Positions 1 to 64,000 of a DNA stretch of 64,000 nucleotides are shown one piece after another; within the stretch, counting starts at the first letter, position 1, and every line of letters begins with the position of its first letter. Source of the stretch: Krasilnikoviella flava (lineage in GTDB: Bacteria; Actinomycetota; Actinomycetes; Actinomycetales; Cellulomonadaceae); assembly GCF_900167525.1 (NCBI RefSeq), contig NZ_FUZQ01000008.1, positions 1 through 64,000 of the forward strand, written 5' to 3'. The notes under the pieces are model-generated. The model ran no database searches. It saw only the letters and a program-made list of their open reading frames with translations, and was not told the DNA's origin. A program made the position numbers and the translations under genes.

Positions 1-609
1 CCCGACCTGCCGTACGACTACAGCGCCCTGGAGCCGCACATCAGCGGCAAGATCATGGAGCTGCACCACGACAAGCACCACGCCGCCTACGTCACCGGCG
101 CCAACACCGCCCTGGACAAGCTCGCCGAGGCCCGCGAGTCCGGCGACCTCGCCGCGGTGAACCTGCACGAGAAGAACCTCGCGTTCAACCTCGGCGGCCA
201 CACCAACCACACCGTCTTCTGGCACAACCTGTCCCCCGAGGGCGGCGGCCAGCCCGAGGGCGAGCTCGCCGAGGCCGTCAAGGACGCCTTCGGCTCCTTC
301 TCGACGTTCCAGGCGCAGTTCACCGCCGTCGCCACCGGCATCCAGGGCTCCGGCTGGGCCGTGCTCGGCTGGGACTCCATCGGCCAGCGCCTCGCCATCT
401 TCCAGCTCTTCGACCAGCAGGCCAACGTGCCCGTCGGCATCACCCCGCTGTTCATGCTGGACATGTGGGAGCACGCCTTCTACCTCGACTACCTCAACGT
501 CAAGGCCGACTACGTCAAGGCCGTGTGGAACATCGCCCACTGGCAGGACGTCGCCGCCCGCCTGCAGCGCGCCCGCACCCAGACCGCCGGGCTCATCATC
601 CCCGCCTGA
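1..609 (+). CDS. sodA: Superoxide dismutase, Mn-type (5' end outside window)
   Basis: Converts superoxide to oxygen and hydrogen peroxide in the cytoplasm. The reading frame is open from base 1 ([19 protein letters not shown]), so only the first few codons are missing; 202 residues are visible, near full length. The N-terminal alpha-hairpin carries MELHHDKHH and NHTVFWHNL, and the C-terminal domain carries LDMWEHAF, together giving the expected His-His-Asp-His metal ligands. GGHTNH before the second ligand and DQQANVP in the second domain are the pattern of Mn-type or cambialistic enzymes rather than strict Fe enzymes. It is followed at once by a strong hairpin and a convergent gene. Family call is secure; metal preference is inferred from the family pattern. 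Confidence 0.95.
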
Positions 610-627
610 CGCCCGCCCCGCCCCGCC

Positions 628-670
628 GCGGCCGCCCCGCCCGACGCACGCCGTCGGGCGGGGCGGCCGC
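628..670. terminator. Bidirectional hairpin terminator between sodA and convergent gene
   Basis: Perfect 19-bp inverted repeat (left arm 628-646, right arm 652-670) with a 5-base loop, very G+C-rich, placed between two convergent stop codons. There is no T-tract on either side, as is common for hairpin terminators in high-GC actinobacteria. Confidence 0.8.
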
Positions 671-676
671 GTCGTC

Positions 677-1054
677 TCATGACCCGTGCGTGGCGGTGGT
701 CTGCTGGTACAGCGCCAGGCGGGGCTCGCCGTCGACGACGACGTACGTGCTCGCCATGAGCGCGACGAACGGCGCCTCATCGCCGCGCACGGCCCGCGCG
801 CGGTAGACGAGCGCGGCGGCGCCCTCACCGAGGCCGACGCGGCGCACGTCGTGCAGCTCGTAGGAGTCCCACGGCGGGGCGCCGTCGAGCGAGGCGACGA
901 CGGCGTCGCGGTCGAGCACCGAGCCGTCCACGAGCACCATGAGCGCCACGCGCGTCATGAGGTCGCCGTAGTGCGCACCCCCGGTGCTCCGGCACAGCGC
1001 GTCCCACCCCTGGCGCTCCAGGTCTAGCAGCCGGTCGAGCGTGAGGTCCACCAT
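677..1054 (-). CDS. SnoaL/NTF2-like (DUF4440-type) protein
   Basis: Small 125-residue protein resembling the cystatin-like NTF2 fold of DUF4440/SnoaL proteins: an N-terminal helix (LDRLLDLERQGWDAL), a central VLVDGSVLDRDAVVASL stretch and C-terminal beta strands ending APFVALMASTYVVVDGEPRLALYQQT. Members bind small molecules or act as minor enzymes or stress-linked proteins; no catalytic residue can be assigned here. It stands alone, convergent with sodA. There is no clear ribosome binding site, but a TAGCCT box lies 6 bases before the ATG, which suggests a leaderless transcript. Specific function unknown. Confidence 0.7.
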   Translation of the reverse strand: MVDLTLDRLLDLERQGWDALCRSTGGAHYGDLMTRVALMVLVDGSVLDRDAVVASLDGAPPWDSYELHDVRRVGLGEGAAALVYRARAVRGDEAPFVALMASTYVVVDGEPRLALYQQTTATHGS

Positions 1055-1060
1055 CGCGCC

Positions 1061-1066
1061 AGGCTA
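1061..1066 (-). promoter_or_regulatory. -10 box (TAGCCT) of a probable leaderless promoter
   Basis: On the minus strand TAGCCT is followed by 6 bases and then the ATG of the NTF2-like gene, the spacing expected when transcription starts at or beside the start codon. No Shine-Dalgarno sequence is present. The -35 region is not recognisable. Confidence 0.4.
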
Positions 1067-1142
1067 GGGACAGGGCCGGGCGGCCCGCACGCCGGGGACA
1101 CCGGGGGTCACGCCGTCGTCGCCGTGGCCATGAACGCGCCGC

Positions 1143-1787
1143 TCATCCCTTCGGGATCCATCGAGCGCCGAGCTCCGCCGGCTCCGGCGGTGTCCCGTCG
1201 AGAGGGCCGTCCTCGGCCGCGCGGGCCCGCAGCCCGCCGAGCTGCACGTCCAGGCAGCGCCGGCGCAGGCCGGCCGTCCGCTCGGGGTCGCCGAGCCGGA
1301 TCGCAGCCAGCTGCTCGTAGATCAGCGGCAGGTCGGTCTCGGCGAGGTCCGCCCGCACGCTGCCGGCCTCCTGGGCGCGGTGCAGGATCCGGGCGGCGAG
1401 CCCCCCGGCTTCCCGCGCGAGCGCGTCATGCTCGGGGGACGGGGGAAACAGACCGGCGAGCCGCACCGTCAGGGAGTGCACGTCGGCGTCGACGATGCCG
1501 CGCAGGAACGCCTCGAAGGAGTCCCACGGGTCGTCCGTCTCCAGCGCCCGGCGCGCGACCGCCACGAAGCGCTCGAGGCCGTCGAGGCAGAGGGTGGCGA
1601 GCAGCGCCTCCTTGCTCGGATACCGGCGGTACAGGGCGCTGATGCCGACGCCGGCCGCCTGGGCGACCGTCGCCACCGGCGCGTCGGGCCGGGCGACGAA
1701 CACGTCGCGGGCGGCGGCGAGGATCACGCCGTCGTTGCGGGCCGCCTGTGCGCGGCGGCCGCTCAGCGGAGGAACGGGGTCGGGCAT
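1143..1787 (-). CDS. TetR family transcriptional regulator
   Basis: 214-residue repressor. The N-terminal TetR helix-turn-helix spans roughly residues 15-62 (ARDVFVARPDAPVATVAQAA then GVGISALYRRYPSKEALLAT, with the typical YRRYPSKEAL recognition-helix end). The C-terminal two-thirds is the variable ligand-binding domain (FEAFLRGIVDADVHSLTVRL and following). I chose the ATG at 1787 because the GAGGAGG ribosome site lies 5 bases upstream; a GTG at 1790 is only 2 bases from it. It is divergent from the epoxide hydrolase, and two palindromes of the TetR-operator kind lie between them, so it most likely represses the hydrolase. The inducer cannot be read from sequence. Confidence 0.9.
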   Translation of the reverse strand: MPDPVPPLSGRRAQAARNDGVILAAARDVFVARPDAPVATVAQAAGVGISALYRRYPSKEALLATLCLDGLERFVAVARRALETDDPWDSFEAFLRGIVDADVHSLTVRLAGLFPPSPEHDALAREAGGLAARILHRAQEAGSVRADLAETDLPLIYEQLAAIRLGDPERTAGLRRRCLDVQLGGLRARAAEDGPLDGTPPEPAELGARWIPKG

Positions 1788-1880
1788 CACGGCCTCCTCG
1801 TGTTACGTCCTTCGTCGCTCGGTCCCGTCGCTCGCCGCACGCAGCGGACGCGCCCCGGACCACGGGCACGACGATACCTC

Positions 1881-1909
1881 TTGTACGGAACGGATCATTC
1901 CGCTACGCT
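1881..1909 (+). promoter_or_regulatory. Promoter of the epoxide hydrolase gene
   Basis: TTGTAC (1881-1886), a 17-base spacer and TACGCT (1904-1909) form a plausible sigma70-type promoter about 50 bases before the start codon. One operator palindrome lies in the spacer and the second begins where transcription should start, a layout suited to repression by steric block. Confidence 0.6.
1886..1902. promoter_or_regulatory. TetR operator copy 1
   Basis: Inverted repeat CGGAA-N7-TTCCG in the promoter spacer. It shares the GGAACG half-site with copy 2; the centres are 33 bp apart, about three helical turns, so dimers would bind the same face of the DNA. Confidence 0.6.
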
Positions 1910-1916
1910 CATTTTC

Positions 1917-1937
1917 AACGGAACGGTTCGTTCCGTT
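1917..1937. promoter_or_regulatory. TetR operator copy 2
   Basis: Perfect 9-bp inverted repeat AACGGAACG-GTT-CGTTCCGTT, just downstream of the predicted -10 box and 10 bases before the ribosome binding site of the epoxide hydrolase. Size and form are typical of TetR operators. Confidence 0.7.
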
Positions 1938-1959
1938 CCCCGATGTCGAGGAGAATGCG

Positions 1960-3069
1960 ATGCTCGAGCAGCTCACCCCCGCCCGGATCGACGTCCCGCA
2001 GGCCGACCTGGACGACCTCCGCGAGCGCCTCGCGCGCACCCGCTTCACCGACGAGATCGACACCGAGGGCGCGTACGGCACCCCGGTCGGCTCCGTCCGC
2101 GAGCTCGTCCGGTACTGGCTGGAGGACTTCGACTGGCGCGCGCTCGAGTCCCGTCTCAACGCGATCCCCCAGATCGAGACCACTATCGACGGCCAGCGGG
2201 TCCACGCCTTCCACGCTCGCTCGGGCCGACCGGACGCCGTCGGGCTCGTCCTCACGCACGGGTGGCCGGGCACAGCGCTGGAGTACCTCGACCTCCTGGA
2301 GCCCCTCAACGCGGCCGGGTACGACGTCGTGATCCCGTCGATCCCCGGCATCGGCTTCTCGGGTCGCACCACCGAGCCCGGCTGGGACGACGCGCGCGTC
2401 GCACGGGCGTGGGTCGAGCTCATGCGACGGCTGGGCTACGAGCGCTACGGCACCGTCGGCAACGACGCCGGGGCGATGATCTCCCCCGAGGTCGGCAGGC
2501 TCGACCCGGAGCACGTCGTGGGCGTGCACGTGGCGCAGGTCTTCTCCTTCCCCTCCGGCGCCCCCGGCGAGATGCACGACCTCACCGACGAGGAGCAGGC
2601 GGCGCTGGCGCACCTGGGCTGGTTCTGGGAGAACCTGGGCGCGTTCAACACCCTGCAGTCGCAGCAGCCGCAGACGCTCGCCCACGCGCTCGCGGACTCC
2701 CCGTCCGGGCTGCTGGGGTGGCATGCCCAGCTGATGGGCGACCTGGCCACGACCGACCCCGAGTTCGTGGTGGCGAACGCCGCGGTGTACTGGCTCACCG
2801 GGACGCAGGGCTCCGCCTTGCGGAGGTACCGCGAGAACACGCTCGCCCAGAAGCGCGCGCAGGAGTCCGGCGCCCGGCCGGCGCCGACGACGGTCCCGCT
2901 GGCCCTGGCGCAGGCGAAGGGCGACTTCGCGTCGATCCGCCGGTTCGCCGAGCGCGACCACGCCGACATCCGCGCCTGGACGATCTACGAGCGCGGGGGC
3001 CACTTCGCCGCCCACCTCGAGCCGGCGCAGACCGCGGCCGACGTCACCGCGTTCTTCGACGGCCTCTGA
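1960..3069 (+). CDS. Epoxide hydrolase (EHN-domain alpha/beta hydrolase)
   Basis: 369-residue protein predicted to open epoxides to vicinal diols. Residues about 1-110 match the epoxide hydrolase N-terminal domain (opening with TPARIDVPQADLDDLRERLA), followed by an alpha/beta-hydrolase core. HGWPG at residue 100 is the oxyanion-hole motif, D169 in GNDAGAMIS is the expected nucleophile in the family's G-x-D-x-G position, and H348 in GGHFAAH is the catalytic histidine. Start at 1960 is set by GAGGAG 6 bases upstream; earlier in-frame starts lie within the promoter and TetR operators. The divergent TetR gene probably controls it. Relatives handle natural, juvenile-hormone-like or xenobiotic epoxides; the substrate is unknown. 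Confidence 0.9.
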   Translation: MLEQLTPARIDVPQADLDDLRERLARTRFTDEIDTEGAYGTPVGSVRELVRYWLEDFDWRALESRLNAIPQIETTIDGQRVHAFHARSGRPDAVGLVLTHGWPGTALEYLDLLEPLNAAGYDVVIPSIPGIGFSGRTTEPGWDDARVARAWVELMRRLGYERYGTVGNDAGAMISPEVGRLDPEHVVGVHVAQVFSFPSGAPGEMHDLTDEEQAALAHLGWFWENLGAFNTLQSQQPQTLAHALADSPSGLLGWHAQLMGDLATTDPEFVVANAAVYWLTGTQGSALRRYRENTLAQKRAQESGARPAPTTVPLALAQAKGDFASIRRFAERDHADIRAWTIYERGGHFAAHLEPAQTAADVTAFFDGL

Positions 3070-3125
3070 CGACGGCGCGCAGGGATTCATCGGAGGAATC
3101 GGTGCGCCGGGGATGCGAACTGGGC

Positions 3126-3131
3126 AATAAT
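3126..3131 (+). promoter_or_regulatory. -10 box (AATAAT) of a probable leaderless promoter
   Basis: AATAAT lies 7 bases before the ATG of the GntR regulator, in a short A+T-rich patch of an otherwise very GC-rich region. No Shine-Dalgarno sequence precedes the ATG, so the mRNA probably begins at the start codon. An inverted repeat GATTC-N7-GAATC (3084-3100) lies just upstream and could be an autoregulatory site. Confidence 0.4.
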
Positions 3132-3138
3132 CCACGGC

Positions 3139-3849
3139 ATGTCCCGCACCGATGAGGTCGTCGACGGCGTCCGCCGCATGATCACCGGCGGGGAGCTCGG
3201 CCCCGGCGACCGGCTCCCCGTGGAGAAGGACCTCGCCGAGCGGCTCGGGGTGTCCCGCGGGTCGCTGCGCGAGGGGGTGCGCGCCCTCACCGTGCTCGGC
3301 GTGCTCGACACCCGGCAGGGCGACGGCACGTACGTGACCAGCCTCGACCCCGCGCGGCTGATGTCCTCGCTGCAGTTCGTCGTGGACCTGCACGGCGACA
3401 CCAGCGCCCGCCCGTTCCACGCCGTGCGCCGGGTGCTGGAGACCGAGGCCGCCGGGCTCGCCGCCCACCGCATCACGCCCGAGGCGCTCGAGCAGGCCCG
3501 GACCGTCCTCGACCAGGCGGCACGCACCCTCGCGCAGCAGCCGGTGGACCACCCCGCCTTCATCGAGGCGGACACCGAGTTCCACCGCATCGTCGCCGAC
3601 CAGGGCGGCAACCCCGTGATCACCGCGCTCGTCGAGGCCATCGCCGGCCGCACCGCGCGCGAGCGCCTCTGGCGCGGGCTGCACGAGGAGGGCGCCGAGG
3701 CGCGCACCCAGAGGGACCACGAGGCCGTCTGGCGGGCGCTGGCCGCCGGCGACGCCGAGGCGGCGCGCGTGCGTATGGCCGCGCACCTCCTCGACGTCGA
3801 GGAGACGCTGCCTCTCGTCCCGGCCGACGCACCCGACGCCGCGGAATGA
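3139..3849 (+). CDS. GntR family regulator, FadR/FCD subgroup
   Basis: 236 residues. N-terminal winged helix at about residues 5-72, with the GntR signature LPVEKDLAERLGVSRGSLRE and the wing GDGTYV. The C-terminal all-helical FCD effector domain runs from about residue 95 and has the metal/ligand histidine pattern D-T-E-F-H (ADTEFHRIVA) and H-E-A-V (RDHEAVWRALAAGD). FCD regulators commonly sense sugar acids or carboxylates and control nearby catabolic genes. It stands between the epoxide hydrolase and the 3' end of the mannoside operon, so its targets are not obvious. Start chosen at the only ATG near the A+T-rich -10 box. Confidence 0.9.
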   Translation: MSRTDEVVDGVRRMITGGELGPGDRLPVEKDLAERLGVSRGSLREGVRALTVLGVLDTRQGDGTYVTSLDPARLMSSLQFVVDLHGDTSARPFHAVRRVLETEAAGLAAHRITPEALEQARTVLDQAARTLAQQPVDHPAFIEADTEFHRIVADQGGNPVITALVEAIAGRTARERLWRGLHEEGAEARTQRDHEAVWRALAAGDAEAARVRMAAHLLDVEETLPLVPADAPDAAE

Positions 3850-3931
3850 CCGCGCCGCACTGAGCCCCGATCCACGGGCGCGATGCCAGACCGCGCCGAT
3901 GACGCACCACCGGCCGTCGGTGCATCGAGGC
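3850..3931. other. Convergent intergenic region with imperfect hairpins
   Basis: Lies between the GntR regulator and the convergent end of the GH125 gene. It holds CTGAGCC near 3860 pairing with GGCTCAG near 3930, and an inner imperfect hairpin with GCACC/GGTGC arms (3903-3922). It may serve as a bidirectional terminator; the stems are weaker than others in this window. Confidence 0.4.
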
Positions 3932-5236
3932 TCAGGGCGAGGCGTCGTCGACCACGGCGAGCGCGAGCTCACAGAACATCGAGTCGGCCCAGGAGAACCA
4001 GGGTCGTGAGTACCGCGTCGGGTCGGAGGGATCGAAGCTCTCGTGGACCTGCCCAGTGCCGCCGTCCGCCCGCGCGATCAGCTCGAGCACGCGTCTGCGG
4101 TCGTCTGGCGTGCCGGTCAGCCCTTCGACGGCGAGGGCGATCGGCCAGACGAAGCCTGGTGCCGTGTGCGGGCTGCCGATGCCGCTCACGAGAGTCCCGG
4201 TGAAGAAGTACGGGTTGGCAGGGCTGAGCACGAACCGGCGCGTCGCCTGCCAGACCTCCGCGTCGATCACGTCCGGTGCGACGAGCGGGAGCGACAGGAG
4301 CGACGGGGTGTTGGCGTCGTCCATGCACAGGACACCGCCGAGACCGTCGACCTCGTAGGCATAGATCTGTGCTTCGTCGCCCGGAGCGGTCACGACCCCG
4401 TGGGTAGCGACGCCGTCGACCAGCTCGCGGGAGAGCGTGCGCGCGTCGTGCGCCAGCACGACGTCGCCGTAGACCTCGCCCGCGATCTCGGCCAGGTCGA
4501 GGAGCGCCTGCGCGGCGAACAGGTTGGCCGGCACGTTGTAGCCATACGTGCATGCGTCGTCGGACGGGCGGAACGCGCTCCATGTCATCCCGGTGGCTCC
4601 CACGGGCGTGCCTCGGCCGCCACGGGCGAGCGTCTCGGTGGGAATCGTGGTGTCGCGGGCGAAGCGGTAGGTCGAGCTGTCGTGCCGTTGCTCGGTGCGC
4701 AGCTGGTCGACGACCACCCGGAGGACCCGGTGCGCGCGCTCGTCGAAGAGGCTCGCCGCCTGGCCCGGGTCGGTACGCCAGAGTCGGTGCGCGAGCGTCA
4801 CCGGGTACGCCAGGCTGTCGACCTCGTACTTCTGTTCCCACACGTGAGGGTCGGCGCAGATGTCGTCGAGGTCGTATCTCGCCCCGGTGGGGCCGTCGTT
4901 GAACGCGTTGGCGTACGAGTCGTGGTCCAGGCACGCGAACTGGCGCCGCACGACACCGGCCACGAGCGTGGCCAACGGTGGACAGTCGGCCAGGAATCGC
5001 AGGTAGGGCGTGAGCTGGACGGTCGAGTCCCGCAGCCACATCGCGGGGATGTCGCCGGTGATGACGAACGTGCTGCCGTCCGCTCCCACGGTCATGGTGT
5101 CGGTGAGGGTGCGCCGCAGCGCGTCGTCGACCATCGTGCCGATGCGCTCGCCGGCGACCCTTCGCACGCGGTCGGCCGCCGTTCGCAGCGTCGCGTCGAT
5201 CGCCGGGTCGAGTCGAGGAGTCATCTGCTGAGCCAT
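3932..5236 (-). CDS. GH125 exo-alpha-1,6-mannosidase (metal-independent)
   Basis: 434 residues, the usual size of family GH125 (formerly DUF1237). It removes terminal alpha-1,6-linked mannose by an inverting mechanism. Recognisable blocks are DIPAMWLRDSTVQLTPYL near residue 62, FNDGPTGARYDLDDI, and TGQVHESFDPSDPTRYSRP then WFSWADSMFCELAL at the C-terminus; the HESF glutamate corresponds to the general base. There is no signal peptide, so it acts on imported oligosaccharides. It is the last gene of the mannoside operon, 15 bases after the ROK kinase, with AGGAAG upstream of the ATG. With GH38 and GH2 it would finish high-mannose or yeast-mannan side-chain breakdown. Confidence 0.92.
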   Translation of the reverse strand: MAQQMTPRLDPAIDATLRTAADRVRRVAGERIGTMVDDALRRTLTDTMTVGADGSTFVITGDIPAMWLRDSTVQLTPYLRFLADCPPLATLVAGVVRRQFACLDHDSYANAFNDGPTGARYDLDDICADPHVWEQKYEVDSLAYPVTLAHRLWRTDPGQAASLFDERAHRVLRVVVDQLRTEQRHDSSTYRFARDTTIPTETLARGGRGTPVGATGMTWSAFRPSDDACTYGYNVPANLFAAQALLDLAEIAGEVYGDVVLAHDARTLSRELVDGVATHGVVTAPGDEAQIYAYEVDGLGGVLCMDDANTPSLLSLPLVAPDVIDAEVWQATRRFVLSPANPYFFTGTLVSGIGSPHTAPGFVWPIALAVEGLTGTPDDRRRVLELIARADGGTGQVHESFDPSDPTRYSRPWFSWADSMFCELALAVVDDASP

Positions 5237-5251
5237 GGTGCGTCTTCCTGG

Positions 5252-6175
5252 TCAGAGTGCGGCGAGGACGCCCGTCGGCGGGCCGGCCACGAGATCACGG
5301 GCCGCCAGCCCGGCTCCGAGCAGACCGGCATGGTCGCCCTGGGCGGCCATCGTGATCTCAGCCCCTCGGACCCACCGCCTCGTAGAGGCCTGAGACCGGT
5401 AGACGTCGGCGACGAGGCCGCCTCGGGCGAACACGCCGCCCCCGAGCACGATGCGGTGCGGTGCGAGGACCGCGCACATGCCGTTGAGCCCGTCGGCGAA
5501 GGCCTCGGCGGCCTCCATCAAGGCACCGACGGCTCCCGGGTCTCCGGAGTCGGCGGCGGCGACGAGGCGGTCGACCGTGCGGTCCGGACCCGGCAGCACC
5601 CGCTCGGCTGCGCGGCGCAGCGACTCCCCGGACGCGAGGCCCTCCCAGCAGCCGGCGGCGCCACAACCACAGGGCAGGCCGCCGCGGTCGACCACCACGT
5701 GGCCGATCTCGCCGGCGAAGCCGCGCCCTCGGACGAGCTTGCCGTCCAGGACGACCGCGCCACCGATCCCGGTGCCGACCGTGACGACGAGGACGAGGCC
5801 TTGCGCCGAGCCCCCTCGGACCTCGGCAAGAGCCGCGGCCTGTGCGTCGTTGACGACCTCGGAGGGCAGCCCCGTGGACTCGACGAGAGCCGTACGCAGG
5901 TCGATGTCCCCGAGCCCCAGGTTCGCGCTGAGCAGGAGGCGACCGTCGTCGACGACACCGGCGACGGCGACGCCGACGGCGACGGCGTCCTGCCCGAGGT
6001 CTCGCGCCAGCTCGAGCACCGCGGCGTGCCGAGCCTCGGGGCCGTGGGGCAACGGTCGGCGCACGACGTCCCGCAGGGAACCGTCGGGCCCGACCAACCC
6101 TCCGCGGAGCATCGTTCCCCCCACGTCGATACCCACCGTGGTACCTGGAACGCCCTGTCGCGACCTCGTCATCAT
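5252..6175 (-). CDS. ROK family sugar kinase
   Basis: 307 residues, no DNA-binding domain, so an enzyme-type ROK protein. N-terminal phosphate loop GIDVGGTMLRGGL, the ROK signature with GTGIGGAVVLDGKLVRGRGF AGEIGH split across residues about 130-160, and an intact zinc motif CGCGAAGCWEG. ROK kinases phosphorylate glucose, mannose, fructose or N-acetylated hexoses with ATP or polyphosphate. In this operon a mannokinase/glucokinase role for mannose freed by GH2, GH38 and GH125 is the natural inference. The ATG overlaps the GH38 stop codon (ATGA), so translation is coupled; AAGGGA is 3 bases before it, with a second ATG directly following. Confidence 0.9.
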   Translation of the reverse strand: MMTRSRQGVPGTTVGIDVGGTMLRGGLVGPDGSLRDVVRRPLPHGPEARHAAVLELARDLGQDAVAVGVAVAGVVDDGRLLLSANLGLGDIDLRTALVESTGLPSEVVNDAQAAALAEVRGGSAQGLVLVVTVGTGIGGAVVLDGKLVRGRGFAGEIGHVVVDRGGLPCGCGAAGCWEGLASGESLRRAAERVLPGPDRTVDRLVAAADSGDPGAVGALMEAAEAFADGLNGMCAVLAPHRIVLGGGVFARGGLVADVYRSQASTRRWVRGAEITMAAQGDHAGLLGAGLAARDLVAGPPTGVLAAL

Positions 6176-9100
6176 GATTCCCTTCGTGGGGTTGTGCGCG
6201 GGACCTCGACGTGCTGCGCCGGCTCGACTCGTGTACCAGGGACGTGCCGGAGGGTGACGATCCCGAAGGGCCGCACGACCAGCGCGGCACCGCATGCGTC
6301 GTCCTCCGTCCATCCCTCGAAGCTGCGGGCGCCGTCGGTCTCGTCCCCGAGCGGCTCCTCGAGCAGGTCGACGCGCGCGACCGTCCCGGGCCCGTCGAAC
6401 GCGACCCCGACGCTCGCCTGCGCGCCGTGCGGCTCGTACAGCCGGACGACCAGATCCCCGCTCCCGTCGTGCGCGAGCTTGACCGACTCCACGAGCAGGC
6501 CCGGCCCGTCGACCCGCACCAAGGGCTCGACGGCTGCGCGGCCGGACGACACCTGGCGCGGCGGGAGCGACAGGGCGTAGCCGTCCCGCACGGCGTCGAC
6601 GACGGCGGCCCCCGGGCGTACGCGGTGGACGAACGTGTGCCGGCCGAGGTCGGCCCCCGGGTCGGGGTACCGCGGCCCCCGCAGCAGGTGCAGGTTGACG
6701 GTCGTGGTGGTCCCCCCGTCGGGGCGGACCTCGCTCGCCGCGTCGTATCCCTGGGTCGTGCGGTTGGCGATGCCGACGCCGAAGCCGGCGTCCCCCACGT
6801 GGACCCAGCGGTGGGCGACGTCGACGAACCGCGCCGACTGCCAGCTCGTGTTGCGGTGCGTGGGGCGGCGGACGTGGCCGAACTGCGTCTCGGCCGCCAC
6901 CTCGTGCGCGCGCACGTCGAGCGGCCACGACAGCACGAGGAGCTCCTCGCGCTCGTTCCAGTCCACGGCCGTCGTGACCTCGAGCGCGCCGTCCACCAGC
7001 TCGAGCCGCTGCGCCAGGGTGCTGCCACCGGGCCCGAGCACGCGCTCGACGACGATCGTGCCGTCCTCGACCCCGACGCGGGCCTCGGGGACGTCCCGGG
7101 ACACGCGGTGCGCGTGCGCGTCGATGTCCCACGCGTCCCAGCGGTTGGGCAGATCGCGGAACAGGCGCGCGACGTTGGCCGGCCCCGCCCCGGCGACCGC
7201 GTCGCGCCCGGTCGCGCGGTCGACGAGGGAGACCACGTGGCCGGAGCCGTCGACGACGACGCGCAGCGCGTCGTCCTGGAGGATCCACGTCGCGCCGTCC
7301 GCCTGCGCAGGCGGAGACCCCGCCACGCGACGCGGGCCCACGGACAGCGGCTGGATGCCGTCGAGGACGACGGGGCTCGGGTTCGCCCACAGCTCGTCCC
7401 GGCCCGCTGCCGGAGCGCCCTGCGCCCCTGCGCCGGCGAGAACGTCCAGCGCGTCCGCGACCAGCTCGGCGCACCGCCGCTGGACCCACTCGTGGTCGCG
7501 CGCGGAGTCCTGGTACACCCAGGCGATGGACGAGCCCGGCAGGACGTCGTGGAACTGGTGCACCAGCACGGTGCGCCACAGGCCGCGCAGCTCGTCGAGC
7601 GGGTAGGCGGCCCCGGTGCGCCGCGTCGCCGTCGCGCACCACAGCTCGGCCTCGCGCAGCGCCGACTCGCTCCGCCGGTTGTCCGCCTTGAGCCGCTGCT
7701 GCGACGTCGACACGCCGCGGTGCAGCTCGAGCGGCATCTCGCCGACCCACACGGGCGAGGCCTCGCCCCGCTCCTGCGCGGCGGCGGCGAGCGCCTCCGA
7801 CCGGGCGAAGAAGTCGTCGGGCGTGCCCCAGGCGACGCGGGCCGAACCGGCGAGGTCGCGCACGCGCCGCGCCGTCTCGGCGTGCTCGCGCGTCGGGCCG
7901 CCCCCGCCGTCGCCCCACCCGCTCGGTGCGAGCGAGAGCTCGGCGGACACCGTGTCGGAGTCCGCGACGTTCGCCTCCGCGTGCGCGAGCTGGCGCGGGG
8001 TGAGGTCGCTGTTGTAGTTGTCGACCGGCGGGAAGTGCGCGAGCACGCGCGAGCCGTCGATCCCCTCCCAGGTGAACGTGTGGTGCGGCATCCGGTTGGT
8101 GTCGTTCCACGACATCTTCTGCGACAGGAAGCGGCGCATGCCCGCGGCACGGAAGATCTGCGGCAGGGCGGCGGAGTAGCCGAACGAGTCGGGCAGCCAC
8201 ACCTCGCGGCAGCGCACCCCGAGCTCGTCGGAGAACCAGGTGGTCCCCTCCAGGAGCTGGCGGACCATGGACTCCCCCGACAGCAGCATGGTGTCGGACT
8301 CGACCCACATCCCGCCGACCGGGACGAACCGGCCCGCGTCGACGGCCGACCGGATCCGCTCGAACAGCTCCGGCTCGCTCTCCTGCACCCACGCGAGGTG
8401 CTGCGCGGAGGAGGTCACGAACGTCGTCTCGGGGTACTCCTCCAGCAGGGCGAGGGCGTTGGAGTACGTCCGCACGACCTTGCGGCGCGTCTCCCGGAAG
8501 GGCCACAGCCACGCGGAGTCGATGTGCGCGTGGCCGACGGCCACGACCTCGTGCCCGCCGTCCCCGTTGCCCTCCGCCAGCACCCCGGCGAGCTCCGCGC
8601 GCGCCGCGGGGGCCGACGCGCGGAGCGCCTCGGGCGTGGCGACCTGCACGACGTCGAGCATGCGCGCCAGCGCCCGCAGGACCCGGCCGCGACGCAGCCC
8701 GGGACCGGGCAGCACCTCGAGCTGCTCGCGCAGGACGCGCACGTCGCGCCACAGCCCCCACGTGGCGTCGTCCCGCAGCCGCAGGCCGATCTCGCCCCAC
8801 GCGTACTGGGGGACGGCGGGCAGGGTCGCGGGGTCGCCGAGCGGCGTCGGCGCGAAGGTGAAGTCCGGGTCCATGACCGGGTTGGCCGCGGCCTCCACCC
8901 ACACGTCCACGGGCAGGGCGGCTGCCCCGGCGGACCACGCCTCCACTCCGGTGCGGTCGGCGCGCAGGAGGAGCGGGAGGGGCACGCGCCTGTTGTACGG
9001 CGAGATGCCCTTGAGCACCCGGCCGTCGTGGGCGCGCGCCGTGCCCTCGGCCTGGAAGCCGGGGGTGTCGCGCGTGAACCCGAGGTCGACCTCCAGGTCG

Positions 9101-9375
9101 ACGCGCGACTCCTCGCCCGCCCACGCGGCGGGCACCTCGCCGCGCAGCCGCAGCCACGTCGTCGACCAGGGCTCGCCCCAGGGCTCGCCCGGGGCCACGG
9201 GGTGGAACGCGTCGTCCGGCAGTGCCAGGACCACGTCGGGGCGCACGGGCTCCCCCGGCTGCGACCAGGCCGTCACGGTGATCGGCGCGCGCGCGGCGTC
9301 CAGCGCGGGGGTGAGCCGCTCGTCGACGAAGCGCCGGACGCGACCGAGGGTGACGTCGTCAGGCTCGAGCCCCAT
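6172..9375 (-). CDS. GH38 alpha-mannosidase
   Basis: 1067 residues, full length for a bacterial GH38 retaining exo-alpha-mannosidase. After a beta-rich N-terminal domain comes the zinc-binding GHAHIDSAWLWPFRE motif (H282, H284, D286 region) and the nucleophile D396 in LPDSFGYSAALP. The C-terminal half is the beta-sandwich region typical of the family (from about residue 640). No signal peptide, so it acts inside the cell on imported mannosides. The ATG lies inside the last codons of GH3 (17-base overlap), with GGAGGTGA 7 bases upstream. Linkage preference (alpha-1,2/1,3/1,6) cannot be read from sequence. Confidence 0.93.
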   Translation of the reverse strand: MGLEPDDVTLGRVRRFVDERLTPALDAARAPITVTAWSQPGEPVRPDVVLALPDDAFHPVAPGEPWGEPWSTTWLRLRGEVPAAWAGEESRVDLEVDLGFTRDTPGFQAEGTARAHDGRVLKGISPYNRRVPLPLLLRADRTGVEAWSAGAAALPVDVWVEAAANPVMDPDFTFAPTPLGDPATLPAVPQYAWGEIGLRLRDDATWGLWRDVRVLREQLEVLPGPGLRRGRVLRALARMLDVVQVATPEALRASAPAARAELAGVLAEGNGDGGHEVVAVGHAHIDSAWLWPFRETRRKVVRTYSNALALLEEYPETTFVTSSAQHLAWVQESEPELFERIRSAVDAGRFVPVGGMWVESDTMLLSGESMVRQLLEGTTWFSDELGVRCREVWLPDSFGYSAALPQIFRAAGMRRFLSQKMSWNDTNRMPHHTFTWEGIDGSRVLAHFPPVDNYNSDLTPRQLAHAEANVADSDTVSAELSLAPSGWGDGGGGPTREHAETARRVRDLAGSARVAWGTPDDFFARSEALAAAAQERGEASPVWVGEMPLELHRGVSTSQQRLKADNRRSESALREAELWCATATRRTGAAYPLDELRGLWRTVLVHQFHDVLPGSSIAWVYQDSARDHEWVQRRCAELVADALDVLAGAGAQGAPAAGRDELWANPSPVVLDGIQPLSVGPRRVAGSPPAQADGATWILQDDALRVVVDGSGHVVSLVDRATGRDAVAGAGPANVARLFRDLPNRWDAWDIDAHAHRVSRDVPEARVGVEDGTIVVERVLGPGGSTLAQRLELVDGALEVTTAVDWNEREELLVLSWPLDVRAHEVAAETQFGHVRRPTHRNTSWQSARFVDVAHRWVHVGDAGFGVGIANRTTQGYDAASEVRPDGGTTTTVNLHLLRGPRYPDPGADLGRHTFVHRVRPGAAVVDAVRDGYALSLPPRQVSSGRAAVEPLVRVDGPGLLVESVKLAHDGSGDLVVRLYEPHGAQASVGVAFDGPGTVARVDLLEEPLGDETDGARSFEGWTEDDACGAALVVRPFGIVTLRHVPGTRVEPAQHVEVPRTTPRRES

Positions 9376-11680
9376 CGACGGTCACCTCCCCGGCGCCGTC
9401 CTGCACGAGGTCGAACGACCACCGCCGCCCGGCGAGGGCCACCTCGACGCGCGCGCGTCGGTCCGCGAGGACCGCGAGCGGCAGGTCGGGGCGGAGGACG
9501 TCGTCCGCCGGGACGCGCACGGACACCCGCGACCCGCTCCCCGGGGCGACGCTCACGCGGTGCCACCCCACGACGACGGAGCGTGCCCAGTCCAGGCCGC
9601 CGACCCGCCGCGAGCGGACGAGCAGCAGCCCCTCGCCGTCCCAGTCCCCCGTGGCGGCACGCACGTCCGCCTCGACCACCAGATCCTCGCCGCTCACCGT
9701 GAGAGCGACCCCCTGGACGTCGAGGCCGCCGTAGCCGATCCCGTCCCCGACGCGTGCCAGCACCGGTTCCGGGACGTCGCGGTAGACGCCGTCGGCGGGC
9801 ATCCGCTCGTCGTCGCGCACCGGGATCGCGCCCGGGTGCGCGGGCAGCGTCACCGGCAGGTGGCCGACGGGCTGGCGCTCCCCGAGCAGCAGGTCGGCGA
9901 TCACGCGGCCCCCGCCCGGCCCCGGGTAGAAGGCGAGGAGGAGCGCGTCGGCGTGCGCGACGACGTCCGTGAGCACGTACGGACGTCCGGCGAGGACGAC
10001 GGCGACGACGGGTCCGCGCGCGGCCGCGCGCACCGCGGCGAGCGTCTCGACCTGCCCGGCGGGCAGGACCGGGGAGGCGATATCGACGCCCTCGCCGCAG
10101 TCCGCGGCGGTCTGGCCGGCGTTCGCGCCGTTGTCCGCGAACTCGTCCGTGTAGGCGCGGTGGCTCGACCCGCCCAGCACGACGACGACCCCGTCCGCCG
10201 CGGCGACCGCGGTGACGTCCTCGGCGTCCGCGCGCTCGACGACCACGCCGTGCGCGCCGGCCGACGCCGTCAGCGCATCCGCGACCGACGCACGGCGGTC
10301 CGGGGCGAGCGGGGCGACGTAGTCGCCGAGCATGGCGTCGACGTCGTCGGCGCGCGGTCCGGTGACCACCCACCGCCCCCCGGGGGCGACGGGCAGCGCC
10401 GGACGGTCCGCGCCCGCGGCGGGCCCGTTGCGGAGCAGGACGACGGAGCGGGCGGCGATCTCGAGGGAGAGGTCGCCGGTGGCCGGACGTCCGGAGGGCC
10501 GCCCCTCCGGACGTCCGCCGGGGCCCGGTCGCGCGTCGTCGACCGGCCCGAGGAGACCCGACCGCGCCTTGACCGTGAGCACGCGCAGGCACGCCTCGTC
10601 GACGGCGCAGGACAGGACGTCGGGCGACTGCGCCACCGCCTCCTCCAGCATCGTGAACGACCGGTCCCACAGAGACAGGTCGACGCCCGCGTGGAGCGCC
10701 GTGGCGGCCGCCGCCACCAGGTCCCCGACCTGCTCGGCGATCCGGTCGACGGCGAGCCCGTCGGCCATGACCAGGCCGTCGAAGCCCCACTCCCCCCGGA
10801 GGAGGTCGGTCAGGAGCGCACGGTTCGCGACGCACGGGACGCCGTCGACGTCGTTGTACGCGGCCATGAGGCCGAGAGCCCCCGCCGCGACGCCTGCGCG
10901 CGCGGCGGGCAGGTGCAGCTCGGCGAGGTCCCGCGGGCCCAGCGCCGCGGAGTGCCCGTTGCGGCCACCGGCGCCGGCGCCCTGCGCGGCGAAGTGCTTG
11001 AGGACGACGCCGACACCCGTGCCATCGGCCAGGCGCGAGCGGTCCCGCCCCTGCATCCCCACGACCGCGGCCTCGGTCATCCGCGCCGCCAGCGCGGGGA
11101 CCTCGCCGTAGCACTCCTCGGAGCGGCCCCAGCGGGGGTCCTGGAGCAGGTCGAGGGTGGACAGCAGCGCGAGGTGCACGCCGTCGGCGCGCAGCGACGA
11201 GGCGACCGACGCGCACGCCTGCCGGTACAGCTCGGCGTCCCACGTGGCGCCCACCGCCAGGTTCACGGGCAGCAGCTCGGCGCCGAGCGCCTGGTGCCCG
11301 TGGGGGGCCTCCTCGACGAGCAGCGGCCCGACGTCCTGCCCGGACGCGGCACGCACCTCGTCGACGACGAGCGCGGCGACCTCGGCCCGCTCCTGGGGCC
11401 GGATCCCGTCGGCCCATCCCCGCCCGGACCACGCGTCGGCGCGGAAGAGGCCGTACAGCGCGCCCAGCCCGCCCCACCGGTCGACCTCCGCGCGCAGCAG
11501 GTCGGTGGTGCGCCACGCCCCCTGGGCGGTGCGCTCGACGGCCTGCCACCCGAGCAGCCGCTGGTTGAGCTGGCCGACCCGCTCGCGCAGGGACATGCCC
11601 GCCATCACCTCGGCGGCGCGCCGCCGTGCCGGGTCGGTCCCGCCGCCGTGCACGCGGGGTGCGGGGGCGTCGTGCGTCAT
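9359..11680 (-). CDS. GH3 beta-glycosidase
   Basis: 773 residues with the three-domain layout of GH3: TIM-barrel-like domain (about 30-345), alpha/beta sandwich (about 385-590) and a C-terminal fibronectin-III-like domain. The nucleophile is D307 in GFDGLVMADGLAV; KHFAAQ and GGRNGHSA mark the usual substrate-binding loops. The PG(H/D)G signature of NagZ-type hexosaminidases is absent, so it resembles beta-glucosidase/beta-xylosidase-type members; beta-mannosidase or beta-hexosaminidase activity is possible from context but not shown. Its ATG overlaps the GH2 stop codon (ATGA). No export signal. A proline/glycine-rich insert around residue 360-380 is coded by a local CCGGACGTCCGG-type repeat near 10490-10530. 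Confidence 0.9.
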   Translation of the reverse strand: MTHDAPAPRVHGGGTDPARRRAAEVMAGMSLRERVGQLNQRLLGWQAVERTAQGAWRTTDLLRAEVDRWGGLGALYGLFRADAWSGRGWADGIRPQERAEVAALVVDEVRAASGQDVGPLLVEEAPHGHQALGAELLPVNLAVGATWDAELYRQACASVASSLRADGVHLALLSTLDLLQDPRWGRSEECYGEVPALAARMTEAAVVGMQGRDRSRLADGTGVGVVLKHFAAQGAGAGGRNGHSAALGPRDLAELHLPAARAGVAAGALGLMAAYNDVDGVPCVANRALLTDLLRGEWGFDGLVMADGLAVDRIAEQVGDLVAAAATALHAGVDLSLWDRSFTMLEEAVAQSPDVLSCAVDEACLRVLTVKARSGLLGPVDDARPGPGGRPEGRPSGRPATGDLSLEIAARSVVLLRNGPAAGADRPALPVAPGGRWVVTGPRADDVDAMLGDYVAPLAPDRRASVADALTASAGAHGVVVERADAEDVTAVAAADGVVVVLGGSSHRAYTDEFADNGANAGQTAADCGEGVDIASPVLPAGQVETLAAVRAAARGPVVAVVLAGRPYVLTDVVAHADALLLAFYPGPGGGRVIADLLLGERQPVGHLPVTLPAHPGAIPVRDDERMPADGVYRDVPEPVLARVGDGIGYGGLDVQGVALTVSGEDLVVEADVRAATGDWDGEGLLLVRSRRVGGLDWARSVVVGWHRVSVAPGSGSRVSVRVPADDVLRPDLPLAVLADRRARVEVALAGRRWSFDLVQDGAGEVTVDGARA

Positions 11681-14196
11681 CGGTGCCACAGGTCGTTCCT
11701 CGTCCTCAGTACGGGGCGTGCGCCGAACGCCGCTGGGTCGGCGGCCTCGGCTCCGGTCACGTCGAGCTCGACGGTCTCGCCGGGGAGCAGGAGCGTCAGC
11801 AGGTCGTCGACCCGCGCCGCCGGGTCGAGCCGGTCGACGAGCAGCGCGACGTCGCAGGTCACGACGTCCGCCGTGATCCGCACGCGCCAGCCCTGCGGGG
11901 TCCTCTCGGCCTCGACCGCCGGTGCCGGCCGGGCCCAGCGCACGCCGTCCTCGCGGCACAGCGCGGACCAGGCCCGCAGGCCGTCGCAGTCCGCCACGAG
12001 CACCTCGTCGCGGCGCGAGCCGGCGAGCGCGACCTGCGGCGGCAGGTCCCACCGTGCGACCGAGCGGGGCGCGACCTCGACGGTGTGCTCCACCTCCGCC
12101 GGCAAGCGGAGCGGGCCGCCCACGACGTGCACGCGCCGCACGACGACGCGCGCCTGCCACACCGCGTCGGTGTCGTTGACGAGGGTCACCCGGGGCGCGC
12201 CGTCGTGCGGCTGGATCGCGAGGGTGCGCGGCGCGTACGCCCGGCGCAGCGCGTGCCACCCGGGCTTGGGCCGCCCGCCGTGATCGACCACCGACCACGA
12301 GATCCCCGGCCACGCGTCGTTGAGCTGCCACACGAGCATCCCGGCGGTGCGTGGCCACGAGCCGCGCAGGTGGTCGGCGGCGGTGCGCAGGGCGTCGGCC
12401 TGGTTGAGCTGGGTCGCCCAGGACCAGTCGTCGACGTCGTCGAGCAGGCGGTCGGGGTCGGGGACGTGCCCGTCGAGCCGGCGCACGAGGTGGCGCATCC
12501 CGCCGACCTGCCGCTGGCGGGTCGCGAGGGCGTCGCCCCGGACGTCGACCGGGCGCTCGGTGAGCGCGGCCGAGAGCGTCGCCCACGTGGGCGGGGCCTG
12601 GAAGCCGAGCTCGGCGGCGAAGCGCGGGACGTGGTGGCGGTACGTCGTGTGGTCGTACAGGTTCCACTGGTCCCAGAGGTGGCTCGTGCCCTCCCCGTCG
12701 ACGTTCGGCCCGACGCCGTCGGTCGAGGAGAACGGGCTCGACGGCACGTACGGGGTGCCGGGGGCCTCCTCGGCGACGACGCGCGGCAGGAGCTCGCGGT
12801 AGTACCCCTCGCCCCACGTGTTGGACCCGACCTGGTCGGGCCAGCCCCAGTCGCTCCAGCCCTGGAGGTTCTCGTTGGAGCCGTTCCACACGACGACGCT
12901 CGGGTGCGCGGCGAGGCGGCGCACCTGCTCCCGCGCCTCCGCCTCGACCTCGGAGCGCAGCGGCTCCTCCTCGGGATAGGCGGCGCAGGCGAACGCGAAG
13001 TCCTGCCAGACCAGCATCCCCGCGGCGTCGCAGGCCGCGTAGAACGCGTCGGCCTCGTAGACGCCGCCGCCCCACACGCGCAGCATGTTCATGTTCGCCG
13101 CGACCGCCTGGTCCACGCGCTCCGCGTAGCGCCCGGCCGTCGTGCGCGAGACCAGCAGGTCGTCGGGGATCCAGTTCGCGCCGAGCGCGAAGACCTCGCG
13201 CCCGTTGATCACGACGACGAACCGGCGCCCGTGCGCGTCCGGCGTCGTGTCGAGGTCGACGCGGCGCAGCCCGACCCGGTGGGTCTGCTCCTGGTCCGTC
13301 CCGACGAGCGCGACGGTGACCTCGTGGAGCGTCGGGGGGCCGTACCCGCGCGGCCACCACAGCTCGGCGTCCGGCACGTCGAGGACGATCTCGTCGCGGC
13401 CGGCCACCACGTGCCGCGACCGGTGCTCGCCGAACCCGACCTCGACCTCGCCCGTGGCGACGTCGCCGTCCTGCCCGTCGAGCTCGACGGCGACCACGAC
13501 CCGGCGGCCGGCGAGGTCCGCCGAGACCTCGCCGCGCGCGTGCGAACGCAGCCGCACGCCGCTCCACGCCTCGATCCGGGCGGGGCGCCACAGGCCGGCC
13601 GACACCAGCGGGGGCGCCCAGTCCCACCCCACGCTCGACGCCATGACGCGCAGCCGGTTGTACGGGTAGGCCCAGTCGTACGGCAGGGTGCCGTCGTCGG
13701 CGTCGAGCATCGCCCGCGCGGCCGAGGAGAGCTCGACGGCGAGCCGGTTCACGCCGGGGCCCACGAGCGCCGACACGTCGACCGCGTACGAGCGGTGCAT
13801 GTTCGCCGTGGCCACGGCCTCACGGCCGTTGACGCGGACCGTGGCGACGGTCGCGAGGCCGTCGAGGACGAGCTCGGCCCGGCCCGCCGTGAGGGCGTCC
13901 GTCAGCTCGACGTCCGCCTCGTACACCCAGTCGCTCTCGCCCACCCAGCGCACCGCCGCGGCGTTGTCGTCGACGTACGGGTCCGCGATGACGCCCGCGG
14001 CGAGCAGGTCGTCGTGGACGCACCCCGGGACCGACGCCGGGATCCCGTCTCGCAGGCGCGCGACGACGTCGCCGGAAGGCCCGGCGCCACCGGCGGGGAG
14101 GCCTCCCCCCCACCGCACGGTCCAGCCCGGGCCGCCCAGGTCCACCCGGTGGACGGTCCCGGCGGCGGTCGTGCCCTGCGTGTTCCGGTCGTGCAC
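11677..14196 (-). CDS. GH2 beta-mannosidase
   Basis: 839 residues, the normal length of bacterial GH2 beta-mannosidases, which remove terminal beta-1,4-mannose, for example from the N-glycan Man-GlcNAc core or mannan oligosaccharides. Order: sugar-binding jelly roll (residues about 14-190), immunoglobulin-like domain, TIM barrel with acid/base E442 in WNGSNENLQGW and nucleophile E529 in FAAELGFQAPP, then C-terminal beta domains. I chose the GTG at 14196, with GGAGGA 8 bases upstream and just after the GH29 stop; longer in-frame extensions run through the fucosidase gene. Cytoplasmic, in the same operon as the importer. Confidence 0.9.
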   Translation of the reverse strand: MHDRNTQGTTAAGTVHRVDLGGPGWTVRWGGGLPAGGAGPSGDVVARLRDGIPASVPGCVHDDLLAAGVIADPYVDDNAAAVRWVGESDWVYEADVELTDALTAGRAELVLDGLATVATVRVNGREAVATANMHRSYAVDVSALVGPGVNRLAVELSSAARAMLDADDGTLPYDWAYPYNRLRVMASSVGWDWAPPLVSAGLWRPARIEAWSGVRLRSHARGEVSADLAGRRVVVAVELDGQDGDVATGEVEVGFGEHRSRHVVAGRDEIVLDVPDAELWWPRGYGPPTLHEVTVALVGTDQEQTHRVGLRRVDLDTTPDAHGRRFVVVINGREVFALGANWIPDDLLVSRTTAGRYAERVDQAVAANMNMLRVWGGGVYEADAFYAACDAAGMLVWQDFAFACAAYPEEEPLRSEVEAEAREQVRRLAAHPSVVVWNGSNENLQGWSDWGWPDQVGSNTWGEGYYRELLPRVVAEEAPGTPYVPSSPFSSTDGVGPNVDGEGTSHLWDQWNLYDHTTYRHHVPRFAAELGFQAPPTWATLSAALTERPVDVRGDALATRQRQVGGMRHLVRRLDGHVPDPDRLLDDVDDWSWATQLNQADALRTAADHLRGSWPRTAGMLVWQLNDAWPGISWSVVDHGGRPKPGWHALRRAYAPRTLAIQPHDGAPRVTLVNDTDAVWQARVVVRRVHVVGGPLRLPAEVEHTVEVAPRSVARWDLPPQVALAGSRRDEVLVADCDGLRAWSALCREDGVRWARPAPAVEAERTPQGWRVRITADVVTCDVALLVDRLDPAARVDDLLTLLLPGETVELDVTGAEAADPAAFGARPVLRTRNDLWHR

Positions 14197-14200
14197 GTGC

Positions 14201-15502
14201 TCAGTCCTCCGGGTAGTCGGTCGGCGCGGTGTAGTCCTCCGGGACCACCGGGGCGGTCCGGTGGCCGGTCCGGTACACCAGCACCTCCGCGAGGCGGGCG
14301 TCCGGGCCCTCCAGCTCGATCTCGAGCTCCCGCGTGGCGGGTGCGTCGACGACGTGCAGCCGCCCCGCGCCGACCGTGCCGCCCGCGGCCACCAGGGTCC
14401 CGCCGAGTCGGACCTCGTGCCGTGCGACCCGCTGGCCGGCCGTGAGGTCCTCCCGGACCAGCACGTGGTCGAGCTTGACGGGCTCGTCGCCGAGGTCGGC
14501 GCGCCACGTGGTGTCCCCGGTGCGGGTGACGGCCGCCGCGACGGGGTCCCCGAACCGCGCACGCACCTCGTCGCCGAACGCCGTGACCACCGCGGCGTCC
14601 GCCGCGTCGATGCGCCCGCGACGGTCCGGCGGGACGTTGAGCAGCAGGTTCGCGCCCAGGCCGACGGACCGGTAGTAGATCGCCAGCAGGTGCTCCAGCG
14701 ACTTGGGCTCGTCGTCCTCGGCCCAGAACCAGCCGCGGCGCACGGACACGTCGCACTCCGGGGGCAGGTACAGCGCCTCCGCGAACTGCGTCGAGACGAC
14801 CGTGTAGTTGCTCATCTGCGTGTGGTGCACGACGTACTCGACGGGGTCGCTCGCGAGCCCGTCCTCGTTGCCGACCCACCGGATCGTCGGGGCGCCCATG
14901 TTGAACACCATCGCCTGCGGCTGGTGCGTGTGCGCGACCTCCATGGTGCGCGCCCAGTCGTAGGAGTACCCCTCGGAGCCCGCGCCGTCGAACCACAGCT
15001 CGACGAGCGGCCCGTACCGGGTGCAGAGCTCGGTGAGCTGGGCGACGTAGACGTCGGCGTACGCCTCCGGGTCCTGGTAGGCCGGGTGGTTCCGGTCCCA
15101 GGGGGACAGGTACAGGCCGAGGCCGATCCCCGCGGCGCGGCACGCCGCGGCGACCTCGGCCACCACGTCGCCCTTCCCGTCGCGCCACGGGGACGAGGCG
15201 ACGGAGTAGTCGGTGGTCGCGGTGGGCCACAGGCAGAACCCGTCGTGGTGCTTCGCGGTGAGCACCACGTACGTCGCGCCCGCGGCCACGGCCAGCGCCA
15301 CCCACTCGTCGGCGTCGAGCTCGGTCGGGTCGAACGACGACGCCGGCAGGGAGCCGTCGCTCCACTCCTTGGCGTGGAACGTGTTGATGCCGAAGTGGAA
15401 GAACATGCCCACCTCGAGCCGCTGCCAGTGCAGCTGCTCCGCCGTCGGCACGATGACGTCCTGGGCCGCGACGTCCTGGACGACGCCCTGGTTCGAGGTC
15501 AC
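14201..15502 (-). CDS. GH29 alpha-L-fucosidase
   Basis: 433 residues. The catalytic barrel has GMFFHFGINTFHAKEWSDG, VVLTAKHHDGFCLW and the retaining nucleophile D172 in VELWFDGAG; a C-terminal beta-sandwich follows (about 330-433). It releases alpha-linked L-fucose. The GTG start overlaps the permease stop (GTGA), with AGGAG 7 bases upstream. No signal peptide, so it works on imported, fucosylated oligosaccharides. Its place in a mannosidase operon suggests core- or antenna-fucosylated N-glycan fragments as the substrate. It differs from the second GH29 at 24737. Only 4 bases separate its stop from the GH2 start. Confidence 0.92.
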   Translation of the reverse strand: MTSNQGVVQDVAAQDVIVPTAEQLHWQRLEVGMFFHFGINTFHAKEWSDGSLPASSFDPTELDADEWVALAVAAGATYVVLTAKHHDGFCLWPTATTDYSVASSPWRDGKGDVVAEVAAACRAAGIGLGLYLSPWDRNHPAYQDPEAYADVYVAQLTELCTRYGPLVELWFDGAGSEGYSYDWARTMEVAHTHQPQAMVFNMGAPTIRWVGNEDGLASDPVEYVVHHTQMSNYTVVSTQFAEALYLPPECDVSVRRGWFWAEDDEPKSLEHLLAIYYRSVGLGANLLLNVPPDRRGRIDAADAAVVTAFGDEVRARFGDPVAAAVTRTGDTTWRADLGDEPVKLDHVLVREDLTAGQRVARHEVRLGGTLVAAGGTVGAGRLHVVDAPATRELEIELEGPDARLAEVLVYRTGHRTAPVVPEDYTAPTDYPED

Positions 15503-16341
15503 TTCACTGCTCCTGATTCCACACCCTTGAAGAAGTACCGCTGCAGTGCGACGAAGAGCACGAGGATCGGCACGATGGCGATGATGGACCCGGCCATGGT
15601 GACGCGCGGGTCGTACGAGAGGGACGAGGACGCGAGGCGCGACAGGCCGAGGGAGAGCGTGTACAGCTCTTCCGACCGCAGCACGATGAACGGCCACAGG
15701 AAGTCGTCCCACGCGGCGATGAACGAGTTGATGACGACGACGACCATCGCGCCCCGCGCCGCGGGGAGGTAGATCTTCCAGAACCGGCGCACCTCGCCGG
15801 CGCCGTCGAGCATCGCGGCGTCCTCGACCTCGTTCGGCACGGCGCTGAACGCGGCCCTCGTGATGAGGACGTTGACCGCCGCGATCGCGCCGGGCAGCCA
15901 GACGCCGATGAACGAGTCGTCGAGGCCGAGGTCGGTGATCTGGGTGTACAGCGAGACCATGATCGACTCGAACGGGAACATCATCGAGATGATGAGCACC
16001 CAGTAGAAGACGCCGCGGCCCCGCCACCCCTGGCGCGAGAGCATGTAGCCAGCGAGCGTCGGGAAGACGACCTGCGAGAAGACCGTGAGCAGGCACATGA
16101 TCAGGCTGTTGCGGATGTACATGCCCATCGGCACCTGCTCGAACACGGTCTGGTAGGCCGCGAACGTCGGGTTCGCCGGGAAGAAGGTCGCGCTGCTCCC
16201 GTACAGGGCGTCCTGCGGTCCCTTGAGGGACGAGAAGAACTGCCACAGGAGCGGGCCCACGGAGATCGCGAGCACGACCAGCAGGAGGACGTACCGCGTC
16301 ACGAGCGCGCGGGTGCGCCCGTGCGTGCGCCACCAGGTCAT
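15499..16341 (-). CDS. CUT1 ABC sugar permease (MalG-like)
   Basis: 280-residue inner-membrane subunit with about six transmembrane helices (first at YVLLLVVLAISVGPLLWQFF). The EAA loop contacting the ATPase reads AVPNEVEDAAMLDGAGEVRR, as in MalG-type permeases. The start overlaps the stop of the preceding permease by one base (TGATG) after AAGGAGG. It pairs with the MalF-like permease and lipoprotein next to it. No ATPase gene is present, so a shared MsiK/MsmX-type ATPase encoded elsewhere is expected. Predicted cargo: mannose-rich, fucosylated oligosaccharides, inferred from the downstream hydrolases. Confidence 0.9.
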   Translation of the reverse strand: MTWWRTHGRTRALVTRYVLLLVVLAISVGPLLWQFFSSLKGPQDALYGSSATFFPANPTFAAYQTVFEQVPMGMYIRNSLIMCLLTVFSQVVFPTLAGYMLSRQGWRGRGVFYWVLIISMMFPFESIMVSLYTQITDLGLDDSFIGVWLPGAIAAVNVLITRAAFSAVPNEVEDAAMLDGAGEVRRFWKIYLPAARGAMVVVVINSFIAAWDDFLWPFIVLRSEELYTLSLGLSRLASSSLSYDPRVTMAGSIIAIVPILVLFVALQRYFFKGVESGAVK

Positions 16342-17330
16342 CAGTCCTCCTCCTTGGAGCCGAGCTTGTGCGACGCGACCGCGAGACCGATCGTGAGGAC
16401 GAACAGGGCGACGGAGATCGCCGCGCCGTAGCCGACGTTCCCCGAGATCGGGTCGAGCGCGACGTCCCGGATGTAGAACGGCAGGGTCCGTGCCTGGCCG
16501 CCGACGCCGCCCGTCGCGCCACCGAGGATGTAGATCTCGGTGAACACCCGCAGGGAGCCGATGCCCGACATGATGCCGACGAGCAGCATCGTGAGGCGGA
16601 CGCCAGGGACGGTGACGTGGACGAACTGGCGGAACGTGCCGGCGCCGTCGAGCGACGCGGCCTCGTAGAGGTCCTTGGGCACGCTGGCCAGGGCGGAGAG
16701 GTAGAAGATCATGTACCACCCGAGGCCTTTCCAGACGGTCAGCGCGACGGCCGTGAGGAGCAGCAGCGTCGTGTCCGACAGGAAGGGGATCGGGGAGTGG
16801 ATGATCCCGACCTGCATGAGCGCGGTGTTGACCGGCCCGTTCTCGGAGACGAGGTTCTGCCACACCAGCGCGACCGCGACCATCGACGCGACCACGGGTG
16901 CGTAGAACGCCGTCCGGAAGAACCCGATGGCGGGGACCTTCTTGTACACGAGCTGCGCGAGCATCAGCGGCAGCACCACGAGCAGCGGGACCGCGACGAC
17001 CGCGTAGAGCACGGAGTTGCGCACGGCGAGCCAGAACGCCGGGTCCGCGACCATGCGCGAGTAGTTGTCCAGGCCGACCCAGTCGCCACCGCCACCGAGC
17101 GGCCGGGCGTCCGTGAAGGACAGCACGATGGTGTTGAGGAACGGGAAGACCCCGAACACCCCGATGACGATGATCGCCGGCGCGACCCACAGCCACGGGG
17201 TCCACCAGGGCCGGTAGAGCGCCGCTCCCGAGGTCGGACGCGGACGGCGGGAGCGCGTCCGGCTGGGCCGGGTGACCTTGGCCGCCGGCTCACCGGCGGC
17301 CAGGGTCCCCGCGTAGACGTCGGTCGCCAT
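16341..17330 (-). CDS. CUT1 ABC sugar permease (MalF-like)
   Basis: 329 residues. A basic, proline-rich N-terminus (SRTRSRRPRP) precedes about six transmembrane helices beginning at PWLWVAPAIIVIGVFGVFPF. The EAA motif is SVPKDLYEAASLDGAGTFRQ. It forms the heterodimeric channel with the MalG-like subunit encoded immediately downstream. Only 3 bases separate it from the lipoprotein gene, so they form one transcript. Confidence 0.9.
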   Translation of the reverse strand: MATDVYAGTLAAGEPAAKVTRPSRTRSRRPRPTSGAALYRPWWTPWLWVAPAIIVIGVFGVFPFLNTIVLSFTDARPLGGGGDWVGLDNYSRMVADPAFWLAVRNSVLYAVVAVPLLVVLPLMLAQLVYKKVPAIGFFRTAFYAPVVASMVAVALVWQNLVSENGPVNTALMQVGIIHSPIPFLSDTTLLLLTAVALTVWKGLGWYMIFYLSALASVPKDLYEAASLDGAGTFRQFVHVTVPGVRLTMLLVGIMSGIGSLRVFTEIYILGGATGGVGGQARTLPFYIRDVALDPISGNVGYGAAISVALFVLTIGLAVASHKLGSKEED

Positions 17331-17333
17331 CGG

Positions 17334-18749
17334 TCAGCCCTGCTGCTCGAGGATGCGGTTCGCGGCGTCCTCGGCGGCCTGGAGCGCCTCGTCGACCGGC
17401 TTCTTGCCCGAGATCGCGAGCTGGAGCTCGGAGACGACCGCGGTCTGCACGGCGTCCGACCACGCGAAGATGAAGACGTTCTCGGCGTCCGTCGCAGCCT
17501 CGACCGACAGGCGGTTGGCCTCGTCGAGCGGCGAGTCGCCGGTGATGTCCGTGAACTTGGGGATGTCCAGCGACTCCTCGGTCGAGGGGAAGTTGGAGAC
17601 CAGCGGGCTGGACACGAACTCCGTCTGCCACTCCGGGCTCAGCAGGAACTGCGCGAAGGCGACCGCCGCGACGGGGTTTTTCGACGTGGACGGGACGCCG
17701 ATGAGCTGGCCGTCCTGGAACGCGTGGCCGCGGGCGTCGAACAGCGTGGCGACGCCCGTGACGTCGTAGGTGGCCTCGTTGGTGTCCTTCACGTAGCGCA
17801 GGAACGAGGCGTTGGTGGAGCCCCACACGACGTCGCCGGCGGAGTAGAGCTGCGTGACGTCCACGTCGCTCGAGAGGGTGTCCTTCGGCAGCGCGCCCTC
17901 CGCGTACAGCTCCGCGTACTTCGTCAGCCACTCCTGGATCTTCGGGTCGTCCGCGAACGTGAACTCGGTCTCGTCCGCGTTCGTGATCGCGGCGTTCATG
18001 AGCTGCCAGTCGTTCGGCACGTGCGTGTACGGGTTCGCCGGGAACGCGTAGTACTCGCCGCCCGACTTCTCGGCGATCTGGCTCGCCATGTCGAGCTGCT
18101 CCATGACGGTCGACGGCGGGGCCTGCGGGTCGAGGCCGGCGTCCTTCATGAGGTCCTTGTTGAACGTCTGCAGACCGTTCAGGCCCCAGTACCACGGGAG
18201 GACGTAGTGGTCGTCGTCGCCGGGGAACTTCTGCGACTCCCACACCGACGGGATGAAGGGCTCGCCGATGTCCTCCGGGCCCTTCGTGGTGAGGTCGAGC
18301 AGGAAATTCTCGCGGTAGAGCGCGTAGGCCGTCGTCTGGTTGAGGTTGACGACGTCGGGCAGGTCGCACGACTGCGCGTTGGTCACGAGGCGCTGCGTGA
18401 ACTCGGCGTCGCCCGGGTCGTCCTGCCACTTCACCGTGACGTCCGGGTACTTCTTCTCGAAGGCCGCGATGAGCTTCTCGAAGTACGGGCTGAAGTCCTG
18501 CTTGAGCGCCGTGGTCTGGAAGGTGATCTCGCCGGACGGCTCACCCGACAGTCGCTGGTCCGAGGTCACCTCCTCCGAGAGCTCGCACTTGCCCGCCGTG
18601 GTCGGCTTGCCGTTGGCGCCGACCGCGTCGGAACTGCCGCCGATACCGCACGCCGACAAGGCGAGGGATGCGACGACGACCCCGGCGATGCCGCCCGTGA
18701 GCGTGCGGGCGCGGCGGCGCGGTCGAGGCGTGAGGGTATGAGTGCTCAT
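17334..18749 (-). CDS. CUT1 ABC sugar-binding lipoprotein
   Basis: 471-residue extracytoplasmic solute-binding protein. The signal peptide has a basic start (RPRRRARTLTGG), a hydrophobic core and the lipobox LSAC, so the mature protein begins at Cys and is anchored to the membrane. The rest matches family 1 sugar-binding proteins (ITFQTTALKQDFSPYFEKL, KKYPDVTVKWQDDPG, ASLDGAG-independent C-terminal KPVDEALQAAEDAANRIL). It presents oligosaccharides to the two permeases. The start is uncertain: the ATG at 18749 is 13 bases from GAGGA, whereas a TTG at 18758 has a closer site. First gene after the ROK repressor, with its own regulatory region. Confidence 0.9.
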   Translation of the reverse strand: MSTHTLTPRPRRRARTLTGGIAGVVVASLALSACGIGGSSDAVGANGKPTTAGKCELSEEVTSDQRLSGEPSGEITFQTTALKQDFSPYFEKLIAAFEKKYPDVTVKWQDDPGDAEFTQRLVTNAQSCDLPDVVNLNQTTAYALYRENFLLDLTTKGPEDIGEPFIPSVWESQKFPGDDDHYVLPWYWGLNGLQTFNKDLMKDAGLDPQAPPSTVMEQLDMASQIAEKSGGEYYAFPANPYTHVPNDWQLMNAAITNADETEFTFADDPKIQEWLTKYAELYAEGALPKDTLSSDVDVTQLYSAGDVVWGSTNASFLRYVKDTNEATYDVTGVATLFDARGHAFQDGQLIGVPSTSKNPVAAVAFAQFLLSPEWQTEFVSSPLVSNFPSTEESLDIPKFTDITGDSPLDEANRLSVEAATDAENVFIFAWSDAVQTAVVSELQLAISGKKPVDEALQAAEDAANRILEQQG

Positions 18750-18758
18750 GGTGTTCAA

Positions 18759-18935
18759 CCGTTCCTCGTGAAGTGTCTACCCGACGGTGGGCCGGACCTC
18801 GATGCGGTCCGTGGTGTTCCACAGTTGTGGCGGTGGGTGCCGTCACTGGCGCCCGGTCTGGTCCAGGCGCCTCTCTACGGCTGGCCGTCGCACGAGGTCG
18901 TTCTCGTGCGTGGTGGGTCGCGTGGTGGGTGGGTG
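18759..18935 (-). promoter_or_regulatory. Regulatory region before the mannoside import operon
   Basis: 177-base gap between the ROK repressor gene and the binding-protein gene, all on the minus strand. It holds a palindrome CCACA-GT-TGTGG (18819-18830), overlapping a GTGG/CCAC repeat from 18811, as a candidate ROK operator. A perfect 7-bp hairpin (18890-18909, arms GCACGAG/CTCGTGC, 6-base loop) just after the ROK stop may be its terminator. No clear -35/-10 pair was recognised. Confidence 0.4.
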
Positions 18936-20120
18936 TCAGGGCCCGCGCAGCTCCGGCCAGGTCCGGACGGGAGCGGCGACAGCGCCGATCCCGTAGACGG
19001 ACTCCCGCGCGGCCTCGCGCAGGAGGGTCAGCGCGCCGCGGACCACGCCGCCCGGGCCGAACGACGACGCGACCACCTCGGTCCGCAGCGGGGACTCCGC
19101 GCGGAGGAGCTCTTCGACCTCCGCGGCAAACCGCTCGGCCCCCGCCGTGCCGACGGTCCCCGCCAGGACGACGCGGTGCGGGTCGACGACGGTGGCGATC
19201 GTGGTGACGACGACGGCGACCCGTCGCGCTGCCTCGCGACGGAACGCGCGGAGGCCATCGCCCGGGTCGTCGTCGCGGAGCGCCTGCTCCGGCGAGGTCC
19301 CGTCGAGCCCCAGCCCGTCGAGCACCTCCTGGAGCGCCGCCGAGCCGACGAGGCTCTGGAACCCAGCGGACGACGAGCCCAGCGGGCCGCCGCCCGTCGT
19401 CGGCGCGAGGCCGATCTCGCCCGCGTACCCGTGCGCACCACGCAGCAGCGTGCGGTTGACGACGGTCGCGGCGCCGATGCCCTCGTCCAGGCGCAGGAGG
19501 GTGAAGCTCTCGATACCGGCCGCGTTGCCGCTCTCGGCCTCGGCGAGGGCAGCGAGGTTGACGTCGTTCTCGAGCGCGACGGGGCAGCCGAGCCGGGCGG
19601 CGAGCCGGCCCCGCTGGCCCGCGCGCCACGCCGGGTGCCCGGAGACGAAGTCCATGTCCCCCTGGGGGTTCACGACGCCGGGCGTGCCCGCGAGCACCTG
19701 CCACAGCCTGGACGGCTCGATGCCCGCCTCCGCGCAGGCGGCGGCGACCGCCTCGGCCACGGTCTCGACCGGGTCGTCGCCGCGCTGCGGGATTCGGACG
19801 TCGGAGAGCGCGGCGCCGGAGAGGTCGGAGACGACGGCGTGCACGAACCGGCCCGGCTGCATCTCGACGCCGGCGACGTGGCAGAGGTCGGTCACCGCGC
19901 GGAAGTGCACCGCGTTCGGTCCTCGCTGGGCCGACGAGACCTCGCCGACGGGCGTGACGAGACCGGCCTCGACGAGCCGGACGACGAGATCGCCGGTGGA
20001 CGGCTTCGACAGGCCTGTGGCCTTGCTGATCGTGGCCCGAGAGGCCGACTGGCGCTCGAGGAGGAGGTCGAGGACCATCCGCTCGTTCACCGACAGGGAC
20101 TTCCGCATCATCGCGACCAT
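18936..20120 (-). CDS. ROK family transcriptional repressor (NagC/XylR type)
   Basis: 394 residues: N-terminal winged helix (about 5-70; MVLDLLLERQSASRATISKA followed by TGLSKPSTGDLVVRLVEAGL) fused to a ROK sugar-sensing domain (about 80-390; GIGAATVVNRTLLRGAHGYA, GEIGL, VDPHRVVLAGTVG). The CGCGxxGCxE zinc motif usual in ROK proteins is absent and replaced by a Gly/Ser stretch (TTGGGPLGSSSAGFQSL). It is the natural regulator of the mannoside operon directly downstream, released by a mono- or oligosaccharide. Start taken at the ATG at 20120; ATGs at 20111 and 20108 are alternatives and no ribosome site decides among them. Confidence 0.88.
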   Translation of the reverse strand: MVAMMRKSLSVNERMVLDLLLERQSASRATISKATGLSKPSTGDLVVRLVEAGLVTPVGEVSSAQRGPNAVHFRAVTDLCHVAGVEMQPGRFVHAVVSDLSGAALSDVRIPQRGDDPVETVAEAVAAACAEAGIEPSRLWQVLAGTPGVVNPQGDMDFVSGHPAWRAGQRGRLAARLGCPVALENDVNLAALAEAESGNAAGIESFTLLRLDEGIGAATVVNRTLLRGAHGYAGEIGLAPTTGGGPLGSSSAGFQSLVGSAALQEVLDGLGLDGTSPEQALRDDDPGDGLRAFRREAARRVAVVVTTIATVVDPHRVVLAGTVGTAGAERFAAEVEELLRAESPLRTEVVASSFGPGGVVRGALTLLREAARESVYGIGAVAAPVRTWPELRGP

Positions 20121-20150
20121 CTCGTCCGGGCGGCCGGGTGGCCGCGGTGG

Positions 20151-20180
20151 ATACTTTTAGCCAGGCTACCTGATGATTAA
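20151..20180 (-). promoter_or_regulatory. Candidate promoter of the ROK repressor gene
   Basis: An A+T-rich patch upstream of the repressor. On the minus strand TTAATC (20180-20175) is followed after 17-18 bases by AAAGTAT. A small AGCC/GGCT repeat lies between them. The boxes are weak matches to consensus. Confidence 0.35.
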
Positions 20181-20421
20181 CGCCCCGCATACCCCTCAAC
20201 CCCCGAAAGATCCGATGATCGTCGTCGGCAGGTGATCCGCGGAGGGGTCGCGAATGACGAGTCCGCAGGTGAGAGCCCCTCCGCGCTGGAGCCCGGTGCC
20301 GTCGATCTGGTGGTTGAACCCGGGCGCCCATGCACCGAGGAGCATCGGCGCACGACGACGCGGTGCCCCGATTCCTCTGACGAATCGGGGCACCGCGAGA
20401 CGGACAGGGATCTCCCCGACG
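20181..20421. other. Intergenic region between ROK repressor promoter and fucose operon end
   Basis: About 240 bases with no supported gene. The right part is the strong terminator of the fucose operon (20359-20397). A 65-codon minus-strand frame (20196-20393) runs through the terminator and is not credible as a gene. Nothing else recognised. Confidence 0.5.
20359..20397 (-). terminator. Terminator of the L-fucose catabolic operon
   Basis: Perfect 16-bp stem (20359-20374 with 20382-20397) and a 7-base loop, starting 25 bases after the fucU stop codon on the minus strand. No T-tract follows. Confidence 0.85.
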
Positions 20422-20871
20422 CTACGTCGCAGGGGTGCGGACGCCCAAGGTAAGCAGCAGGTTGGCGTACACGCGCTGGTCGCCCGTCGCCACGAGCAGC
20501 GCGACGTCGTCGGACCGGGCGGCGTCGTAGAACGCGAAGCGGTCCAGCTCCTGCCAGCCGACGTCGCCGCCGAGCAGCTCCCGGTAGCCGGTGTGGGCGG
20601 GGATCTCCTCCCCCGCGGCGACGACGTCGCCCGCCACGCCGCCGGGCACCATGACGGCGGCGGACTCGACCGGCACCGCGTCGAGCAGCACCTCGAGCAC
20701 CTGGTCCACGGTCAGCAGGCCGGGACGAAGGTTGAGGTGCACCCGCGCGGCACCGAGACGGGCGCCCGTGGAGTGCGGGTAGTTCGCGTCGGCGAGCAGC
20801 ACCCGCGACCCGTGCCCCGCCGCGGCCAGTGCCGCGACGAGGCCCGGGTGCAGCAGCTCGTAGCGCAGCAC
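20422..20871 (-). CDS. fucU: L-fucose mutarotase (FucU/RbsD family)
   Basis: 149-residue cytoplasmic protein that interconverts alpha and beta anomers of L-fucose. RbsD/FucU features: LRYELLHPGLVAALAAAGHG at the N-terminus with the conserved HP-G-H pattern, LLADANYPHSTGA, and the C-terminal AFYDAARSDDVALLVATGDQ. It starts with GTG one base after the stop of the FAH gene and ends the operon before a strong terminator. Context with fucose dehydrogenase and fuconolactonase favours FucU over ribose pyranase. Confidence 0.9.
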   Translation of the reverse strand: MLRYELLHPGLVAALAAAGHGSRVLLADANYPHSTGARLGAARVHLNLRPGLLTVDQVLEVLLDAVPVESAAVMVPGGVAGDVVAAGEEIPAHTGYRELLGGDVGWQELDRFAFYDAARSDDVALLVATGDQRVYANLLLTLGVRTPAT

Positions 20872-20872
20872 G

Positions 20873-21748
20873 TCAGGCCGCGCCGGAGGCGGCCGGGACG
20901 CGCGCGTCGGCGAAGGCGTGCCGCTGGCGGCCGAGGCCCTCGATCTCGACCTCGACGACGTCGCCGTCGGCCAGGTACGGGAAGCGGCCGGACAGCGCGA
21001 CCCCCTCGGGCGTGCCGGTGCAGATCAGGTCGCCCGGCTCGAGCGTCATGTACTGCGACAGGTGGTGCACGATCTCCGCGACGCCGAAGATCATGTCCGT
21101 GGTCGAGGAGTCCTGGCGGGGCTCGCCGTTGACGAACGAGCGCAGCCGCAGGTCGCGGGTGTCCACCTCGTCCGCAGGCACCAGCGCCGGCCCGGCGGGC
21201 AGGAACGCGGGGCCGCACTTGCCCTTCGACCACTGGCCGAGCGAGTCGTCGATCTGCCACGACCGCTCGCTCACGTCGTCCACCACCGTGTACCCCGCGA
21301 CATGCCCGAGCGCGTCCTCGACGGACGCCAGGTAGCCGGCCCGCTTGCCGACGACGATCGCGAGCTCGACCTCCCAGTCGACCTTCTCGGCGCCGGGCGG
21401 GATCGGCACGGTGTCGTCGGGGCCGACCATCGTGTTGGGGTGCTTGAAGAAGATGATCGGCAGGCGCGGCGGCTCGGCGCCGGACTCGCGCGCGTGCGCC
21501 GCGTAGTTCTGGCCCACGCAGACGACGGCGGTGGGCCGCGCGATCGGCGCGCCGCGGCGCAGCGCGTCCGCGCCGTCGAGCACGGGCAGCTCGCCGGCGG
21601 CGAGGGCGGCCCGGGTGCGGCCGATCCCGTCGGCCGCGAGGAACGCGCCGTCGACGTCGGCCGTCAGCGGTCGCAGGTCGTAGGTGACGCCGTCGTTGGT
21701 GACGGCGGGGATCTCCTGGCCCACCGGGCCCAGGCGGAGCAGCTGCAT
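20873..21748 (-). CDS. 2,4-diketo-3-deoxy-L-fuconate hydrolase (FAH family)
   Basis: 291 residues of the fumarylacetoacetate hydrolase superfamily. The FAH fold occupies about 70-285, with CVGQNYAAHARE, the metal-binding glutamates in EKVDWEVELAIVVGK and an aspartate in YTVVDDVSERSWQ, then GDLICTGTPEGVAL. In the non-phosphorylating fucose route the homologous enzyme splits 2,4-diketo-3-deoxy-L-fuconate to pyruvate and L-lactate. Assignment to that step rests on its place between fucU and the dehydrogenases. AGAGGA precedes the ATG. Confidence 0.85.
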   Translation of the reverse strand: MQLLRLGPVGQEIPAVTNDGVTYDLRPLTADVDGAFLAADGIGRTRAALAAGELPVLDGADALRRGAPIARPTAVVCVGQNYAAHARESGAEPPRLPIIFFKHPNTMVGPDDTVPIPPGAEKVDWEVELAIVVGKRAGYLASVEDALGHVAGYTVVDDVSERSWQIDDSLGQWSKGKCGPAFLPAGPALVPADEVDTRDLRLRSFVNGEPRQDSSTTDMIFGVAEIVHHLSQYMTLEPGDLICTGTPEGVALSGRFPYLADGDVVEVEIEGLGRQRHAFADARVPAASGAA

Positions 21749-21846
21749 CGGTGTCCTCTGTTCTCTCTGGGGGCGTGTCGATCATCGCCCCGTGTCGCGG
21801 TGCGGTCACCTCCGTCCCGCCATGCGGGCGCCGGCGACGCCCGCCT

Positions 21847-22851
21847 CTAGGCGAAGACGTCGGGGTGGGCGTCCGGGGCGAGCAGCCCTTGGTCCACCAG
21901 GTCGGTCCACAGGTCGGCCGGGACGACGGCGGCGTGCCGCTCGACGGCCTGCCGCACCTGGTCCGCGGTGCGCAGCCCGACGACGGTGCTCGCCACCGCG
22001 GGATGCGTGCGCACGTACGCGAGCGCGGCCTGCGGCAGGGTCACCCCGTGCTCGGCGCACGCGGCGGCGATGCGACGGGTGCGGTCGAGCAGCGCGAGAG
22101 GCGCCTGCGCGTAGTCGTAGGTCGCGTCGTCGGGCACGACGTCGCGGGCCAGCAGCCCCGAGTTGTAGACGCCGGCGACGACGACGGCCGCCCCCCGCGC
22201 GGCGGCCGCGGGCAGCAGGTCGGTCAGCGCGGGCTGCTCCAGCAGGGTGAACCGGCCGGCGCACATCACCACGTCCACGTCGGCCTCGGCGACGAACCGG
22301 GCGAGCATCGCGGACTGGTTCATGCCGGCGCCGATCGCGCCGACGACGCCCTGCTCGCGCAGCTCCACCAGGGCGGGGACGGCCTCGGCGAACGCCTGCT
22401 CCTCGTGGTCGTCCGGGTCGTGCAGGTACACGACGTCGACCCGGTCCAGGCCGGTGCGCTCGAGGCTCGCCTCGAGCGACCGCAGGACCCCGTCGCGCGA
22501 GAAGTCCCACTCCCGCCGCACGTCGGCGGGCACGTCGAACATGTCCGGGTCCGTCAGGTGCGCGGTCTCGGGGGACGGCACGAGCAGGCGGCCGACCTTC
22601 GTCGACACGACGTACTCCTCGCGCGGGCGGGCGGCCAGGCTCGCCCCGAGCCGCCGCTCGGACAGGCCCAGCCCGTAGTGCGGCGCGGTGTCGAAGTACC
22701 GCACGCCGGCGTCCCACGCGACGTCGACCGCCTCCTGGGTCTCGGCGTCCGTCGTCGGCCGGTAGAGGTTGCCTGCCTGGGCCGCCCCGTAGCCGAGGCT
22801 GGTCAGACGCACCCCGGTGTCGCGCACCTCCCGGGCCGACAGCGCGCTCAC
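21847..22851 (-). CDS. L-fucose dehydrogenase (aldo/keto reductase)
   Basis: 334-residue aldo/keto reductase. The barrel shows SLGYGAAQAGNLYRPTTD, FDTAPHYGLGLSERRLG with the catalytic tyrosine, DRVDVVYLHDPDD and GAIGAGMNQS. Close family members are D-threo-aldose/L-fucose 1-dehydrogenases, oxidising L-fucose to L-fuconolactone with NAD(P)+. The GTG start overlaps the stop of the upstream SDR (GTGA). The 97-base gap after it before the FAH gene has no clear feature. Function is inferred from family plus the operon of fucose enzymes. Confidence 0.87.
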   Translation of the reverse strand: MSALSAREVRDTGVRLTSLGYGAAQAGNLYRPTTDAETQEAVDVAWDAGVRYFDTAPHYGLGLSERRLGASLAARPREEYVVSTKVGRLLVPSPETAHLTDPDMFDVPADVRREWDFSRDGVLRSLEASLERTGLDRVDVVYLHDPDDHEEQAFAEAVPALVELREQGVVGAIGAGMNQSAMLARFVAEADVDVVMCAGRFTLLEQPALTDLLPAAAARGAAVVVAGVYNSGLLARDVVPDDATYDYAQAPLALLDRTRRIAAACAEHGVTLPQAALAYVRTHPAVASTVVGLRTADQVRQAVERHAAVVPADLWTDLVDQGLLAPDAHPDVFA

Positions 22852-23627
22852 GCCTGCTCCGGCTGACGCACCCGCAGCTCGTGCATGCCCCCGTCGACGG
22901 CGAGCGCCGTGCCGGTGGTCGCCGTCGCGAGCGGGCTCGCCAGGTAGCAGACGGCGTGCGCCACGGCTTCCGGGCTGACGAGCTTCCCGGTGGGCTGGCG
23001 GGCCTCGAGCGCCGCGCGCTCCGCCGCCGGGTCGGGCGCGGCGTCCAGCAGCCGGCCCACCCACGGGGTGTCGACCGTGCCCGGGTTCACGCAGGTCACG
23101 CGGATGCCCTCGCGCACGTGGTCGGCCGCCATCGCGAGGGTCAGGGCCTGCACGGCGCCCTTGCTCGCGGAGTACAGCGCGCGCTGCGGCAGTCCCGACC
23201 ACGACGCGATGGACGCGGTGTTCACGACGGCCGCGTGCTCCGACGCCCGCAGGTGCGGCAGCGCCGCGCGCGTCACGCGCACGATGCCGAGCACGTTGAC
23301 GTCGAGCACCCGCAGCCACTCGGCGTCGTCGTTGTCCGCGACCGTGCCCTGCGCGCCGATCCCGGCGTTGTTCACGACGACGTCGATGCCGCCCATCTCG
23401 GCGGCGGCCCCCGCGACTGCCGCGCGGACGGCGACGTCGTCGGTGACCTCGGCGACCTGGGAGCCCGCGCCCTCGGGGACGCCGTCGCGCGTGCGGTCGA
23501 TCGCGACCACCTGCGCGCCGCGCGCGAGCAGGGCGCGCACGACGGACGCGCCGATGCCGGACGCTCCCCCCGTCACGATCGCGCGGATGCCGGCGAACTC
23601 CGGCGGGGTCTCGATGGCGGCGGTCAC
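22848..23627 (-). CDS. 2-keto-3-deoxy-L-fuconate dehydrogenase (SDR)
   Basis: 259-residue classical short-chain dehydrogenase. TGGASGIGASVV binds the nucleotide, NNAGIG follows, and the catalytic Ser-Tyr-Lys lies in SIASWSGLPQRALYSASKGA. It ends TGTALAVDGGMHELR. In this operon it should oxidise 2-keto-3-deoxy-L-fuconate to the 2,4-diketo acid used by the FAH enzyme. The GTG start overlaps the fuconolactonase stop codon, with AAGGAG upstream. Confidence 0.85.
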   Translation of the reverse strand: MTAAIETPPEFAGIRAIVTGGASGIGASVVRALLARGAQVVAIDRTRDGVPEGAGSQVAEVTDDVAVRAAVAGAAAEMGGIDVVVNNAGIGAQGTVADNDDAEWLRVLDVNVLGIVRVTRAALPHLRASEHAAVVNTASIASWSGLPQRALYSASKGAVQALTLAMAADHVREGIRVTCVNPGTVDTPWVGRLLDAAPDPAAERAALEARQPTGKLVSPEAVAHAVCYLASPLATATTGTALAVDGGMHELRVRQPEQA

Positions 23628-24574
23628 TGCTGCTCCTTCTCGTTCGGGACGGGGACCGGCACGGCGCCGGCGCGCACGCCGACGTCGAGCCCGTAGGTGG
23701 TGACGGCGGTGCGCCCGCGCACGGCGGCGCGCTCGTCGGCCGACAGGGCCGCGAGCAGCTCGTCGGCGGCGGCGAGCCAGCGGCCGTAGCCGGAGGCCAG
23801 CAGGCAGACCGGCCAGTCGCTGCCGAGCATGAGGCGGTCGGGACCGAAGACGTCGAGCGCGTGGTCGGCGGCCGGGCGCAGGTCGGCGGTGGTCCAGGCG
23901 TCCCACCGCGCCTCGGTGACCAGACCGGACAGCTTCGCGACGACGTTCGGTCGTGCCGCGAGCGCCGTGAGGTCCCGCCGCCAGGCGTCGAGGGCGGCGG
24001 GGTCGCCGGGGCGGCCGGCGGCATCGGGCGTCGTCGCGGCGATCGGCGGCTTCGCCAGGTGGTCGAGCACGAACCTCGTGTCGGGCAGCGCCGCCGCGAG
24101 CCGCGCGCACGACGCGAGCTGGTCGGCGCGGACCACGAGGTCGAAGGGCAGGCCCGCGGCGCCGACGGCGACGACGCCGGCGTGCACGTCGGGGCGGTCG
24201 AGATAGTCGGGGTCCGGCTCGGCCTGCACCATCGTGCGGATACCGACGAGGTGCTGGCCGCCAGGCGCTTCCCGGAGGGCGGCGAGGCGGTCCTCGAGCG
24301 CCGCGTCGCACAGGTCGGCCCACCCGACGACCCCCGTAACGCGCGCAGCACGCCCCTCCGGCGACGCGGCGACGTCGAGCAGGTCCCGCGTCTCGCTCCA
24401 GCTGCTCACGCTCTGCACGACGACGGTGGCGTCGACGCCGTGCTCGCGGGCGGGGAGGTCTGCCGGGGTGAAGTCGGCGTCGATGGCTGCCATGGTCACG
24501 GGGTCGATCCAGTCCTGCGGGTGCCGCGCGCGGACCCACAGGTGGTGGTGCGCGTCGACGACGACGTCGGACAT
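23624..24574 (-). CDS. L-fuconolactonase (amidohydrolase 2 family)
   Basis: 316 residues of the COG3618 amidohydrolase group, which hydrolyses L-fucono-1,4/1,5-lactone to L-fuconate. Metal and substrate motifs are VDAHHHLWVRARHPQDW at the N-terminus, GIRTMVQAEPDPDYL, FVLDHLAKPPI and LMLGSDWPVCL near residue 270. First gene of the fucose operon, divergent from the GH29 fucosidase. The next enzyme in the pathway, fuconate dehydratase, is not encoded nearby. Confidence 0.88.
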   Translation of the reverse strand: MSDVVVDAHHHLWVRARHPQDWIDPVTMAAIDADFTPADLPAREHGVDATVVVQSVSSWSETRDLLDVAASPEGRAARVTGVVGWADLCDAALEDRLAALREAPGGQHLVGIRTMVQAEPDPDYLDRPDVHAGVVAVGAAGLPFDLVVRADQLASCARLAAALPDTRFVLDHLAKPPIAATTPDAAGRPGDPAALDAWRRDLTALAARPNVVAKLSGLVTEARWDAWTTADLRPAADHALDVFGPDRLMLGSDWPVCLLASGYGRWLAAADELLAALSADERAAVRGRTAVTTYGLDVGVRAGAVPVPVPNEKEQQ

Positions 24575-24736
24575 CCGGACTCCCTCGACCTGCGGACTGA
24601 TTCATCCAATGTATAGGGGCGTGATCCGCTTGCGCCAGCCCCGACCGCGGCGAGTAGTCTCGGAACGCACGACCGATACGTCATATCTCTACCGGGTCTT
24701 CCGCCCGGTCAGCCCGCTCGACGAGGAGTGATCCCC
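24575..24736. promoter_or_regulatory. Divergent control region of fucose catabolism and GH29
   Basis: 162 bases between the fuconolactonase and fucosidase starts. ATTCAT-CCA-ATGTAT (24600-24614) is a near-palindrome in an A+T patch; read on the minus strand TATACAT supplies a -10 box for the fucose operon. CATATC at 24682-24687 could be a -10 for the fucosidase. A hairpin ACCGGG-N7-CCCGGT (24691-24709) lies in its leader. No regulator gene lies next to it. Confidence 0.4.
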
Positions 24737-26053
24737 ATGACCCCGGCCGCCCCGCCCCTGCGCCCCGAGCAGGCGTGGTTCACCGAGGCCCGCTTCGGCC
24801 TCTTCGTGCACTTCGGCCTCTACTCCGCCGCGGCCCGGCACGAGTGGGTGATGAGCAACGAGCGCATGACCGTCGAGCAGTACGCACGGTACGCCGAGGT
24901 GTTCGACCCGGACCTGTTCGACGCGCGCGCCCTCGTGCGCGCCGCCAAGGACGCCGGGATGAAGTACGTGGTGCTGACCACCAAGCACCACGACGGCTTC
25001 GCGCTGTGGGACTCCGCCGTCAGCGACTACAGCATCGCCCGCACCCGCGGCCGCGACCTCGTGGCGGAGCTCGCCGAGGCGGTGCGCGCGGAAGGGCTGC
25101 ACCTCGGCATGTACCACTCGCTGATCGACTGGCACCACCCGGACTTCACGGTGGACCACGTGCACCCGCGTCGCGACGACCCGGACGCGCACGCCCTCGA
25201 CGAGGGCCGGGACATGGCCCGCTACCGGGAGTACCTGCACGCCCAGGTGCGGGAGCTGCTCACGGGGTACGGGCCGGTGGACTACGTGTTCTTCGACTTC
25301 ACGTTCGCCGAGGACAAGGACGGCTGGCGGGGCAAGTACCCGGAGGACTGGGACGCCGAGGCCCTGCTCGCCATGGTCCGCGAGCTGCAGCCCCAGGCCG
25401 TGGTCAACGACCGGCTGGGCATCCCGGGCGACCTGGTGACGCCCGAGCAGTACCAGCCGGACGCGCCGATGCGCGACGAGGCGGGGGAGCTCGTCGTGTG
25501 GGAGGCCTGCCAGACCCTCAACGGCAGCTGGGGCTACGACCGCGACAACACGCAGTTCAAGGACCCGGACCTGCTGGTGCGCATGCTCGTCGACACGGTG
25601 TCGAAGGGCGGCAACCTGCTGCTCAACATCGGCCCCGACGGCCGGGGCGCGACCCCCGCACGCGACGCCGCCACGCTCGCCGCCCTCGGGGAGTGGACGC
25701 GGCTGCACGACCGGGCGATCACGGGCGCCGGCCCGGCCGACCCGGAGCTGGCCGCCGCCGTCGCGCCCGGCCTGCCGCCCGGCGTCGTGCTCACGCAGCG
25801 CGACGACCGCCTCTACCTGCACCTGTTCGCGTGGCCCTTCGGGCACGTGCACCTGCGCGGCCTGGCCGACCGGGTGCGGTACGCCCAGCTGCTGCACGAC
25901 GGCTCCGAGCTGCGCACCTCGGTCTCCGACCCCGACCAGAAGGCGTGGAACACCAACCCCGGCGGCCAGCCGCCCGGCACGGTCACGCTGCACCTGCCGA
26001 CGGTGCGCCCGGACGTCGCCGTCCCCGTGGTCGAGCTGTTCCTCACGCGATAG
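24737..26053 (+). CDS. GH29 alpha-L-fucosidase (second copy)
   Basis: 438 residues, cytoplasmic (no signal peptide). Catalytic barrel motifs are RFGLFVHFGLYSAAARHEWV, YVVLTTKHHDGFALWDS and the expected nucleophile D187 in VDYVFFDFTFAED, where the family's usual WFDG is replaced by FFDF. C-terminal beta domain from about 345. Start fixed by GAGGAG 8 bases before the ATG. It is divergent from the L-fucose pathway, so it likely supplies that pathway with fucose. It is distinct from the GH29 in the mannoside operon, so two fucoside linkages or carriers may be served. Confidence 0.9.
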   Translation: MTPAAPPLRPEQAWFTEARFGLFVHFGLYSAAARHEWVMSNERMTVEQYARYAEVFDPDLFDARALVRAAKDAGMKYVVLTTKHHDGFALWDSAVSDYSIARTRGRDLVAELAEAVRAEGLHLGMYHSLIDWHHPDFTVDHVHPRRDDPDAHALDEGRDMARYREYLHAQVRELLTGYGPVDYVFFDFTFAEDKDGWRGKYPEDWDAEALLAMVRELQPQAVVNDRLGIPGDLVTPEQYQPDAPMRDEAGELVVWEACQTLNGSWGYDRDNTQFKDPDLLVRMLVDTVSKGGNLLLNIGPDGRGATPARDAATLAALGEWTRLHDRAITGAGPADPELAAAVAPGLPPGVVLTQRDDRLYLHLFAWPFGHVHLRGLADRVRYAQLLHDGSELRTSVSDPDQKAWNTNPGGQPPGTVTLHLPTVRPDVAVPVVELFLTR

Positions 26054-26056
26054 GCA

Positions 26057-26097
26057 CGTGGGCGGCGGGTAGGCCCTGGGCCCACCCGCCGCCCACG
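26057..26097. terminator. Bidirectional terminator between GH29 and methyltransferase
   Basis: Perfect 14-bp stem (26057-26070 with 26084-26097), 13-base loop, in the gap between two convergent genes. No T-tract. Confidence 0.8.
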
Positions 26098-26105
26098 CGT
26101 CCCGG

Positions 26106-26852
26106 CTAGCGGGCGATCAGCGCGAACACACCCCACCCGAAGTGCATGCGCGCGCCGGCCGCGTACTGCTGCGGCTCGGTCGCCAGCAGGCGGCGGACCT
26201 CGTCGTGCAGCTCGTGCCCGGGGTGGGTGTCGGCCCAGCGGCGCATGGCCAGCCATTGCGGCGCCATATAGCGGTCCCAGGACTCCTCGGTCGCGCAGAC
26301 CATCTCCACCACGTCGTACCCCTGGGCGCCGAACGACGCCAGCAGGTCGGGCAGCGGCAGGTAGGCGTCCGCGGACTCCACGCCGCACGCGGCGAGGGCC
26401 TCCGGGGTGGCGGGGCTCGTGCGCCAGTACGGCTCGCCGACCAGCAGCATCCCGCCGGGCCGGACGCTCCGGCTCAGCAGGTCCAGGGTGCCGGGCACCC
26501 CGTCGCCGATCCAGGTGGCGCCCACGCACGCCGCCACGTCGACGGCCTCGTCGGCCACGTAGCCAGCGGCGTCGGCCTCGACGAAGCGCACGGCGTCGCT
26601 CGTGCCGAGCTCGTCGGCGCGCGCCCGTGCGGCCGCGACGAAGTCGGGGTTGAGGTCCACCCCCACCCCGGTGACGCCGTGGTCGCGTGCCCAGGTGGAC
26701 AGCATCTCGCCCGACCCGCAGGCCAGGTCGAGGAAGCGCGCGCCGGCGGGAAGGTCGAGCCTCTCCCCGAGGTCGCCGAGCTGTCGCTCGGTCAGCGGGT
26801 TGTGGATGCGGTGGCGGGACTCACGGATGGAGAAGAGACGAAGGTCGAACAC
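26106..26852 (-). CDS. SAM-dependent methyltransferase (class I)
   Basis: 248 residues with a Rossmann-fold methyltransferase domain: motif I FLDLACGSGEMLSTW, acidic VGVDLNPDF, VRFVEADAAGYV and a VRPGGMLLVGEPYW motif. The C-terminal part (WDRYMAPQWLAMRRWADTHP) resembles small-molecule methyltransferases, but no substrate can be inferred. GTG start with AAGGAG 7 bases upstream. It stands alone, convergent with GH29 and divergent from the ThDP enzyme. Confidence 0.85.
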   Translation of the reverse strand: MFDLRLFSIRESRHRIHNPLTERQLGDLGERLDLPAGARFLDLACGSGEMLSTWARDHGVTGVGVDLNPDFVAAARARADELGTSDAVRFVEADAAGYVADEAVDVAACVGATWIGDGVPGTLDLLSRSVRPGGMLLVGEPYWRTSPATPEALAACGVESADAYLPLPDLLASFGAQGYDVVEMVCATEESWDRYMAPQWLAMRRWADTHPGHELHDEVRRLLATEPQQYAAGARMHFGWGVFALIAR

Positions 26853-27050
26853 GGTGATGCTCCTTGCAGAGGTTCCGGTGGGTGGTCGTGTGGGAGCGGG
26901 CAGGGCCGCTCACCGGCACCGGGACGGTCATCGAGCATCACGTCTTTCTGCGGTCGTCCGCTCGCCGACGGCGAGCGGGGCTCAGGGCGAGCCTCCCTCG
27001 AGGCTAGGTACCCGACGCACCGGAGGCCACGGCATTTCCGCGGCCGCCGC

Positions 27051-27056
27051 TATACT
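27051..27056 (+). promoter_or_regulatory. -10 box TATACT upstream of the ThDP enzyme
   Basis: Near-consensus -10 hexamer in a very GC-rich setting. No clear -35 box at 16-18 bases, so an activator or extended contacts may be needed. Confidence 0.5.
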
Positions 27057-27116
27057 CGCCGCGTCGAGGCGGACATGCGCCGCCTGCGCTCGAAAAAGGG
27101 GCGCGCGGCGGACCTT

Positions 27117-27134
27117 CCGGTCACAGGTGACCGG
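27117..27134. promoter_or_regulatory. Palindromic operator in the ThDP gene leader
   Basis: CCGGTCAC-AG-GTGACCGG, perfect 8-bp arms with a 2-base centre, 66 bases before the start codon and downstream of the predicted promoter, the position of a repressor roadblock site. The regulator is unknown; no regulator gene adjoins it. Confidence 0.5.
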
Positions 27135-27199
27135 TGCCGGGGCCCGCACGGGACACATACGGACCGCACCACATCCGTCACTGTTCCCTGGAGGCCCTC

Positions 27200-28864
27200 G
27201 TGCCCACCGTGTCCGCGCACGTCGCCCGCACTCTCGCCCTGCACGTCGACCACGTCTTCGGCGTGATGGGCAACGGCAACGCCTGGTTCCTCGACGACGT
27301 CGAGCGCACGACGTCCGCCCGGTTCACCGCCGTCCGGCACGAGGCCGGGGGTGTCGTCGCGGCGGACGCGTACTTCCGGGCGTCCGGCCGCATCGCCGCC
27401 GCGACCGTCACCTACGGCGCCGGCTTCACGAACACCCTCACCGCGCTGGCCGAGGCCGCGCAGGCCCGCGTGCCGCTGGTGCTGCTCGCCGGCGACGAGC
27501 CGACGTCGGGCCCGCGGCCCTGGGACGTCGACCAGATCGCCCTGGCCGCGGCCGTCGGCGCGCGCACGTATACCGTCGGCCGCGCGGACGCCGCCGCGAC
27601 CACCGTCATCGCGGTCGAGCACTCGCTCACCTACCGCGTGCCCGTCGTGCTGGCCATCCCCTACGACGTCGCCGCGCTCGAGGCCGGCCCCGTCCCCGCG
27701 GCCCCCGAGCCCGCCCTGCCCGGCCCCCTCGCCCCCGCCGGCCCGTTCGACGCCGCCGCGCTCGCCGACCTCGCGCGCACCCTCGCCGGTGCTGAGCGGC
27801 CGCTGCTGCTCGCGGGCCGCGGCGCCTGGCTCGCCGGAGCCGGCGCCGCGCTGGGCGCGCTCGCGGAGACGACCGGCGCGCTCACGGCGACGACGGCACT
27901 CGGCCGCGGCGTGTTCCCCGACGACCGGTACGACCTCGGCGTCGCGGGCGGGTTCGGCGCCGAGGGCGCCATGGCTCTGGTGCGCGAGGCGGACGTCGCC
28001 GTCGTGCTCGGCGCGTCGCTCAACCAGTTCACGATGCGCTTCGGCGACCTCTTCTCCCCCGGCACCCGCGTCGTGCAGGTCGACGTCGCGCCCGCCGCGA
28101 CGCACCGCCACGTCGGCGGCTTCGTGCGCGGCGACGCCGCGCTGGTGGCCCGCGACCTCGTGGACGAGCTGCGCGCGCTCGACGCCGCGCCGTCCGGGTG
28201 GCGCGAGTCCGTCGACGTCCTGACGGCCCGCGCATACGACGCCGGGCCCGCCGACGGCCTCGCCGCGGACGGGCGCCTCGACCCGCGCGCCGTCGCGCAC
28301 CGGATCGGCGCGCTGCTGCCCGCCGACCGCGTGGTCGTCTCCGACGGCGGCCACTTCATCGGCTGGGCCAACATGTACTGGCCGGTGGCCTCCCCCGACC
28401 GGATGATGATGGTCGGCACCGCTTTCCAGTCCATCGGCCTCGGCTTCCCCAGCGTCGCGGGCGCCGCCGCGGCCCTGCCCGACGCGACGGTCGTGCTGAC
28501 CACCGGCGACGGCGGCGGGCTCATGGCCCTGGCCGACCTCGAGACCGCCGTGCGCACCGCCGCAGGGCGCGGCGTCGGCGTGGTGTGGAACGACGCCGTC
28601 TACGGCGCCGAGGTGCACGTCTACGGGCGGCAGGGCCTCGCCGAGGAGCCCATGCGCATCCCCGAGACCGACTTCGCCGCGCTCGCCGCCGCCGTCGGCG
28701 CAGAGGGGGTCGTCGTGCGGTCGCTCGCCGACCTCGACCGGCTCGCGTCGTGGGCCGCCGAGCCCGCGGGCGAACGACCGTTCCTCATGCTCGACTGCCG
28801 CGTGTCGCCCACCGTCGTCGCGCCCTACCAGGAAGAGATCCTGCGGGTGAACCGCACACGATAG
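27200..28864 (+). CDS. Thiamine-diphosphate-dependent enzyme (acetolactate synthase-like)
   Basis: 554 residues with the three-domain ThDP layout: N-terminal PYR domain with the activating glutamate in AVRHEAGGVVAADAY, a central dehydrogenase-like domain, and a C-terminal PP domain with GDGGGLMALADLETAV leading to WNDAVYGAE as the Mg-ThDP motif. Family members include acetolactate synthases, benzoylformate/indolepyruvate decarboxylases and oxalyl-CoA decarboxylases. Nothing nearby fixes the reaction. No regulatory subunit gene adjoins it, so a catabolic or decarboxylase role is at least as likely as branched-chain synthesis. GTG start chosen because TGGAGG lies 5 bases upstream. Confidence 0.8.
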   Translation: MPTVSAHVARTLALHVDHVFGVMGNGNAWFLDDVERTTSARFTAVRHEAGGVVAADAYFRASGRIAAATVTYGAGFTNTLTALAEAAQARVPLVLLAGDEPTSGPRPWDVDQIALAAAVGARTYTVGRADAAATTVIAVEHSLTYRVPVVLAIPYDVAALEAGPVPAAPEPALPGPLAPAGPFDAAALADLARTLAGAERPLLLAGRGAWLAGAGAALGALAETTGALTATTALGRGVFPDDRYDLGVAGGFGAEGAMALVREADVAVVLGASLNQFTMRFGDLFSPGTRVVQVDVAPAATHRHVGGFVRGDAALVARDLVDELRALDAAPSGWRESVDVLTARAYDAGPADGLAADGRLDPRAVAHRIGALLPADRVVVSDGGHFIGWANMYWPVASPDRMMMVGTAFQSIGLGFPSVAGAAAALPDATVVLTTGDGGGLMALADLETAVRTAAGRGVGVVWNDAVYGAEVHVYGRQGLAEEPMRIPETDFAALAAAVGAEGVVVRSLADLDRLASWAAEPAGERPFLMLDCRVSPTVVAPYQEEILRVNRTR

Positions 28865-28871
28865 GCGGAGC

Positions 28872-29747
28872 TCATTGCAGGCCGAAGCCTCCGTCGGAGT
28901 TGATCACCTGGCCCACGACCCACGACCCGGCCGGGCTGACGAGCCACCCGATGAGGCGCGCCGGGTCGGCCGGCTCCCCCCAGCGCCCGAAGGGCAGCGC
29001 CGCGCGGACCTGGTCGAGCTCCTCGAGCGAGCGGTCGGTCGACTCCGGGTTCAGGTACCCCGTGTTCACCGGGCCCGGGTTGATCGTGTTGAGCACGATC
29101 CCGCGGTCGAGCAGCTCGGCGGCGACGGTCGCGGTCACTCCGGCGAGCGCTGCCTTCGACGTGGCGTAGGCGACCTCGCCGCGCATGGGACCGCCCTGCT
29201 GTCCCGACGTCATCCACACGACCTTCGGCGCCGTGGCGGGATCGGCTGCCGCCCGACGCTCGACGCGGTCCCCTGGCCGGGCGGGCGCGGCGTCATCGGC
29301 GACGAACTGGCGGGCGAACCGGCGCGTCAGCAGCAGCGTCGAGCGCGTGTTGGTGGCCCAGAACGCGTCCAGGGCCTCGGGCGTCATGTCGACGATGGAG
29401 CCGTCGCCGCCGCTGCGCGCGTGGTTGCACACCAGCACGTCGAGCCGTCCGGTGAGTGCCAGGGCCTCGTCGAACAGGCCGTCGACCTGTGCAGGGTCGC
29501 GCAGGTCGGCGCCGCCGGACCCGGTGCGGGCACCTTCGTGCGCGGCCGACCGGACGCTGTCGTGCACGGCGTCCAGGTCGTCGGCACCCCACGGCCGCCC
29601 GACGTCGTGCGGCGCGTAGTGGTGGGTGAAGACGCTGGCGCCGAGCCGAGCCAGCTCGCAGGCCACGGCATGGCCGATCCCCTGCCGCCGGGACACCCCG
29701 GTGACGAGAGCGGTCCGGCCGGTCAGCGGGGCGTCGTCGAGGCGCAT
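28872..29747 (-). CDS. Short-chain dehydrogenase/reductase (FabG-like)
   Basis: 291 residues. N-terminal nucleotide site TGVSRRQGIGHAVACELARL, DVLVCNHARSGGDGS in the NNAG position, and the catalytic serine and YATSK in MTSGQQGGPMRGEVAYATSK. C-terminal SWVVGQVINSDGGFG is typical of NAD(P)-dependent SDRs. An insert near residues 145-170 (ARPGDRVERRAAADPATAPK) is longer than usual. Substrate unknown. It is convergent with the ThDP enzyme with only 7 bases between stop codons. TAGGTT 6 bases before the ATG suggests leaderless expression. Confidence 0.85.
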   Translation of the reverse strand: MRLDDAPLTGRTALVTGVSRRQGIGHAVACELARLGASVFTHHYAPHDVGRPWGADDLDAVHDSVRSAAHEGARTGSGGADLRDPAQVDGLFDEALALTGRLDVLVCNHARSGGDGSIVDMTPEALDAFWATNTRSTLLLTRRFARQFVADDAAPARPGDRVERRAAADPATAPKVVWMTSGQQGGPMRGEVAYATSKAALAGVTATVAAELLDRGIVLNTINPGPVNTGYLNPESTDRSLEELDQVRAALPFGRWGEPADPARLIGWLVSPAGSWVVGQVINSDGGFGLQ

Positions 29748-29753
29748 GCCCCG

Positions 29754-29759
29754 AACCTA
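29754..29759 (-). promoter_or_regulatory. -10 box (TAGGTT) of a probable leaderless promoter
   Basis: Minus-strand TAGGTT, then CGGGGC and the ATG of the SDR gene. No Shine-Dalgarno sequence is present, matching the leaderless arrangement seen at 1061 and 49675. Confidence 0.4.
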
Positions 29760-29841
29760 GGCGCCACGGGTCCGGTCGTTCCAGCCGAATCCCTCGAGAC
29801 GACGACGGCACGTGCGAGGCGGTGATCCGACGAGCGTGTCC

Positions 29842-30408
29842 TCAGCCCACGCCGGGCGGTCCGTCGAGCACGGTGGGCGCGTACTCCAGCAGGGTGAGGC
29901 GTCCGTCGAGCGTCCGGTGGTCGAGGAGCTCCAGGCGGACGTCGGGCCAGCCGTCGTACAGACGGTCGCCGCCGGTGGCGCCGTTGACGACGGGGAACAC
30001 GACCACGCGCACGCGGTCGACCAGGCCGGCCCGCAGGAGCGAGCGGCACAGGCTCGGGCTGCCGATCGTGCGCAGGGGGACGTCGCCGGCCTTCATCGCG
30101 CGCACGGCCTCGACGGCGTCTCCCGCGACCAGGGTGGTGTTCGCCCACTCCAGCGGCTCCGTGAGGGTGCGGGAGAACACGACCTTGGGGCGGGCGGTGA
30201 CCTCCGCCATCCCCTCCTCGCCGGTCTCGGCGAAGCCGGCGAAGAGCCGGTAGGTCGTGGCGCCCAGCAGCGTCGTGTACTCCTGTCGCCCGTCCTCCTC
30301 GAGGAACGCGAAGTAGTCCGGGCCGCCCATCCCCCACAGGCCGGGCCACCCCTCGGCCGAGCCGAATCCGTCGAGCGAGGTGATGTAGTCGATCGTCAGC
30401 TGCGCCAT
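29842..30408 (-). CDS. Dihydrofolate reductase/RibD C-terminal-like protein
   Basis: 188 residues of the RibD_C/DHFR-like superfamily (YwjB/YyaP type): QLTIDYITSLDGFGSAEGWP at the N-terminus, TTLLGATTYRLFAGF, VFSRTLTEPLEWANTTLVAG, and IGSPSLCRSLLRAGLVDRVR followed by VVVFPVVNGATGGDRLYDG. It binds a dinucleotide and likely reduces a pteridine- or pyrimidine-like substrate, but most members have no known function. AAGGGA is 6 bases from the ATG. Eleven bases after it begins the end of the GNAT gene on the same strand, so they are probably co-transcribed. Confidence 0.85.
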   Translation of the reverse strand: MAQLTIDYITSLDGFGSAEGWPGLWGMGGPDYFAFLEEDGRQEYTTLLGATTYRLFAGFAETGEEGMAEVTARPKVVFSRTLTEPLEWANTTLVAGDAVEAVRAMKAGDVPLRTIGSPSLCRSLLRAGLVDRVRVVVFPVVNGATGGDRLYDGWPDVRLELLDHRTLDGRLTLLEYAPTVLDGPPGVG

Positions 30409-30419
30409 CGCAGATCCCT

Positions 30420-30953
30420 TCAGGGCCGCTCGTCGCTCCCGGTCGCGATCCAGTATCGCCGCTTGGTCTCGTCCCCGCGCGTGCGCACGTCCTCCAGCAC
30501 GCCCCCGCACGCCTCGATCACGGCCGCCGAGCCCGCGTTGTCGCCGTCGCAGGTGACGAGCACCTGCTCGACCCCACCCGCGGCGAGAAGGGCGACCGAC
30601 TGTCGCAGCATCTCCGTCGCGTACCCACGACGACGGTGCTCGGGCGCGACGGCGTAGCCCACATGGCCGCCGATCTCGTGCAGGTACGCGTTGAGCTCGT
30701 GCCGCACGGAGACGCGGCCCACGGGGACGCCGTCCACGTCGGCGACGAGGAAGTCGCAGCGGACGCGGTCCGGGGGCAGGTCGACGCCGAGCGACTCCCG
30801 ACGCACCGCCGCGAGCACCTGGTCCCACGTCCCGTCGTGCTGCAGGAGCGCGAAGCCGTCCTCCGCGAGCTGGTCGTGCATGCGGAGCAGCGCGGTCTCG
30901 TCGTGCGAGCGCGGCGGTCGGAGCGTCAGCGGCATCGGACGATGATCGCCCAT
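30420..30953 (-). CDS. GNAT family N-acetyltransferase
   Basis: About 177 residues. The acetyl-CoA-binding signature is GYAVAPEHRRRGYATEML, preceded by the beta4 strand and followed by VLVTCDGDNAGSAAVIEACG and GGVLEDVRTRGDETKRRYW, the pattern of GCN5-type transferases acting on small molecules or protein ends. Start uncertain: the ATG at 30953 has GGAGG 11 bases upstream; a GTG at 30980 overlaps the previous stop (GTGA) and would add nine residues; ATG at 30935 is also possible. Substrate unknown. Confidence 0.85.
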   Translation of the reverse strand: MGDHRPMPLTLRPPRSHDETALLRMHDQLAEDGFALLQHDGTWDQVLAAVRRESLGVDLPPDRVRCDFLVADVDGVPVGRVSVRHELNAYLHEIGGHVGYAVAPEHRRRGYATEMLRQSVALLAAGGVEQVLVTCDGDNAGSAAVIEACGGVLEDVRTRGDETKRRYWIATGSDERP

Positions 30954-30976
30954 CGCACGCTCGGCCTCCAGGACAT

Positions 30977-31387
30977 TCACGCCGTGCCGTCCGGCTCCGG
31001 CACCACCTCGTCGTCCCGGTGCGCGCCGTAGAGCTCCGACTGGCGACGCACCAGCTCCCGCATCGGGACGTCCCGCCCCACCCCGTAGACCGTGCCCGGG
31101 AAGTCGAGCTCACGCTGCACGGCCCCGATCTCGTCGTGGCGGTCGGGCGGCAGGATCTGTGTCGCGACGAACGCCTCGTCCTCGACCGTGCTGCCGTTCA
31201 CGTGGGCATGCGGGCCCACCATCACGGCGGCGCCGATCCGCGTGTCGTGGCCGCTGCGGCCACGCACGAGCGCCTGCTCCATGACGACGGAGTCCTGCCC
31301 CACGACGACGACGCCGTCCTCCGCCGTCAGGACGGCGCCGTGCAGGATCCGGGCTCCTGCCGCGACGTGCACGTCGCCGACGACCAC
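30977..31387 (-). pseudogene. Left-handed beta-helix protein (gamma-carbonic anhydrase-like), missing its start
   Basis: 136 residues of hexapeptide-repeat beta-helix followed by the C-terminal helix usual in gamma-class carbonic anhydrase-like proteins. The conserved N-terminal turn is still encoded in frame upstream of the first possible start (RPHPTAYVAPTAVVVGDVH, 31388-31423), but there is no ATG, GTG or TTG before an in-frame TAG, which lies immediately beside the stop of the monooxygenase gene. Thus the true start of the ancestral gene is gone. The metal site also looks changed: GPHAHVNG in place of the usual GHGAVLHG, losing one histidine. Either a truncated pseudogene or a shortened protein starting with GTG at 31387. 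Confidence 0.6.
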
Positions 31388-31428
31388 CGCCGTCGGCGCG
31401 ACGTACGCGGTCGGGTGCGGACGCTATC

Positions 31429-33318
31429 TCAGCCTGCGAAAACCCCCGCGAAGAACTCGGCCAGCTCGTCGGTGGCGTCCAGCGGCAGCACGTGCGCCAC
31501 GTACTGGTCGGGGCGCACCACCACGACCACCCCGTCGCGGGACAGCTCGCGCTCGGCGAAGATGTCGTCCGCGTTCCAGACCGTCGGGCCGGCCGCGTAC
31601 ACCTTCTCCCAGTCGGTAAGGCCGAGCGGGCCGGTCCGCGGCTTGAACACCTCGGGGACGTGGGCGAGGTCGACGTCCTGGAAGGCCTGCTGGTAGACGA
31701 CCTTCACGTCGAGGACGGCGTCGATGTCGGCGCCTGCCGGCGTGCACCGCGCCAGGGGCGAGGCGGGTGACGCGAGCCAGTCCGCCCAGGCGTCGAGCAG
31801 CGAACCCTCGCCCGGCGCGGCCGCGTCGGCGAACGCGTAGACCCGCCAGCGGCCGTCGGCCTTGGCGTGGTGGCCGAGGTGCACGGCGTTGCCGTCGCAC
31901 ACGCGCGTCACCTGCGCCGACTTGAACCGCTTGCCGACCGGGAACCCGGTGGCGAGCTCCTGCCGCGCGCTGCCGCCGACGATCGCCGACGGCCCGTACC
32001 GGGTCATGAACCCGGAGGGGAACTCCGACGTCGCGAGGTAGTAGTCGGCCAGCTCCTGCGGGTCCGAGATCTCCTCGGGCTTGCGGGCCATGAGGCTCGA
32101 CCACTCCCGGTCGAAGTCGATGAGCTGCTGCGCCACGGGCTGCCGCTCGGCCGAGTAGGTGGCCAGGAGGCTCTCGGGGCTGAGCCCGGTCAGCACGGAA
32201 CCGAGCTTCCAGCCCAGGTTGAACCCGTCCTGCATCGACACGTTCATCCCCTGCCCGGCCTTCGCGCTGTGGGTGTGGCAGGCGTCGCCGGTGAGGAAGA
32301 CGCGCGGGGTGCGGTGCTCCTCGCCGTCGGGCACGTCGTCGAACTTGTCGGTCACGCGGTGACCGACCTCGTACACGCTGTGCCAGGCCACCTCCTTCAC
32401 GTCGAGCGTGTAGGGCGTGATGATCTCGTTGGCCCGGCGGACGATCTCCTCGATCGGCGTCTTGCGGACCCGGTGGTGGTCGTCCGCGGCGACCTCGCCG
32501 AGGTCCACGTACACGCGACAGAGGTACCCGCCCTCGCGCGGGATGAGCAGGATGTTCCCGGCCTCCGAGTTGATGGCGCACTTGGTGCGCCAGTCGGGGA
32601 AGTCGGTGTTGACCAGCACGTCCATGACGCCCCAGGCGTGCGCCGCGAGCTCGCCGACGTGCTTGCGGCCGATCGCCTCGCGCACGGCGCTGCGGGCACC
32701 GTCGCACCCGGCGACGTACTTGGCCCGCACGGTGCGCTCCTCGCCGGCGCGGTCGCCCGCGACGTGGCGCACGCGCACCTCGACGGGGTGCTCGTCGCCG
32801 TCGTGCACCGTGAGGCCGAGGAACTCGACGCCGTAGTCCGGCACGACGCGGCCGGGCCCGTGCGCGGCGGCCTCGGCGAAGTAGTCGAGCACGCGCGCCT
32901 GGTTGACGATGAGGTGCGGGAACTCGCTGATCTTGAGGCCGTAGTCCTCGGTGCGCGTCGTGCGAACGATGTTCTCGGGGTTCTCCGGGTCGGGGCCCCA
33001 GAAGTTCATCCAGCCGATGTTGTACGCCTCGGCCACGATGCGTTCCGCGAACCCGAACGCCTGGAAGGTCTCGACGCTGCGCGGCTGGATGCCGTCGGCC
33101 TGGCCGAGCACGAGGCGCCCCTCGCGGCGCTCGATGACCCGCGTCGTGACGTCCGGGTACTGCGACATCTGCGCGGCCAGCAGCATGCCCGCCGGACCGG
33201 ACCCCACGACGAGGACGTCGACGACGTCGGGCAGCTCGTCGGGCCGGTTCACGCCGGTGCCGGCGGGCGGCAGCACCCGCGGGTCGCCGGAGACGTAACC
33301 GTGGTGGTGGAACTGCAC
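31429..33318 (-). CDS. FAD-dependent aromatic monooxygenase (MobA/phenol hydroxylase-like)
   Basis: 629 residues, the size of the flavoprotein hydroxylases with a C-terminal thioredoxin-like domain (phenol 2-monooxygenase, 3-hydroxybenzoate 4-monooxygenase). FAD motifs are VLVVGSGPAGMLLAAQMSQ at residue about 35, CDGARSAVREAIG in the DG position, and RVFLTGDACHTHSAKAGQGM with NVSMQDGFNLGWKL for the flavin. The C-terminal domain runs from about residue 460. It should hydroxylate a phenolic acid ortho to its hydroxyl using NAD(P)H and oxygen. It is divergent from an IclR regulator. It could feed a catechol-type acid into the Hpa-type ring-cleavage operon at 36.8-44.9 kb, but that link is inferred. 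Confidence 0.85.
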   Translation of the reverse strand: MQFHHHGYVSGDPRVLPPAGTGVNRPDELPDVVDVLVVGSGPAGMLLAAQMSQYPDVTTRVIERREGRLVLGQADGIQPRSVETFQAFGFAERIVAEAYNIGWMNFWGPDPENPENIVRTTRTEDYGLKISEFPHLIVNQARVLDYFAEAAAHGPGRVVPDYGVEFLGLTVHDGDEHPVEVRVRHVAGDRAGEERTVRAKYVAGCDGARSAVREAIGRKHVGELAAHAWGVMDVLVNTDFPDWRTKCAINSEAGNILLIPREGGYLCRVYVDLGEVAADDHHRVRKTPIEEIVRRANEIITPYTLDVKEVAWHSVYEVGHRVTDKFDDVPDGEEHRTPRVFLTGDACHTHSAKAGQGMNVSMQDGFNLGWKLGSVLTGLSPESLLATYSAERQPVAQQLIDFDREWSSLMARKPEEISDPQELADYYLATSEFPSGFMTRYGPSAIVGGSARQELATGFPVGKRFKSAQVTRVCDGNAVHLGHHAKADGRWRVYAFADAAAPGEGSLLDAWADWLASPASPLARCTPAGADIDAVLDVKVVYQQAFQDVDLAHVPEVFKPRTGPLGLTDWEKVYAAGPTVWNADDIFAERELSRDGVVVVVRPDQYVAHVLPLDATDELAEFFAGVFAG

Positions 33319-33401
33319 GAGCTCTCCTCATCGTCGTCGATGCGCTCCCGACGGCCGTGTCGGGACCTCGCCTGCCCGGTGTTGCCTCCGGAGCCAGGAG
33401 C

Positions 33402-33435
33402 GTTCTATATTCGAACACGTAGTTCTACTATTGAA
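33402..33435. promoter_or_regulatory. Direct-repeat operator between monooxygenase and IclR genes
   Basis: Two similar 14-mers, GTTCTATATTCGAA (33402-33415) and GTTCTACTATTGAA (33422-33435), spaced exactly 20 bp apart, in a strikingly A+T-rich stretch of the divergent promoter region. TACTAT (33426-33431) may be the IclR -10 box. IclR regulators commonly bind such sites for autoregulation and for activation of the divergent gene. Confidence 0.55.
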
Positions 33436-33462
33436 TGCAGCCTAACCCACCGGAGGACGACG

Positions 33463-34167
33463 ATGCCCGACGCCGCCACACCACCGTCGCAGACCCTCAG
33501 CCGCGGCATCCGCATCCTCGAGACCCTCGCCGACGCCCGCGCGCCCCTCACCATCGACGACGTCGCCGCGCGCCTCGGGGTGCACCGCTCCATCGCGTAC
33601 CGGCTGCTGCGCACGCTGGAGCACCACGGGCTGGTGACACGCGACGCGAACGGGCACGTCGCGCTCGGCGCCCGCATGGCCGCCCTGGCCGCGGGAGTCG
33701 CCCACGACCTGCAGGCCGAGGCCCTGCCCGAGCTCACCGCCGTCGCGAACGAGCTGGGCATGACCTGCTTCCTCGCCGTCCTCGACCACGACGAGTGCGT
33801 GACGCTGGTCAGCGTCGAGCCGCGCCACGCCGTCGCGCCCGTGGCGCAGCGCCCGGGCACGCGCCATCCCGTCACCGCGGGCGCGCCCGGCAAGGCCATC
33901 CTCACGCTGCTGCCCCCGGCCCGGTGGCCCGCCGACGCACCGGCCGACCTGCACGAGACCGTCGCAGAGGCCGCCCGCCGCGGCTTCGCCACCAGCCACG
34001 ACGAGGTCATCCCCAGCCTCGAGTCCGTCGCCGTCCCGCTCGAGCTCCGCGGGCGCGGGCCGGCCGCCGTCGCCGTCGTGCACGTGGCCAGCCCCGTCGA
34101 CCACGAGCAGATCGCCGCCCGCCTCGCCCGGTCCGCGAGCGCCGTCCGCGAGGCCCTCGGCGGCTAG
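33463..34167 (+). CDS. IclR family transcriptional regulator
   Basis: 234 residues. N-terminal winged helix at about 8-70 (SRGIRILETLADARAPLTID, then DVAARLGVHRSIAYRLLRTL) and the IclR effector domain (about 80-230; PELTAVANELGMTCFLAVLD, HPVTAGAPGKAIL, RRGFATSHDEVIPSLESVAV). IclR members often sense aromatic acids and control ring-hydroxylating or ring-opening genes, which fits the divergent monooxygenase. CGGAGG 7 bases upstream fixes the ATG. The effector domain is a little shorter than usual. Confidence 0.9.
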   Translation: MPDAATPPSQTLSRGIRILETLADARAPLTIDDVAARLGVHRSIAYRLLRTLEHHGLVTRDANGHVALGARMAALAAGVAHDLQAEALPELTAVANELGMTCFLAVLDHDECVTLVSVEPRHAVAPVAQRPGTRHPVTAGAPGKAILTLLPPARWPADAPADLHETVAEAARRGFATSHDEVIPSLESVAVPLELRGRGPAAVAVVHVASPVDHEQIAARLARSASAVREALGG

Positions 34168-34417
34168 GCCCACGCTCCGGCCGGCGCGAGGGCAAGGGGC
34201 GGCAGTGGTGCGTCGTGCGGGCGGCGACGCACGGGGAACCGCTTCCGCCGTCCGCGGGGCGCACGGCCGCCGGGACGCGTCGCGCGGCGCACCGAGGACG
34301 TCGCAGCGGCAACGGTCGCCTGGCAGAACCGTCAACTCCTGTGCATGGTGTCTGGGGTGGCCCGGAGCGTCCGTGCAGGTCGCGGTCACCGCCGTCACGT
34401 CGAGGAGCGAGGTGCCC
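34168..34417. other. Intergenic leader before the wall peptidase
   Basis: 250 bases, GC-rich, with several GCG-rich inverted segments (for example CGACGCACGGGG and CGCGCGGCGCACC stretches) but no perfect long stem. Because wall hydrolases in actinobacteria are often under c-di-AMP (ydaO-type) riboswitches I looked for that core but could not convincingly match it. Confidence 0.3.
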
Positions 34418-35281
34418 ATGAGCTCACGTCCGTCCGTTCCTGCCCGCGCGCCCCGGCCTCGCGGACGCCTCGCGGCCGCCGGGGTCTGCGCCGCCCTCCT
34501 CGTCACCCTCTGGACGCCGCCCGCGGGCGCCGTCCCGGAGGCGGCGCCCGCCCGGTCGGGTCCCGCGGCCCGGCCCGCCGAAGCCCCCCTGCCCCTGCGG
34601 ATCGGCAGGCAGAAGAGCTCGTCCACGACGCTGAAGGCGTACCTGAGCTGGGCGCGCGCCTACGGGTTCCGGGTCTCCGAGCACCCGTCGTACGGCGGCG
34701 TGACCCGCGGGGCGCACTCGTCGAACTCCTGGCACTACGACGGCCTGGCCGCTGACCTCAATTGGGGCCCGGCCGGCGCGCCCGCCTCGGAACGGACCCG
34801 CGCGAGGTTCGCGATCAAGGTGGCCGACTCGATGGGCCTCGGCGTGATCTACGCGCGCGACGGCACGGTCGGCTCGGCCGGGAGCCACCGCAGCCACCTG
34901 CACGTCGACGTCGGCACGACGTCCAACTACGGCCGGGGCCGCGTGCCGGCACCGGTCGGCACGCGCAAGACCCAGCAGCTGCAGAAGGTAGCCCACTTCC
35001 CGCTGGCCCAGCGGGACAACCTGTGGGGCCCGAACACCGATCAGCGGCTGCAGTCGATCCGCGCAGCGTCCCGCATGCACGGCACGAAGTTCCCGTACGG
35101 CGTGAAGACGGCGCAGCGCGCCGTGGGCGTCACGGCCGACGGCAAGTGGGGACCGAAGTCGCGCGCGGCCCACGACAAGGCCGTCGCGGCCCTGCAGCGC
35201 GTGGTCTCCGTGTCCGACACGGGCACCTGGGGCCCGGCCACCGAGCGCGCCTACACGAGCCTGCGCAACAAGCTGCGCTGA
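34418..35281 (+). CDS. Secreted M15-type peptidoglycan peptidase with wall-binding repeats
   Basis: 287 residues. Signal peptide: basic PRPRGRLAAAG, hydrophobic VCAALLVTLW, cleavage near AGAVPEA. The middle (about 65-185) resembles metal-dependent D-Ala-D-Ala carboxypeptidase/M15A proteins: zinc ligands probably in SSNSWHYDGLAADLNW and in SHRSHLHVDVG, the family's H-x(6)-D...H-x-H pattern. The C-terminal part has three short repeats starting LWGPNTDQRLQSIR, KWGPKSRAAHDKAV and TWGPATERAYTSLR, like peptidoglycan-binding type 1 units. It likely trims or binds cell-wall peptides outside the cell. Single gene, unrelated to its aromatic-catabolism neighbours. Confidence 0.8.
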   Translation: MSSRPSVPARAPRPRGRLAAAGVCAALLVTLWTPPAGAVPEAAPARSGPAARPAEAPLPLRIGRQKSSSTTLKAYLSWARAYGFRVSEHPSYGGVTRGAHSSNSWHYDGLAADLNWGPAGAPASERTRARFAIKVADSMGLGVIYARDGTVGSAGSHRSHLHVDVGTTSNYGRGRVPAPVGTRKTQQLQKVAHFPLAQRDNLWGPNTDQRLQSIRAASRMHGTKFPYGVKTAQRAVGVTADGKWGPKSRAAHDKAVAALQRVVSVSDTGTWGPATERAYTSLRNKLR

Positions 35282-35302
35282 CCGGGGCCGGGCGGCCCCG
35301 GT
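35281..35302. terminator. Bidirectional hairpin between peptidase and MFS genes
   Basis: 9-bp perfect stem ACCGGGGCC/GGCCCCGGT with a 4-base loop, overlapping the last base of the peptidase stop codon; convergent genes on both sides. Confidence 0.75.
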
Positions 35303-35325
35303 CACCCCCGGTCGACGGCGCGGGT

Positions 35326-36720
35326 TCAGACCTTCGAGACCCCGTAGATCGGGCTGACGGCCTGCTCGTCCTCGTGCTCCGGACCGAGCGGGATGCCGGT
35401 GCGGTCTCGCAGCAGCAGCGTGGCGGCGAAGGCGACCACCATGACGCCGGCGATGTAGGACGCGACGGACGTCGCGGTCCCGGTGGTCTGCACGAGCCAG
35501 GCCGCGATGGTCGGGGCGAACGCGCCGCCCAGGATGGCGCCGATCGCGTACGTGATGGACACGCCGGAGTAGCGGATCGACGCGGGGAAGAGCTCGGCGA
35601 AGTAGGCCGCCTGCTGGCCGTAGGTGAACCCGTTGCCGACGGCGAACAGGGAGACGCCGAGGAACAGCATCCAGGGGTTTCCCGCGTTCACGAGCGGGAA
35701 CAGCAGGAACACGGTGGCGAGGAACGCCAGCCAACCGATGATGTAGGTGTTCCGACGCCCGATCCGGTCGGACACGGTGCCCGCGGCGAACGTGCACACC
35801 AGCCAGACGACGGACGCGCCGGCGACGGCGAGCAGCACGGGCGTGCGGTCCATGCCGACGAGGCCGCCGTCGGCGAGCGGCGTCGTCGCGTAGTTCTGCA
35901 GGTAGCCGCCGGTGGTCATGTAGCCCGCGGCGTTGTTGCCCGCGAACGTGAGCGCGGCGAGCAGCACGAGCAGCCAGTGCTTGCGGAACAGCGTGAGGAC
36001 CGGCGTCTTCGCGGCCGCCTTCTTCTCGGCGATCTCGAGGAAGACCGGGCTCTCCTCGACCGACCGGCGCACGACGATGCCGACGACGATGAGCACGACG
36101 CTCAGCAGGAACGGGATGCGCCAGCCCCACTGCACGAACGCGTCCCCCGGGGAGATCACGCCGGTCATGAGGGCGAGCACGCCGGAGGCGAGCAGCAGGC
36201 CGATCGGCACACCGATCTGAGGGAAGGCGCCCATGCGCCCGCGCCGCCCGTCGGGGGCGTGCTCCACGGCCATGAGGACCGCGCCGCCCCACTCGCCGCC
36301 GGTCGACAGCCCCTGCAGGATGCGCAGCAGCACCAGCAGGATCGGGGCCAGGATGCCGATCTGGTCGTAGGTGGGCAGCAGGCCGATGAGGGTGGTGGCG
36401 CCGCCCATGAGGATCAGGGTGACGACGAGCATCGCCTTGCGGCCGATCCGGTCGCCGAAGTGCCCGGCAAGGAAGGCGCCGAGCGGCCGGAACAGGAAGC
36501 TGATGCCGACGGTCGCGAACGCCAGCAGGGTCCCGATCGAGGAACCGGCGGGCTCGAAGAAGAGCGCGCCGAACACCAGGCCGGCGGCGCTGGCGTAGAG
36601 GAAGAAGTCGTACCACTCGATGGTGGTACCGATGACGGTCGCGAAGGCGACGCGACGGAGCTCGCGACGCTCGGTGTCGCTGGGGACGGCTGCGGTGCCG
36701 ATGGTCCCGTTCGTGGACAT
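35326..36720 (-). CDS. MFS transporter, MHS (metabolite:H+ symporter) family
   Basis: 464 residues, about 12 transmembrane helices. MHS/ShiA-type features: IGTTIEWYDFFLYASAAGLV near residue 30, the loop 2-3 motif GHFGDRIGRKAMLV, and RILQGLSTGGEWGGAVLMAV. This family imports shikimate, benzoate-type acids, alpha-ketoglutarate or proline with protons. It is divergent from the Hpa-type operon across a shared regulatory region, so uptake of the aromatic acid or a related substrate is the likely role. It is probably not HpaX, which belongs to the anion:cation symporter group. Confidence 0.88.
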   Translation of the reverse strand: MSTNGTIGTAAVPSDTERRELRRVAFATVIGTTIEWYDFFLYASAAGLVFGALFFEPAGSSIGTLLAFATVGISFLFRPLGAFLAGHFGDRIGRKAMLVVTLILMGGATTLIGLLPTYDQIGILAPILLVLLRILQGLSTGGEWGGAVLMAVEHAPDGRRGRMGAFPQIGVPIGLLLASGVLALMTGVISPGDAFVQWGWRIPFLLSVVLIVVGIVVRRSVEESPVFLEIAEKKAAAKTPVLTLFRKHWLLVLLAALTFAGNNAAGYMTTGGYLQNYATTPLADGGLVGMDRTPVLLAVAGASVVWLVCTFAAGTVSDRIGRRNTYIIGWLAFLATVFLLFPLVNAGNPWMLFLGVSLFAVGNGFTYGQQAAYFAELFPASIRYSGVSITYAIGAILGGAFAPTIAAWLVQTTGTATSVASYIAGVMVVAFAATLLLRDRTGIPLGPEHEDEQAVSPIYGVSKV

Positions 36721-36767
36721 GGCCGGAAGACCTCTCTGTCAGTCCGTACGTGGTGCGGTGCGCGAGA

Positions 36768-36789
36768 TCGTATATCATCTGGGATACGA
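36768..36789. promoter_or_regulatory. GntR-type operator between MFS and Hpa operon
   Basis: Inverted repeat TCGTAT-N10-ATACGA in the only A+T-rich part of the divergent region; TATATC within it can act as a -10 box. GntR/FCD regulators bind GTAT/ATAC half-sites, and such a regulator is encoded two genes into the operon, so it is the likely ligand. Confidence 0.55.
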
Positions 36790-36821
36790 CAAGACAGCCT
36801 CGACCTGACAATGGGGTGCCT

Positions 36822-38303
36822 GTGGTCACCGACGACCAGACCGAGCCCGGCAAGATCATCGCCGTCCACCTGAACTACCCGTCCCGCGCAGCGCAGCGGG
36901 GCCGGACGCCGGACCAACCGTCCTACTTCCTCAAGCCCGCGTCCTCGCTCGCCGCGACCGGCGGCACGATCGAGCGGCCGCTCGGCACGGAGCTGCTCGC
37001 GTTCGAGGGCGAGGTCGCGATCCGCATCGGCACCGCCGCCCGCTGGGTCTCCCCCGCGGACGGCTGGTCGCACGTCGACGCCGTCACCGCGGCGAACGAC
37101 CTCGGCCTCTACGACCTGCGCGTCGCCGACAAGGGCTCCAACCTGCGCAACAAGGGCGGCGACGGCTTCACCCCGCTCGGCCCGTCCTGGATCCCGGCGG
37201 CCGACGTCGACCCCGGCGGCCTGCGCGTGCGCACCTGGGTGGACGGCGAGCTCGTCCAGGACGACTCCACCAGCACGCTGCTGTTCGACTTCGGCCGCCT
37301 CGTCGCCGACCTCTCCCAGCACCTCACGCTCGAGCCCGGCGACGTGATCCTCACCGGCACCCCCGCGGGCTCGTCCGTCGTCGGGCCGGGGCAGGTCGTC
37401 GAGGTCGAGGTGGACGCCCCCGACGCACCCGGCGCGCCGACCAGCGGCCGCCTCGTCACCACCGTCACCGCCGGCACGCGCGCGTTCGGCGACTTCGGAG
37501 CGAAGCCCGCCGTCGACGAGAAGCAGCGCGCCGAGGCGTGGGGCCGATCGTCGGTCGAGCTTGTCGAGACCCAGGATTCGACAGCCTCGACCGACGGGTT
37601 CACCCTCCCCGACGCGCTGCGCGAGCGGTTCGCCGGCGTCGCCGTCGCCACGCTGTCGGCCGCGCTGCGCAAGCGCGGCTACACCGACGTCTTCGTCGAG
37701 GGCGTGCACGGCAACCACCCCGGCGACCGGTTCGTCGGCACGGCGCGCACGCTGCGCCTGATCCCGTTCCGGCCCGACCTGTTCGCCTCCCACGGCGGCG
37801 GGTTCAACGCGCAGAAGCGGGCGTTCGACACCGTCGCACCGGGCGAGGTGATCGTGGTCGAGGCGCGCGGCGAGCGCGGCACGGGCACCGTGGGCGACGT
37901 GCTCGCCCTGCGCGCCCACGTGCGCGGCGCCGCGGCGATCGTCACGGACGGCGGCGTGCGCGACTCGGACGCCGTCGCCGAGATCGGGATCCCCGTCTTC
38001 TCCCAGGGCCCGCACCCGTCCGTCCTCGGCCGCAAGCACGTGCCCTGGGAGACGGACGTGACCGTCGCATGCGGCGGAGCGTCCGTGCAGCCGGGCGACG
38101 TCGTCGTGGGCGACGGCGACGGCGTCCTCGTCATCCCGCCCGCTCTCGTCGAGGAGGTGCTCGCCGAGGCCGAGGCCCAGGAGGCCGCCGACGCGTGGGT
38201 CGCGACGCAGGTCGCCGCCGGCGCCCCCGTCGACGGCCTGTTCCCGATGAACGCCGAGTGGCGGGCCCGCTACGAGCGCGAGACCGCCGGGGGGGCCCGA
38301 TGA
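36822..38303 (+). CDS. FAH-family decarboxylase/isomerase fused to an RraA-like domain
   Basis: 493 residues, two domains. Residues about 12-225 are a fumarylacetoacetate-hydrolase-type domain as in HpaG (FLKPASSLAATGGTIERPLG, LAFEGEVAIRIG, GDVILTGTPAGSSVVG), which in homoprotocatechuate breakdown decarboxylates or isomerises the ring-opened acid. Residues about 265-480 are an RraA-like/HMG-aldolase-type domain (VATLSAALRKRGYTDVF, GDVLALRAHVRG, IVTDGGVRDSDAV). Enterobacterial HpaG has two FAH domains; here the second is replaced. The linker (about residues 243-258) is coded by a dispersed palindromic repeat and reads SSVELVETQDSTASTD. Start uncertain: GTG at 36822 or 36816, with only a weak GGGG ribosome site. 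First gene of the Hpa operon. Confidence 0.8.
   Translation: MVTDDQTEPGKIIAVHLNYPSRAAQRGRTPDQPSYFLKPASSLAATGGTIERPLGTELLAFEGEVAIRIGTAARWVSPADGWSHVDAVTAANDLGLYDLRVADKGSNLRNKGGDGFTPLGPSWIPAADVDPGGLRVRTWVDGELVQDDSTSTLLFDFGRLVADLSQHLTLEPGDVILTGTPAGSSVVGPGQVVEVEVDAPDAPGAPTSGRLVTTVTAGTRAFGDFGAKPAVDEKQRAEAWGRSSVELVETQDSTASTDGFTLPDALRERFAGVAVATLSAALRKRGYTDVFVEGVHGNHPGDRFVGTARTLRLIPFRPDLFASHGGGFNAQKRAFDTVAPGEVIVVEARGERGTGTVGDVLALRAHVRGAAAIVTDGGVRDSDAVAEIGIPVFSQGPHPSVLGRKHVPWETDVTVACGGASVQPGDVVVGDGDGVLVIPPALVEEVLAEAEAQEAADAWVATQVAAGAPVDGLFPMNAEWRARYERETAGGAR
37551..37594. repeat. Dispersed palindromic repeat, copy 1 (in frame, interdomain linker)
   Basis: Inverted repeat TCGGTCGAGCTTGTCGA (37551-37567) against TCGACAGCCTCGACCGA (37578-37594), two mismatches. 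It lies inside the FAH-RraA gene without breaking the frame and encodes the segment joining the two domains. Confidence 0.75.
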
Positions 38304-39037
38304 CGACGAAGCCCCCGCTGGTCGAGCCTGTCGAGACCCGGGTTTCGGCAGGCTCAACCACCATGAGCAAGTCGCAGCGGGCGTACGTCTTCCTGCGCGA
38401 GCGGATCGAGGACGGCCGCTACGTGCCGGGCTTCCGGCTCGTGCTGGCCCAGCTCGCCGGCGAGCTGGACATGTCCGTGGTGCCGGTGCGGGAGGCCATC
38501 CGCCGCCTGGAGGCCGAGGGGCTGGTGACGTTCGAGCGCAACGTCGGCGCCCAGGTCGCCCTCATCAAGGAGACCGAGTACCAGCACACGATGGAGACGC
38601 TGGCGCTGGTCGAGGGCTTCGCCACCGCGCTGTCGGCGCCGCACCTGTCCGCCGCCCAGCTCGACGCCGCGCGCGAGGTCAACGAGCGGATGCGCCGCTG
38701 CCTCGCCGACTTCGACCCGCACCGCTTCACCGAGCTCAACCTCGAGTTCCACGCGGTGCTGTTCGAGCCGTGCCCCAACCCGCACGTGCTCGACCTCGTC
38801 CACCGCGGCTGGCGGCGCATGACCGTGCTGCGCGACTCCTCGTTCGCGTTCGTGCCCGGCCGTGCCAAGGAGTCCGTCGCGGAGCACGACCGGATCCTCG
38901 ACCTCGTCGTCGCCCTGCAGGCCGGGGACGCCGACGCCACCGAGGTCGAGCTCGCCGCCCGCCGCCACCGCACCACCACCCTCGACGCCGTGCTCGCCCG
39001 CCAGGCGTCCCACCGGCCCCACCTTTCGGAGACGTGA
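38300..39037 (+). CDS. GntR family regulator (FCD type) of the Hpa operon
   Basis: 245 residues from the ATG at 38300, which overlaps the previous stop (ATGA). After an unusual N-terminal tail (MTTKPPLVEPVETRVSAGST), coded by a dispersed palindromic repeat, comes the GntR winged helix (SKSQRAYVFLRERIEDGRYV, GELDMSVVPVREAIRRLEAE) and an FCD domain with HRFTELNLEFHAVLFEPCPN and SVAEHDRILDLVVALQAGD. A second ATG at 38363 (MSKSQ) would remove the tail and could be the ancestral start. Being inside the operon, it probably senses a pathway acid and controls the MFS/Hpa divergent promoters. Confidence 0.88.
   Translation: MTTKPPLVEPVETRVSAGSTTMSKSQRAYVFLRERIEDGRYVPGFRLVLAQLAGELDMSVVPVREAIRRLEAEGLVTFERNVGAQVALIKETEYQHTMETLALVEGFATALSAPHLSAAQLDAAREVNERMRRCLADFDPHRFTELNLEFHAVLFEPCPNPHVLDLVHRGWRRMTVLRDSSFAFVPGRAKESVAEHDRILDLVVALQAGDADATEVELAARRHRTTTLDAVLARQASHRPHLSET
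38319..38360. repeat. Dispersed palindromic repeat, copy 2 (N-terminus of GntR)
   Basis: TGGTCGAGCCTGTCGAGACC (38319-38338) against GGTTTCGGCAGGCTCAACCA (38341-38360), three mismatches. In frame it encodes LVEPVETRVSAGSTT, directly before an alternative ATG start. Confidence 0.8.
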
Positions 39038-40548
39038 TGACCGACCAGAGCACCCCGCAGGCGCACCGCCCCGACGACCTGCCCACCGCGATCCGGCACT
39101 ACATCGACGGCCGCTTCGTCGACTCGGTCGACGGCGCCACCTTCGACGTGCTGGACCCGGTCTCGAACGAGACCTACCTGCAGGCCGCCGCGGGCAAGCA
39201 GGCCGACGTCGACGCGGCCGTCGCGTCCGCCCGCCGCGCGTTCACCGAGGGCCCGTGGCCGAGGATGCTGCCCCGCGAGCGGTCGCGGGTGCTGCACACG
39301 ATCGCCGACCTCGTGGAGTCGCGCGACGCCCGCCTCGCCGAGCTCGAGTCCTTCGACTCCGGCCTGCCGATCACGCAGGCGCTGGGCCAGGCGCGCCGCG
39401 CCGCCGAGAACTTCCGCTTCTTCGCGGACCTGATCGTGGCGCAGGCCGACGACACCTACAAGGTGCCCGGCCGCCAGATCAACTACGTCAACCGCAAGCC
39501 GATCGGCGTCGCCGGGCTCATCACGCCGTGGAACACGCCGTTCATGCTCGAGTCGTGGAAGCTCGCGCCCGCGCTGGCCACCGGGAACACCGTGGTGCTC
39601 AAGCCGGCCGAGTTCACGCCGCTGTCGGCGTCGCTGTGGGCCGGGATCTTCGAGGAGGCCGGGCTGCCCCAGGGCGTGTTCAACCTGGTCAACGGGCTCG
39701 GCGAGGAGGCCGGCGACGCGCTGGTCAAGCACCCGGACGTGCCGCTGATCTCGTTCACCGGCGAGAGCAGCACGGGCCGGCTGATCTTCGGCAACGCCGC
39801 CCCGCACCTCAAGGGCCTGTCGATGGAGCTCGGCGGCAAGTCCCCCGCCGTCGTCTTCGCCGACGCCGACCTCGACGCCGCGATCGACGCGACGATCTTC
39901 GGCGTCTTCTCCCTCAACGGCGAGCGCTGCACGGCCGGCTCCCGCATCCTCGTGGAGCGCCCGGTGTACGACGAGTTCGTCGAGCGTTACGCCGCCCAGG
40001 CGAAGCGCGTGCGCGTCGGCTACCCGCACGAGAAGACCACCGAGGTGGGCGCCCTCGTGCACCCCGAGCACTTCGAGAAGGTCATGAGCTACGTCGAGCT
40101 GGGCAGGACCGAGGGCCGTCTGGTCGCCGGCGGCGGCCGCCCCGAGGGCTTCGAGACGGGCAACTTCGTGGCCCCCACGGTGTTCGCCGACGTCAAGCCC
40201 GACGCCCGCATCTTCCAGGAGGAGATCTTCGGGCCCGTCGTCGCGATCACGCCCTTCGACACCGAGGCCGAGGCGCTCGAGCTGGCCAACGGCGTGAAGT
40301 ACGGCCTCGCGGCCTACGTGTGGACCAACGACCTCAAGCGGGCCCACAACTTCTCCCAGGCCGTCGAGGCCGGGATGGTGTGGCTGAACTCGAACAACGT
40401 GCGCGACCTGCGCACCCCGTTCGGCGGCGTCAAGGCGTCCGGCCTGGGCCACGAGGGCGGCTACCGCTCGATCGACTTCTACACCGACCAGCAGGCCGTG
40501 CACATCACGCTCGGCAAGGTCCACAACCCGACATTCGGCAAGAGCTGA
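39037..40548 (+). CDS. hpaE: 5-carboxymethyl-2-hydroxymuconate-semialdehyde dehydrogenase
   Basis: 503-residue NAD-dependent aldehyde dehydrogenase oxidising the ring-cleavage semialdehyde to the diacid. Motifs: GVAGLITPWNTPFMLESWKL (active-site Asn), FTGESSTGRLIF (cofactor glycines), MELGGKSPAVVF (general base Glu), and the catalytic cysteine in FSLNGERCTAGSRI. C-terminal NNVRDLRTPFGGVKASGLGH matches HpaE/HpcC proteins. The ATG overlaps the GntR stop (TGATG). Placement directly before the extradiol dioxygenase gene strongly supports the HpaE assignment over a generic ALDH. Confidence 0.92.
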   Translation: MTDQSTPQAHRPDDLPTAIRHYIDGRFVDSVDGATFDVLDPVSNETYLQAAAGKQADVDAAVASARRAFTEGPWPRMLPRERSRVLHTIADLVESRDARLAELESFDSGLPITQALGQARRAAENFRFFADLIVAQADDTYKVPGRQINYVNRKPIGVAGLITPWNTPFMLESWKLAPALATGNTVVLKPAEFTPLSASLWAGIFEEAGLPQGVFNLVNGLGEEAGDALVKHPDVPLISFTGESSTGRLIFGNAAPHLKGLSMELGGKSPAVVFADADLDAAIDATIFGVFSLNGERCTAGSRILVERPVYDEFVERYAAQAKRVRVGYPHEKTTEVGALVHPEHFEKVMSYVELGRTEGRLVAGGGRPEGFETGNFVAPTVFADVKPDARIFQEEIFGPVVAITPFDTEAEALELANGVKYGLAAYVWTNDLKRAHNFSQAVEAGMVWLNSNNVRDLRTPFGGVKASGLGHEGGYRSIDFYTDQQAVHITLGKVHNPTFGKS

Positions 40549-40575
40549 CCGGCCCCGACGGCAAGGACGCCTGAC

Positions 40576-41730
40576 ATGACCCACAAGAACGACCGCACCC
40601 TCACCTCCTCGGGCTTCTACGTGTCGCAGGAGGCCCCGATCCACTCGGACGACCCGGTGGCGACGCCGTCGAGCCCCGCGCCGGACATCCTGCGCTGCGC
40701 GTACATGGAGCTCGTCGTCACGGACCTCGCCGCCTCCCGCGCGTTCTACGTCGACGTGCTCGGCCTGTACGTCACCACGGAGGACTCCCGCAGCGTCTAC
40801 CTGCGCTCCACCGAGGAGTTCATCCACCACAACCTGGTGCTGCGGCAGGGCAACGTCGCCGCCGTCGCCGCGTTCTCCTACCGCGTGCGCACGCCGGAGG
40901 ACCTCGACAAGGCCGTCGCGTTCTACACCGAGCTCGGCTGCGAGGTGCGGCGCGAGCCGGGCGGCTTCACCCGCGGCATCGGCGACTCGGTGCGCGTGGT
41001 CGACCCGCTCGGCTTCCCGTACGAGTTCTTCCACGCCACCACGCACGTCGAGCGGCTGTCGTGGCGCTACGACCTGCACACTCCCGGCGAGCTGGTGCGC
41101 CTGGACCACTTCAACCAGGTGACCCCGGACGTGCCGCGGGCCGTGAAGTTCATGCAGGACCTGGGCTTCCGCGTCACCGAGGACATCCAGGACGACGAGG
41201 GCACCGTGTACGCGGCGTGGATGCGCCGCAAGCCCACCGTGCACGACACGGCGATGACCGGCGGCGACGGGCCGCGCATGCACCACGTGGCGTTCTCGAC
41301 CCACGAGAAGCACAACATCCTCGCCATCTGCGACAAGCTCGGGGCGCTGCGCCGCTCCGACTGCATCGAGCGCGGCCCGGGCCGGCACGGCGTGTCCAAC
41401 GCGTTCTACCTGTACCTGCGCGACCCGGACGGGCACCGCGTCGAGATCTACACGCAGGACTACTACACCGGCGACCCGGACAACCCCGTCGTCACCTGGG
41501 ACGTGCACGACAACCAGCGCCGCGACTGGTGGGGCAACCCCGTGGTGCCGAGCTGGTACACCGAGGCGTCCCTCGTGCTGGACCTCGACGGCGTCCCGCA
41601 GCCGGTGGTCGCGCGCACCGACGACTCCGAGATGGAGGTGACCGTGGGCGCCGACGGCTTCTCCTACACCCGCCGGGACGACGTCGACGGCGGCGGGGTA
41701 CAGGGGTTCAAGCTCGGGGCCACGCTGTGA
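40576..41730 (+). CDS. hpaD: 3,4-dihydroxyphenylacetate 2,3-dioxygenase (extradiol)
   Basis: 384-residue type I extradiol dioxygenase (vicinal oxygen chelate fold, two modules) that opens the ring of homoprotocatechuate. Metal ligands H178 (LDHFNQ), H237 (RMHHVAF) and E290 (HRVEIYT) and acid/base H223 (PTVHD) each sit 23 residues further than in the Brevibacterium fuscum/Arthrobacter enzymes, matching a longer N-terminus (MTHKNDRTLTSSGFYVSQEA). Family members use Fe(II) or Mn(II); sequence alone does not decide. AAGGA precedes the ATG. Soluble, probably a homotetramer by family. Confidence 0.93.
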   Translation: MTHKNDRTLTSSGFYVSQEAPIHSDDPVATPSSPAPDILRCAYMELVVTDLAASRAFYVDVLGLYVTTEDSRSVYLRSTEEFIHHNLVLRQGNVAAVAAFSYRVRTPEDLDKAVAFYTELGCEVRREPGGFTRGIGDSVRVVDPLGFPYEFFHATTHVERLSWRYDLHTPGELVRLDHFNQVTPDVPRAVKFMQDLGFRVTEDIQDDEGTVYAAWMRRKPTVHDTAMTGGDGPRMHHVAFSTHEKHNILAICDKLGALRRSDCIERGPGRHGVSNAFYLYLRDPDGHRVEIYTQDYYTGDPDNPVVTWDVHDNQRRDWWGNPVVPSWYTEASLVLDLDGVPQPVVARTDDSEMEVTVGADGFSYTRRDDVDGGGVQGFKLGATL

Positions 41731-42548
41731 CGGCCGCCCCGAGCGCGCCAGACGGGGAGCGCACCCTCGACGACGACGCCGTCGTCGCCATCGCCGACGA
41801 GCTCGCCGAGGCCGACCGCACCCGCACACCCGTCCCGCTGCTCACCGCGCGGCACGCGGGCATGACGGTGGCCGACGCGTACGCCGTGCAGCGCACGTGG
41901 CGCGAGCGCGGGGAGGCGCGCGGGCGCCGCGTCGTCGGGCACAAGATCGGCCTGACGTCGAAGGCCATGCAGGCCGCGACCGGCATCACCGAGCCCGACT
42001 ACGGCGTCATCTTCGACGACATGGTGATCGAGTCGGGCAGCGTCGTCGAGCACGCCGCGTACTCGAACGTGCGCGTCGAGGTGGAGCTGGCGTTCGTGCT
42101 CGCCGAGCCGCTGGCCGGGCCCGGCGTCACCGTGACCGACGTGCTGCGCGCCACCGATCGCGTCGTGCCCGCCCTGGAGATCCTCGACGCCCGCGTCGAG
42201 ATGCCGGGCCGCACCATCGTCGACACGATCAGCGACAACGCCGCCATGGGTGCCATGGTGGTGGGCGGGCGGCCCGTCCGGGTCGACGACGTCGACCTCC
42301 GATGGGTGTCCGCCCTGCTGTACCGCAACGAGACGATCGAGGAGACAGGCGTGGCCGCCGGGGTGCTCGGGCACCCCGCCGCGGGCGTCGCCTGGCTCGC
42401 GAACAAGCTGGCGGCGCACGGCGACTCGCTCGCCGCCGGCGAGACCGTCCTGGCCGGGTCGTTCACCCGCCCCACGTGGGTGCACCCCGGCGACACCGTG
42501 CACGCCGACTACGGGACCCTGGGGGCCGTGACATGCCGCTTCGTCTGA
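41727..42548 (+). CDS. hpaH: 2-oxo-hept-3-ene-1,7-dioate hydratase
   Basis: 273 residues of the hydratase/decarboxylase (MhpD/HpaH) family, which adds water to 2-oxo-hept-3-ene-1,7-dioate. Recognisable: [76 protein letters not shown] and [20 protein letters not shown], with acidic metal ligands in the E-x-E of VEVELAF. The GTG start overlaps the dioxygenase stop (GTGA); its 3' end overlaps the aldolase gene by 16 bases. Confidence 0.9.
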
Positions 42549-43363
42549 CGACCGACCGCTCGCTCTCGGCCGTCCTGGCCGACACGGCCGCCGAGGGCCG
42601 CGCCGCCGTCGGCGCCTGGTCGTCGATGGGCAGCCCCGTGGCCGCGGAGATCCTCGCCGGCAGCGGCCTGGACGTCGTGCTGGTCGACGGCGAGCACGGA
42701 CCCAACGACCTCACCACGGTCCTCGCGCAGCTCCAGGCCACGGCCGCCTACCCGGTCGCGACGCTCGTGCGGGTACCGTCCGGCGACCCGGTGGGCCTCA
42801 AGCGCGTGCTCGACCTGGGCGCCACCAACGTGCTGGTGCCCATGGTCGACTCCGCCGCCGAGGCGGACGCCGCCGTGCGCGCCGTGCGCTACCCGCCCGC
42901 CGGGATCCGCGGCGTCGGCAGCGCGCTCGCGCGCTCCTCGCGCTGGAACGGCGTGCCCGGCTACCTCGCCGGCGCGGACGAGGGCATCACGCTCGTCGTG
43001 CAGCTCGAGACCCGCGCGGCGATCGACGACGCCGCGGCCATCGCCGGCACGGACGGCGTCGACGCCGTCCTGATCGGGCCCGCCGACCTGGCCGCGTCGC
43101 TCGGCCACCTCGGGCAGCAGGACCACCCGGAGGTCGTCGACGCGGTGGTCACGGCCCTGGCGGCGTGCCGGGAGGCCGGGACGCCCGCGGGCGTCAACGC
43201 CTTCGACCCGGCCATGGCCGACCGCTACCTTGACGCCGGGGCGTCGTACGTCGTCGTCGGCGCCGACGTCACCCTGATCGCCCGCGGGGCCGGGGAGCTC
43301 GCCGCCCGCGTCGCCTCTCGCACCCCCACGACCGCACAGCCGAAGGACGGTGGACACCGATGA
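42533..43363 (+). CDS. hpaI: 4-hydroxy-2-oxo-heptane-1,7-dioate aldolase
   Basis: 276-residue class II (metal-dependent) aldolase of the HpcH/HpaI family. It splits 4-hydroxy-2-oxoheptanedioate into pyruvate and succinate semialdehyde. Motifs: GLDVVLVDGEHGPNDLTTV, LGATNVLVPMVDSAAEADAA, VRYPPAGIRGVGSALARSSR, VVQLETRAAIDDAAAIAG (metal Glu) and DAVLIGPADLAASLGHLGQ (metal Asp). It starts inside the end of hpaH and overlaps the next gene by 4 bases (ATGA). Confidence 0.92.
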   Translation: MPLRLTTDRSLSAVLADTAAEGRAAVGAWSSMGSPVAAEILAGSGLDVVLVDGEHGPNDLTTVLAQLQATAAYPVATLVRVPSGDPVGLKRVLDLGATNVLVPMVDSAAEADAAVRAVRYPPAGIRGVGSALARSSRWNGVPGYLAGADEGITLVVQLETRAAIDDAAAIAGTDGVDAVLIGPADLAASLGHLGQQDHPEVVDAVVTALAACREAGTPAGVNAFDPAMADRYLDAGASYVVVGADVTLIARGAGELAARVASRTPTTAQPKDGGHR

Positions 43364-44853
43364 CGACTGTCTCGACAAGCTCAACCAGCGAGCGTCGCGA
43401 GCGCGCGGCCGAGCTCCTGCCCGCCACTCCGACGGGGCTGCTGATCGGCGGCACGTGGCGCGAGGCGTCCGACGGCGGCACGTTCGCCGTCGAGAACCCG
43501 GCCACCGGGGAGACGCTGACGCGCGTCGCCTCCGCGACCGGCGACGACGCGCGGGCCGCGCTGGACGCCGCCGCGGCCGCCCAGGCCTCGTGGGGCGCGA
43601 CCCCGGCGCGCGAGCGCGCCGAGATCCTGCGCCGCGCGTTCGCCCTCGTGCAGGAGCGCCGCGAGGACCTGGCCCTGCTCATGACCCTCGAGATGGGCAA
43701 GCCGCTGGCCGAGGCGCGTGGCGAGGTCACCTACGGCGGCGAGTTCCTGCGCTGGTTCGCGGAGCAGGCCACGCACGACGACAGCCGATACGCGCACACC
43801 CCCGAGGGGTCGCTCCGGATGCTGGTGCAGCGCCGCCCGGTGGGCCCGTGCCTGCTCATCACGCCGTGGAACTTCCCGCTCGCGATGGCCACCCGCAAGG
43901 TGGCGCCCGCCGTCGCCGCCGGCTGCACCATGGTGCTCAAGCCGGCCCGGCTCACGCCCCTGACGTCGCTGCTGTTCGCGCAGCTCATGGTCGAGGCCGG
44001 CCTGCCCGACGGCGTGCTCAACGTGGTGCCCTCCGCCTCCGCCTCGGCGGTGAGCGAGCCCCTGATGGCGGACCCGCGGCTGCGGAAGGTGTCGTTCACC
44101 GGGTCCACGCCGGTGGGGCAGAACCTGTTGCGGTCCGCCGCCGACAACGTGCTGCGTACCTCGATGGAGCTCGGCGGCAACGCGCCGCTCGTCGTCTTCG
44201 AGGACGCCGACCTCGACGTCGCCGTCGACGGCGCGATGGCCGCCAAGCTGCGCAACGGCGGCGAGGCCTGCACCGCCGCCAACCGGTTCTACGTGCACGA
44301 GTCCGTGGCCGACGAGTTCGTCGAGCGGTTCGCCGAGCGCATGCGCGCCGTCGTCGTCGGGGACGGGCTGGACGAGGGGACCACGCTGGGCCCGCTCGTC
44401 GAGGCCAAGGCCGTCGACTCCGTCGCCGCGCTCGTGGACGACGCCGTCGCGCGCGGCGCGAAGGTCGTCGTCGGCGGTTCGCGCGTCGACGGGCCCGGGC
44501 ACTTCTACCAGCCCACCCTGCTGCGCGACGTGCCCGCAGACGCCCGCTGCATGACCGAGGAGATCTTCGGCCCCGTGGCCCCGGTCGCGACGTTCAGCAC
44601 CGAGGACGAGGCGGCACGGCTCGCCAACTCCACGGAGTACGGGCTCGCGTCGTACGTCTTCACCGCCGACGTGCGCCGCGGCCTCGCGTTCGCCGAGCGC
44701 CTCGAGTTCGGGCTGCTGGGCCTCAACGCCGGCGTCATCTCCAACGCGGCCGCGCCGTTCGGCGGGATGAAGCAGTCCGGAAGCGGCCGCGAGGGCGGCT
44801 TCGAGGGCATCGCCGAGTACCAGGAGACGCAGTACGTCGGCATGCCCCTCTGA
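43360..44853 (+). CDS. gabD: Succinate-semialdehyde dehydrogenase
   Basis: 497-residue aldehyde dehydrogenase of the GabD type, converting the aldolase product succinate semialdehyde to succinate for the TCA cycle. Motifs: PCLLITPWNFPLAMATRKVA (catalytic Asn), FTGSTPVGQNLLRSAADNV, MELGGNAPLVVF (base Glu), the catalytic cysteine in LRNGGEACTAANRFYV, and PFGGMKQSGSGREGG. The first codons (TVSTSSTSERRE) come from half of a dispersed palindromic repeat. ATGA overlap with hpaI. Last gene of the operon, followed by a 64-bp palindrome. Confidence 0.92.
   Translation: MTTVSTSSTSERRERAAELLPATPTGLLIGGTWREASDGGTFAVENPATGETLTRVASATGDDARAALDAAAAAQASWGATPARERAEILRRAFALVQERREDLALLMTLEMGKPLAEARGEVTYGGEFLRWFAEQATHDDSRYAHTPEGSLRMLVQRRPVGPCLLITPWNFPLAMATRKVAPAVAAGCTMVLKPARLTPLTSLLFAQLMVEAGLPDGVLNVVPSASASAVSEPLMADPRLRKVSFTGSTPVGQNLLRSAADNVLRTSMELGGNAPLVVFEDADLDVAVDGAMAAKLRNGGEACTAANRFYVHESVADEFVERFAERMRAVVVGDGLDEGTTLGPLVEAKAVDSVAALVDDAVARGAKVVVGGSRVDGPGHFYQPTLLRDVPADARCMTEEIFGPVAPVATFSTEDEAARLANSTEYGLASYVFTADVRRGLAFAERLEFGLLGLNAGVISNAAAPFGGMKQSGSGREGGFEGIAEYQETQYVGMPL
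43369..43387. repeat. Dispersed palindromic repeat, copy 3 (half element, start of gabD)
   Basis: GTCTCGACAAGCTCAACCA, one arm of the element in the reverse orientation, three codons after the ATG of the succinate-semialdehyde dehydrogenase, encoding VSTSSTS in frame. No second arm is apparent. Confidence 0.65.
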
Positions 44854-44854
44854 C

Positions 44855-44918
44855 CCGAGATAGAGCGCGCGCCGCGCCGAGATAGATCTATCTCGGCGCG
44901 GCGCGCGCTCTATCTCGG
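44855..44918. terminator. Perfect 64-bp palindrome, bidirectional terminator
   Basis: The 32 bases 44855-44886 are followed directly by their exact reverse complement 44887-44918, with no loop. Each half holds CCGAGATAG twice, so alternative nested hairpins can form. It lies one base after the gabD stop codon and 11 bases before the end of the convergent E2 gene, so it should end transcription in both directions and could extrude a cruciform in DNA. Confidence 0.85.
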
Positions 44919-44929
44919 CTGGACTCGGG

Positions 44930-46432
44930 TCAGCCCCAGACGAGGCCGCGGGCCGGGTCCTCCAGCACCTTCGCGACGTCGGCCAGGTAGCGCGCGGCGA
45001 GCTCGCCGTCGACCAGCCGGTGGTCGACGGACAGCGCGAGCTGCGTGACCCACCGGGACTTGATCTTGCCCTTGTGCACCCACGGCTGCTTGCGGATCGC
45101 GCCGAACGCGAGGATGCCCGCCTCGCCAGGGTTGAGGATCGGCGTGCCCGTGTCGGTGCCGAAGATGCCCACGTTGGTGATCGTGATCGAGCCGTCCGCC
45201 ATGTCCGCCGGCTGCGTGCGGCCCGCGCGCGCGGTGGACGTGAGGGTCGCGATCGCCTTCGCCAGTCCGAGCAGGTCGAGGGTGTGCGCGCCCTTGATGT
45301 TCGGCACGACGAGCCCGCGCGGCGTAGCCGCCGCGATCCCCAGGTTCACGTAGTGCTTGTAGACGATCTCCTGCGCGGCCTCGTCCCAGCTCGCGTTGAT
45401 CTGCGGGTGCCGGTTGACCGCGAGCAGCATCGCCTTGGCGGCGATGAGCAGCGGCGTGACGCGCACGTCGGCGAAGTCGCGGTCCTCCTTGAGACGGGCC
45501 ACCAGCCTCATCGTCTTCGTGACGTCGATGGTCTGGAAGACGGTGACGTGCGGGGCCGTGAACGCGCTGGCCACCATCGCCTCGGCCGTGCGCTTGCGCA
45601 CCGACTTCACCGGCACGCGCGTCTGGCGGCCGTCCTGGCTGACGGTGCCCGACGCGAGCCACGGCCGGTCGTCGTCGGGGTACGTGGCGAGGGACTTCGG
45701 GGCCGCGCCCTCGTGGTGCGCGACGACGTCCTCCCTCGTGACGATCCCGCCCGGGCCCGTGGGGTGCACGGACGCGAGGTCGACGCCGAGGTCCTTCGCG
45801 AGCTTGCGCACCGGGGGCTTGGCCAGCACGCGCGTGCTCTGGGCGCCCGCGGACGACGTCGCCGGCACGCTCGCCATCGGCTTCTCGATCGCCGGGCCGC
45901 CGGTAGAGCCTGTCGAGACCCGGTTCGCGGTCTCGACAGGCTCGGCCGACGAAGGCGCGGTCACGGCTGGCTCGACCGGCGAAGGCGCGGTCACGACTGG
46001 CTCGACCGACGGAGGGGTGGTCTGGACGGGCTTGGCCGACGGGGCGGCGGCACGCCGGCGGCGGCGGCCGGAGCCCTCGCCGTCACCGGTGCCGTACCCG
46101 ACGAGCACGGAGCCGGAGCCCTCGCCCGACGCCTCCCCCGAGGCCTCTCCGGACCCGTAGTAGGTGGGCTCGGAGGTGCCGGGCACCTCCGCGTCGGTGG
46201 TGATCTCGATGATCGCCGTGCCGACGTCGACGGTGGTGCCCTCCTCGGCGAGCAGCGCCGAGACGGTGCCCGCCCACGGCGACGGCAGCTCGACGAGCGA
46301 CTTGGCGCTCTCGATCTCCACGATCACCTGGTTGACGGCGACGGTGTCGCCGACGGCGACGCGCCACTCGACGATCTCCGCCTCGGTGAGGCCCTCGCCC
46401 ACGTCGGGCAGCGGGAAGCGCTGGGTCGTCAT
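44930..46432 (-). CDS. bkdC: Branched-chain 2-oxoacid dehydrogenase E2 (lipoyl transacylase)
   Basis: 500 residues. Lipoyl domain (about 3-78) with the lipoylated K44 in VEIESAKSLVELPS, a Gly/Ser/Glu-rich linker (SGEASGEASGEGSGS), a basic patch RRRRRA, a Pro/Val/Glu-rich linker from palindromic repeats, the peripheral subunit-binding domain (about 203-240; ARVLAKPPVRKLAKDLGVDL-like) and the catalytic domain ending in SVDHRLVDG (His-x3-Asp-Gly). It transfers acyl groups to CoA as core of the complex. Gene order E1alpha-E1beta-E2 and E1 sequences favour branched-chain substrates. No E3 gene is present; a shared Lpd is expected elsewhere. Confidence 0.9.
   Translation of the reverse strand: MTTQRFPLPDVGEGLTEAEIVEWRVAVGDTVAVNQVIVEIESAKSLVELPSPWAGTVSALLAEEGTTVDVGTAIIEITTDAEVPGTSEPTYYGSGEASGEASGEGSGSVLVGYGTGDGEGSGRRRRRAAAPSAKPVQTTPPSVEPVVTAPSPVEPAVTAPSSAEPVETANRVSTGSTGGPAIEKPMASVPATSSAGAQSTRVLAKPPVRKLAKDLGVDLASVHPTGPGGIVTREDVVAHHEGAAPKSLATYPDDDRPWLASGTVSQDGRQTRVPVKSVRKRTAEAMVASAFTAPHVTVFQTIDVTKTMRLVARLKEDRDFADVRVTPLLIAAKAMLLAVNRHPQINASWDEAAQEIVYKHYVNLGIAAATPRGLVVPNIKGAHTLDLLGLAKAIATLTSTARAGRTQPADMADGSITITNVGIFGTDTGTPILNPGEAGILAFGAIRKQPWVHKGKIKSRWVTQLALSVDHRLVDGELAARYLADVAKVLEDPARGLVWG
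45902..45947. repeat. Dispersed palindromic repeat, copy 4 (E2 linker)
   Basis: GAGCCTGTCGAGACC (45906-45920) faces GGTCTCGACAGGCTC (45929-45943) as a perfect 15-bp inverted repeat with an 8-base loop. On the E2 coding strand it encodes SAEPVETANRVSTGST within the flexible linker between lipoyl and subunit-binding domains. Confidence 0.85.
45941..46030. repeat. 30-bp tandem repeats in the E2 linker
   Basis: Three consecutive 30-base units start at 45941, 45971 and 46001 (each opening CTCGGCCGAC or CTCGACCG-type); units 1 and 2 differ at few positions, unit 3 is degenerate. They encode ten-residue repeats of the type VTAPSPVEPA. They adjoin palindromic copy 4, and each unit contains GGCTCGACC-like remains of it, which suggests amplification from that element. 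Confidence 0.75.
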
Positions 46433-46472
46433 CGTTCTCCTCCGGTCCGCGAACCGTGCGTGTCAGTGGGGG

Positions 46473-47486
46473 TCAGTGGGCCAGCACGCGGTCGACGGCG
46501 TCGACGACGCGGTCGACGCTCGGCAGGTACTCGTGCTCGAGCTTCGCGACGGGGTACGGCGCGTGGAAGCCGCCCACCCGCAGGACGGGGGCCTCGAGCG
46601 AGTAGAAGCACTCCTCGCTCACGCGGGCCGCGACCTCGGCGCCGGAACCGAGGAACGTCGGCGCCTCGTGCACGACGACGCAGCGCCCGGTCCGCCGCAC
46701 CGACTCCGCGACCGCGGTCACGTCGAGCGGCGAGATCGCGCGCAAGTCGACCACCTCGACGCTGGTGCCCTCGGCGGCCAGCGTGTCGGCGGCCTTGAGC
46801 GCCGTCGCGACGGTGGGCCCGTACGCGACGAGCGTGACGTCGGTGCCCGGCCGGGCGACGCGCGCCCGGTTGAGCACGTCCGCGCCGCCCGCGACCTGCG
46901 TCGTCGGGTAGGGGCTGGCCGCGACCTCGCCCTTGGTCCAGTAGCGGCCCTTGGGCTCGAAGAACAGCACCGGGTCCGGCGACGCGACGGCCGCGCGGAT
47001 CATGTCGTAGGCGTCCTGCGGGGTGGACGGCGAGACGACGCGCAGGCCGGGCGTGTGCGCGAAGAGCGCCTCGGGGCTCTCCGAGTGGTGCTCGACCGCG
47101 CCGATGCCGCCGCCGTAGGGGATGCGGATGACGACCGGTACCTGCAGCCGGCCGCGCGAGCGGTAGTGCATCCTGGCGAGCTGCGTCGTGATCTGGTTGT
47201 ACGCCGGGAACACGAAGCCGTCGAACTGGATCTCGCACACCGGCCGGTAGCCGCGCAGTGCCATGCCGATCGCGGTGCCGAGGATGCCCGACTCCGCCAG
47301 CGGGGTGTCGACCACGCGGTCCTCGCCGAAGTCCTTCTGCAGGCCGTCGGTGACGCGGAAGACGCCGCCGTTGCGGCCGACGTCCTCGCCCATGACGAGG
47401 ACCTTCGGATCGGACTCGAGCGCCGAGCGCAGGCCCTCGGTGATGGCCCGGGCGAAGGTGAGGGTCTGTGCGGGAGCAGAGCTCAT
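46473..47486 (-). CDS. bkdB: Branched-chain 2-oxoacid dehydrogenase E1 beta subunit
   Basis: 337 residues of the transketolase-like E1 beta family: FARAITEGLRSALESDPKVL, VMGEDVGRNGGVFRVTDGL, VVDTPLAESGILGTAIGMAL, VVIRIPYGGGIGAVEHHSES and the C-terminal transketolase domain (DVTLVAYGPTVATALKAAD). The EHHSES stretch is typical of branched-chain-type E1 beta. It binds ThDP at the interface with E1 alpha and decarboxylates 2-oxoacids from valine, leucine and isoleucine. The ATG overlaps the E1 alpha stop (ATGA) with GGAGG upstream. 40 bases separate it from E2. Confidence 0.92.
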   Translation of the reverse strand: MSSAPAQTLTFARAITEGLRSALESDPKVLVMGEDVGRNGGVFRVTDGLQKDFGEDRVVDTPLAESGILGTAIGMALRGYRPVCEIQFDGFVFPAYNQITTQLARMHYRSRGRLQVPVVIRIPYGGGIGAVEHHSESPEALFAHTPGLRVVSPSTPQDAYDMIRAAVASPDPVLFFEPKGRYWTKGEVAASPYPTTQVAGGADVLNRARVARPGTDVTLVAYGPTVATALKAADTLAAEGTSVEVVDLRAISPLDVTAVAESVRRTGRCVVVHEAPTFLGSGAEVAARVSEECFYSLEAPVLRVGGFHAPYPVAKLEHEYLPSVDRVVDAVDRVLAH

Positions 47487-48655
47487 CGGGCCGCCTCCGT
47501 GCTCGTCTCGTTCTCGTACTGCTCGTACCAGGCCCGTTCGGCCTGGACCTGCGCGTGCTCGGTCGCGTACACGTGCTCGAACATCGTCGTCGCGGGCGGG
47601 GCGCCGAGCTCGCGCACCTCCTTGCGCAGCCGCTCGCCCAGGGCGTCGGCCTCCCGCTCGATCCCGGCGGCCCATCCGTCGTCCCAGCCGTCCTCGGCAC
47701 GCAGCAGCGCCGCCAGGCGGTCGATCGGGTCGCGGCGCGCCCAGTGGTCCTCCTCCGCGCGGGCCCGGTACCGGCTCGGGTCGTCGGAGGTGGTGTGGGC
47801 GCCCATGCGGTACGTGTACGCCTCGACGAAGGTGGGGCCGCCGCCGGAACGGGCGCGCTCCAGCGCCTCGGCCGTCACGGCGTAGCAGGCCAGGACGTCG
47901 TTGCCGTCCACGCGGACGCTGGGGATGCCGAAGCCCTCGCCGCGCCGGTACAGCGGCGCGCGCGACTGGCGCGACGTCGGCTCCGAGATCGCCCACTGGT
48001 TGTTCTGCAGGAAGAACACGACCGGCGCGTTGTTGACGGCCGCGAAGACGAGCGCCTCGCTGACGTCGCCCTGGCTCGTGGCGCCGTCGCCGAAGTAGGT
48101 GACGACGGCGGCGTCGCGCCCGGCGTCGCCGGTGCCGACCGCGCCGTCGCGCTGCACGCCCATCGCGTAGCCCGTGGCGTGCAGCACGTGGGAGCCGATG
48201 ACGAGGGTGTACAGGTGCACATTGTGCTCGGCCGGGTCCCAGCCGCCGTGGTCGGCGCCGCGGTACAGGCGGAGGCGGTCGACGGGGTCGACGCCGCGGC
48301 TCTGGAGCACGCCGTGCTCGCGGTAGGAGGGGAAGACGTAGTCCTGCGGCGCCAGCGCGGCGGCCGACCCGACCTGGGCGGCCTCCTGGCCACGGCCCTG
48401 CGCGTACAGCGCGAGCTCGCCCTGCCGCTGCAGGGCCGTGGCCTCGTCGTCGAACCGTCGCGTCAGCACCATGTCGCGGTACAGGGCGCGCAGATCCTCG
48501 GAGGTGAGGTGGTCGACACGCGAGCGGTAGGTCGCGTTGTCGGGTTCGACGACACGCTCGCCGGTGGGCGAGACGAGCTGGACCAGGGGGTCGACGTCAG
48601 CGGGCGCAATGTCGGCGGGCGCGACGTCGGGCTCGCCGGGGGTGGTGTGCGGCAC
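47483..48655 (-). CDS. bkdA: Branched-chain 2-oxoacid dehydrogenase E1 alpha subunit
   Basis: 390 residues. ThDP/Mg motif VTYFGDGATSQGDVSEALVF with NNAPVVFFLQNNQWAISEPT; phosphorylation-loop-like YRMGAHTTSDDPSRY; LYRDMVLTRRFDDEATALQR at the start of the domain. An N-terminal tail (PHTTPGEPDVAPADIAPADV) precedes LVSPTGERV, as in actinobacterial BkdA/PdhA-like proteins. The GTG at 48655 is chosen because AAGGAG is 5 bases upstream; longer readings run through the operator region. First gene of the bkd operon, behind tandem palindromes. Confidence 0.92.
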   Translation of the reverse strand: MPHTTPGEPDVAPADIAPADVDPLVQLVSPTGERVVEPDNATYRSRVDHLTSEDLRALYRDMVLTRRFDDEATALQRQGELALYAQGRGQEAAQVGSAAALAPQDYVFPSYREHGVLQSRGVDPVDRLRLYRGADHGGWDPAEHNVHLYTLVIGSHVLHATGYAMGVQRDGAVGTGDAGRDAAVVTYFGDGATSQGDVSEALVFAAVNNAPVVFFLQNNQWAISEPTSRQSRAPLYRRGEGFGIPSVRVDGNDVLACYAVTAEALERARSGGGPTFVEAYTYRMGAHTTSDDPSRYRARAEEDHWARRDPIDRLAALLRAEDGWDDGWAAGIEREADALGERLRKEVRELGAPPATTMFEHVYATEHAQVQAERAWYEQYENETSTEAAR

Positions 48656-48751
48656 GCGGTCTCCTTCGCTGTCGGCCCCTGGACGGGGCTGGGCTGCTCC
48701 GGCATGGGAGGAGGTCCCGCCGAGCCCACCAGAACGGTGGCCCACCGGAAC

Positions 48752-48781
48752 CTACGCCTTCGTAGCCTACGCCAGCGTAGG
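48752..48781. promoter_or_regulatory. Tandem palindromic operators before the bkd operon
   Basis: Two adjacent inverted repeats, CTACG-CCTT-CGTAG (48752-48765) and CCTACG-CCAG-CGTAGG (48766-48781). The outer arms also pair, forming nested AACCTACG/CGTAGGTT. They lie about 100 bases before the E1 alpha start. Such CTACG-N4-CGTAG sites are typical for TetR-like dimers; the regulator is not in the window. Confidence 0.65.
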
Positions 48782-48836
48782 TTGCCGTCCAGGGGGCACA
48801 CCCCCCGACGGTGGTGCCAACGTCCTCCGCGTCAGA

Positions 48837-48853
48837 TTGGAGGTTTCCTCCAA
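48837..48853. promoter_or_regulatory. Palindrome TTGGAGG-TTT-CCTCCAA upstream of bkd
   Basis: Perfect 7-bp arms around TTT, about 55 bp upstream of the tandem operators and 32 bp before the end of the next gene. It may be a second regulator site for the bkd promoter or a short terminator for the upstream gene. Confidence 0.45.
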
Positions 48854-48884
48854 CATGGCAGGCGTCCACCGGCCCTCGACCTGG

Positions 48885-49151
48885 TCAGCGCGGGTACGCC
48901 TGCCCGGCCCGCAGCGCGTCCCGTTCGCGCAGCACGGGCCAGCGCGAGAAGGCGAACACGAGGAACATCACCACGTTGAGGATCGGCACGATGCCGACCA
49001 GGACCCACCAGCCCGAGTAACCGGCCTTCTGGATGATCCGGATGTACGCGATCAGGAAGATCACGGCGATCGCCACGTACACGGCGATGGCGGCCCCACC
49101 CACGAGCCACCCGTAGTCGTCGGCGAGCTGGTCGTAGTCCACGGTGTCCAT
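48885..49151 (-). CDS. Small two-helix membrane protein (DUF805-like region)
   Basis: 88 residues. Two hydrophobic segments: YGWLVGGAAIAVYVAIAVIF and WWVLVGIVPILNVVMFLVFA, joined by LIAYIRIIQKAGYSGW. The YSGWW...P-x-LN pattern resembles small inner-membrane proteins of unknown function. The ATG at 49151 is chosen because sequence before it (rich in Arg/Pro) is not protein-like; the ribosome site is weak. It is divergent from the RidA gene and upstream of bkd on the same strand, but a 229-base gap with operators separates them. Role unknown. Confidence 0.65.
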   Translation of the reverse strand: MDTVDYDQLADDYGWLVGGAAIAVYVAIAVIFLIAYIRIIQKAGYSGWWVLVGIVPILNVVMFLVFAFSRWPVLRERDALRAGQAYPR

Positions 49152-49255
49152 GGCGGGGAGTCTTCCGCCGCGCGGCGGCGGCGCAACCGGAACCCGCGCG
49201 GCGTGTCGGTGGCGCACGACATGCTCGGGGGACACCTCGACGAAGGGACGCGCCC

Positions 49256-49654
49256 ATGAGCACGCAGTCGACGCCGACGCCGGTCAACCCGCCGCAGCTG
49301 CACCAGAACCCCGCGTTCGCGTGGGGCATGATCCTGCCCGCCGGGCGCACGCTCTACGTGGGCGGGCAGAACGGCACCGGCCCCGACGGAGCCCTCGTGG
49401 ACGGCGGGCCCGGGCCGCAGACGGAGCAGGCGCTGAACAACGTGCTCGCCGTCCTCGCCGAGGCCGGTACCGACGCGGAGCACGTCGCCAAGCTGACGAT
49501 CTACCTGGACCCGTCGGTCGACCCGAACGACGCCTACGCCGCGTCCGGCAAGGTCTGGCGCTCGCGCACCGCGGTCACCGTGCTCGCCGTCGCGCCGGCC
49601 CGGCCCGGCGCGCTCGTCGAGGTCGAGGCGGTCGCGACGGTCCCCGAGGGCTGA
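49256..49654 (+). CDS. RidA family protein (enamine/imine deaminase-like)
   Basis: 132 residues of the YjgF/RidA family. Members hydrolyse reactive enamine/imine intermediates released by PLP enzymes, or act in unknown ways. Seen: GRTLYVGGQNGTGPDGALVD, TEQALNNVLAVLAEAGTDAE, VAKLTIYLDPSVDPNDAY and PGALVEVEAVATVPE. The catalytic arginine of true RidA proteins (R-x-x-V near residue 105) is not at its expected place (RTAVTVLAVAPARPG), so deaminase activity is uncertain. GAAGGGA precedes the ATG. Next to bkd, branched-chain or threonine metabolism is a plausible context. Confidence 0.85.
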   Translation: MSTQSTPTPVNPPQLHQNPAFAWGMILPAGRTLYVGGQNGTGPDGALVDGGPGPQTEQALNNVLAVLAEAGTDAEHVAKLTIYLDPSVDPNDAYAASGKVWRSRTAVTVLAVAPARPGALVEVEAVATVPEG

Positions 49655-49674
49655 CGCGCCCGCAGACGGCACCC

Positions 49675-49680
49675 TAGGCT
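49675..49680 (+). promoter_or_regulatory. -10 box (TAGGCT) of a probable leaderless promoter
   Basis: TAGGCT, 7 bases, then the GTG of the small membrane protein gene; no ribosome binding site. Same layout as at 1061 and 29754. Confidence 0.4.
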
Positions 49681-49687
49681 GACGGCC

Positions 49688-49942
49688 GTGCGCAGACACC
49701 GCGGTCGCAGGATCCTCCGGGTGGTAGCTGTGCTGGCGGCGCTCTTCGCCGTCGCCGACGGCTTCCGTTGGGGGAACCGCTGGTACGTCTCGACGATGTT
49801 CGAGGACTCCTCGCCCGAGTACGCCCTCGAGATCATCGCCAAGGCCCACGACGCGCTGGTGCACGGGCTGCTCTGGCTCGTCGTCGCAGTCCTGGCCGCC
49901 GCCGTCGGGTGGCAGCTCCGGGTGGTGCGGCGGCCGGCATGA
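49688..49942 (+). CDS. Small hypothetical membrane protein
   Basis: 84 residues with two hydrophobic segments, RILRVVAVLAALFAVADGF and GLLWLVVAVLAAAVGW, and basic ends (MRRHRGRR, RVVRRPA). I do not recognise the family. The loop FRWGNRWYVSTMFEDSSPEY would face outside by the positive-inside rule. The GTG start fits a leaderless promoter. No functional link to neighbours is evident. Confidence 0.5.
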   Translation: MRRHRGRRILRVVAVLAALFAVADGFRWGNRWYVSTMFEDSSPEYALEIIAKAHDALVHGLLWLVVAVLAAAVGWQLRVVRRPA

Positions 49943-50006
49943 CCGGGTTCGACCGGATCGCGGGCGCGACCGTGATCCACGCCACCCCGCATGGCACGCT
50001 CGTGCG

Positions 50007-52298
50007 GTGACCGTCACCTCCGGCCGCGCCGACGCCGCCGCCACGATCGACCGCTCCCCTGCCGTCGACGCCCTCCTCCACCTGCGGGCGGACGGCGTCA
50101 GCGTGCTGATCGACGCCCGCGGCGGCGAGCTGCCCGCCGTCGTGCACTGGGGCGACGACCTCGGCCCGCTGACCGCCGACGACGCGGCCGCCGTCGCCCT
50201 CGCCGCGGCGGCGCCGCTCGCCAACAGCGCCCCGGACGAGCCGGTGCGGCTCGCGCTGGTGCCGGAGCCGCGCACGGGCTGGCTCGGCCGCCCGGGGATC
50301 GTCGGCGAGCGCGACGGCGACGCCTGGTCGCCGCGCTTCACCACGACGGTCGCGACGCTCTGCGGCGGCACCCTGCCCCGCGGCCTCACCGAGGCCGGGG
50401 CCGGGGCGCTGCGCGTCGAGGCCCAGGACGAGGTCGCGGGCCTCACGCTGGTGCTCGACGTCGAGCTCACCCCCGACGGCGTGCTGCGCGCCCGCGCCAC
50501 GCTCCGCAACGACGGGGCCCCGTACCGGCTGCACGAGCTCGCCGTCGTGCTCCCGGTGCCGCCGCGGGCGCGCGAGGTCCTCGACCTCACGGGCCGGTGG
50601 GGCAAGGAGCGGGTGCCGCAGCGGCGCGACCTCGCGGTCGGCACGCACCTGCGCGAGGGCCGCCGCGGCCGCACGGGCTTCGAGGCGCCCACGGTGCTGA
50701 CGGTGGGCGTGCCCGGCTTCGGCTTCGGGCACGGCGAGGTGTGGGGCCTGCACGTGGGCTGGTCGGGCAACCACCGGCACTGGGCGGAGCGGCTGCCCAC
50801 CGGCGAGCAGGTGCTGGGCGGCAGCGAGCTGCTGCTGCCCGGCGAGGTGACGCTCGCGACCGGCGCGGAGTACGAGACCCCCTGGGTGTACGGCGTGCAC
50901 GGCCACGGCCTGGACGCGCAGGCCGCGCGCCTGCACCGGATGCTGCGCCGTCGCACGGGGCACCCGCGCGACCCGCGCCCGGTGACGCTCAACGTCTGGG
51001 AGGCCGTCTACTTCGACCACGACCTGGAGCGCCTCACGGCGCTGGCCGACGCCGCCGCCGACCTGGGCGTGGAGCGCTACGTGCTCGACGACGGCTGGTT
51101 CCGCGGGCGGCGAGACGACACGCGGGGGCTGGGCGACTGGTTCGTCGACGAGGACGTCTGGCCGGACGGGCTGGACCCGATCGCGGACCACGTGCACGGC
51201 CTCGGCATGCAGTTCGGGCTGTGGTTCGAGCCCGAGATGGTCAACCTCGACTCCGACCTGGCCCGGGCCCACCCGGAGTGGGTCATGGGCGCCGGCGGCC
51301 GCGTGCCGGTGCCGTCGCGGCACCAGCACGTGCTCGACCTGTCGGACCCCGACGCCGCCGCGTACGTGCTGGAGCGGATGAGCACGCTGATCGGCCGCCA
51401 CGGCGTGGACTACGTGAAGTGGGACCACAACCGCGACCTCGTGGACCCCGGTTCCGGTCGGGAGGGGCGGCCCGTCGTGCACGCCCAGACGCTCGCCGCC
51501 TACGGGATCATGGCCGAGCTGCGGCGGCGGCACCCCGGGCTGGAGATCGAGTCCTGCTCGTCGGGCGGAGGCCGCGTCGACCTGGGCGTCGCCGAGCACA
51601 CGCAGCGCGTGTGGGTGTCGGACTGCACCGACCCGCTGGAGCGGCAGCAGATGCAGCCGTGGACGGCGCAGCTGCTGCCGCTGGAGTACCTGGGCGCGCA
51701 CGTCGCGGCGGACGTCAGCCACCAGACCCGCCGCGCGCACTCCCTCGCGTTCCGGGCGGCGACGGCGCTGTTCGGCCACTTCGGGATCGAGTGGGACCTC
51801 ACGCGCTCGACGCCCGAGCAGCTCGCCGACCTGCGCGGCTGGATCGAGCTGTACAAGGCGGAGCGCGGGCTGCTGCACACGGGCACGCTCGTGCGCCAGG
51901 ACCTGCCCGCGGGCGACGGCCTGCAGGTGTGGGGCGTGGTCGCGGCGGACCGTTCCGCCGCCCTGTTCCAGCTCGCGACCCTGTCCCGGCCCTCCGTCGC
52001 ACCGCTCGGCCGCTTCACCCTGCGCGGCCTGGACCCGGAGCGCCGGTACCGCGTCACTCCCCTGCCGCTGAGCCGCGAGGCGTTCGGTGTCTGGAACGCG
52101 CCACCCTGGTTCGGGCTGCCGTCCGCCGACGGCGCGGTCGCCTCCGACGGCGTCTCGCCGCAGCCCCGGCCCGCGCAGCCCGGCGACGTCCCCCGCGGCA
52201 CCGTGCTGACCGGGCGCACGCTCGCCGTCGCCGGGCTGCAGGCTCCCGAGTCCGCGCCCGAGACGTCCCTGGTGCTGCGCGTGGAGGCGGTGGACTGA
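50007..52298 (+). CDS. GH36 alpha-galactosidase
   Basis: 763 residues, full length for GH36. N-terminal beta-supersandwich (to about 300), catalytic barrel with RYVLDDGWFRGRRDDTRGLG, the nucleophile D473 in VDYVKWDHNRD, ESCSSGGGRVDLG, and acid/base D539 in WVSDCTDPLER, then a C-terminal beta domain. Hydrolyses alpha-galactosides (raffinose type or galactose side chains). No signal peptide. GTG start lacks a ribosome site; CACGCT 6 bases upstream may be a poor leaderless -10. Convergent with the DUF2264 gene, 20 bases apart. It may serve the neighbouring glycan locus. Confidence 0.93.
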   Translation: MTVTSGRADAAATIDRSPAVDALLHLRADGVSVLIDARGGELPAVVHWGDDLGPLTADDAAAVALAAAAPLANSAPDEPVRLALVPEPRTGWLGRPGIVGERDGDAWSPRFTTTVATLCGGTLPRGLTEAGAGALRVEAQDEVAGLTLVLDVELTPDGVLRARATLRNDGAPYRLHELAVVLPVPPRAREVLDLTGRWGKERVPQRRDLAVGTHLREGRRGRTGFEAPTVLTVGVPGFGFGHGEVWGLHVGWSGNHRHWAERLPTGEQVLGGSELLLPGEVTLATGAEYETPWVYGVHGHGLDAQAARLHRMLRRRTGHPRDPRPVTLNVWEAVYFDHDLERLTALADAAADLGVERYVLDDGWFRGRRDDTRGLGDWFVDEDVWPDGLDPIADHVHGLGMQFGLWFEPEMVNLDSDLARAHPEWVMGAGGRVPVPSRHQHVLDLSDPDAAAYVLERMSTLIGRHGVDYVKWDHNRDLVDPGSGREGRPVVHAQTLAAYGIMAELRRRHPGLEIESCSSGGGRVDLGVAEHTQRVWVSDCTDPLERQQMQPWTAQLLPLEYLGAHVAADVSHQTRRAHSLAFRAATALFGHFGIEWDLTRSTPEQLADLRGWIELYKAERGLLHTGTLVRQDLPAGDGLQVWGVVAADRSAALFQLATLSRPSVAPLGRFTLRGLDPERRYRVTPLPLSREAFGVWNAPPWFGLPSADGAVASDGVSPQPRPAQPGDVPRGTVLTGRTLAVAGLQAPESAPETSLVLRVEAVD

Positions 52299-52318
52299 AC
52301 CCCCACCGGTGACCGGCG

Positions 52319-54358
52319 TCAGCGGCCGTCGACGACCACCTCGTCGACGGCACCGTCCGCCCAGGCCGCGCGCGCGACGCCGGGGACCGGGAACGTGACC
52401 TCGGGGGCGTCGGCGGGCGCCTCCCCCGCGAGCGCCACGGCCGCCGCGTACCAGCGGCCGGGCTCCGGTGCGCCGTCGGTCGCGAGCCAGGGCACGCAGG
52501 TGGTACCGGCCAACGGCGTGACGCCGACGAGCTGCTCGACGCCCGCGCGCGCGAACGCGCCCCGCCCGTCGGCGGTGCGCAGCACGGAGGCGAGCGGGGT
52601 CTCGACAGGCTCGACCGGCGAGGCAGGCTCGACGAGCGGGGCGGGTGCGACGACCGCGTGGGCGGCGCCGTCGCCGGCCGCGGCGTCGACGACGTCTCCG
52701 GTCACGGGCCACCCCCCGACCCGCAGCCCGGCCGGCACGACGTCGTCGCCGAGGCCTGGCGCGACCCGCACGAGCCGCACCTCCCACGCCCCGCGCAGCA
52801 GGCTCACGGCCTCCAGCCACGGCCCGAGGCGCGGGCTGCCGGAGGCGTCCGGGTAGCCGGAGCCGTGGTCGGGCGCGGAGGGGTCGGGCTCCACCCAGTG
52901 CGACCGCCAGCGCGAGCTCCCGACCGACGTGCCACCGTCGAGCAGGCTCACGTGGCCGTCCTCGAACCCGGTGCGGTGGCTGGGCTCCCCGGCGCCGTCG
53001 AGCAGCACCACGGACTGGTCGAGCGGCCGGTGCCGCAGGTCCCCGGCCACGACGGGCCACGTCGCGGTGGAGTAGCCGAGGCGGGAGTAGAGCGGGCCGT
53101 CGCTCAGCCCGGAGCCGGGGCGCGAGTGGTCGGTGCCGTGGTTGAGCACGCGGACCAGGCCGTCGGCGCGCGTGCCGCTCACCTGCCAGCCGGCCTGGCC
53201 GACGACGAACGACGTGTCGCGGACCTCGACGGGCAGCGGCTCCTCGACCGCCGTCCACGCGGGGTGCTCGGGCGGCAGCACGAGGCCCAGCAGCCCCTTG
53301 GACGCCCAGTACGGCGACCCCGGGCCGGAGTACCGCTGCGCCAGCGGCCGCCACGACCCGTACCAGCCGAGCGTGAGCAGCCCGTCGTCGTCGGGGGCGC
53401 CGCGCTCCACGAAGTGCTTGACGACGCCCGACGCCGCCCGGCGCAGCAGGCCGGGGGACCCGGCGTCGGCCATCGCGCCGACCCAGAACGGGGCTGCCGC
53501 CGCGAACCGGTAGGTGAGCGAGCGGCCCTGCACCAGGGGCCCGCCGTCGCCGCCGACCAGCCCGAGCGCGTCGGGGAGGAACAGCTCCAGGCGCTCGTGC
53601 GCCGTCGCGGCCGCGGCGTCCGCCTCCGCGCGGCCGGCCGCCATCCGTGCCCACAGCACCGGGTACAGGTGCATGGCCCAGCCGACGTAGTGGTCGTAGG
53701 AGCGCTCGTCGCCGTCGGCGTACCACCCGTCGCCGCGGTAGAACCCGTCCAGCGTCGCGACCTCCTCGCGGACGCCGGACAGGTCGTCCAGCGCCCCCAC
53801 GGAGTGCAGGAACTCCCGGACGACGACGCGGAACCACAGCCAGTTGATCGGCGGGTAGAAGGTGTCGAGGCCGTCGGACAGGTAGTCGACCACGCGCTCC
53901 TGGACCGCCGGGTCGAGCCGCTCCCACAGCCACGGGCGGGTGAGGTGCAGGCCCAGCGCGACCGACGCCGCCTCGACCTTCGCCTGGCCGTGCTCGTGCA
54001 GGCGCGGCCACGCCTCGGCCGACTCCGGGTCGGTCCCGGCGGCGAGCCCCTCGGCGTAGCGCTCCAGGAACCCGTGCGGGTCCTGGCCGCGGGAGCCCGC
54101 GACCCGGAACGCGGCAGTGAGGAACGTGCGCGCGAACCCCTCGAGGGCGTCGATGCGCGCGCCGTAGCCGCCGGTCTCCCCGGGCAAGGCGATCCCCGCG
54201 TGCGCGGGCGACGCCCAGCGGCGGGCGGAGAGCAGCAGGTGGTCGGCCAGGGCCTCCCAGTGCGCCCGCGTCCAGCCGGTGTGCGGGGACAGGACGTGGT
54301 CGTCGAGGTCGCGCAGGCGCGCGGCGAAGCCGGTGGGTCGGGTGGCGGGGGCGGTCAT
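52319..54358 (-). CDS. DUF2264 domain protein (glycan-locus associated)
   Basis: 679 residues. The N-terminal two-thirds matches DUF2264, an (alpha/alpha)-barrel-type domain often found with polysaccharide lyases and unsaturated-glucuronyl hydrolases: INWLWFRVVVREFLHSVGAL, FYRGDGWYADGDERSYDHYV, YVGWAMHLYPVLWARM, GRSLTYRFAAAAPFWVGAMA, LLTLGWYGSWRPLAQRYSGP, GSPYWASKGLLGLVLP. The C-terminal part is beta-rich. A linker near residues 560-585 (APLVEPASPVEPVETPLAS) comes from the dispersed palindromic repeat. No signal peptide. The ATG overlaps the regulator stop (ATGA), so it is co-expressed with it. Enzymatic role unproven; hydrolase of uronate-containing oligosaccharides is an inference from family context. 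Confidence 0.8.
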   Translation of the reverse strand: MTAPATRPTGFAARLRDLDDHVLSPHTGWTRAHWEALADHLLLSARRWASPAHAGIALPGETGGYGARIDALEGFARTFLTAAFRVAGSRGQDPHGFLERYAEGLAAGTDPESAEAWPRLHEHGQAKVEAASVALGLHLTRPWLWERLDPAVQERVVDYLSDGLDTFYPPINWLWFRVVVREFLHSVGALDDLSGVREEVATLDGFYRGDGWYADGDERSYDHYVGWAMHLYPVLWARMAAGRAEADAAAATAHERLELFLPDALGLVGGDGGPLVQGRSLTYRFAAAAPFWVGAMADAGSPGLLRRAASGVVKHFVERGAPDDDGLLTLGWYGSWRPLAQRYSGPGSPYWASKGLLGLVLPPEHPAWTAVEEPLPVEVRDTSFVVGQAGWQVSGTRADGLVRVLNHGTDHSRPGSGLSDGPLYSRLGYSTATWPVVAGDLRHRPLDQSVVLLDGAGEPSHRTGFEDGHVSLLDGGTSVGSSRWRSHWVEPDPSAPDHGSGYPDASGSPRLGPWLEAVSLLRGAWEVRLVRVAPGLGDDVVPAGLRVGGWPVTGDVVDAAAGDGAAHAVVAPAPLVEPASPVEPVETPLASVLRTADGRGAFARAGVEQLVGVTPLAGTTCVPWLATDGAPEPGRWYAAAVALAGEAPADAPEVTFPVPGVARAAWADGAVDEVVVDGR
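52599..52638. repeat. Dispersed palindromic repeat, copy 5 (DUF2264 gene)
   Basis: GGTCTCGACAGGCTCGACC (52599-52617) is an intact arm, followed by a partial second piece GCAGGCTCGACGAGC (52624-52638). On the coding strand it reads LVEPASPVEPVET, in frame, inside a variable region of the protein. Confidence 0.75.
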
Positions 54359-55587
54359 GCGGGCACCTCTCGGACGGGCTCGGACGTCGGGCGGGCGATG
54401 GCAGGCGGAGGGGCGGTGGACGCGCGGGCGACGAGCTCGGGCAGCAGGCGCACGCGCTGGGCGGGGAAGCGGGCGGGGATCGACGACGCGACCGGCGAGC
54501 GGTGCGCGACGGCGCGCAGGCACGCGTCGATCGCGGCGAACCCCAGCGCGTGCTTGGGCGGGGCGACGGCGGTGAGCGGCAGCTCGCCCAGGCTGGCGAC
54601 CTCGTCGTCGTACGCGACGATGCTGAGGTCGCCGGGGATGTCGAGGCCCCGGGCCAGGGCCGCCTGCGCGAGCTGCAGCGCGAGCTGGTCCGGGTGCACG
54701 AGCACCGCCGTCACGCCGGCGTCGAGCACCTCGTCGAGGTAGCGCCGCACGGCGGCCGCCGGGTCGGCCGGCGACCGGTCGGGCCGGCCTGCCGTGAACC
54801 TCGGCGTCACGACCCCGGCCCCCCGACGCCCGACGGCCTCGGTGAAGCCGTCCCGCACCTCGACGGCGTGCGGGTTCTCGGACGTCCACACCGCCAGGCG
54901 CTCGTGGCCGAGGTCGAGCAGGTGGTCGGCGGCGAGCCCGGCGCCGTGCAGGTGGTCGGACCGGACCGAGTCGATCACCTGCCCGCGGGTGCGCAGGTCC
55001 CACCCGCGCTCGACGACGGTCACCGGCACCGGCGACTCGTCGAGCGCCTGGCGCAGGGCGCGTTCCCCGACCCCCTGGGTGGCCGGGGTGATGAGGATGC
55101 CGTCGAGGCCGAGCCCCACCATGCGCCGGAAAAGGCGCAGCTCCTCGTCCTCGTCGTACTCCGAGACGGCCAGCACCAGGCGCACCCCGGCGAGCCGGGC
55201 CGCGTCCTTCGCGCCCTCGATGACGCCGCGGTAGTAGTACGAGGCAGTCGGCGCGATCATCCCGATCGTCGCGACGGGAGCGGCGTCCGCGGCGGCGCGC
55301 GGCCCGATGCCGAAGGTCGCGGCGAGCCGGGTCACGGCCCGCGCATCCCCGTCGGGCAGGGGCGCCCCGTGCAGCGCCCGGGCGCCGCCGTGCACGCGGG
55401 CGAGCCGGCCCTCCCGCTCGAGCTCGCGCAGGTCCCGGCGCAGCGTCACCGGCGCGGCCCCGATCCGCCCGGAGAACTCCGCCACGCTGAGCGTGCCGCG
55501 CAGGCGCAGCTCGCGCAGCACGGCGTCCTTGCGTTCCGCAGCGATCACGGCACTCTCCCTCGAGCGGTCGTAGCGTTCGGCGGTCAT
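54355..55587 (-). CDS. Hybrid regulator: DeoR-type HTH with LacI-type sugar sensor
   Basis: 410 residues. Residues about 15-70 are a DeoR-type winged helix (ERKDAVLRELRLRGTLSVAE, PVTLRRDLRELEREGRLARV then HGGA). Residues about 100-385 are a periplasmic-binding-protein-like sensor as in LacI/GalR (TIGMIAPTASYYYRGVIEGA, GLGLDGILITPA, HLLDLGHERLAVWTSENPHA, GDLSIVAYDDEVASLGELPL). Classical LacI HTH and the DeoR sugar-phosphate domain are both absent. Divergent from the heparinase-like gene and coupled to DUF2264, it is the likely sugar-responsive controller of this locus. Confidence 0.87.
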   Translation of the reverse strand: MTAERYDRSRESAVIAAERKDAVLRELRLRGTLSVAEFSGRIGAAPVTLRRDLRELEREGRLARVHGGARALHGAPLPDGDARAVTRLAATFGIGPRAAADAAPVATIGMIAPTASYYYRGVIEGAKDAARLAGVRLVLAVSEYDEDEELRLFRRMVGLGLDGILITPATQGVGERALRQALDESPVPVTVVERGWDLRTRGQVIDSVRSDHLHGAGLAADHLLDLGHERLAVWTSENPHAVEVRDGFTEAVGRRGAGVVTPRFTAGRPDRSPADPAAAVRRYLDEVLDAGVTAVLVHPDQLALQLAQAALARGLDIPGDLSIVAYDDEVASLGELPLTAVAPPKHALGFAAIDACLRAVAHRSPVASSIPARFPAQRVRLLPELVARASTAPPPAIARPTSEPVREVPA

Positions 55588-55712
55588 TCGACCACAGCCC
55601 GATCGCCATGGGCGGGCCGGCCGCGGAATCTCGCGCCTGACGCCGGATCACTTCTGACCGTTTGGCCGCCGTGCGATCCCCGTGGGCGCCGTCGTGCGGC
55701 AGGGTCGCCCTC
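55588..55712. promoter_or_regulatory. Divergent control region of regulator and heparinase-like gene
   Basis: 125 bases between the two starts; the least GC-rich part is around 55650-55665 (CACTTCTGACCGTTTGG). No convincing palindrome or -35/-10 pair was found. Confidence 0.35.
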
Positions 55713-57716
55713 ATGCCACACCCGTCGACGACGACGTCCACCCCCGCCAGCGCGTCCCTGCGCGAGGCGCTCGACCGCGCCGGGGCGCCCGCCCCGCGGG
55801 CGCTGTCGGCCCGCGCGGCGGACCCGGGCGCGCCGTCGGCCGGCTGGTTCGACCCCGCGCGCGTCCCCGCCGGGCTGCTCGCCGACCTGCGCGCCGAGGC
55901 GGACGCCGCGCGCAGCGCGCCGTGGCCCGCGCCGACCACCGCGGCGTGGCGCGCCTTCCAGGAGTCCGGTGACCGGCAGGCGTACGAGCGCCCGTACTTC
56001 GCGCGCCGCCGTCTGCTCACGGCGATCGCGCTGGGCCTCGCGGCCGACGACGACCCCGGTCGCGACGACGGCCTCGCCGCCCGCGTGGCCTCGGTCCTCG
56101 ACGAGCCCACGTGGTGCGTGCCCGCGCACGACTCCGGACCCCCGCTGGGGGTGCGCGAGCTGCCCGACCCGGCCGCCCCCGTCCTCGACCTCTTCCAGGC
56201 GCAGACCGGCGCCACCCTCACCGCCCTCCTGCGCCTGCTGCCGCGGTGGGCCTCCGCCCACCCCGACCTCGCGAGCCGGGTGCGCGCCGGGATCCGCACA
56301 CGCGTGCTGGACCCGTTCCGCACCGAGGCCCGGTCGTACCGCTGGTTCGCGCTGCCCTCGAACTGGAACCCGTGGATCGTCTCGAACGTGCTGCTGTGCG
56401 CGGGCGCGGTGCTCACCGGCCCGGAGCCGTCCGACGCCGCGAGCCCGGACGACGACACCGACCTCGCCGCCGTCGTCGACCTCGCCGTCGAGAGCCTCGA
56501 CGCGTACCTCGGAGGCGTGCCGCAGGACGGCGGCTGCGACGAGGGCGTCGCCTACTGGTGGCAGTCCGCGGCGCGCGCCTTCGAGGCGGTGGAGCTGCTC
56601 GCCGCGCTCGTGCCCGAGGCGGCCGACGACCTGCTGGCGCACCCGGTCCTCGCCGCGCTGGCGCGCTACCCGCGCGTCGTGCACCTCGGCGGTCCGTGGA
56701 GCGCGAACTTCGGCGACGGCGCCGCGCGGGCGCCGCGGCCCGGCTCCGGCCTCGTGCGCGACGCGTCGCCCGGCGGGCTGTTCGCGCGGTACGCGCGCCG
56801 CACGGGCCAGCCGGACCTCGAGCGCTTCGCCCGCCGGCGCCGCGGCGACGGGACGCCGCTGGAACGGCCCACCGACCTGGCTCGCGCCGTCGCGGTGCTC
56901 GGCGACGTCGCCTGGCTGGAGGCTCCCGACGCCCCCGGCGACGACCGCCCGCCCGTCGAGTACCTGCCCACCCTGGAGCTGCTCAGCGCGACCGCCCGGC
57001 CCGACGGCCACGAGGTGCGGCTCGTCGCGCGGGGCGGCCACGACGACGACCCGCACAACCACCTCGACGTCGGGTCCTTCGTGCTGGCGCTCGACGGCGA
57101 GCCCGTCGTGGTCGACGTGGGCGTCGGCACCTACACGAAGGACACCTTCAGCGACCGCCGCTACGAGACGTGGTGGACGACGTCGTCGTTCCACGCCGTG
57201 CCGCAGGTCGACGGCACCGAGCAGGGCGTCGGGCGCCGGTTCGCCGCGCGCACCGGCCTCGTCGCCCCCGACCCGGCGGACGCCGCCGGCCCCTCCCCGG
57301 CCACCGTCGCCGCGCTGCGCCTGGACCTGAGCGACGTCTACCCGGTACTGGCGGAGCTCGCCCCCGGCCGCGAGGGCTCGCTGGTGCGCGAGCTGCGGCT
57401 CGGGTCCGACGGCGCCCTCGACGTGACGGACGCCTGGGCGCTCGACGCGCCGCCCCGCGACGTGCGCACCCACCTCCTGCTCCGCACGGAGCCCGTGCGC
57501 TGCGCGGACGGGCGGCTCGAGCTGCGGGCGACCGCCGAGGGGCCCACCCTGCTGCTCGACGTCGCCGGCACCGCCGACGCCGCCTGGCACGCCGTCGAGC
57601 TCGACGACCCGCTGCTCGTCGCCGTGTGGGGCGACCGGCTGTGGCGCCTCGCGCTCGTGGCGTCCGGGCCCGCCGCCTCCGGCCGGATCCGCGCCCGTCT
57701 GACCCCGTCCCGCTGA
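55713..57716 (+). CDS. Heparinase II/III family protein
   Basis: 667 residues: an (alpha/alpha) toroid domain (to about 400) with YRWFALPSNWNPWIVSNVLL and QDGGCDEGVAYWWQSAARAF, then an antiparallel beta-sandwich domain with GGHDDDPHNHLDVGSFVLAL, DGEPVVVDVGVGTYTKDTFS and YETWWTTSSFHAVPQVDGTE. This is the layout of heparinase II/III-type polysaccharide lyases (PL12/15/17/21-like), which cleave uronic-acid-containing glycans by beta-elimination. The catalytic Tyr/His cannot be fixed without alignment. No signal peptide is visible (starts PHPSTTTSTPASAS), so it should act on imported oligosaccharides. Start at 55713 with a weak AGGG site. Confidence 0.82.
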   Translation: MPHPSTTTSTPASASLREALDRAGAPAPRALSARAADPGAPSAGWFDPARVPAGLLADLRAEADAARSAPWPAPTTAAWRAFQESGDRQAYERPYFARRRLLTAIALGLAADDDPGRDDGLAARVASVLDEPTWCVPAHDSGPPLGVRELPDPAAPVLDLFQAQTGATLTALLRLLPRWASAHPDLASRVRAGIRTRVLDPFRTEARSYRWFALPSNWNPWIVSNVLLCAGAVLTGPEPSDAASPDDDTDLAAVVDLAVESLDAYLGGVPQDGGCDEGVAYWWQSAARAFEAVELLAALVPEAADDLLAHPVLAALARYPRVVHLGGPWSANFGDGAARAPRPGSGLVRDASPGGLFARYARRTGQPDLERFARRRRGDGTPLERPTDLARAVAVLGDVAWLEAPDAPGDDRPPVEYLPTLELLSATARPDGHEVRLVARGGHDDDPHNHLDVGSFVLALDGEPVVVDVGVGTYTKDTFSDRRYETWWTTSSFHAVPQVDGTEQGVGRRFAARTGLVAPDPADAAGPSPATVAALRLDLSDVYPVLAELAPGREGSLVRELRLGSDGALDVTDAWALDAPPRDVRTHLLLRTEPVRCADGRLELRATAEGPTLLLDVAGTADAAWHAVELDDPLLVAVWGDRLWRLALVASGPAASGRIRARLTPSR

Positions 57717-57765
57717 CCCCGAGCCACCGCCCCGACACACTGCCCCGACACAAGGAGCCCTCACG

Positions 57766-58758
57766 ATGCCCCACCCCACCGCGCCCACGACGATCCTCAC
57801 CGCCGTCGGCGACCCGTGGGCGCGGTCGGTCCTCGACCCCGCCGTCCGCGACCGGCTGGCCGCGCACGGCGTGGTGACCGACCTCGCCACCGCCGACGAC
57901 GACGCCCTCGCCTCGGCGCGGGTGCTCGTCACCGGATGGGGCGCCCCCACCCTGGACGCGGCGCTCCTCGACCGGCTGCCGCGCATGGAGCTGGTCGCGC
58001 ACGCGGCCGGCTCCGTGCAGGGCCTGGTGACGCCCGGGGTGTGGGCGCGCGGGATCCGCGTCACGTCGGCGGCGCACGCCAACGCGCGTGCCGTCGCGGA
58101 CTTCACGGTCTCGATGGTGCACCTGGCGGTGAAGAACGTGCTGCGGCTCGGCCTCACGGCGGCCCGCACGCACACGGTGCCCGGGCGCGACGGCATCCGC
58201 GGCCTCGACGGCAGCGTGGTGGGCCTGGTCGGGTTCGGGCTCATCGCCCGCCTCGTGGCCGAGACCCTGCGCCCGCTGGACGTGCGGGTGCTCGCCCACG
58301 ACCCGTACTACGACGCCGCCGAGGCCCGCCGGGCCGGCGTCGAGCTGGTCGGCCTGGCCGACGTGCTGACCGCGAGCGACGTCGTCTCCGTGCACGCCCC
58401 GCTCACGGACGGCACGCGCGGCATGCTCGGCGCCGCCGAGCTCGGGCGGCTCGCGCCGTCCGCCACCCTGGTCAACACCGCCCGTGGCGGGCTGCTCGAC
58501 CACGACGCGCTCGCCCGGACGCTCGCGGCCCGGGACGACCTCTTCGCCGTCCTCGACGTCACCGACCCCGAGCCGCTGCCGGCCGGGCACCCGTTGCTCG
58601 CTCTCGACAACGTCTTCCTCACCCCGCACGTCGCCGGCTCGCTCGGCACCGAGGAGGCCCGCCTGGGCCGCGCCGCCGCCGAGGAGGTCGACCGCTGGGC
58701 GGCGGGCGAGCCGCTGCGCCACGAGACGCGCCCCGAACAGCTGCCGTTCACCGCCTGA
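57766..58758 (+). CDS. D-isomer-specific 2-hydroxyacid dehydrogenase
   Basis: 330 residues. Substrate-binding halves flank a Rossmann domain with GSVVGLVGFGLIARLVAETL and the HDPYY acidic turn after beta2. Catalytic arginine in VNTARGGLLDHDAL, glutamate region VTDPEPLPAGHPL and histidine in FLTPHVAGSLG. Such enzymes oxidise or reduce 2-hydroxy acids (phosphoglycerate, glyoxylate, 2-keto sugar acids). The GFGLIA glycine motif has Leu-Ile where most relatives have Gly-x-Gly-x-x-Gly, worth noting for cofactor binding. AAGGAG is upstream. Co-directional with the heparinase-like gene, so a step in sugar-acid metabolism is plausible. Confidence 0.87.
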   Translation: MPHPTAPTTILTAVGDPWARSVLDPAVRDRLAAHGVVTDLATADDDALASARVLVTGWGAPTLDAALLDRLPRMELVAHAAGSVQGLVTPGVWARGIRVTSAAHANARAVADFTVSMVHLAVKNVLRLGLTAARTHTVPGRDGIRGLDGSVVGLVGFGLIARLVAETLRPLDVRVLAHDPYYDAAEARRAGVELVGLADVLTASDVVSVHAPLTDGTRGMLGAAELGRLAPSATLVNTARGGLLDHDALARTLAARDDLFAVLDVTDPEPLPAGHPLLALDNVFLTPHVAGSLGTEEARLGRAAAEEVDRWAAGEPLRHETRPEQLPFTA

Positions 58759-58774
58759 GCGCCCACCGCCCAGG

Positions 58775-58814
58775 GAGGCCGCCGAGCTCGACGTCATGTC
58801 GGATCGGCGGCCTC
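58775..58814 (+). terminator. Terminator after the 2-hydroxyacid dehydrogenase
   Basis: 11-bp perfect stem (58775-58785 GAGGCCGCCGA with 58804-58814 TCGGCGGCCTC), with a small inner CGAC/GTCG pairing in the loop, followed by TTGCATGTT. It starts 17 bases after the stop codon. Confidence 0.75.
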
Positions 58815-58986
58815 TTGCATGTTCACTCGGCTGTACGTTTGTGTGACTTTATGTTCCATTGCGTCTTCAGTTGTTATCGCACCGAGACCGGAGGCGTTTG
58901 ACCAGATCGGCCAGGATCGGCCAGAGTGTGTCGCGGACACCCGCTCATCACCCTCGTTGCCGAGGTTGACCCACAGGGACGTGGAC
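58815..58986 (+). promoter_or_regulatory. Promoter region of the second CUT1 importer operon
   Basis: About 170 bases whose left half (58820-58885) is the most A+T-rich stretch of the right end. TGTTAT at 58872-58877 with TTATGT 17 bases upstream is one candidate promoter. Two direct copies of GATCGGCCAG (58905-58914 and 58915-58924) lie between it and the first permease gene and may be regulator half-sites. Confidence 0.4.
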
Positions 58987-59913
58987 ATGTCGAGTTCACA
59001 AACTCACACTCTTCAGAACACAACATCACAAGCGCCGCCACGGCGGCTCAGCGACGGACAGTTCGCGGTGCTGCTGCTCCTGCCTGGTGTCGCGCTGCTC
59101 GCCGGCGTGGTGCTCTACCCGCTGATCGCCGCGCTCGTCACGGCATTCTTCGAGCAGAGCCTCGTGCTGCCCGGGCGCACGTTCGTCGGGCTGCAGAACA
59201 TCGTCGAGGTCCTGCAGGGCGACTTCCTGCGGCTGCTGCGCCAGACGCTCGTCTTCACGCTCGGCACCACGATCCTGCCGTTCGTGGTCGGCTTCGCCCT
59301 CGCGCTGGCGCTGAACACGAAGATCCGCGGCGCCAAGGTGCTGCGCGGGCTCATGCTCATCCCCTGGCTCGTGCCCGGCGTCGTCGTGTCGTTCCTGTGG
59401 ATGTGGATCTTCAACGCCAACTACGGCGTGATGAACGCGCTGCTGCAGACGCTCGGCCTCGTCGACGACCCGCAGGCCTGGCTCGCCCAGCCCGGCACCG
59501 CGATGGGCGCGGTGATCCTGGCGAAGACCTGGCAGTCGTTCCCCTGGATGATGGTCATGCTCCTGGCCGGCCTGCAGACCGTGCCGGTCGAGCTGCACGA
59601 GGCCGCCGAGATGGACGGCGCGGGCACGGTCCGGCGCTTCTTCGCCATCACCATGCCGCACCTCAAGGGCATCGTCGGCCTGGTGCTGCTGCTGGAGTTC
59701 ATCTGGAACTTCCAGCACTTCGACATCATCTACGTCCTCACCGGCGGCGGCCCCGCGGGCGCCACCCAGACGTTCGCCACCGCCGTGTACGAGACGGCCT
59801 TCCAGGGCTACGACCTCGGCAAGGCCGGCGCGCTGGGCCTGCTGTGGATGGTGCTGCTCATGGCGCTCGTCGTCGTGTACGTCCGCTTCTCGGAGAAGGG
59901 AGAGGAGCGATGA
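58987..59913 (+). CDS. CUT1 ABC sugar permease (UgpA/MalF-like)
   Basis: 308 residues, six transmembrane helices (first at FAVLLLLPGVALLAGVVLYP). The EAA loop is TVPVELHEAAEMDGAGTVRR. The N-terminal tail (SSSQTHTLQNTTSQAPPRR) is Ser/Thr-rich. AGGGA 7 bases upstream sets the ATG. First gene of an importer operon that also carries the binding protein and a secreted propeller protein. No ATPase gene. Confidence 0.9.
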   Translation: MSSSQTHTLQNTTSQAPPRRLSDGQFAVLLLLPGVALLAGVVLYPLIAALVTAFFEQSLVLPGRTFVGLQNIVEVLQGDFLRLLRQTLVFTLGTTILPFVVGFALALALNTKIRGAKVLRGLMLIPWLVPGVVVSFLWMWIFNANYGVMNALLQTLGLVDDPQAWLAQPGTAMGAVILAKTWQSFPWMMVMLLAGLQTVPVELHEAAEMDGAGTVRRFFAITMPHLKGIVGLVLLLEFIWNFQHFDIIYVLTGGGPAGATQTFATAVYETAFQGYDLGKAGALGLLWMVLLMALVVVYVRFSEKGEER

Positions 59914-60848
59914 GCGCGACGACCCAGCTCCCCGCCACGCCCACGCCGCCCTCCGCCTCGTCGCCGGCCGGCGGCGACGCGCCCCGGCCGCCCCAGCGGC
60001 TGCGCCGCGGCGCCCTGCGCTCCGAGCGTCCCGGCGTGCGGATCGCCGCCTGGGCCACGGTCGTCGTGTGCGGCGGCTTCGGCCTCCTGCCGGTGTACTG
60101 GCTGCTCGCCACGTCCCTGACGCCGCGCGACCAGGTGTTCAGCTACCCGCCGAAGTTCTTCCCGTCGGCGCCCACCCTGGACGCGTTCGCCGCGCTCGCC
60201 TCGAACGAGCAGCTGTTCGGCTACCTGCGCAACAGCGTCATCGTCTCGGTGCTCACCGCGGTGCTGTCGGTGCTCGTGTCCGCGTACATGGGGTACTCGT
60301 TCTCCAAGTTCCGCTACCGCGGCCGTCGGTCCCTGATGTACCTGGTGCTGGCGTCGCAGATGTTCCCGCAGGCCCTGCTGCTGGTGACGCTCTACAGCGT
60401 GTTCAGCGCCTACAACCTGCTCAACACGTACACCGCGCTGGTGCTGAGCTTCACCACGTTCACGCTGCCGCTGTGCGTGTGGATGCTCAAGGGCTTCTTC
60501 GACACGATCCCGGACGAGCTGATCGAGGCGGCCCGCGTCGACGGCGCCTCCCGCCTGCGGATCATCCACTCCATCGTGCTGCCGCTGGCCGCGCCCGGCC
60601 TCATCGCCGCCGGGCTGTTCGCCTTCGTCCGCGGCTGGAACGACTTCGTCTTCGCCCTCACCCTCGCCGGCCCGGAGAAGCAGACCCTGCCGCCCGGCCT
60701 GGTCAACACCTTCATCGGCGAGGCCTCGACGGCGTGGCCCGAGCTCATGGCGGCGTCGCTCGTCGTGTCGCTCCCGGTCGCGATCGCCTTCATCGCCCTG
60801 CAGAAGTACCTGGTCGGCGGCCTCACGGCCGGCGCCGTCAAGGGCTGA
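59910..60848 (+). CDS. CUT1 ABC sugar permease (UgpE/MalG-like)
   Basis: 312 residues. A Pro/Ala-rich N-terminus (PATPTPPSASSPAGGDAPRP) precedes six transmembrane helices from IAAWATVVVCGGFGLLPVYW. EAA motif: TIPDELIEAARVDGASRLRI. The ATG overlaps the previous stop codon (ATGA) after GAGGAG. Partner of the preceding permease. Confidence 0.9.
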   Translation: MSATTQLPATPTPPSASSPAGGDAPRPPQRLRRGALRSERPGVRIAAWATVVVCGGFGLLPVYWLLATSLTPRDQVFSYPPKFFPSAPTLDAFAALASNEQLFGYLRNSVIVSVLTAVLSVLVSAYMGYSFSKFRYRGRRSLMYLVLASQMFPQALLLVTLYSVFSAYNLLNTYTALVLSFTTFTLPLCVWMLKGFFDTIPDELIEAARVDGASRLRIIHSIVLPLAAPGLIAAGLFAFVRGWNDFVFALTLAGPEKQTLPPGLVNTFIGEASTAWPELMAASLVVSLPVAIAFIALQKYLVGGLTAGAVKG

Positions 60849-60907
60849 CGCACTGCACGCTCCACCCCCTTCCCCACCCCGAACGACCCTCGATGCGGAG
60901 GATCCTC

Positions 60908-62230
60908 ATGTCCACCACTCCCCTGATGCCCTCGGCCGTCTCCCGCCGGCGCATGCTCCAGCTGCTCGGCATCGGCGCCGGCACCGCCGCCCTCGCCGCC
61001 TGCGCGCCGTCGGCCCCCGGCTCGTCCACGGGCGCCGCCTCGGCCGCCGCGACCGGCGGCGCCAAGACCGACTTCGCGTTCTCCTCGTGGTCCTTCACGG
61101 AGGAGGCCGCGGCCCCGGCCCTCGAGGCGATCGTCAAGGCCTACCAGGACCAGGCCGGCGTCACCGTGAAGGACATCTCGTTCCCGTACAACGAGTACAT
61201 CAACCAGCTCACCCTGCAGGTGAAGGGCGGCCAGTTCACCGGCGCCGCGCACGTGGACGTCGCGTGGCTCGGCTCGCTCGCCGCCATGGGCAAGCTGCAG
61301 GACCTGTCCGCGCTGACCGAGGGCCGCGGGTACACCGACGCCGCGCTCGCCGCCGCCCAGTTCGACGGCGTGCAGTACGGCCTGCCGTGGACGATCGGCG
61401 CGATCGGCCTCATCGGGAACTCGGACCTGCTGGAGAAGGTCGGCGTCGCCGGCGACGCCTTCCCGACCACGATCGACGAGTTCGAGAAGACGCTCAAGGA
61501 CCTCAAGGGGCTCGGCGGCGGGCTCATCCCCTACGCCGCGTCCACCAAGGCCGCGCAGCTCAAGGACGCCCTCATCTGGATGGAGACGTTCGGCAGCCCG
61601 CTCGTCGACGGCGACACCGTCACCATCGGCGACGACGCGTCGGTCGAGGCCGTCACCTGGTACAAGTCGCTGTACGACCAGAAGCTCATCGCCGCCGACG
61701 TCGACCGCTTCGACGCCCGCTCGCTGTTCGCGCAGGGCCGCGCCGCCGTCTACGACGACGCCCCCGTCGGCCGGGGCGCGGTCACCGAGGAGTCACCGGA
61801 CAAGGACCTCGGCAGCAAGCTCGTCCCCGTCTCCCGCCCGGTGCTGAAGGCGGGCGACAGCCCGCGCGCCCTCGTGTGGGGCGGCGCCCTCGCCGTCGTG
61901 GACGGCGAGGGCGCCGAGACCGCGGCCGACTTCGCGCAGTTCGCGACGTCCGACCTCGACACCGTGCTGGCCGACTACGAGGTGCGCGGCCTGCCGCCCG
62001 TGACCACCGAGGCCCAGCAGTCCGAGGTCGTGGCCTCCGACACCTTCGGGACCCAGTTCAACGAGCGCATCACCGCGACCTCGACGAGCAACCCGTTCTG
62101 GGCGTTCACCGCGTACTCGCAGATCGAGACCGTCGTCGCCGAGCAGGTGCAGGCCGTGCTCGTCGGCAAGACGGACGCGAAGACCGCCATGCAGAAGGCC
62201 GGCGAGGCCGCCCAGAAGCTGGTCGGCTGA
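60908..62230 (+). CDS. CUT1 ABC sugar-binding lipoprotein
   Basis: 440 residues. The signal peptide has a twin-arginine-like start (SRRRMLQLLGIGAGTAALAA) and ends in the lipobox LAAC, so it may be exported folded and then lipidated. The mature part is a family 1 sugar-binding protein (IVKAYQDQAGVTVKDISFPY, NEYINQLTLQVKGGQF, VDVAWLGSLAAMGKLQDLSA). The ATG at 60908 is chosen because GGAGG is 6 bases upstream; an ATG at 60893 lies before that site. It ends overlapping the next gene by one base. Cargo probably an oligosaccharide of the same glycan the hydrolases attack. Confidence 0.9.
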   Translation: MSTTPLMPSAVSRRRMLQLLGIGAGTAALAACAPSAPGSSTGAASAAATGGAKTDFAFSSWSFTEEAAAPALEAIVKAYQDQAGVTVKDISFPYNEYINQLTLQVKGGQFTGAAHVDVAWLGSLAAMGKLQDLSALTEGRGYTDAALAAAQFDGVQYGLPWTIGAIGLIGNSDLLEKVGVAGDAFPTTIDEFEKTLKDLKGLGGGLIPYAASTKAAQLKDALIWMETFGSPLVDGDTVTIGDDASVEAVTWYKSLYDQKLIAADVDRFDARSLFAQGRAAVYDDAPVGRGAVTEESPDKDLGSKLVPVSRPVLKAGDSPRALVWGGALAVVDGEGAETAADFAQFATSDLDTVLADYEVRGLPPVTTEAQQSEVVASDTFGTQFNERITATSTSNPFWAFTAYSQIETVVAEQVQAVLVGKTDAKTAMQKAGEAAQKLVG

Positions 62231-63663
62231 TGGCCCGCCGGACCGCCCGCGGGCTCGTCCTCGCCTCGACGGCGCTCGCCCTGCTCGCCGGCACGTCCCT
62301 CGCCGCGTCGGCGGCCGTGCCGGCCACGCCCGCGAAGCACACGGAGAGCGTCGAACAGCTCCCGTTCCCCGTGGACCCGTCCAACAACGCCGGCTGGTGG
62401 ACGCCGCTCGACGTGGTCGACGGCGTCACCTACATGGCGTTCGACGCTCCCGCCGCCGAGACGTCGCGGCACGAGGTGCACCTCGCCGCGAAGGGCCCCG
62501 ACGGCGGGTGGACGGCCGGCTGTCTGCGCGCCGACGACGGGACCTGCGCGACCTTCCTCGACGACAGCGGCCACGACCAGCCGTCGATCGTCGTGGACGG
62601 CGACGGCACCATCCACGCGTTCGTGTCGATGCACCACGTGCCGTGGCAGTACTACCGGTCCGCCACCCCCGGCGACATCACGTCCCTCGTGGAGGCGAGC
62701 ACCGACCTGCCCGACCAGGGCGTGCCCATGACCTACCCGGTCACGGCGCGCGGCGCCGACGGCGACGCGTACGTCATGGTGCGTGGCGGGCGCGACGGCG
62801 CGACCGTGCGCGACGGCCGCCTGTACCGGTACGACACGGCCACGGACGCCTGGTCGCGTGTCGCGGTCTTCGCGTCCGGGGTCGGGTACTCGGTCTACCC
62901 GGACGACCTGGAGGTCGGCACGGACGGCCGGCTGCACGTGCTGTGGGAGTGGCACCGCTGGGCGGCCGGCCCGTACCGGCACCTCGGCTCGTACGCCGTG
63001 TACGACCCGGCGGCCGGCACGTGGCAGGACGCCGCGGGTGCCCCGCTCACGACCCCGATCTCCCCGACGGCGGGCGGCGCCGTGGTGTACCAGCCGTTCC
63101 GCCCCGGCGAGACGATGCAGTCCGACGCCCCGACGGTGCAGACCGCGAAGCTCGCCGTGCACGGGGACACGCTCGCGGGCGTGGTCTACCGGTACGCGGA
63201 GGCGAAGGCCGACGGCACCCCCGACCGGTTCGACGTGCGGTTCGCCCGCTTCGACGGCTCCGCGTGGCAGCGCGAGACGGTGATCGACGCCGACTCCCTG
63301 GGCGACGGCATCGACACCGTCGCCGCGCTGGACGCGACGTCCGCGGCCGGCGTCACCCGCGCCTACGCCGTCGTGCAGGGCACCGTCGGCGGCACGCTGC
63401 GCACCCAGGTGGTGCGTGCCGAGCGCGGCCTGACCGGCGGCACCTGGCGGTTCGCCGGCCTCGGCGACGTGCAGGTGGGCCAGCAGCGCCTCGCCGCCCG
63501 CACGCTGCGCACCGGCGCGTCCGCAGGGACCGACGTGCTCTACCTGAGCGCCGCCCAGTCGGGGCCGACGTCGGGCACGTTGTTCCACGCCCGGGTGCCG
63601 CGCACCGGGGCGCCGATCGCGGGCAGCCCGCTCGCCGACGTCGTCGCCGGCCTGCGCGGCTGA
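62230..63663 (+). CDS. Secreted BNR-4-type beta-propeller protein (possible polysaccharide lyase)
   Basis: 477 residues. Sec signal peptide: MARRTARGLVLASTALALLA with cleavage near ASAAVPA. The mature protein shows blade-like repeats, HEVHLAAKGPDGGWTAG, DQPSIVVDGDGTIHAFVSMH with HVPWQYYRSA, YVMVRGGRDGATVRDGRLYR, DDLEVGTDGRLHVLWEWHRW and RFDVRFARFDGSAWQRET. This is the BNR_4 propeller group; some relatives are classed as ulvan lyases (PL24/PL25). His and Tyr residues in MHHVPWQYYRS are possible catalytic residues. Coupled to the importer (TGATG), it likely acts outside the cell to release what is imported. Confidence 0.75.
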   Translation: MARRTARGLVLASTALALLAGTSLAASAAVPATPAKHTESVEQLPFPVDPSNNAGWWTPLDVVDGVTYMAFDAPAAETSRHEVHLAAKGPDGGWTAGCLRADDGTCATFLDDSGHDQPSIVVDGDGTIHAFVSMHHVPWQYYRSATPGDITSLVEASTDLPDQGVPMTYPVTARGADGDAYVMVRGGRDGATVRDGRLYRYDTATDAWSRVAVFASGVGYSVYPDDLEVGTDGRLHVLWEWHRWAAGPYRHLGSYAVYDPAAGTWQDAAGAPLTTPISPTAGGAVVYQPFRPGETMQSDAPTVQTAKLAVHGDTLAGVVYRYAEAKADGTPDRFDVRFARFDGSAWQRETVIDADSLGDGIDTVAALDATSAAGVTRAYAVVQGTVGGTLRTQVVRAERGLTGGTWRFAGLGDVQVGQQRLAARTLRTGASAGTDVLYLSAAQSGPTSGTLFHARVPRTGAPIAGSPLADVVAGLRG

Positions 63664-63730
63664 GCCGCGCCGCACACCCACCCCGCATCACCAGAACCAC
63701 CTGAACCACCGGATCGAGGACTGAGAGATC

Positions 63731-64000
63731 ATGCGCACGCAGACCGTCGAGGCGGACGTCGTCGTCGTCGGAGGGGGGCTCGCCGGCGTCAGCGCGGCGG
63801 TCGCCGCCGCACGGCTGGGCCGCCAGGTGGTGCTGGTCAACAACCGGCCCGTGCTCGGGGGCAACTCCTCGTCCGAGGTGCGGGTGTGGGTGTGCGGCGC
63901 CACCGCGCACGGCAACCAGCGCTGGGCCCGCGAGACCGGGATCGTCGGCGAGATGTACGTCGAGAACCAGTACCGCAACCCCGAGGGCAACCCGGTCTAC
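63731..64000 (+). CDS. FAD-dependent oxidoreductase (N-terminal part, runs off window)
   Basis: First 90 codons are visible; the frame is open to the window end. The start reads VEADVVVVGGGLAGVSAAVA with the FAD-binding GxGxxG motif, then VLVNNRPVLGGNSSSEVRVW and VCGATAHGNQRWARETGIVG, as in the FAD_oxidored (PF12831) group, which is frequent in glycan-degradation loci and often loosely annotated as xanthan lyase. GAGGA precedes the ATG. It continues the importer-propeller operon after a 67-base gap. Its substrate is unknown. Confidence 0.85.
   Translation, partial: MRTQTVEADVVVVGGGLAGVSAAVAAARLGRQVVLVNNRPVLGGNSSSEVRVWVCGATAHGNQRWARETGIVGEMYVENQYRNPEGNPVY

Follow-up and report, generated by a model that had tools for sequence, protein, structure and literature searches.

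The first 64,000 nucleotides of contig NZ_FUZQ01000008.1 of Krasilnikoviella flava (the window) hold copies of one short repeat at five places, and the question is whether this repeat inserts in frame into coding sequences, as the first-pass annotation proposed, or has come to lie in genes in some other way. All five places do hold repeat units, and the first 37 kb, which had been described as lacking copies, contain no unit at 13 bits or more. There are 16 matches in the window at three mismatches or fewer, compared with a mean of 6.46 in shuffled sequence, and none of 100 shuffles reached 16. The genome-wide search that had been suggested gave 213 near-exact units, each with no more than one mismatch, and none for the reversed control pattern, so the copies are not merely few by chance. 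With control counts of 0 or near 0, chance similarity of GC-rich sequence was rejected, and so was a known RNA family, as Rfam at the gathering threshold gave no match in the window and four loci. Strict matches number 139 in this genome and only 0-9 in each of 17 congeners, and the family has therefore probably spread within its own genome. A text search of a library of papers found no printed occurrence of four 15-mers of the wider motif; the matches listed for shorter motif strings belong, by their titles, to unrelated work, and searches by topic and genus listed nothing about this repeat.

Judged by covariation, the unit is a stem-loop of 19 nt, with four base pairs that vary together around an 11-nt loop, GAGCYTGTCGA; the units of K. 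flava are mostly of the form (CCGNY)GGTY-loop-RACC. The pair next to the loop is C-G or T-A and covaries within the unit (Fisher 4.6e-9 for the K. flava units, 3.6e-20 for other genomes). In units taken from other contigs (n = 45), each of pairs 2-4 is of Watson-Crick type in 34-37 cases, where shuffles give 16-18 and 0 of 1000 do as well; at pair 1 the figures are 37 and 31 (3 of 1000 shuffles), while a fifth pair is formed no more often than in shuffles of the same units. These cores, 47 in all or 45 without near-duplicates, were drawn from the contigs listed for the CCT-loop-AGG form, with that form itself left out. Pair 4 is nearly invariant in the K. flava units, and 85 of 1000 shuffles are equally good; at the loci G365, G146 and G237 variation is found at pair 3 only. 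Under standard energy rules, single units fold no better than shuffles (z of 0.08, -0.08, 0.34 and 0.24 for four sequences), and since strong folding is predicted only for paired units or long-stemmed forms, the stem-loop reading rests on the covariation.

Units occur singly, in tandem or, most commonly, as inverted pairs whose arms are separated by 1-2 or about 8 nt, each pair making one hairpin of 50-56 nt. The 8-nt spacers (n = 24) share the consensus CGGTCCGT, which scores 5.82 bits; 8-mers drawn at random from intergenic DNA reach 3.04 (sd 0.35). CGG stands at +0 or +1 of the unit in 27 of 82 units, and by a second reading of the spacer consensus this unit-adjacent CGG could pair with the CCG of the unit. 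Single-position variants are barely correlated between paired arms (summed test, p about 0.02), and at five shared pairs the arms have, judged by eye, changed together.

The palindrome that had been reported for all five places is an inverted pair at three of them; the other two, at a threshold of 13 bits, are single units. Within the gene at 36822-38303, in the linker between the Pfam domains FAA_hydrolase and RraA-like, a 50-nt pair is made up of a left arm at 37548..37571 (+ strand, 38 bits, peptide SSVELVET) and a right arm at 37574..37597 (- strand, 23 bits, peptide DSTASTD). A second 50-nt pair, with arms at 38315..38338 (+, 40 bits) and 38341..38364 (-, 22 bits), lies at the N-terminus of the GntR gene or 5' of it. 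As it comes after the FAH stop and before a start that may lie at 38363, this copy may be untranslated leader rather than coding; an alternative ATGA start upstream is present in two relatives as well. The third pair, of 56 nt, has its arms at 45897..45920 (+, 35 bits) and 45929..45952 (-, 36 bits), between the lipoyl and E3-binding domains of E2, and is adjoined by three diverged units, repeated in tandem every 30 nt, at 45959..46042 (-; 14, 23 and 13 bits), which encode peptides such as VEPAVTAPS and VEPVVTAPS. The single units are found at 43368..43391 (-, 29 bits), encoding TVSTSSTS at the N-terminus of a gabD-like aldehyde dehydrogenase, and at 52598..52621 (-, 40 bits), encoding SPVEPVET in the C-terminal part of a DUF2264 protein, where it makes up residues 580-587 of 679; the DUF2264 domain itself spans only 30-374.

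That all copies lie in genes is true locally, with the coding status of the GntR copy uncertain, but it does not extend to the genome, where only 29 of the 92 elements examined are in genes against a coding share of 91% for contig C2. A gene-directed element is rejected on this ground. The supposed habit of in-frame insertion gives way to strong depletion from genes and a position mainly behind stop codons: 41 of the 49 intergenic elements are at most 20 nt from one. Judged by the gap lengths of C2 alone, convergent gaps hold 23 of the 49 where 8.3 are expected, and divergent gaps 2 where 16.6 are expected; one of these two, a 13-bit copy at 260331, is identical in Isoptericola sp. 4D.3 and probably a chance match. 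The remaining 24 are in gaps between tandem genes, 22 of them closer to the upstream stop. Genes were called by our own codon-usage script, with the codon statistics of K. flava used for other genomes too, and the 62 elements outside C2 were fetched around exact matches, which biases them toward well-kept copies.

What had been said of the copies inside genes does stand for those that are there. Taking an element as in frame if one or both of its arms are, 27 of the 29 are in the favoured frame and read as VEPVET or VSTGST, and the two exceptions are a marginal 13-bit element at 208350 and one (L018) in a gene whose start is doubtful. They are mostly at linkers, protein ends and loops; among the 23 on which Pfam was run (20 proteins), 17 lie outside Pfam envelopes, where 28% of residues would be found, both figures tallied by hand. 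This frame rule would be the residue of selection after untargeted landing. An apparent in-frame insertion can result from selection alone, and linkers of the VEPVET type are then a by-product. Of the proposed mobile linker-maker, what holds is a short dispersed repeat that is frequent in this genome and scarce among its congeners, with insertion into genes as a minority habit.

Isoptericola sp. 4D.3 is without the repeat at 22 of 25 alignable C2 sites (read by eye); for the DUF2264 site and four more C2 sites, nothing in the 4D.3 stretch compared could be aligned. The four window sites that could be set against their orthologues split: the FAH-RraA pair, the GntR pair and the entire E2 cluster are repeat-free in 4D.3, which is 27, 36 and 33 nt shorter there, whereas at gabD the lengths are equal, so that this copy is no simple insertion. 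A phosphoglucomutase site shows a net gain of 3 nt, and most net changes fall short of the element's length. We saw no clean insertion junction or target duplication at the aligned sites, which are about 88-93% identical, and several of the same gene ends bear other hairpins in 4D.3. Exact counts are 76 and 22 in two strains of P. iranensis with an identity of about 93%. At a lenient threshold 15 of their 19 alignable sites are called shared, from which it follows that movement in these strains is slow and that part of the gap between the counts is drift. At another P. iranensis site or one of these, a called gene shows a change of 27 nt that is not in the favoured frame.

We consider it probable, though by no means settled, that the repeat is a REP-like, non-autonomous dispersed stem-loop that is copied in trans, lands without a target, is sorted by selection and is later remodelled. 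A trans-acting enzyme would recognise the loop and copy the stem-loop to new sites, perhaps via single-stranded DNA, with no regard to coding sequence in the choice of site. Gene-breaking copies would be purged, leaving survivors behind stops and a few in tolerant linkers. The hairpin behind stops may, to judge by its position, mark or protect transcript ends. Existing copies would be remodelled by slippage, to which changes of 24 and 30 nt within genes could be due, and by one arm correcting the other. The enzyme we infer would not be a Y1 transposase of PF01797, as none matched: this profile (Y1 REP transposase) has no match in the K. flava genome or in any of 18 genomes, eight of them repeat-rich, while it matched 5 of 14 of the family's control genomes.

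That last result bears most directly on the idea of a classical REP/REPIN family with a RAYT, still resident or lost not long ago, as its mobiliser. The repeat agrees with such a family in its size, its copy number, its inverted pairs and its place behind genes, but with PF01797 missing from all 18 genomes a RAYT-borne REPIN was rejected, and a survey (PMC6006769) gives the IS200 subclass as the only one reported for Actinobacteridae; we attach hardly any weight to this explanation. Scarcely better placed is a coding-directed element that spreads via in-frame linkers like the Rickettsia palindromic elements, as the first-pass annotation had it. The in-frame copies with recurrent peptides at linkers and tails speak for it, as does the 50-nt form with 2-nt spacer, of which 7 of 10 copies are intragenic, compared with 5 of 49 among the other pairs, but the depletion from genes largely refutes it and we regard it as very improbable.

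It is also improbable, if not to the same degree, that the copies are hairpin terminators that arose by convergence or replaced others at gene ends, with the coding copies as a by-product. The strong bias to positions just after stop codons and to convergent gaps, the different hairpins of 4D.3 and the paired arms that changed together would all be expected; convergence can, however, not yield an identical 11-nt loop so often, nor does it explain in-gene copies in one frame or single units without a partner. Somewhat more credit, while still unlikely, goes to a signal motif, a DNA word that serves, for instance, for uptake or binding and is maintained by selection or by molecular drive, made by mutation in place, often paired as terminator and tolerated in one frame. 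Uptake signal sequences (DUS/USS) share with our repeat a brief invariant word, inverted pairing at the ends of genes and a frame preference of coding copies. The constant loop on free stems, the near independence of the two arms, the equal or almost equal lengths at gabD and phosphoglucomutase and the majority of sites common to the P. iranensis strains would fit such a signal. A word bound as duplex does not need a covarying stem, though, and the consensus shared by the spacers, the gains of length at three of four window sites and the scarcity or absence of copies in 17 congeners, where this genome has 139, all argue against it.

The REP-like, trans-copied stem-loop that we favour is best placed among known systems by its likeness to REP, BIME and REPIN sequences (RAYT, TnpA-REP): a short imperfect palindrome in more than 100 copies, with inverted pairs, mainly behind genes and patchy among relatives. 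It differs from them in having no RAYT gene match (PF01797) and no GTAG foot, the positions before the loop being approximately CCGNYGGTY, and its constant part is the loop rather than a foot. The CGTC-tagged REPs, according to Di Nocera 2013 (PMC3733652), have 8-9 bp stems mostly starting A-T, loops of 4-5 nt, head-to-head dimers behind genes and some in genes, and no known dedicated transposase; the string 'Actinobacteri' is absent from that paper's text. Our repeat resembles these in its head-to-head dimers, its position behind genes and some in-gene copies; for a transposase of its own, the profile searched was PF01797, which gave no match. It has instead a stem of four covarying pairs and a loop that is constant and 11 nt long, and CGTC is readable in only part of the units because two of its positions vary. 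Rickettsia palindromic elements, of about 150 bp and with nearly half within genes according to PMC10969869, are likewise palindromic and in frame inside unrelated genes; by size and position, the two aspects compared, our unit stands apart with 19-56 nt and a mostly extragenic distribution. It has inverted arms as a MITE would; clean junctions or duplications were not seen at the identities given above.

The same loop is carried on other stems in contigs with a GC content of 32-73% and on plasmids of Proteobacteria, where CCTGAGCYTGTCGAAGG-type repeats are found in Sphingobium, Comamonas, Moraxella and others. The CCT-loop-AGG form has 12 copies in K. flava and none in 115 of 118 genomes sampled from the class, for which reason it may have been spread by the same activity as the main form. 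It is conceivable, and we offer it tentatively as something a little short of an even chance, that one conserved machinery recognises its targets by the loop GAGCYTGTCGA on any four-bp stem, and that this loop defines a cross-phylum, RAYT-independent class of REP-like repeats that includes both the actinobacterial repeat and the CCTGAGCYTGTCGAAGG-type plasmid repeats. A definition by loop and stem tells what structure to expect an enzyme or binding protein to recognise across very different base compositions, and a loop that stays constant while the stems covary freely offers a handle on how REP-like repeats spread without RAYT. Congeners with few or none, beside a genome with about two hundred near-exact units, make a natural experiment. 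In similarity searches, a stretch holding the wider motif five times had two weak matches among plasmids, and the 56-mer consensus matched a single Arthrobacter plasmid.

The first-pass annotation had named five copies of a repeat with the core GAGCCTGTCGAGACC in the window, and all five were confirmed at the places named. It had also called for a genome-wide count; over the 10 contigs (4.85 Mb), 213 sites match with no more than a single mismatch (82 are exact), and a reversed control pattern matched nowhere. In the window itself there are 16 matches with up to three mismatches, where 6.46 would be expected. A weight matrix built from 95 units and used at a threshold of 13 bits placed 50 units, grouped into 30 elements, on C2, the 363-kb contig that holds the window. 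The reversed C2 sequence gave none, and the syntenic contig of Isoptericola sp. 4D.3 yielded 3 over 360 kb. The observation of the repeat stands, with corrections.

By strict counts there are 139 units in the genome of the window and between 0 and 9 in each of 17 congeners. In a survey of 394 genomes of the class, six had at least 30 units and the others at most 7. Among 50 named genomes, 40 had no unit, while Promicromonospora soli had 112 and P. iranensis UTMC 3169 had 76; in another family of the same class at least one unit was present in 70 of 120 genomes (range 0 to 155). Over 34870-52301 the window shares about 90% identity with Isoptericola sp. 4D.3, and 25 of the 30 elements on C2 could be aligned with it, presence and absence being judged by eye. 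At 22 of these sites 4D.3 has no repeat, at 226136 and 233982 it has a related hairpin, and at 260331 it has a conserved match that is probably due to chance. The comparison of orthologues proposed in the earlier annotation bore out three of the sites, as the repeat is absent from two relatives at the FAH and GntR sites and from five at the E2 site, but not the gabD site, where the length is unchanged in 4D.3 and the corresponding stretch of a second relative is shorter by 12 nt. A different hairpin family, approximately GTGAGCGCGATYTCGGGGACTATYCG with an inverted copy, is found in 4D.3 at gene ends orthologous to C2:81787 and C2:88872; a search of C2 and the other loci retrieved from the window's genome did not turn up its core.

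Inside a single unit, a 19-nt stem-loop, the bases on the two sides of the loop vary together, C matched by G and T by A. Of 78 pairs of neighbouring units, 59 are oriented head to head; the spacer measures 1-2 nt in 19 pairs and 8 nt in 24. The consensus 56-mer folded as DNA gives -34.7 kcal/mol (z -11.5), and single units fold no better than shuffles under standard energy rules. The 8-nt spacers have a common consensus, CGGTCCGT, which may reflect shared descent of the pair, or a pairing of its CGG with the unit's own CCG. The spacing differs in other genomes and the exact close pair is absent in 5 of 14 repeat-rich ones, so what they have in common is the unit and not the pair. In genome G237 (loci L278 1300-1850, L279 9440-9720 and L281 1420-1720), direct arrays are built of units in alternation with a second stem-loop. 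This one resembles GGTGGTCGAGGAGGTTGCGCAGCAACCGTCTCGAGACC; its GGTCGAG...CGAGACC frame is similar and its apical stem longer. In the window, the aldehyde dehydrogenase and E2 genes converge, and between them, at 44855-44918, stands a perfect inverted repeat whose 32-nt arms adjoin without a spacer; it is perhaps a terminator.

The motif CCTGAGCYTGTCGAAGG is widespread. Among viral contigs it matches at least 120 stretches, of 32-73% GC, and its reversed form matches 6. Outside this motif, the 11-nt core of the unit (GAGCYTGTCGA) occurs at 47 places in the 120 stretches, and at 29 of them the flanks are complementary over 3 bp or more, forming stems of diverse sequence; three control cores gave 5 places in the same stretches, none with such a stem. 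In 760 kb of 4D.3 one of 148 places with a looser core and two of 74 with the reversed core had a stem, so that background cores lack stems. When near-duplicates were removed from the core places, a pairing test on 45 units put stem pairs 1-4 above shuffles, pair 5 not above them, and pairs 6-8 weakly above, with 94, 56 and 32 of 1000 shuffles as good. Sequences related to a 33-mer of the wider motif are carried by 54 plasmids, by name mostly of Moraxella, Sphingobium and Sinorhizobium. The CCT-loop-AGG form has 12 copies in the window's genome and none in 115 of 118 genomes of the class. We infer that these stem-loops form a single class whose loop is constant; the wider set was entered through one previously known motif, a weakness of the sampling and not of the controls.

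Gene calls were made with a codon-usage script, by which C2 is 91% coding. Its 30 elements lie in genes (12), across a gene end (6) and between genes (12), and the 62 at loci around exact copies off C2 are divided into 17 in genes, 8 overlapping and 37 intergenic. That all copies lie in genes is true of the run in the window but not of the genome, where the pooled share is 29 of 92. With 13 of 48 in the stretches examined of other repeat-rich genomes, the genic copies of the window are a local run and not the rule. The 49 intergenic elements occupy gaps between convergent genes (23, against 8.3 expected from gap length on C2), tandem genes (24) and divergent genes (2, against 16.6 expected). 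A stop codon lies within 20 nt of 41 of them, and in tandem gaps the median distance is 8.5 nt from the upstream stop and 50 nt from the downstream start.

In build and position the element is like a REP, but the RAYT test and the foot test were both negative, and we therefore leave it outside the RAYT-type REPs. No protein of PF01797, the family of the Y1 REP transposase, was found in 18 genomes, eight of them repeat-rich; the same search was positive in 5 of 14 control genomes of the family. A survey of that superfamily gives only the IS200 subclass for the Actinobacteridae sampled (PMC6006769), and the word Actinobacteria is absent from the text of a 2013 REP survey (PMC3733652). Most likely the element is a non-autonomous stem-loop, copied by a putative factor that would read its loop and carry it to new places, after which selection would leave copies behind stops and fewer in protein linkers that tolerate them. 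The main competing reading is a signal word under selection. In shared hairpins the arms change jointly (judged by eye at three hairpins in P. iranensis and two in the comparison with Isoptericola), and the pair at 233982 has one unmatched arm change as well. Template switching between arms, a published route for creating and keeping hairpins (PMC8794818), would explain such joint changes with no selection needed. Two P. iranensis strains have 19 alignable sites; with a lenient threshold of 4 bits, 15 count as shared, and about 12 are clearly so by eye. Some length changes fall within genes: those of 24 and 30 nt in the favoured frame, and a single 27-nt change in another.

In 27 of the 29 elements in genes at least one arm encodes a form of VEPVET or, read in the opposite direction, of VSTGST. 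The commonest form of the repeat has a stop codon in none of its frames and the GGTTGAG form in one, so it is mostly the peptide or the codons, and not the avoidance of stops, that governs the choice of frame. A Pfam scan covered 23 of these elements in 20 proteins; 17 lie outside domain envelopes, as do 28% of residues, and 6 lie inside domains. Those outside include the linkers of FAH-RraA and of two E2 proteins, the linker that joins domains one and two of a LigD-type ligase, the tails of two CoA-transferase subunits and, in a carboxylase, the gap preceding its BT domain. One 10-kb stretch of another contig (C8:88500-100800) has six intragenic elements crowded into four genes: three are in a second E2, and the others in two CoA-transferase subunits and a biotin carboxylase alpha-type subunit. 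Both spacings of inverted pairs, 2 and 8, keep the frame, and the 50-nt form with the 2-nt spacer lies in genes in 7 of 10 cases, against 5 of 49 for other pairs (C2 and loci L014-L069; Fisher 2e-4). Three diverged units form a 30-nt in-frame tandem in the E2 linker of the window (45959-46042), and in genome G146 (locus L271, 2025-2198) six units in a 30-nt in-frame tandem are read as (GVSTSSTTED)n in a called gene of 194 aa.
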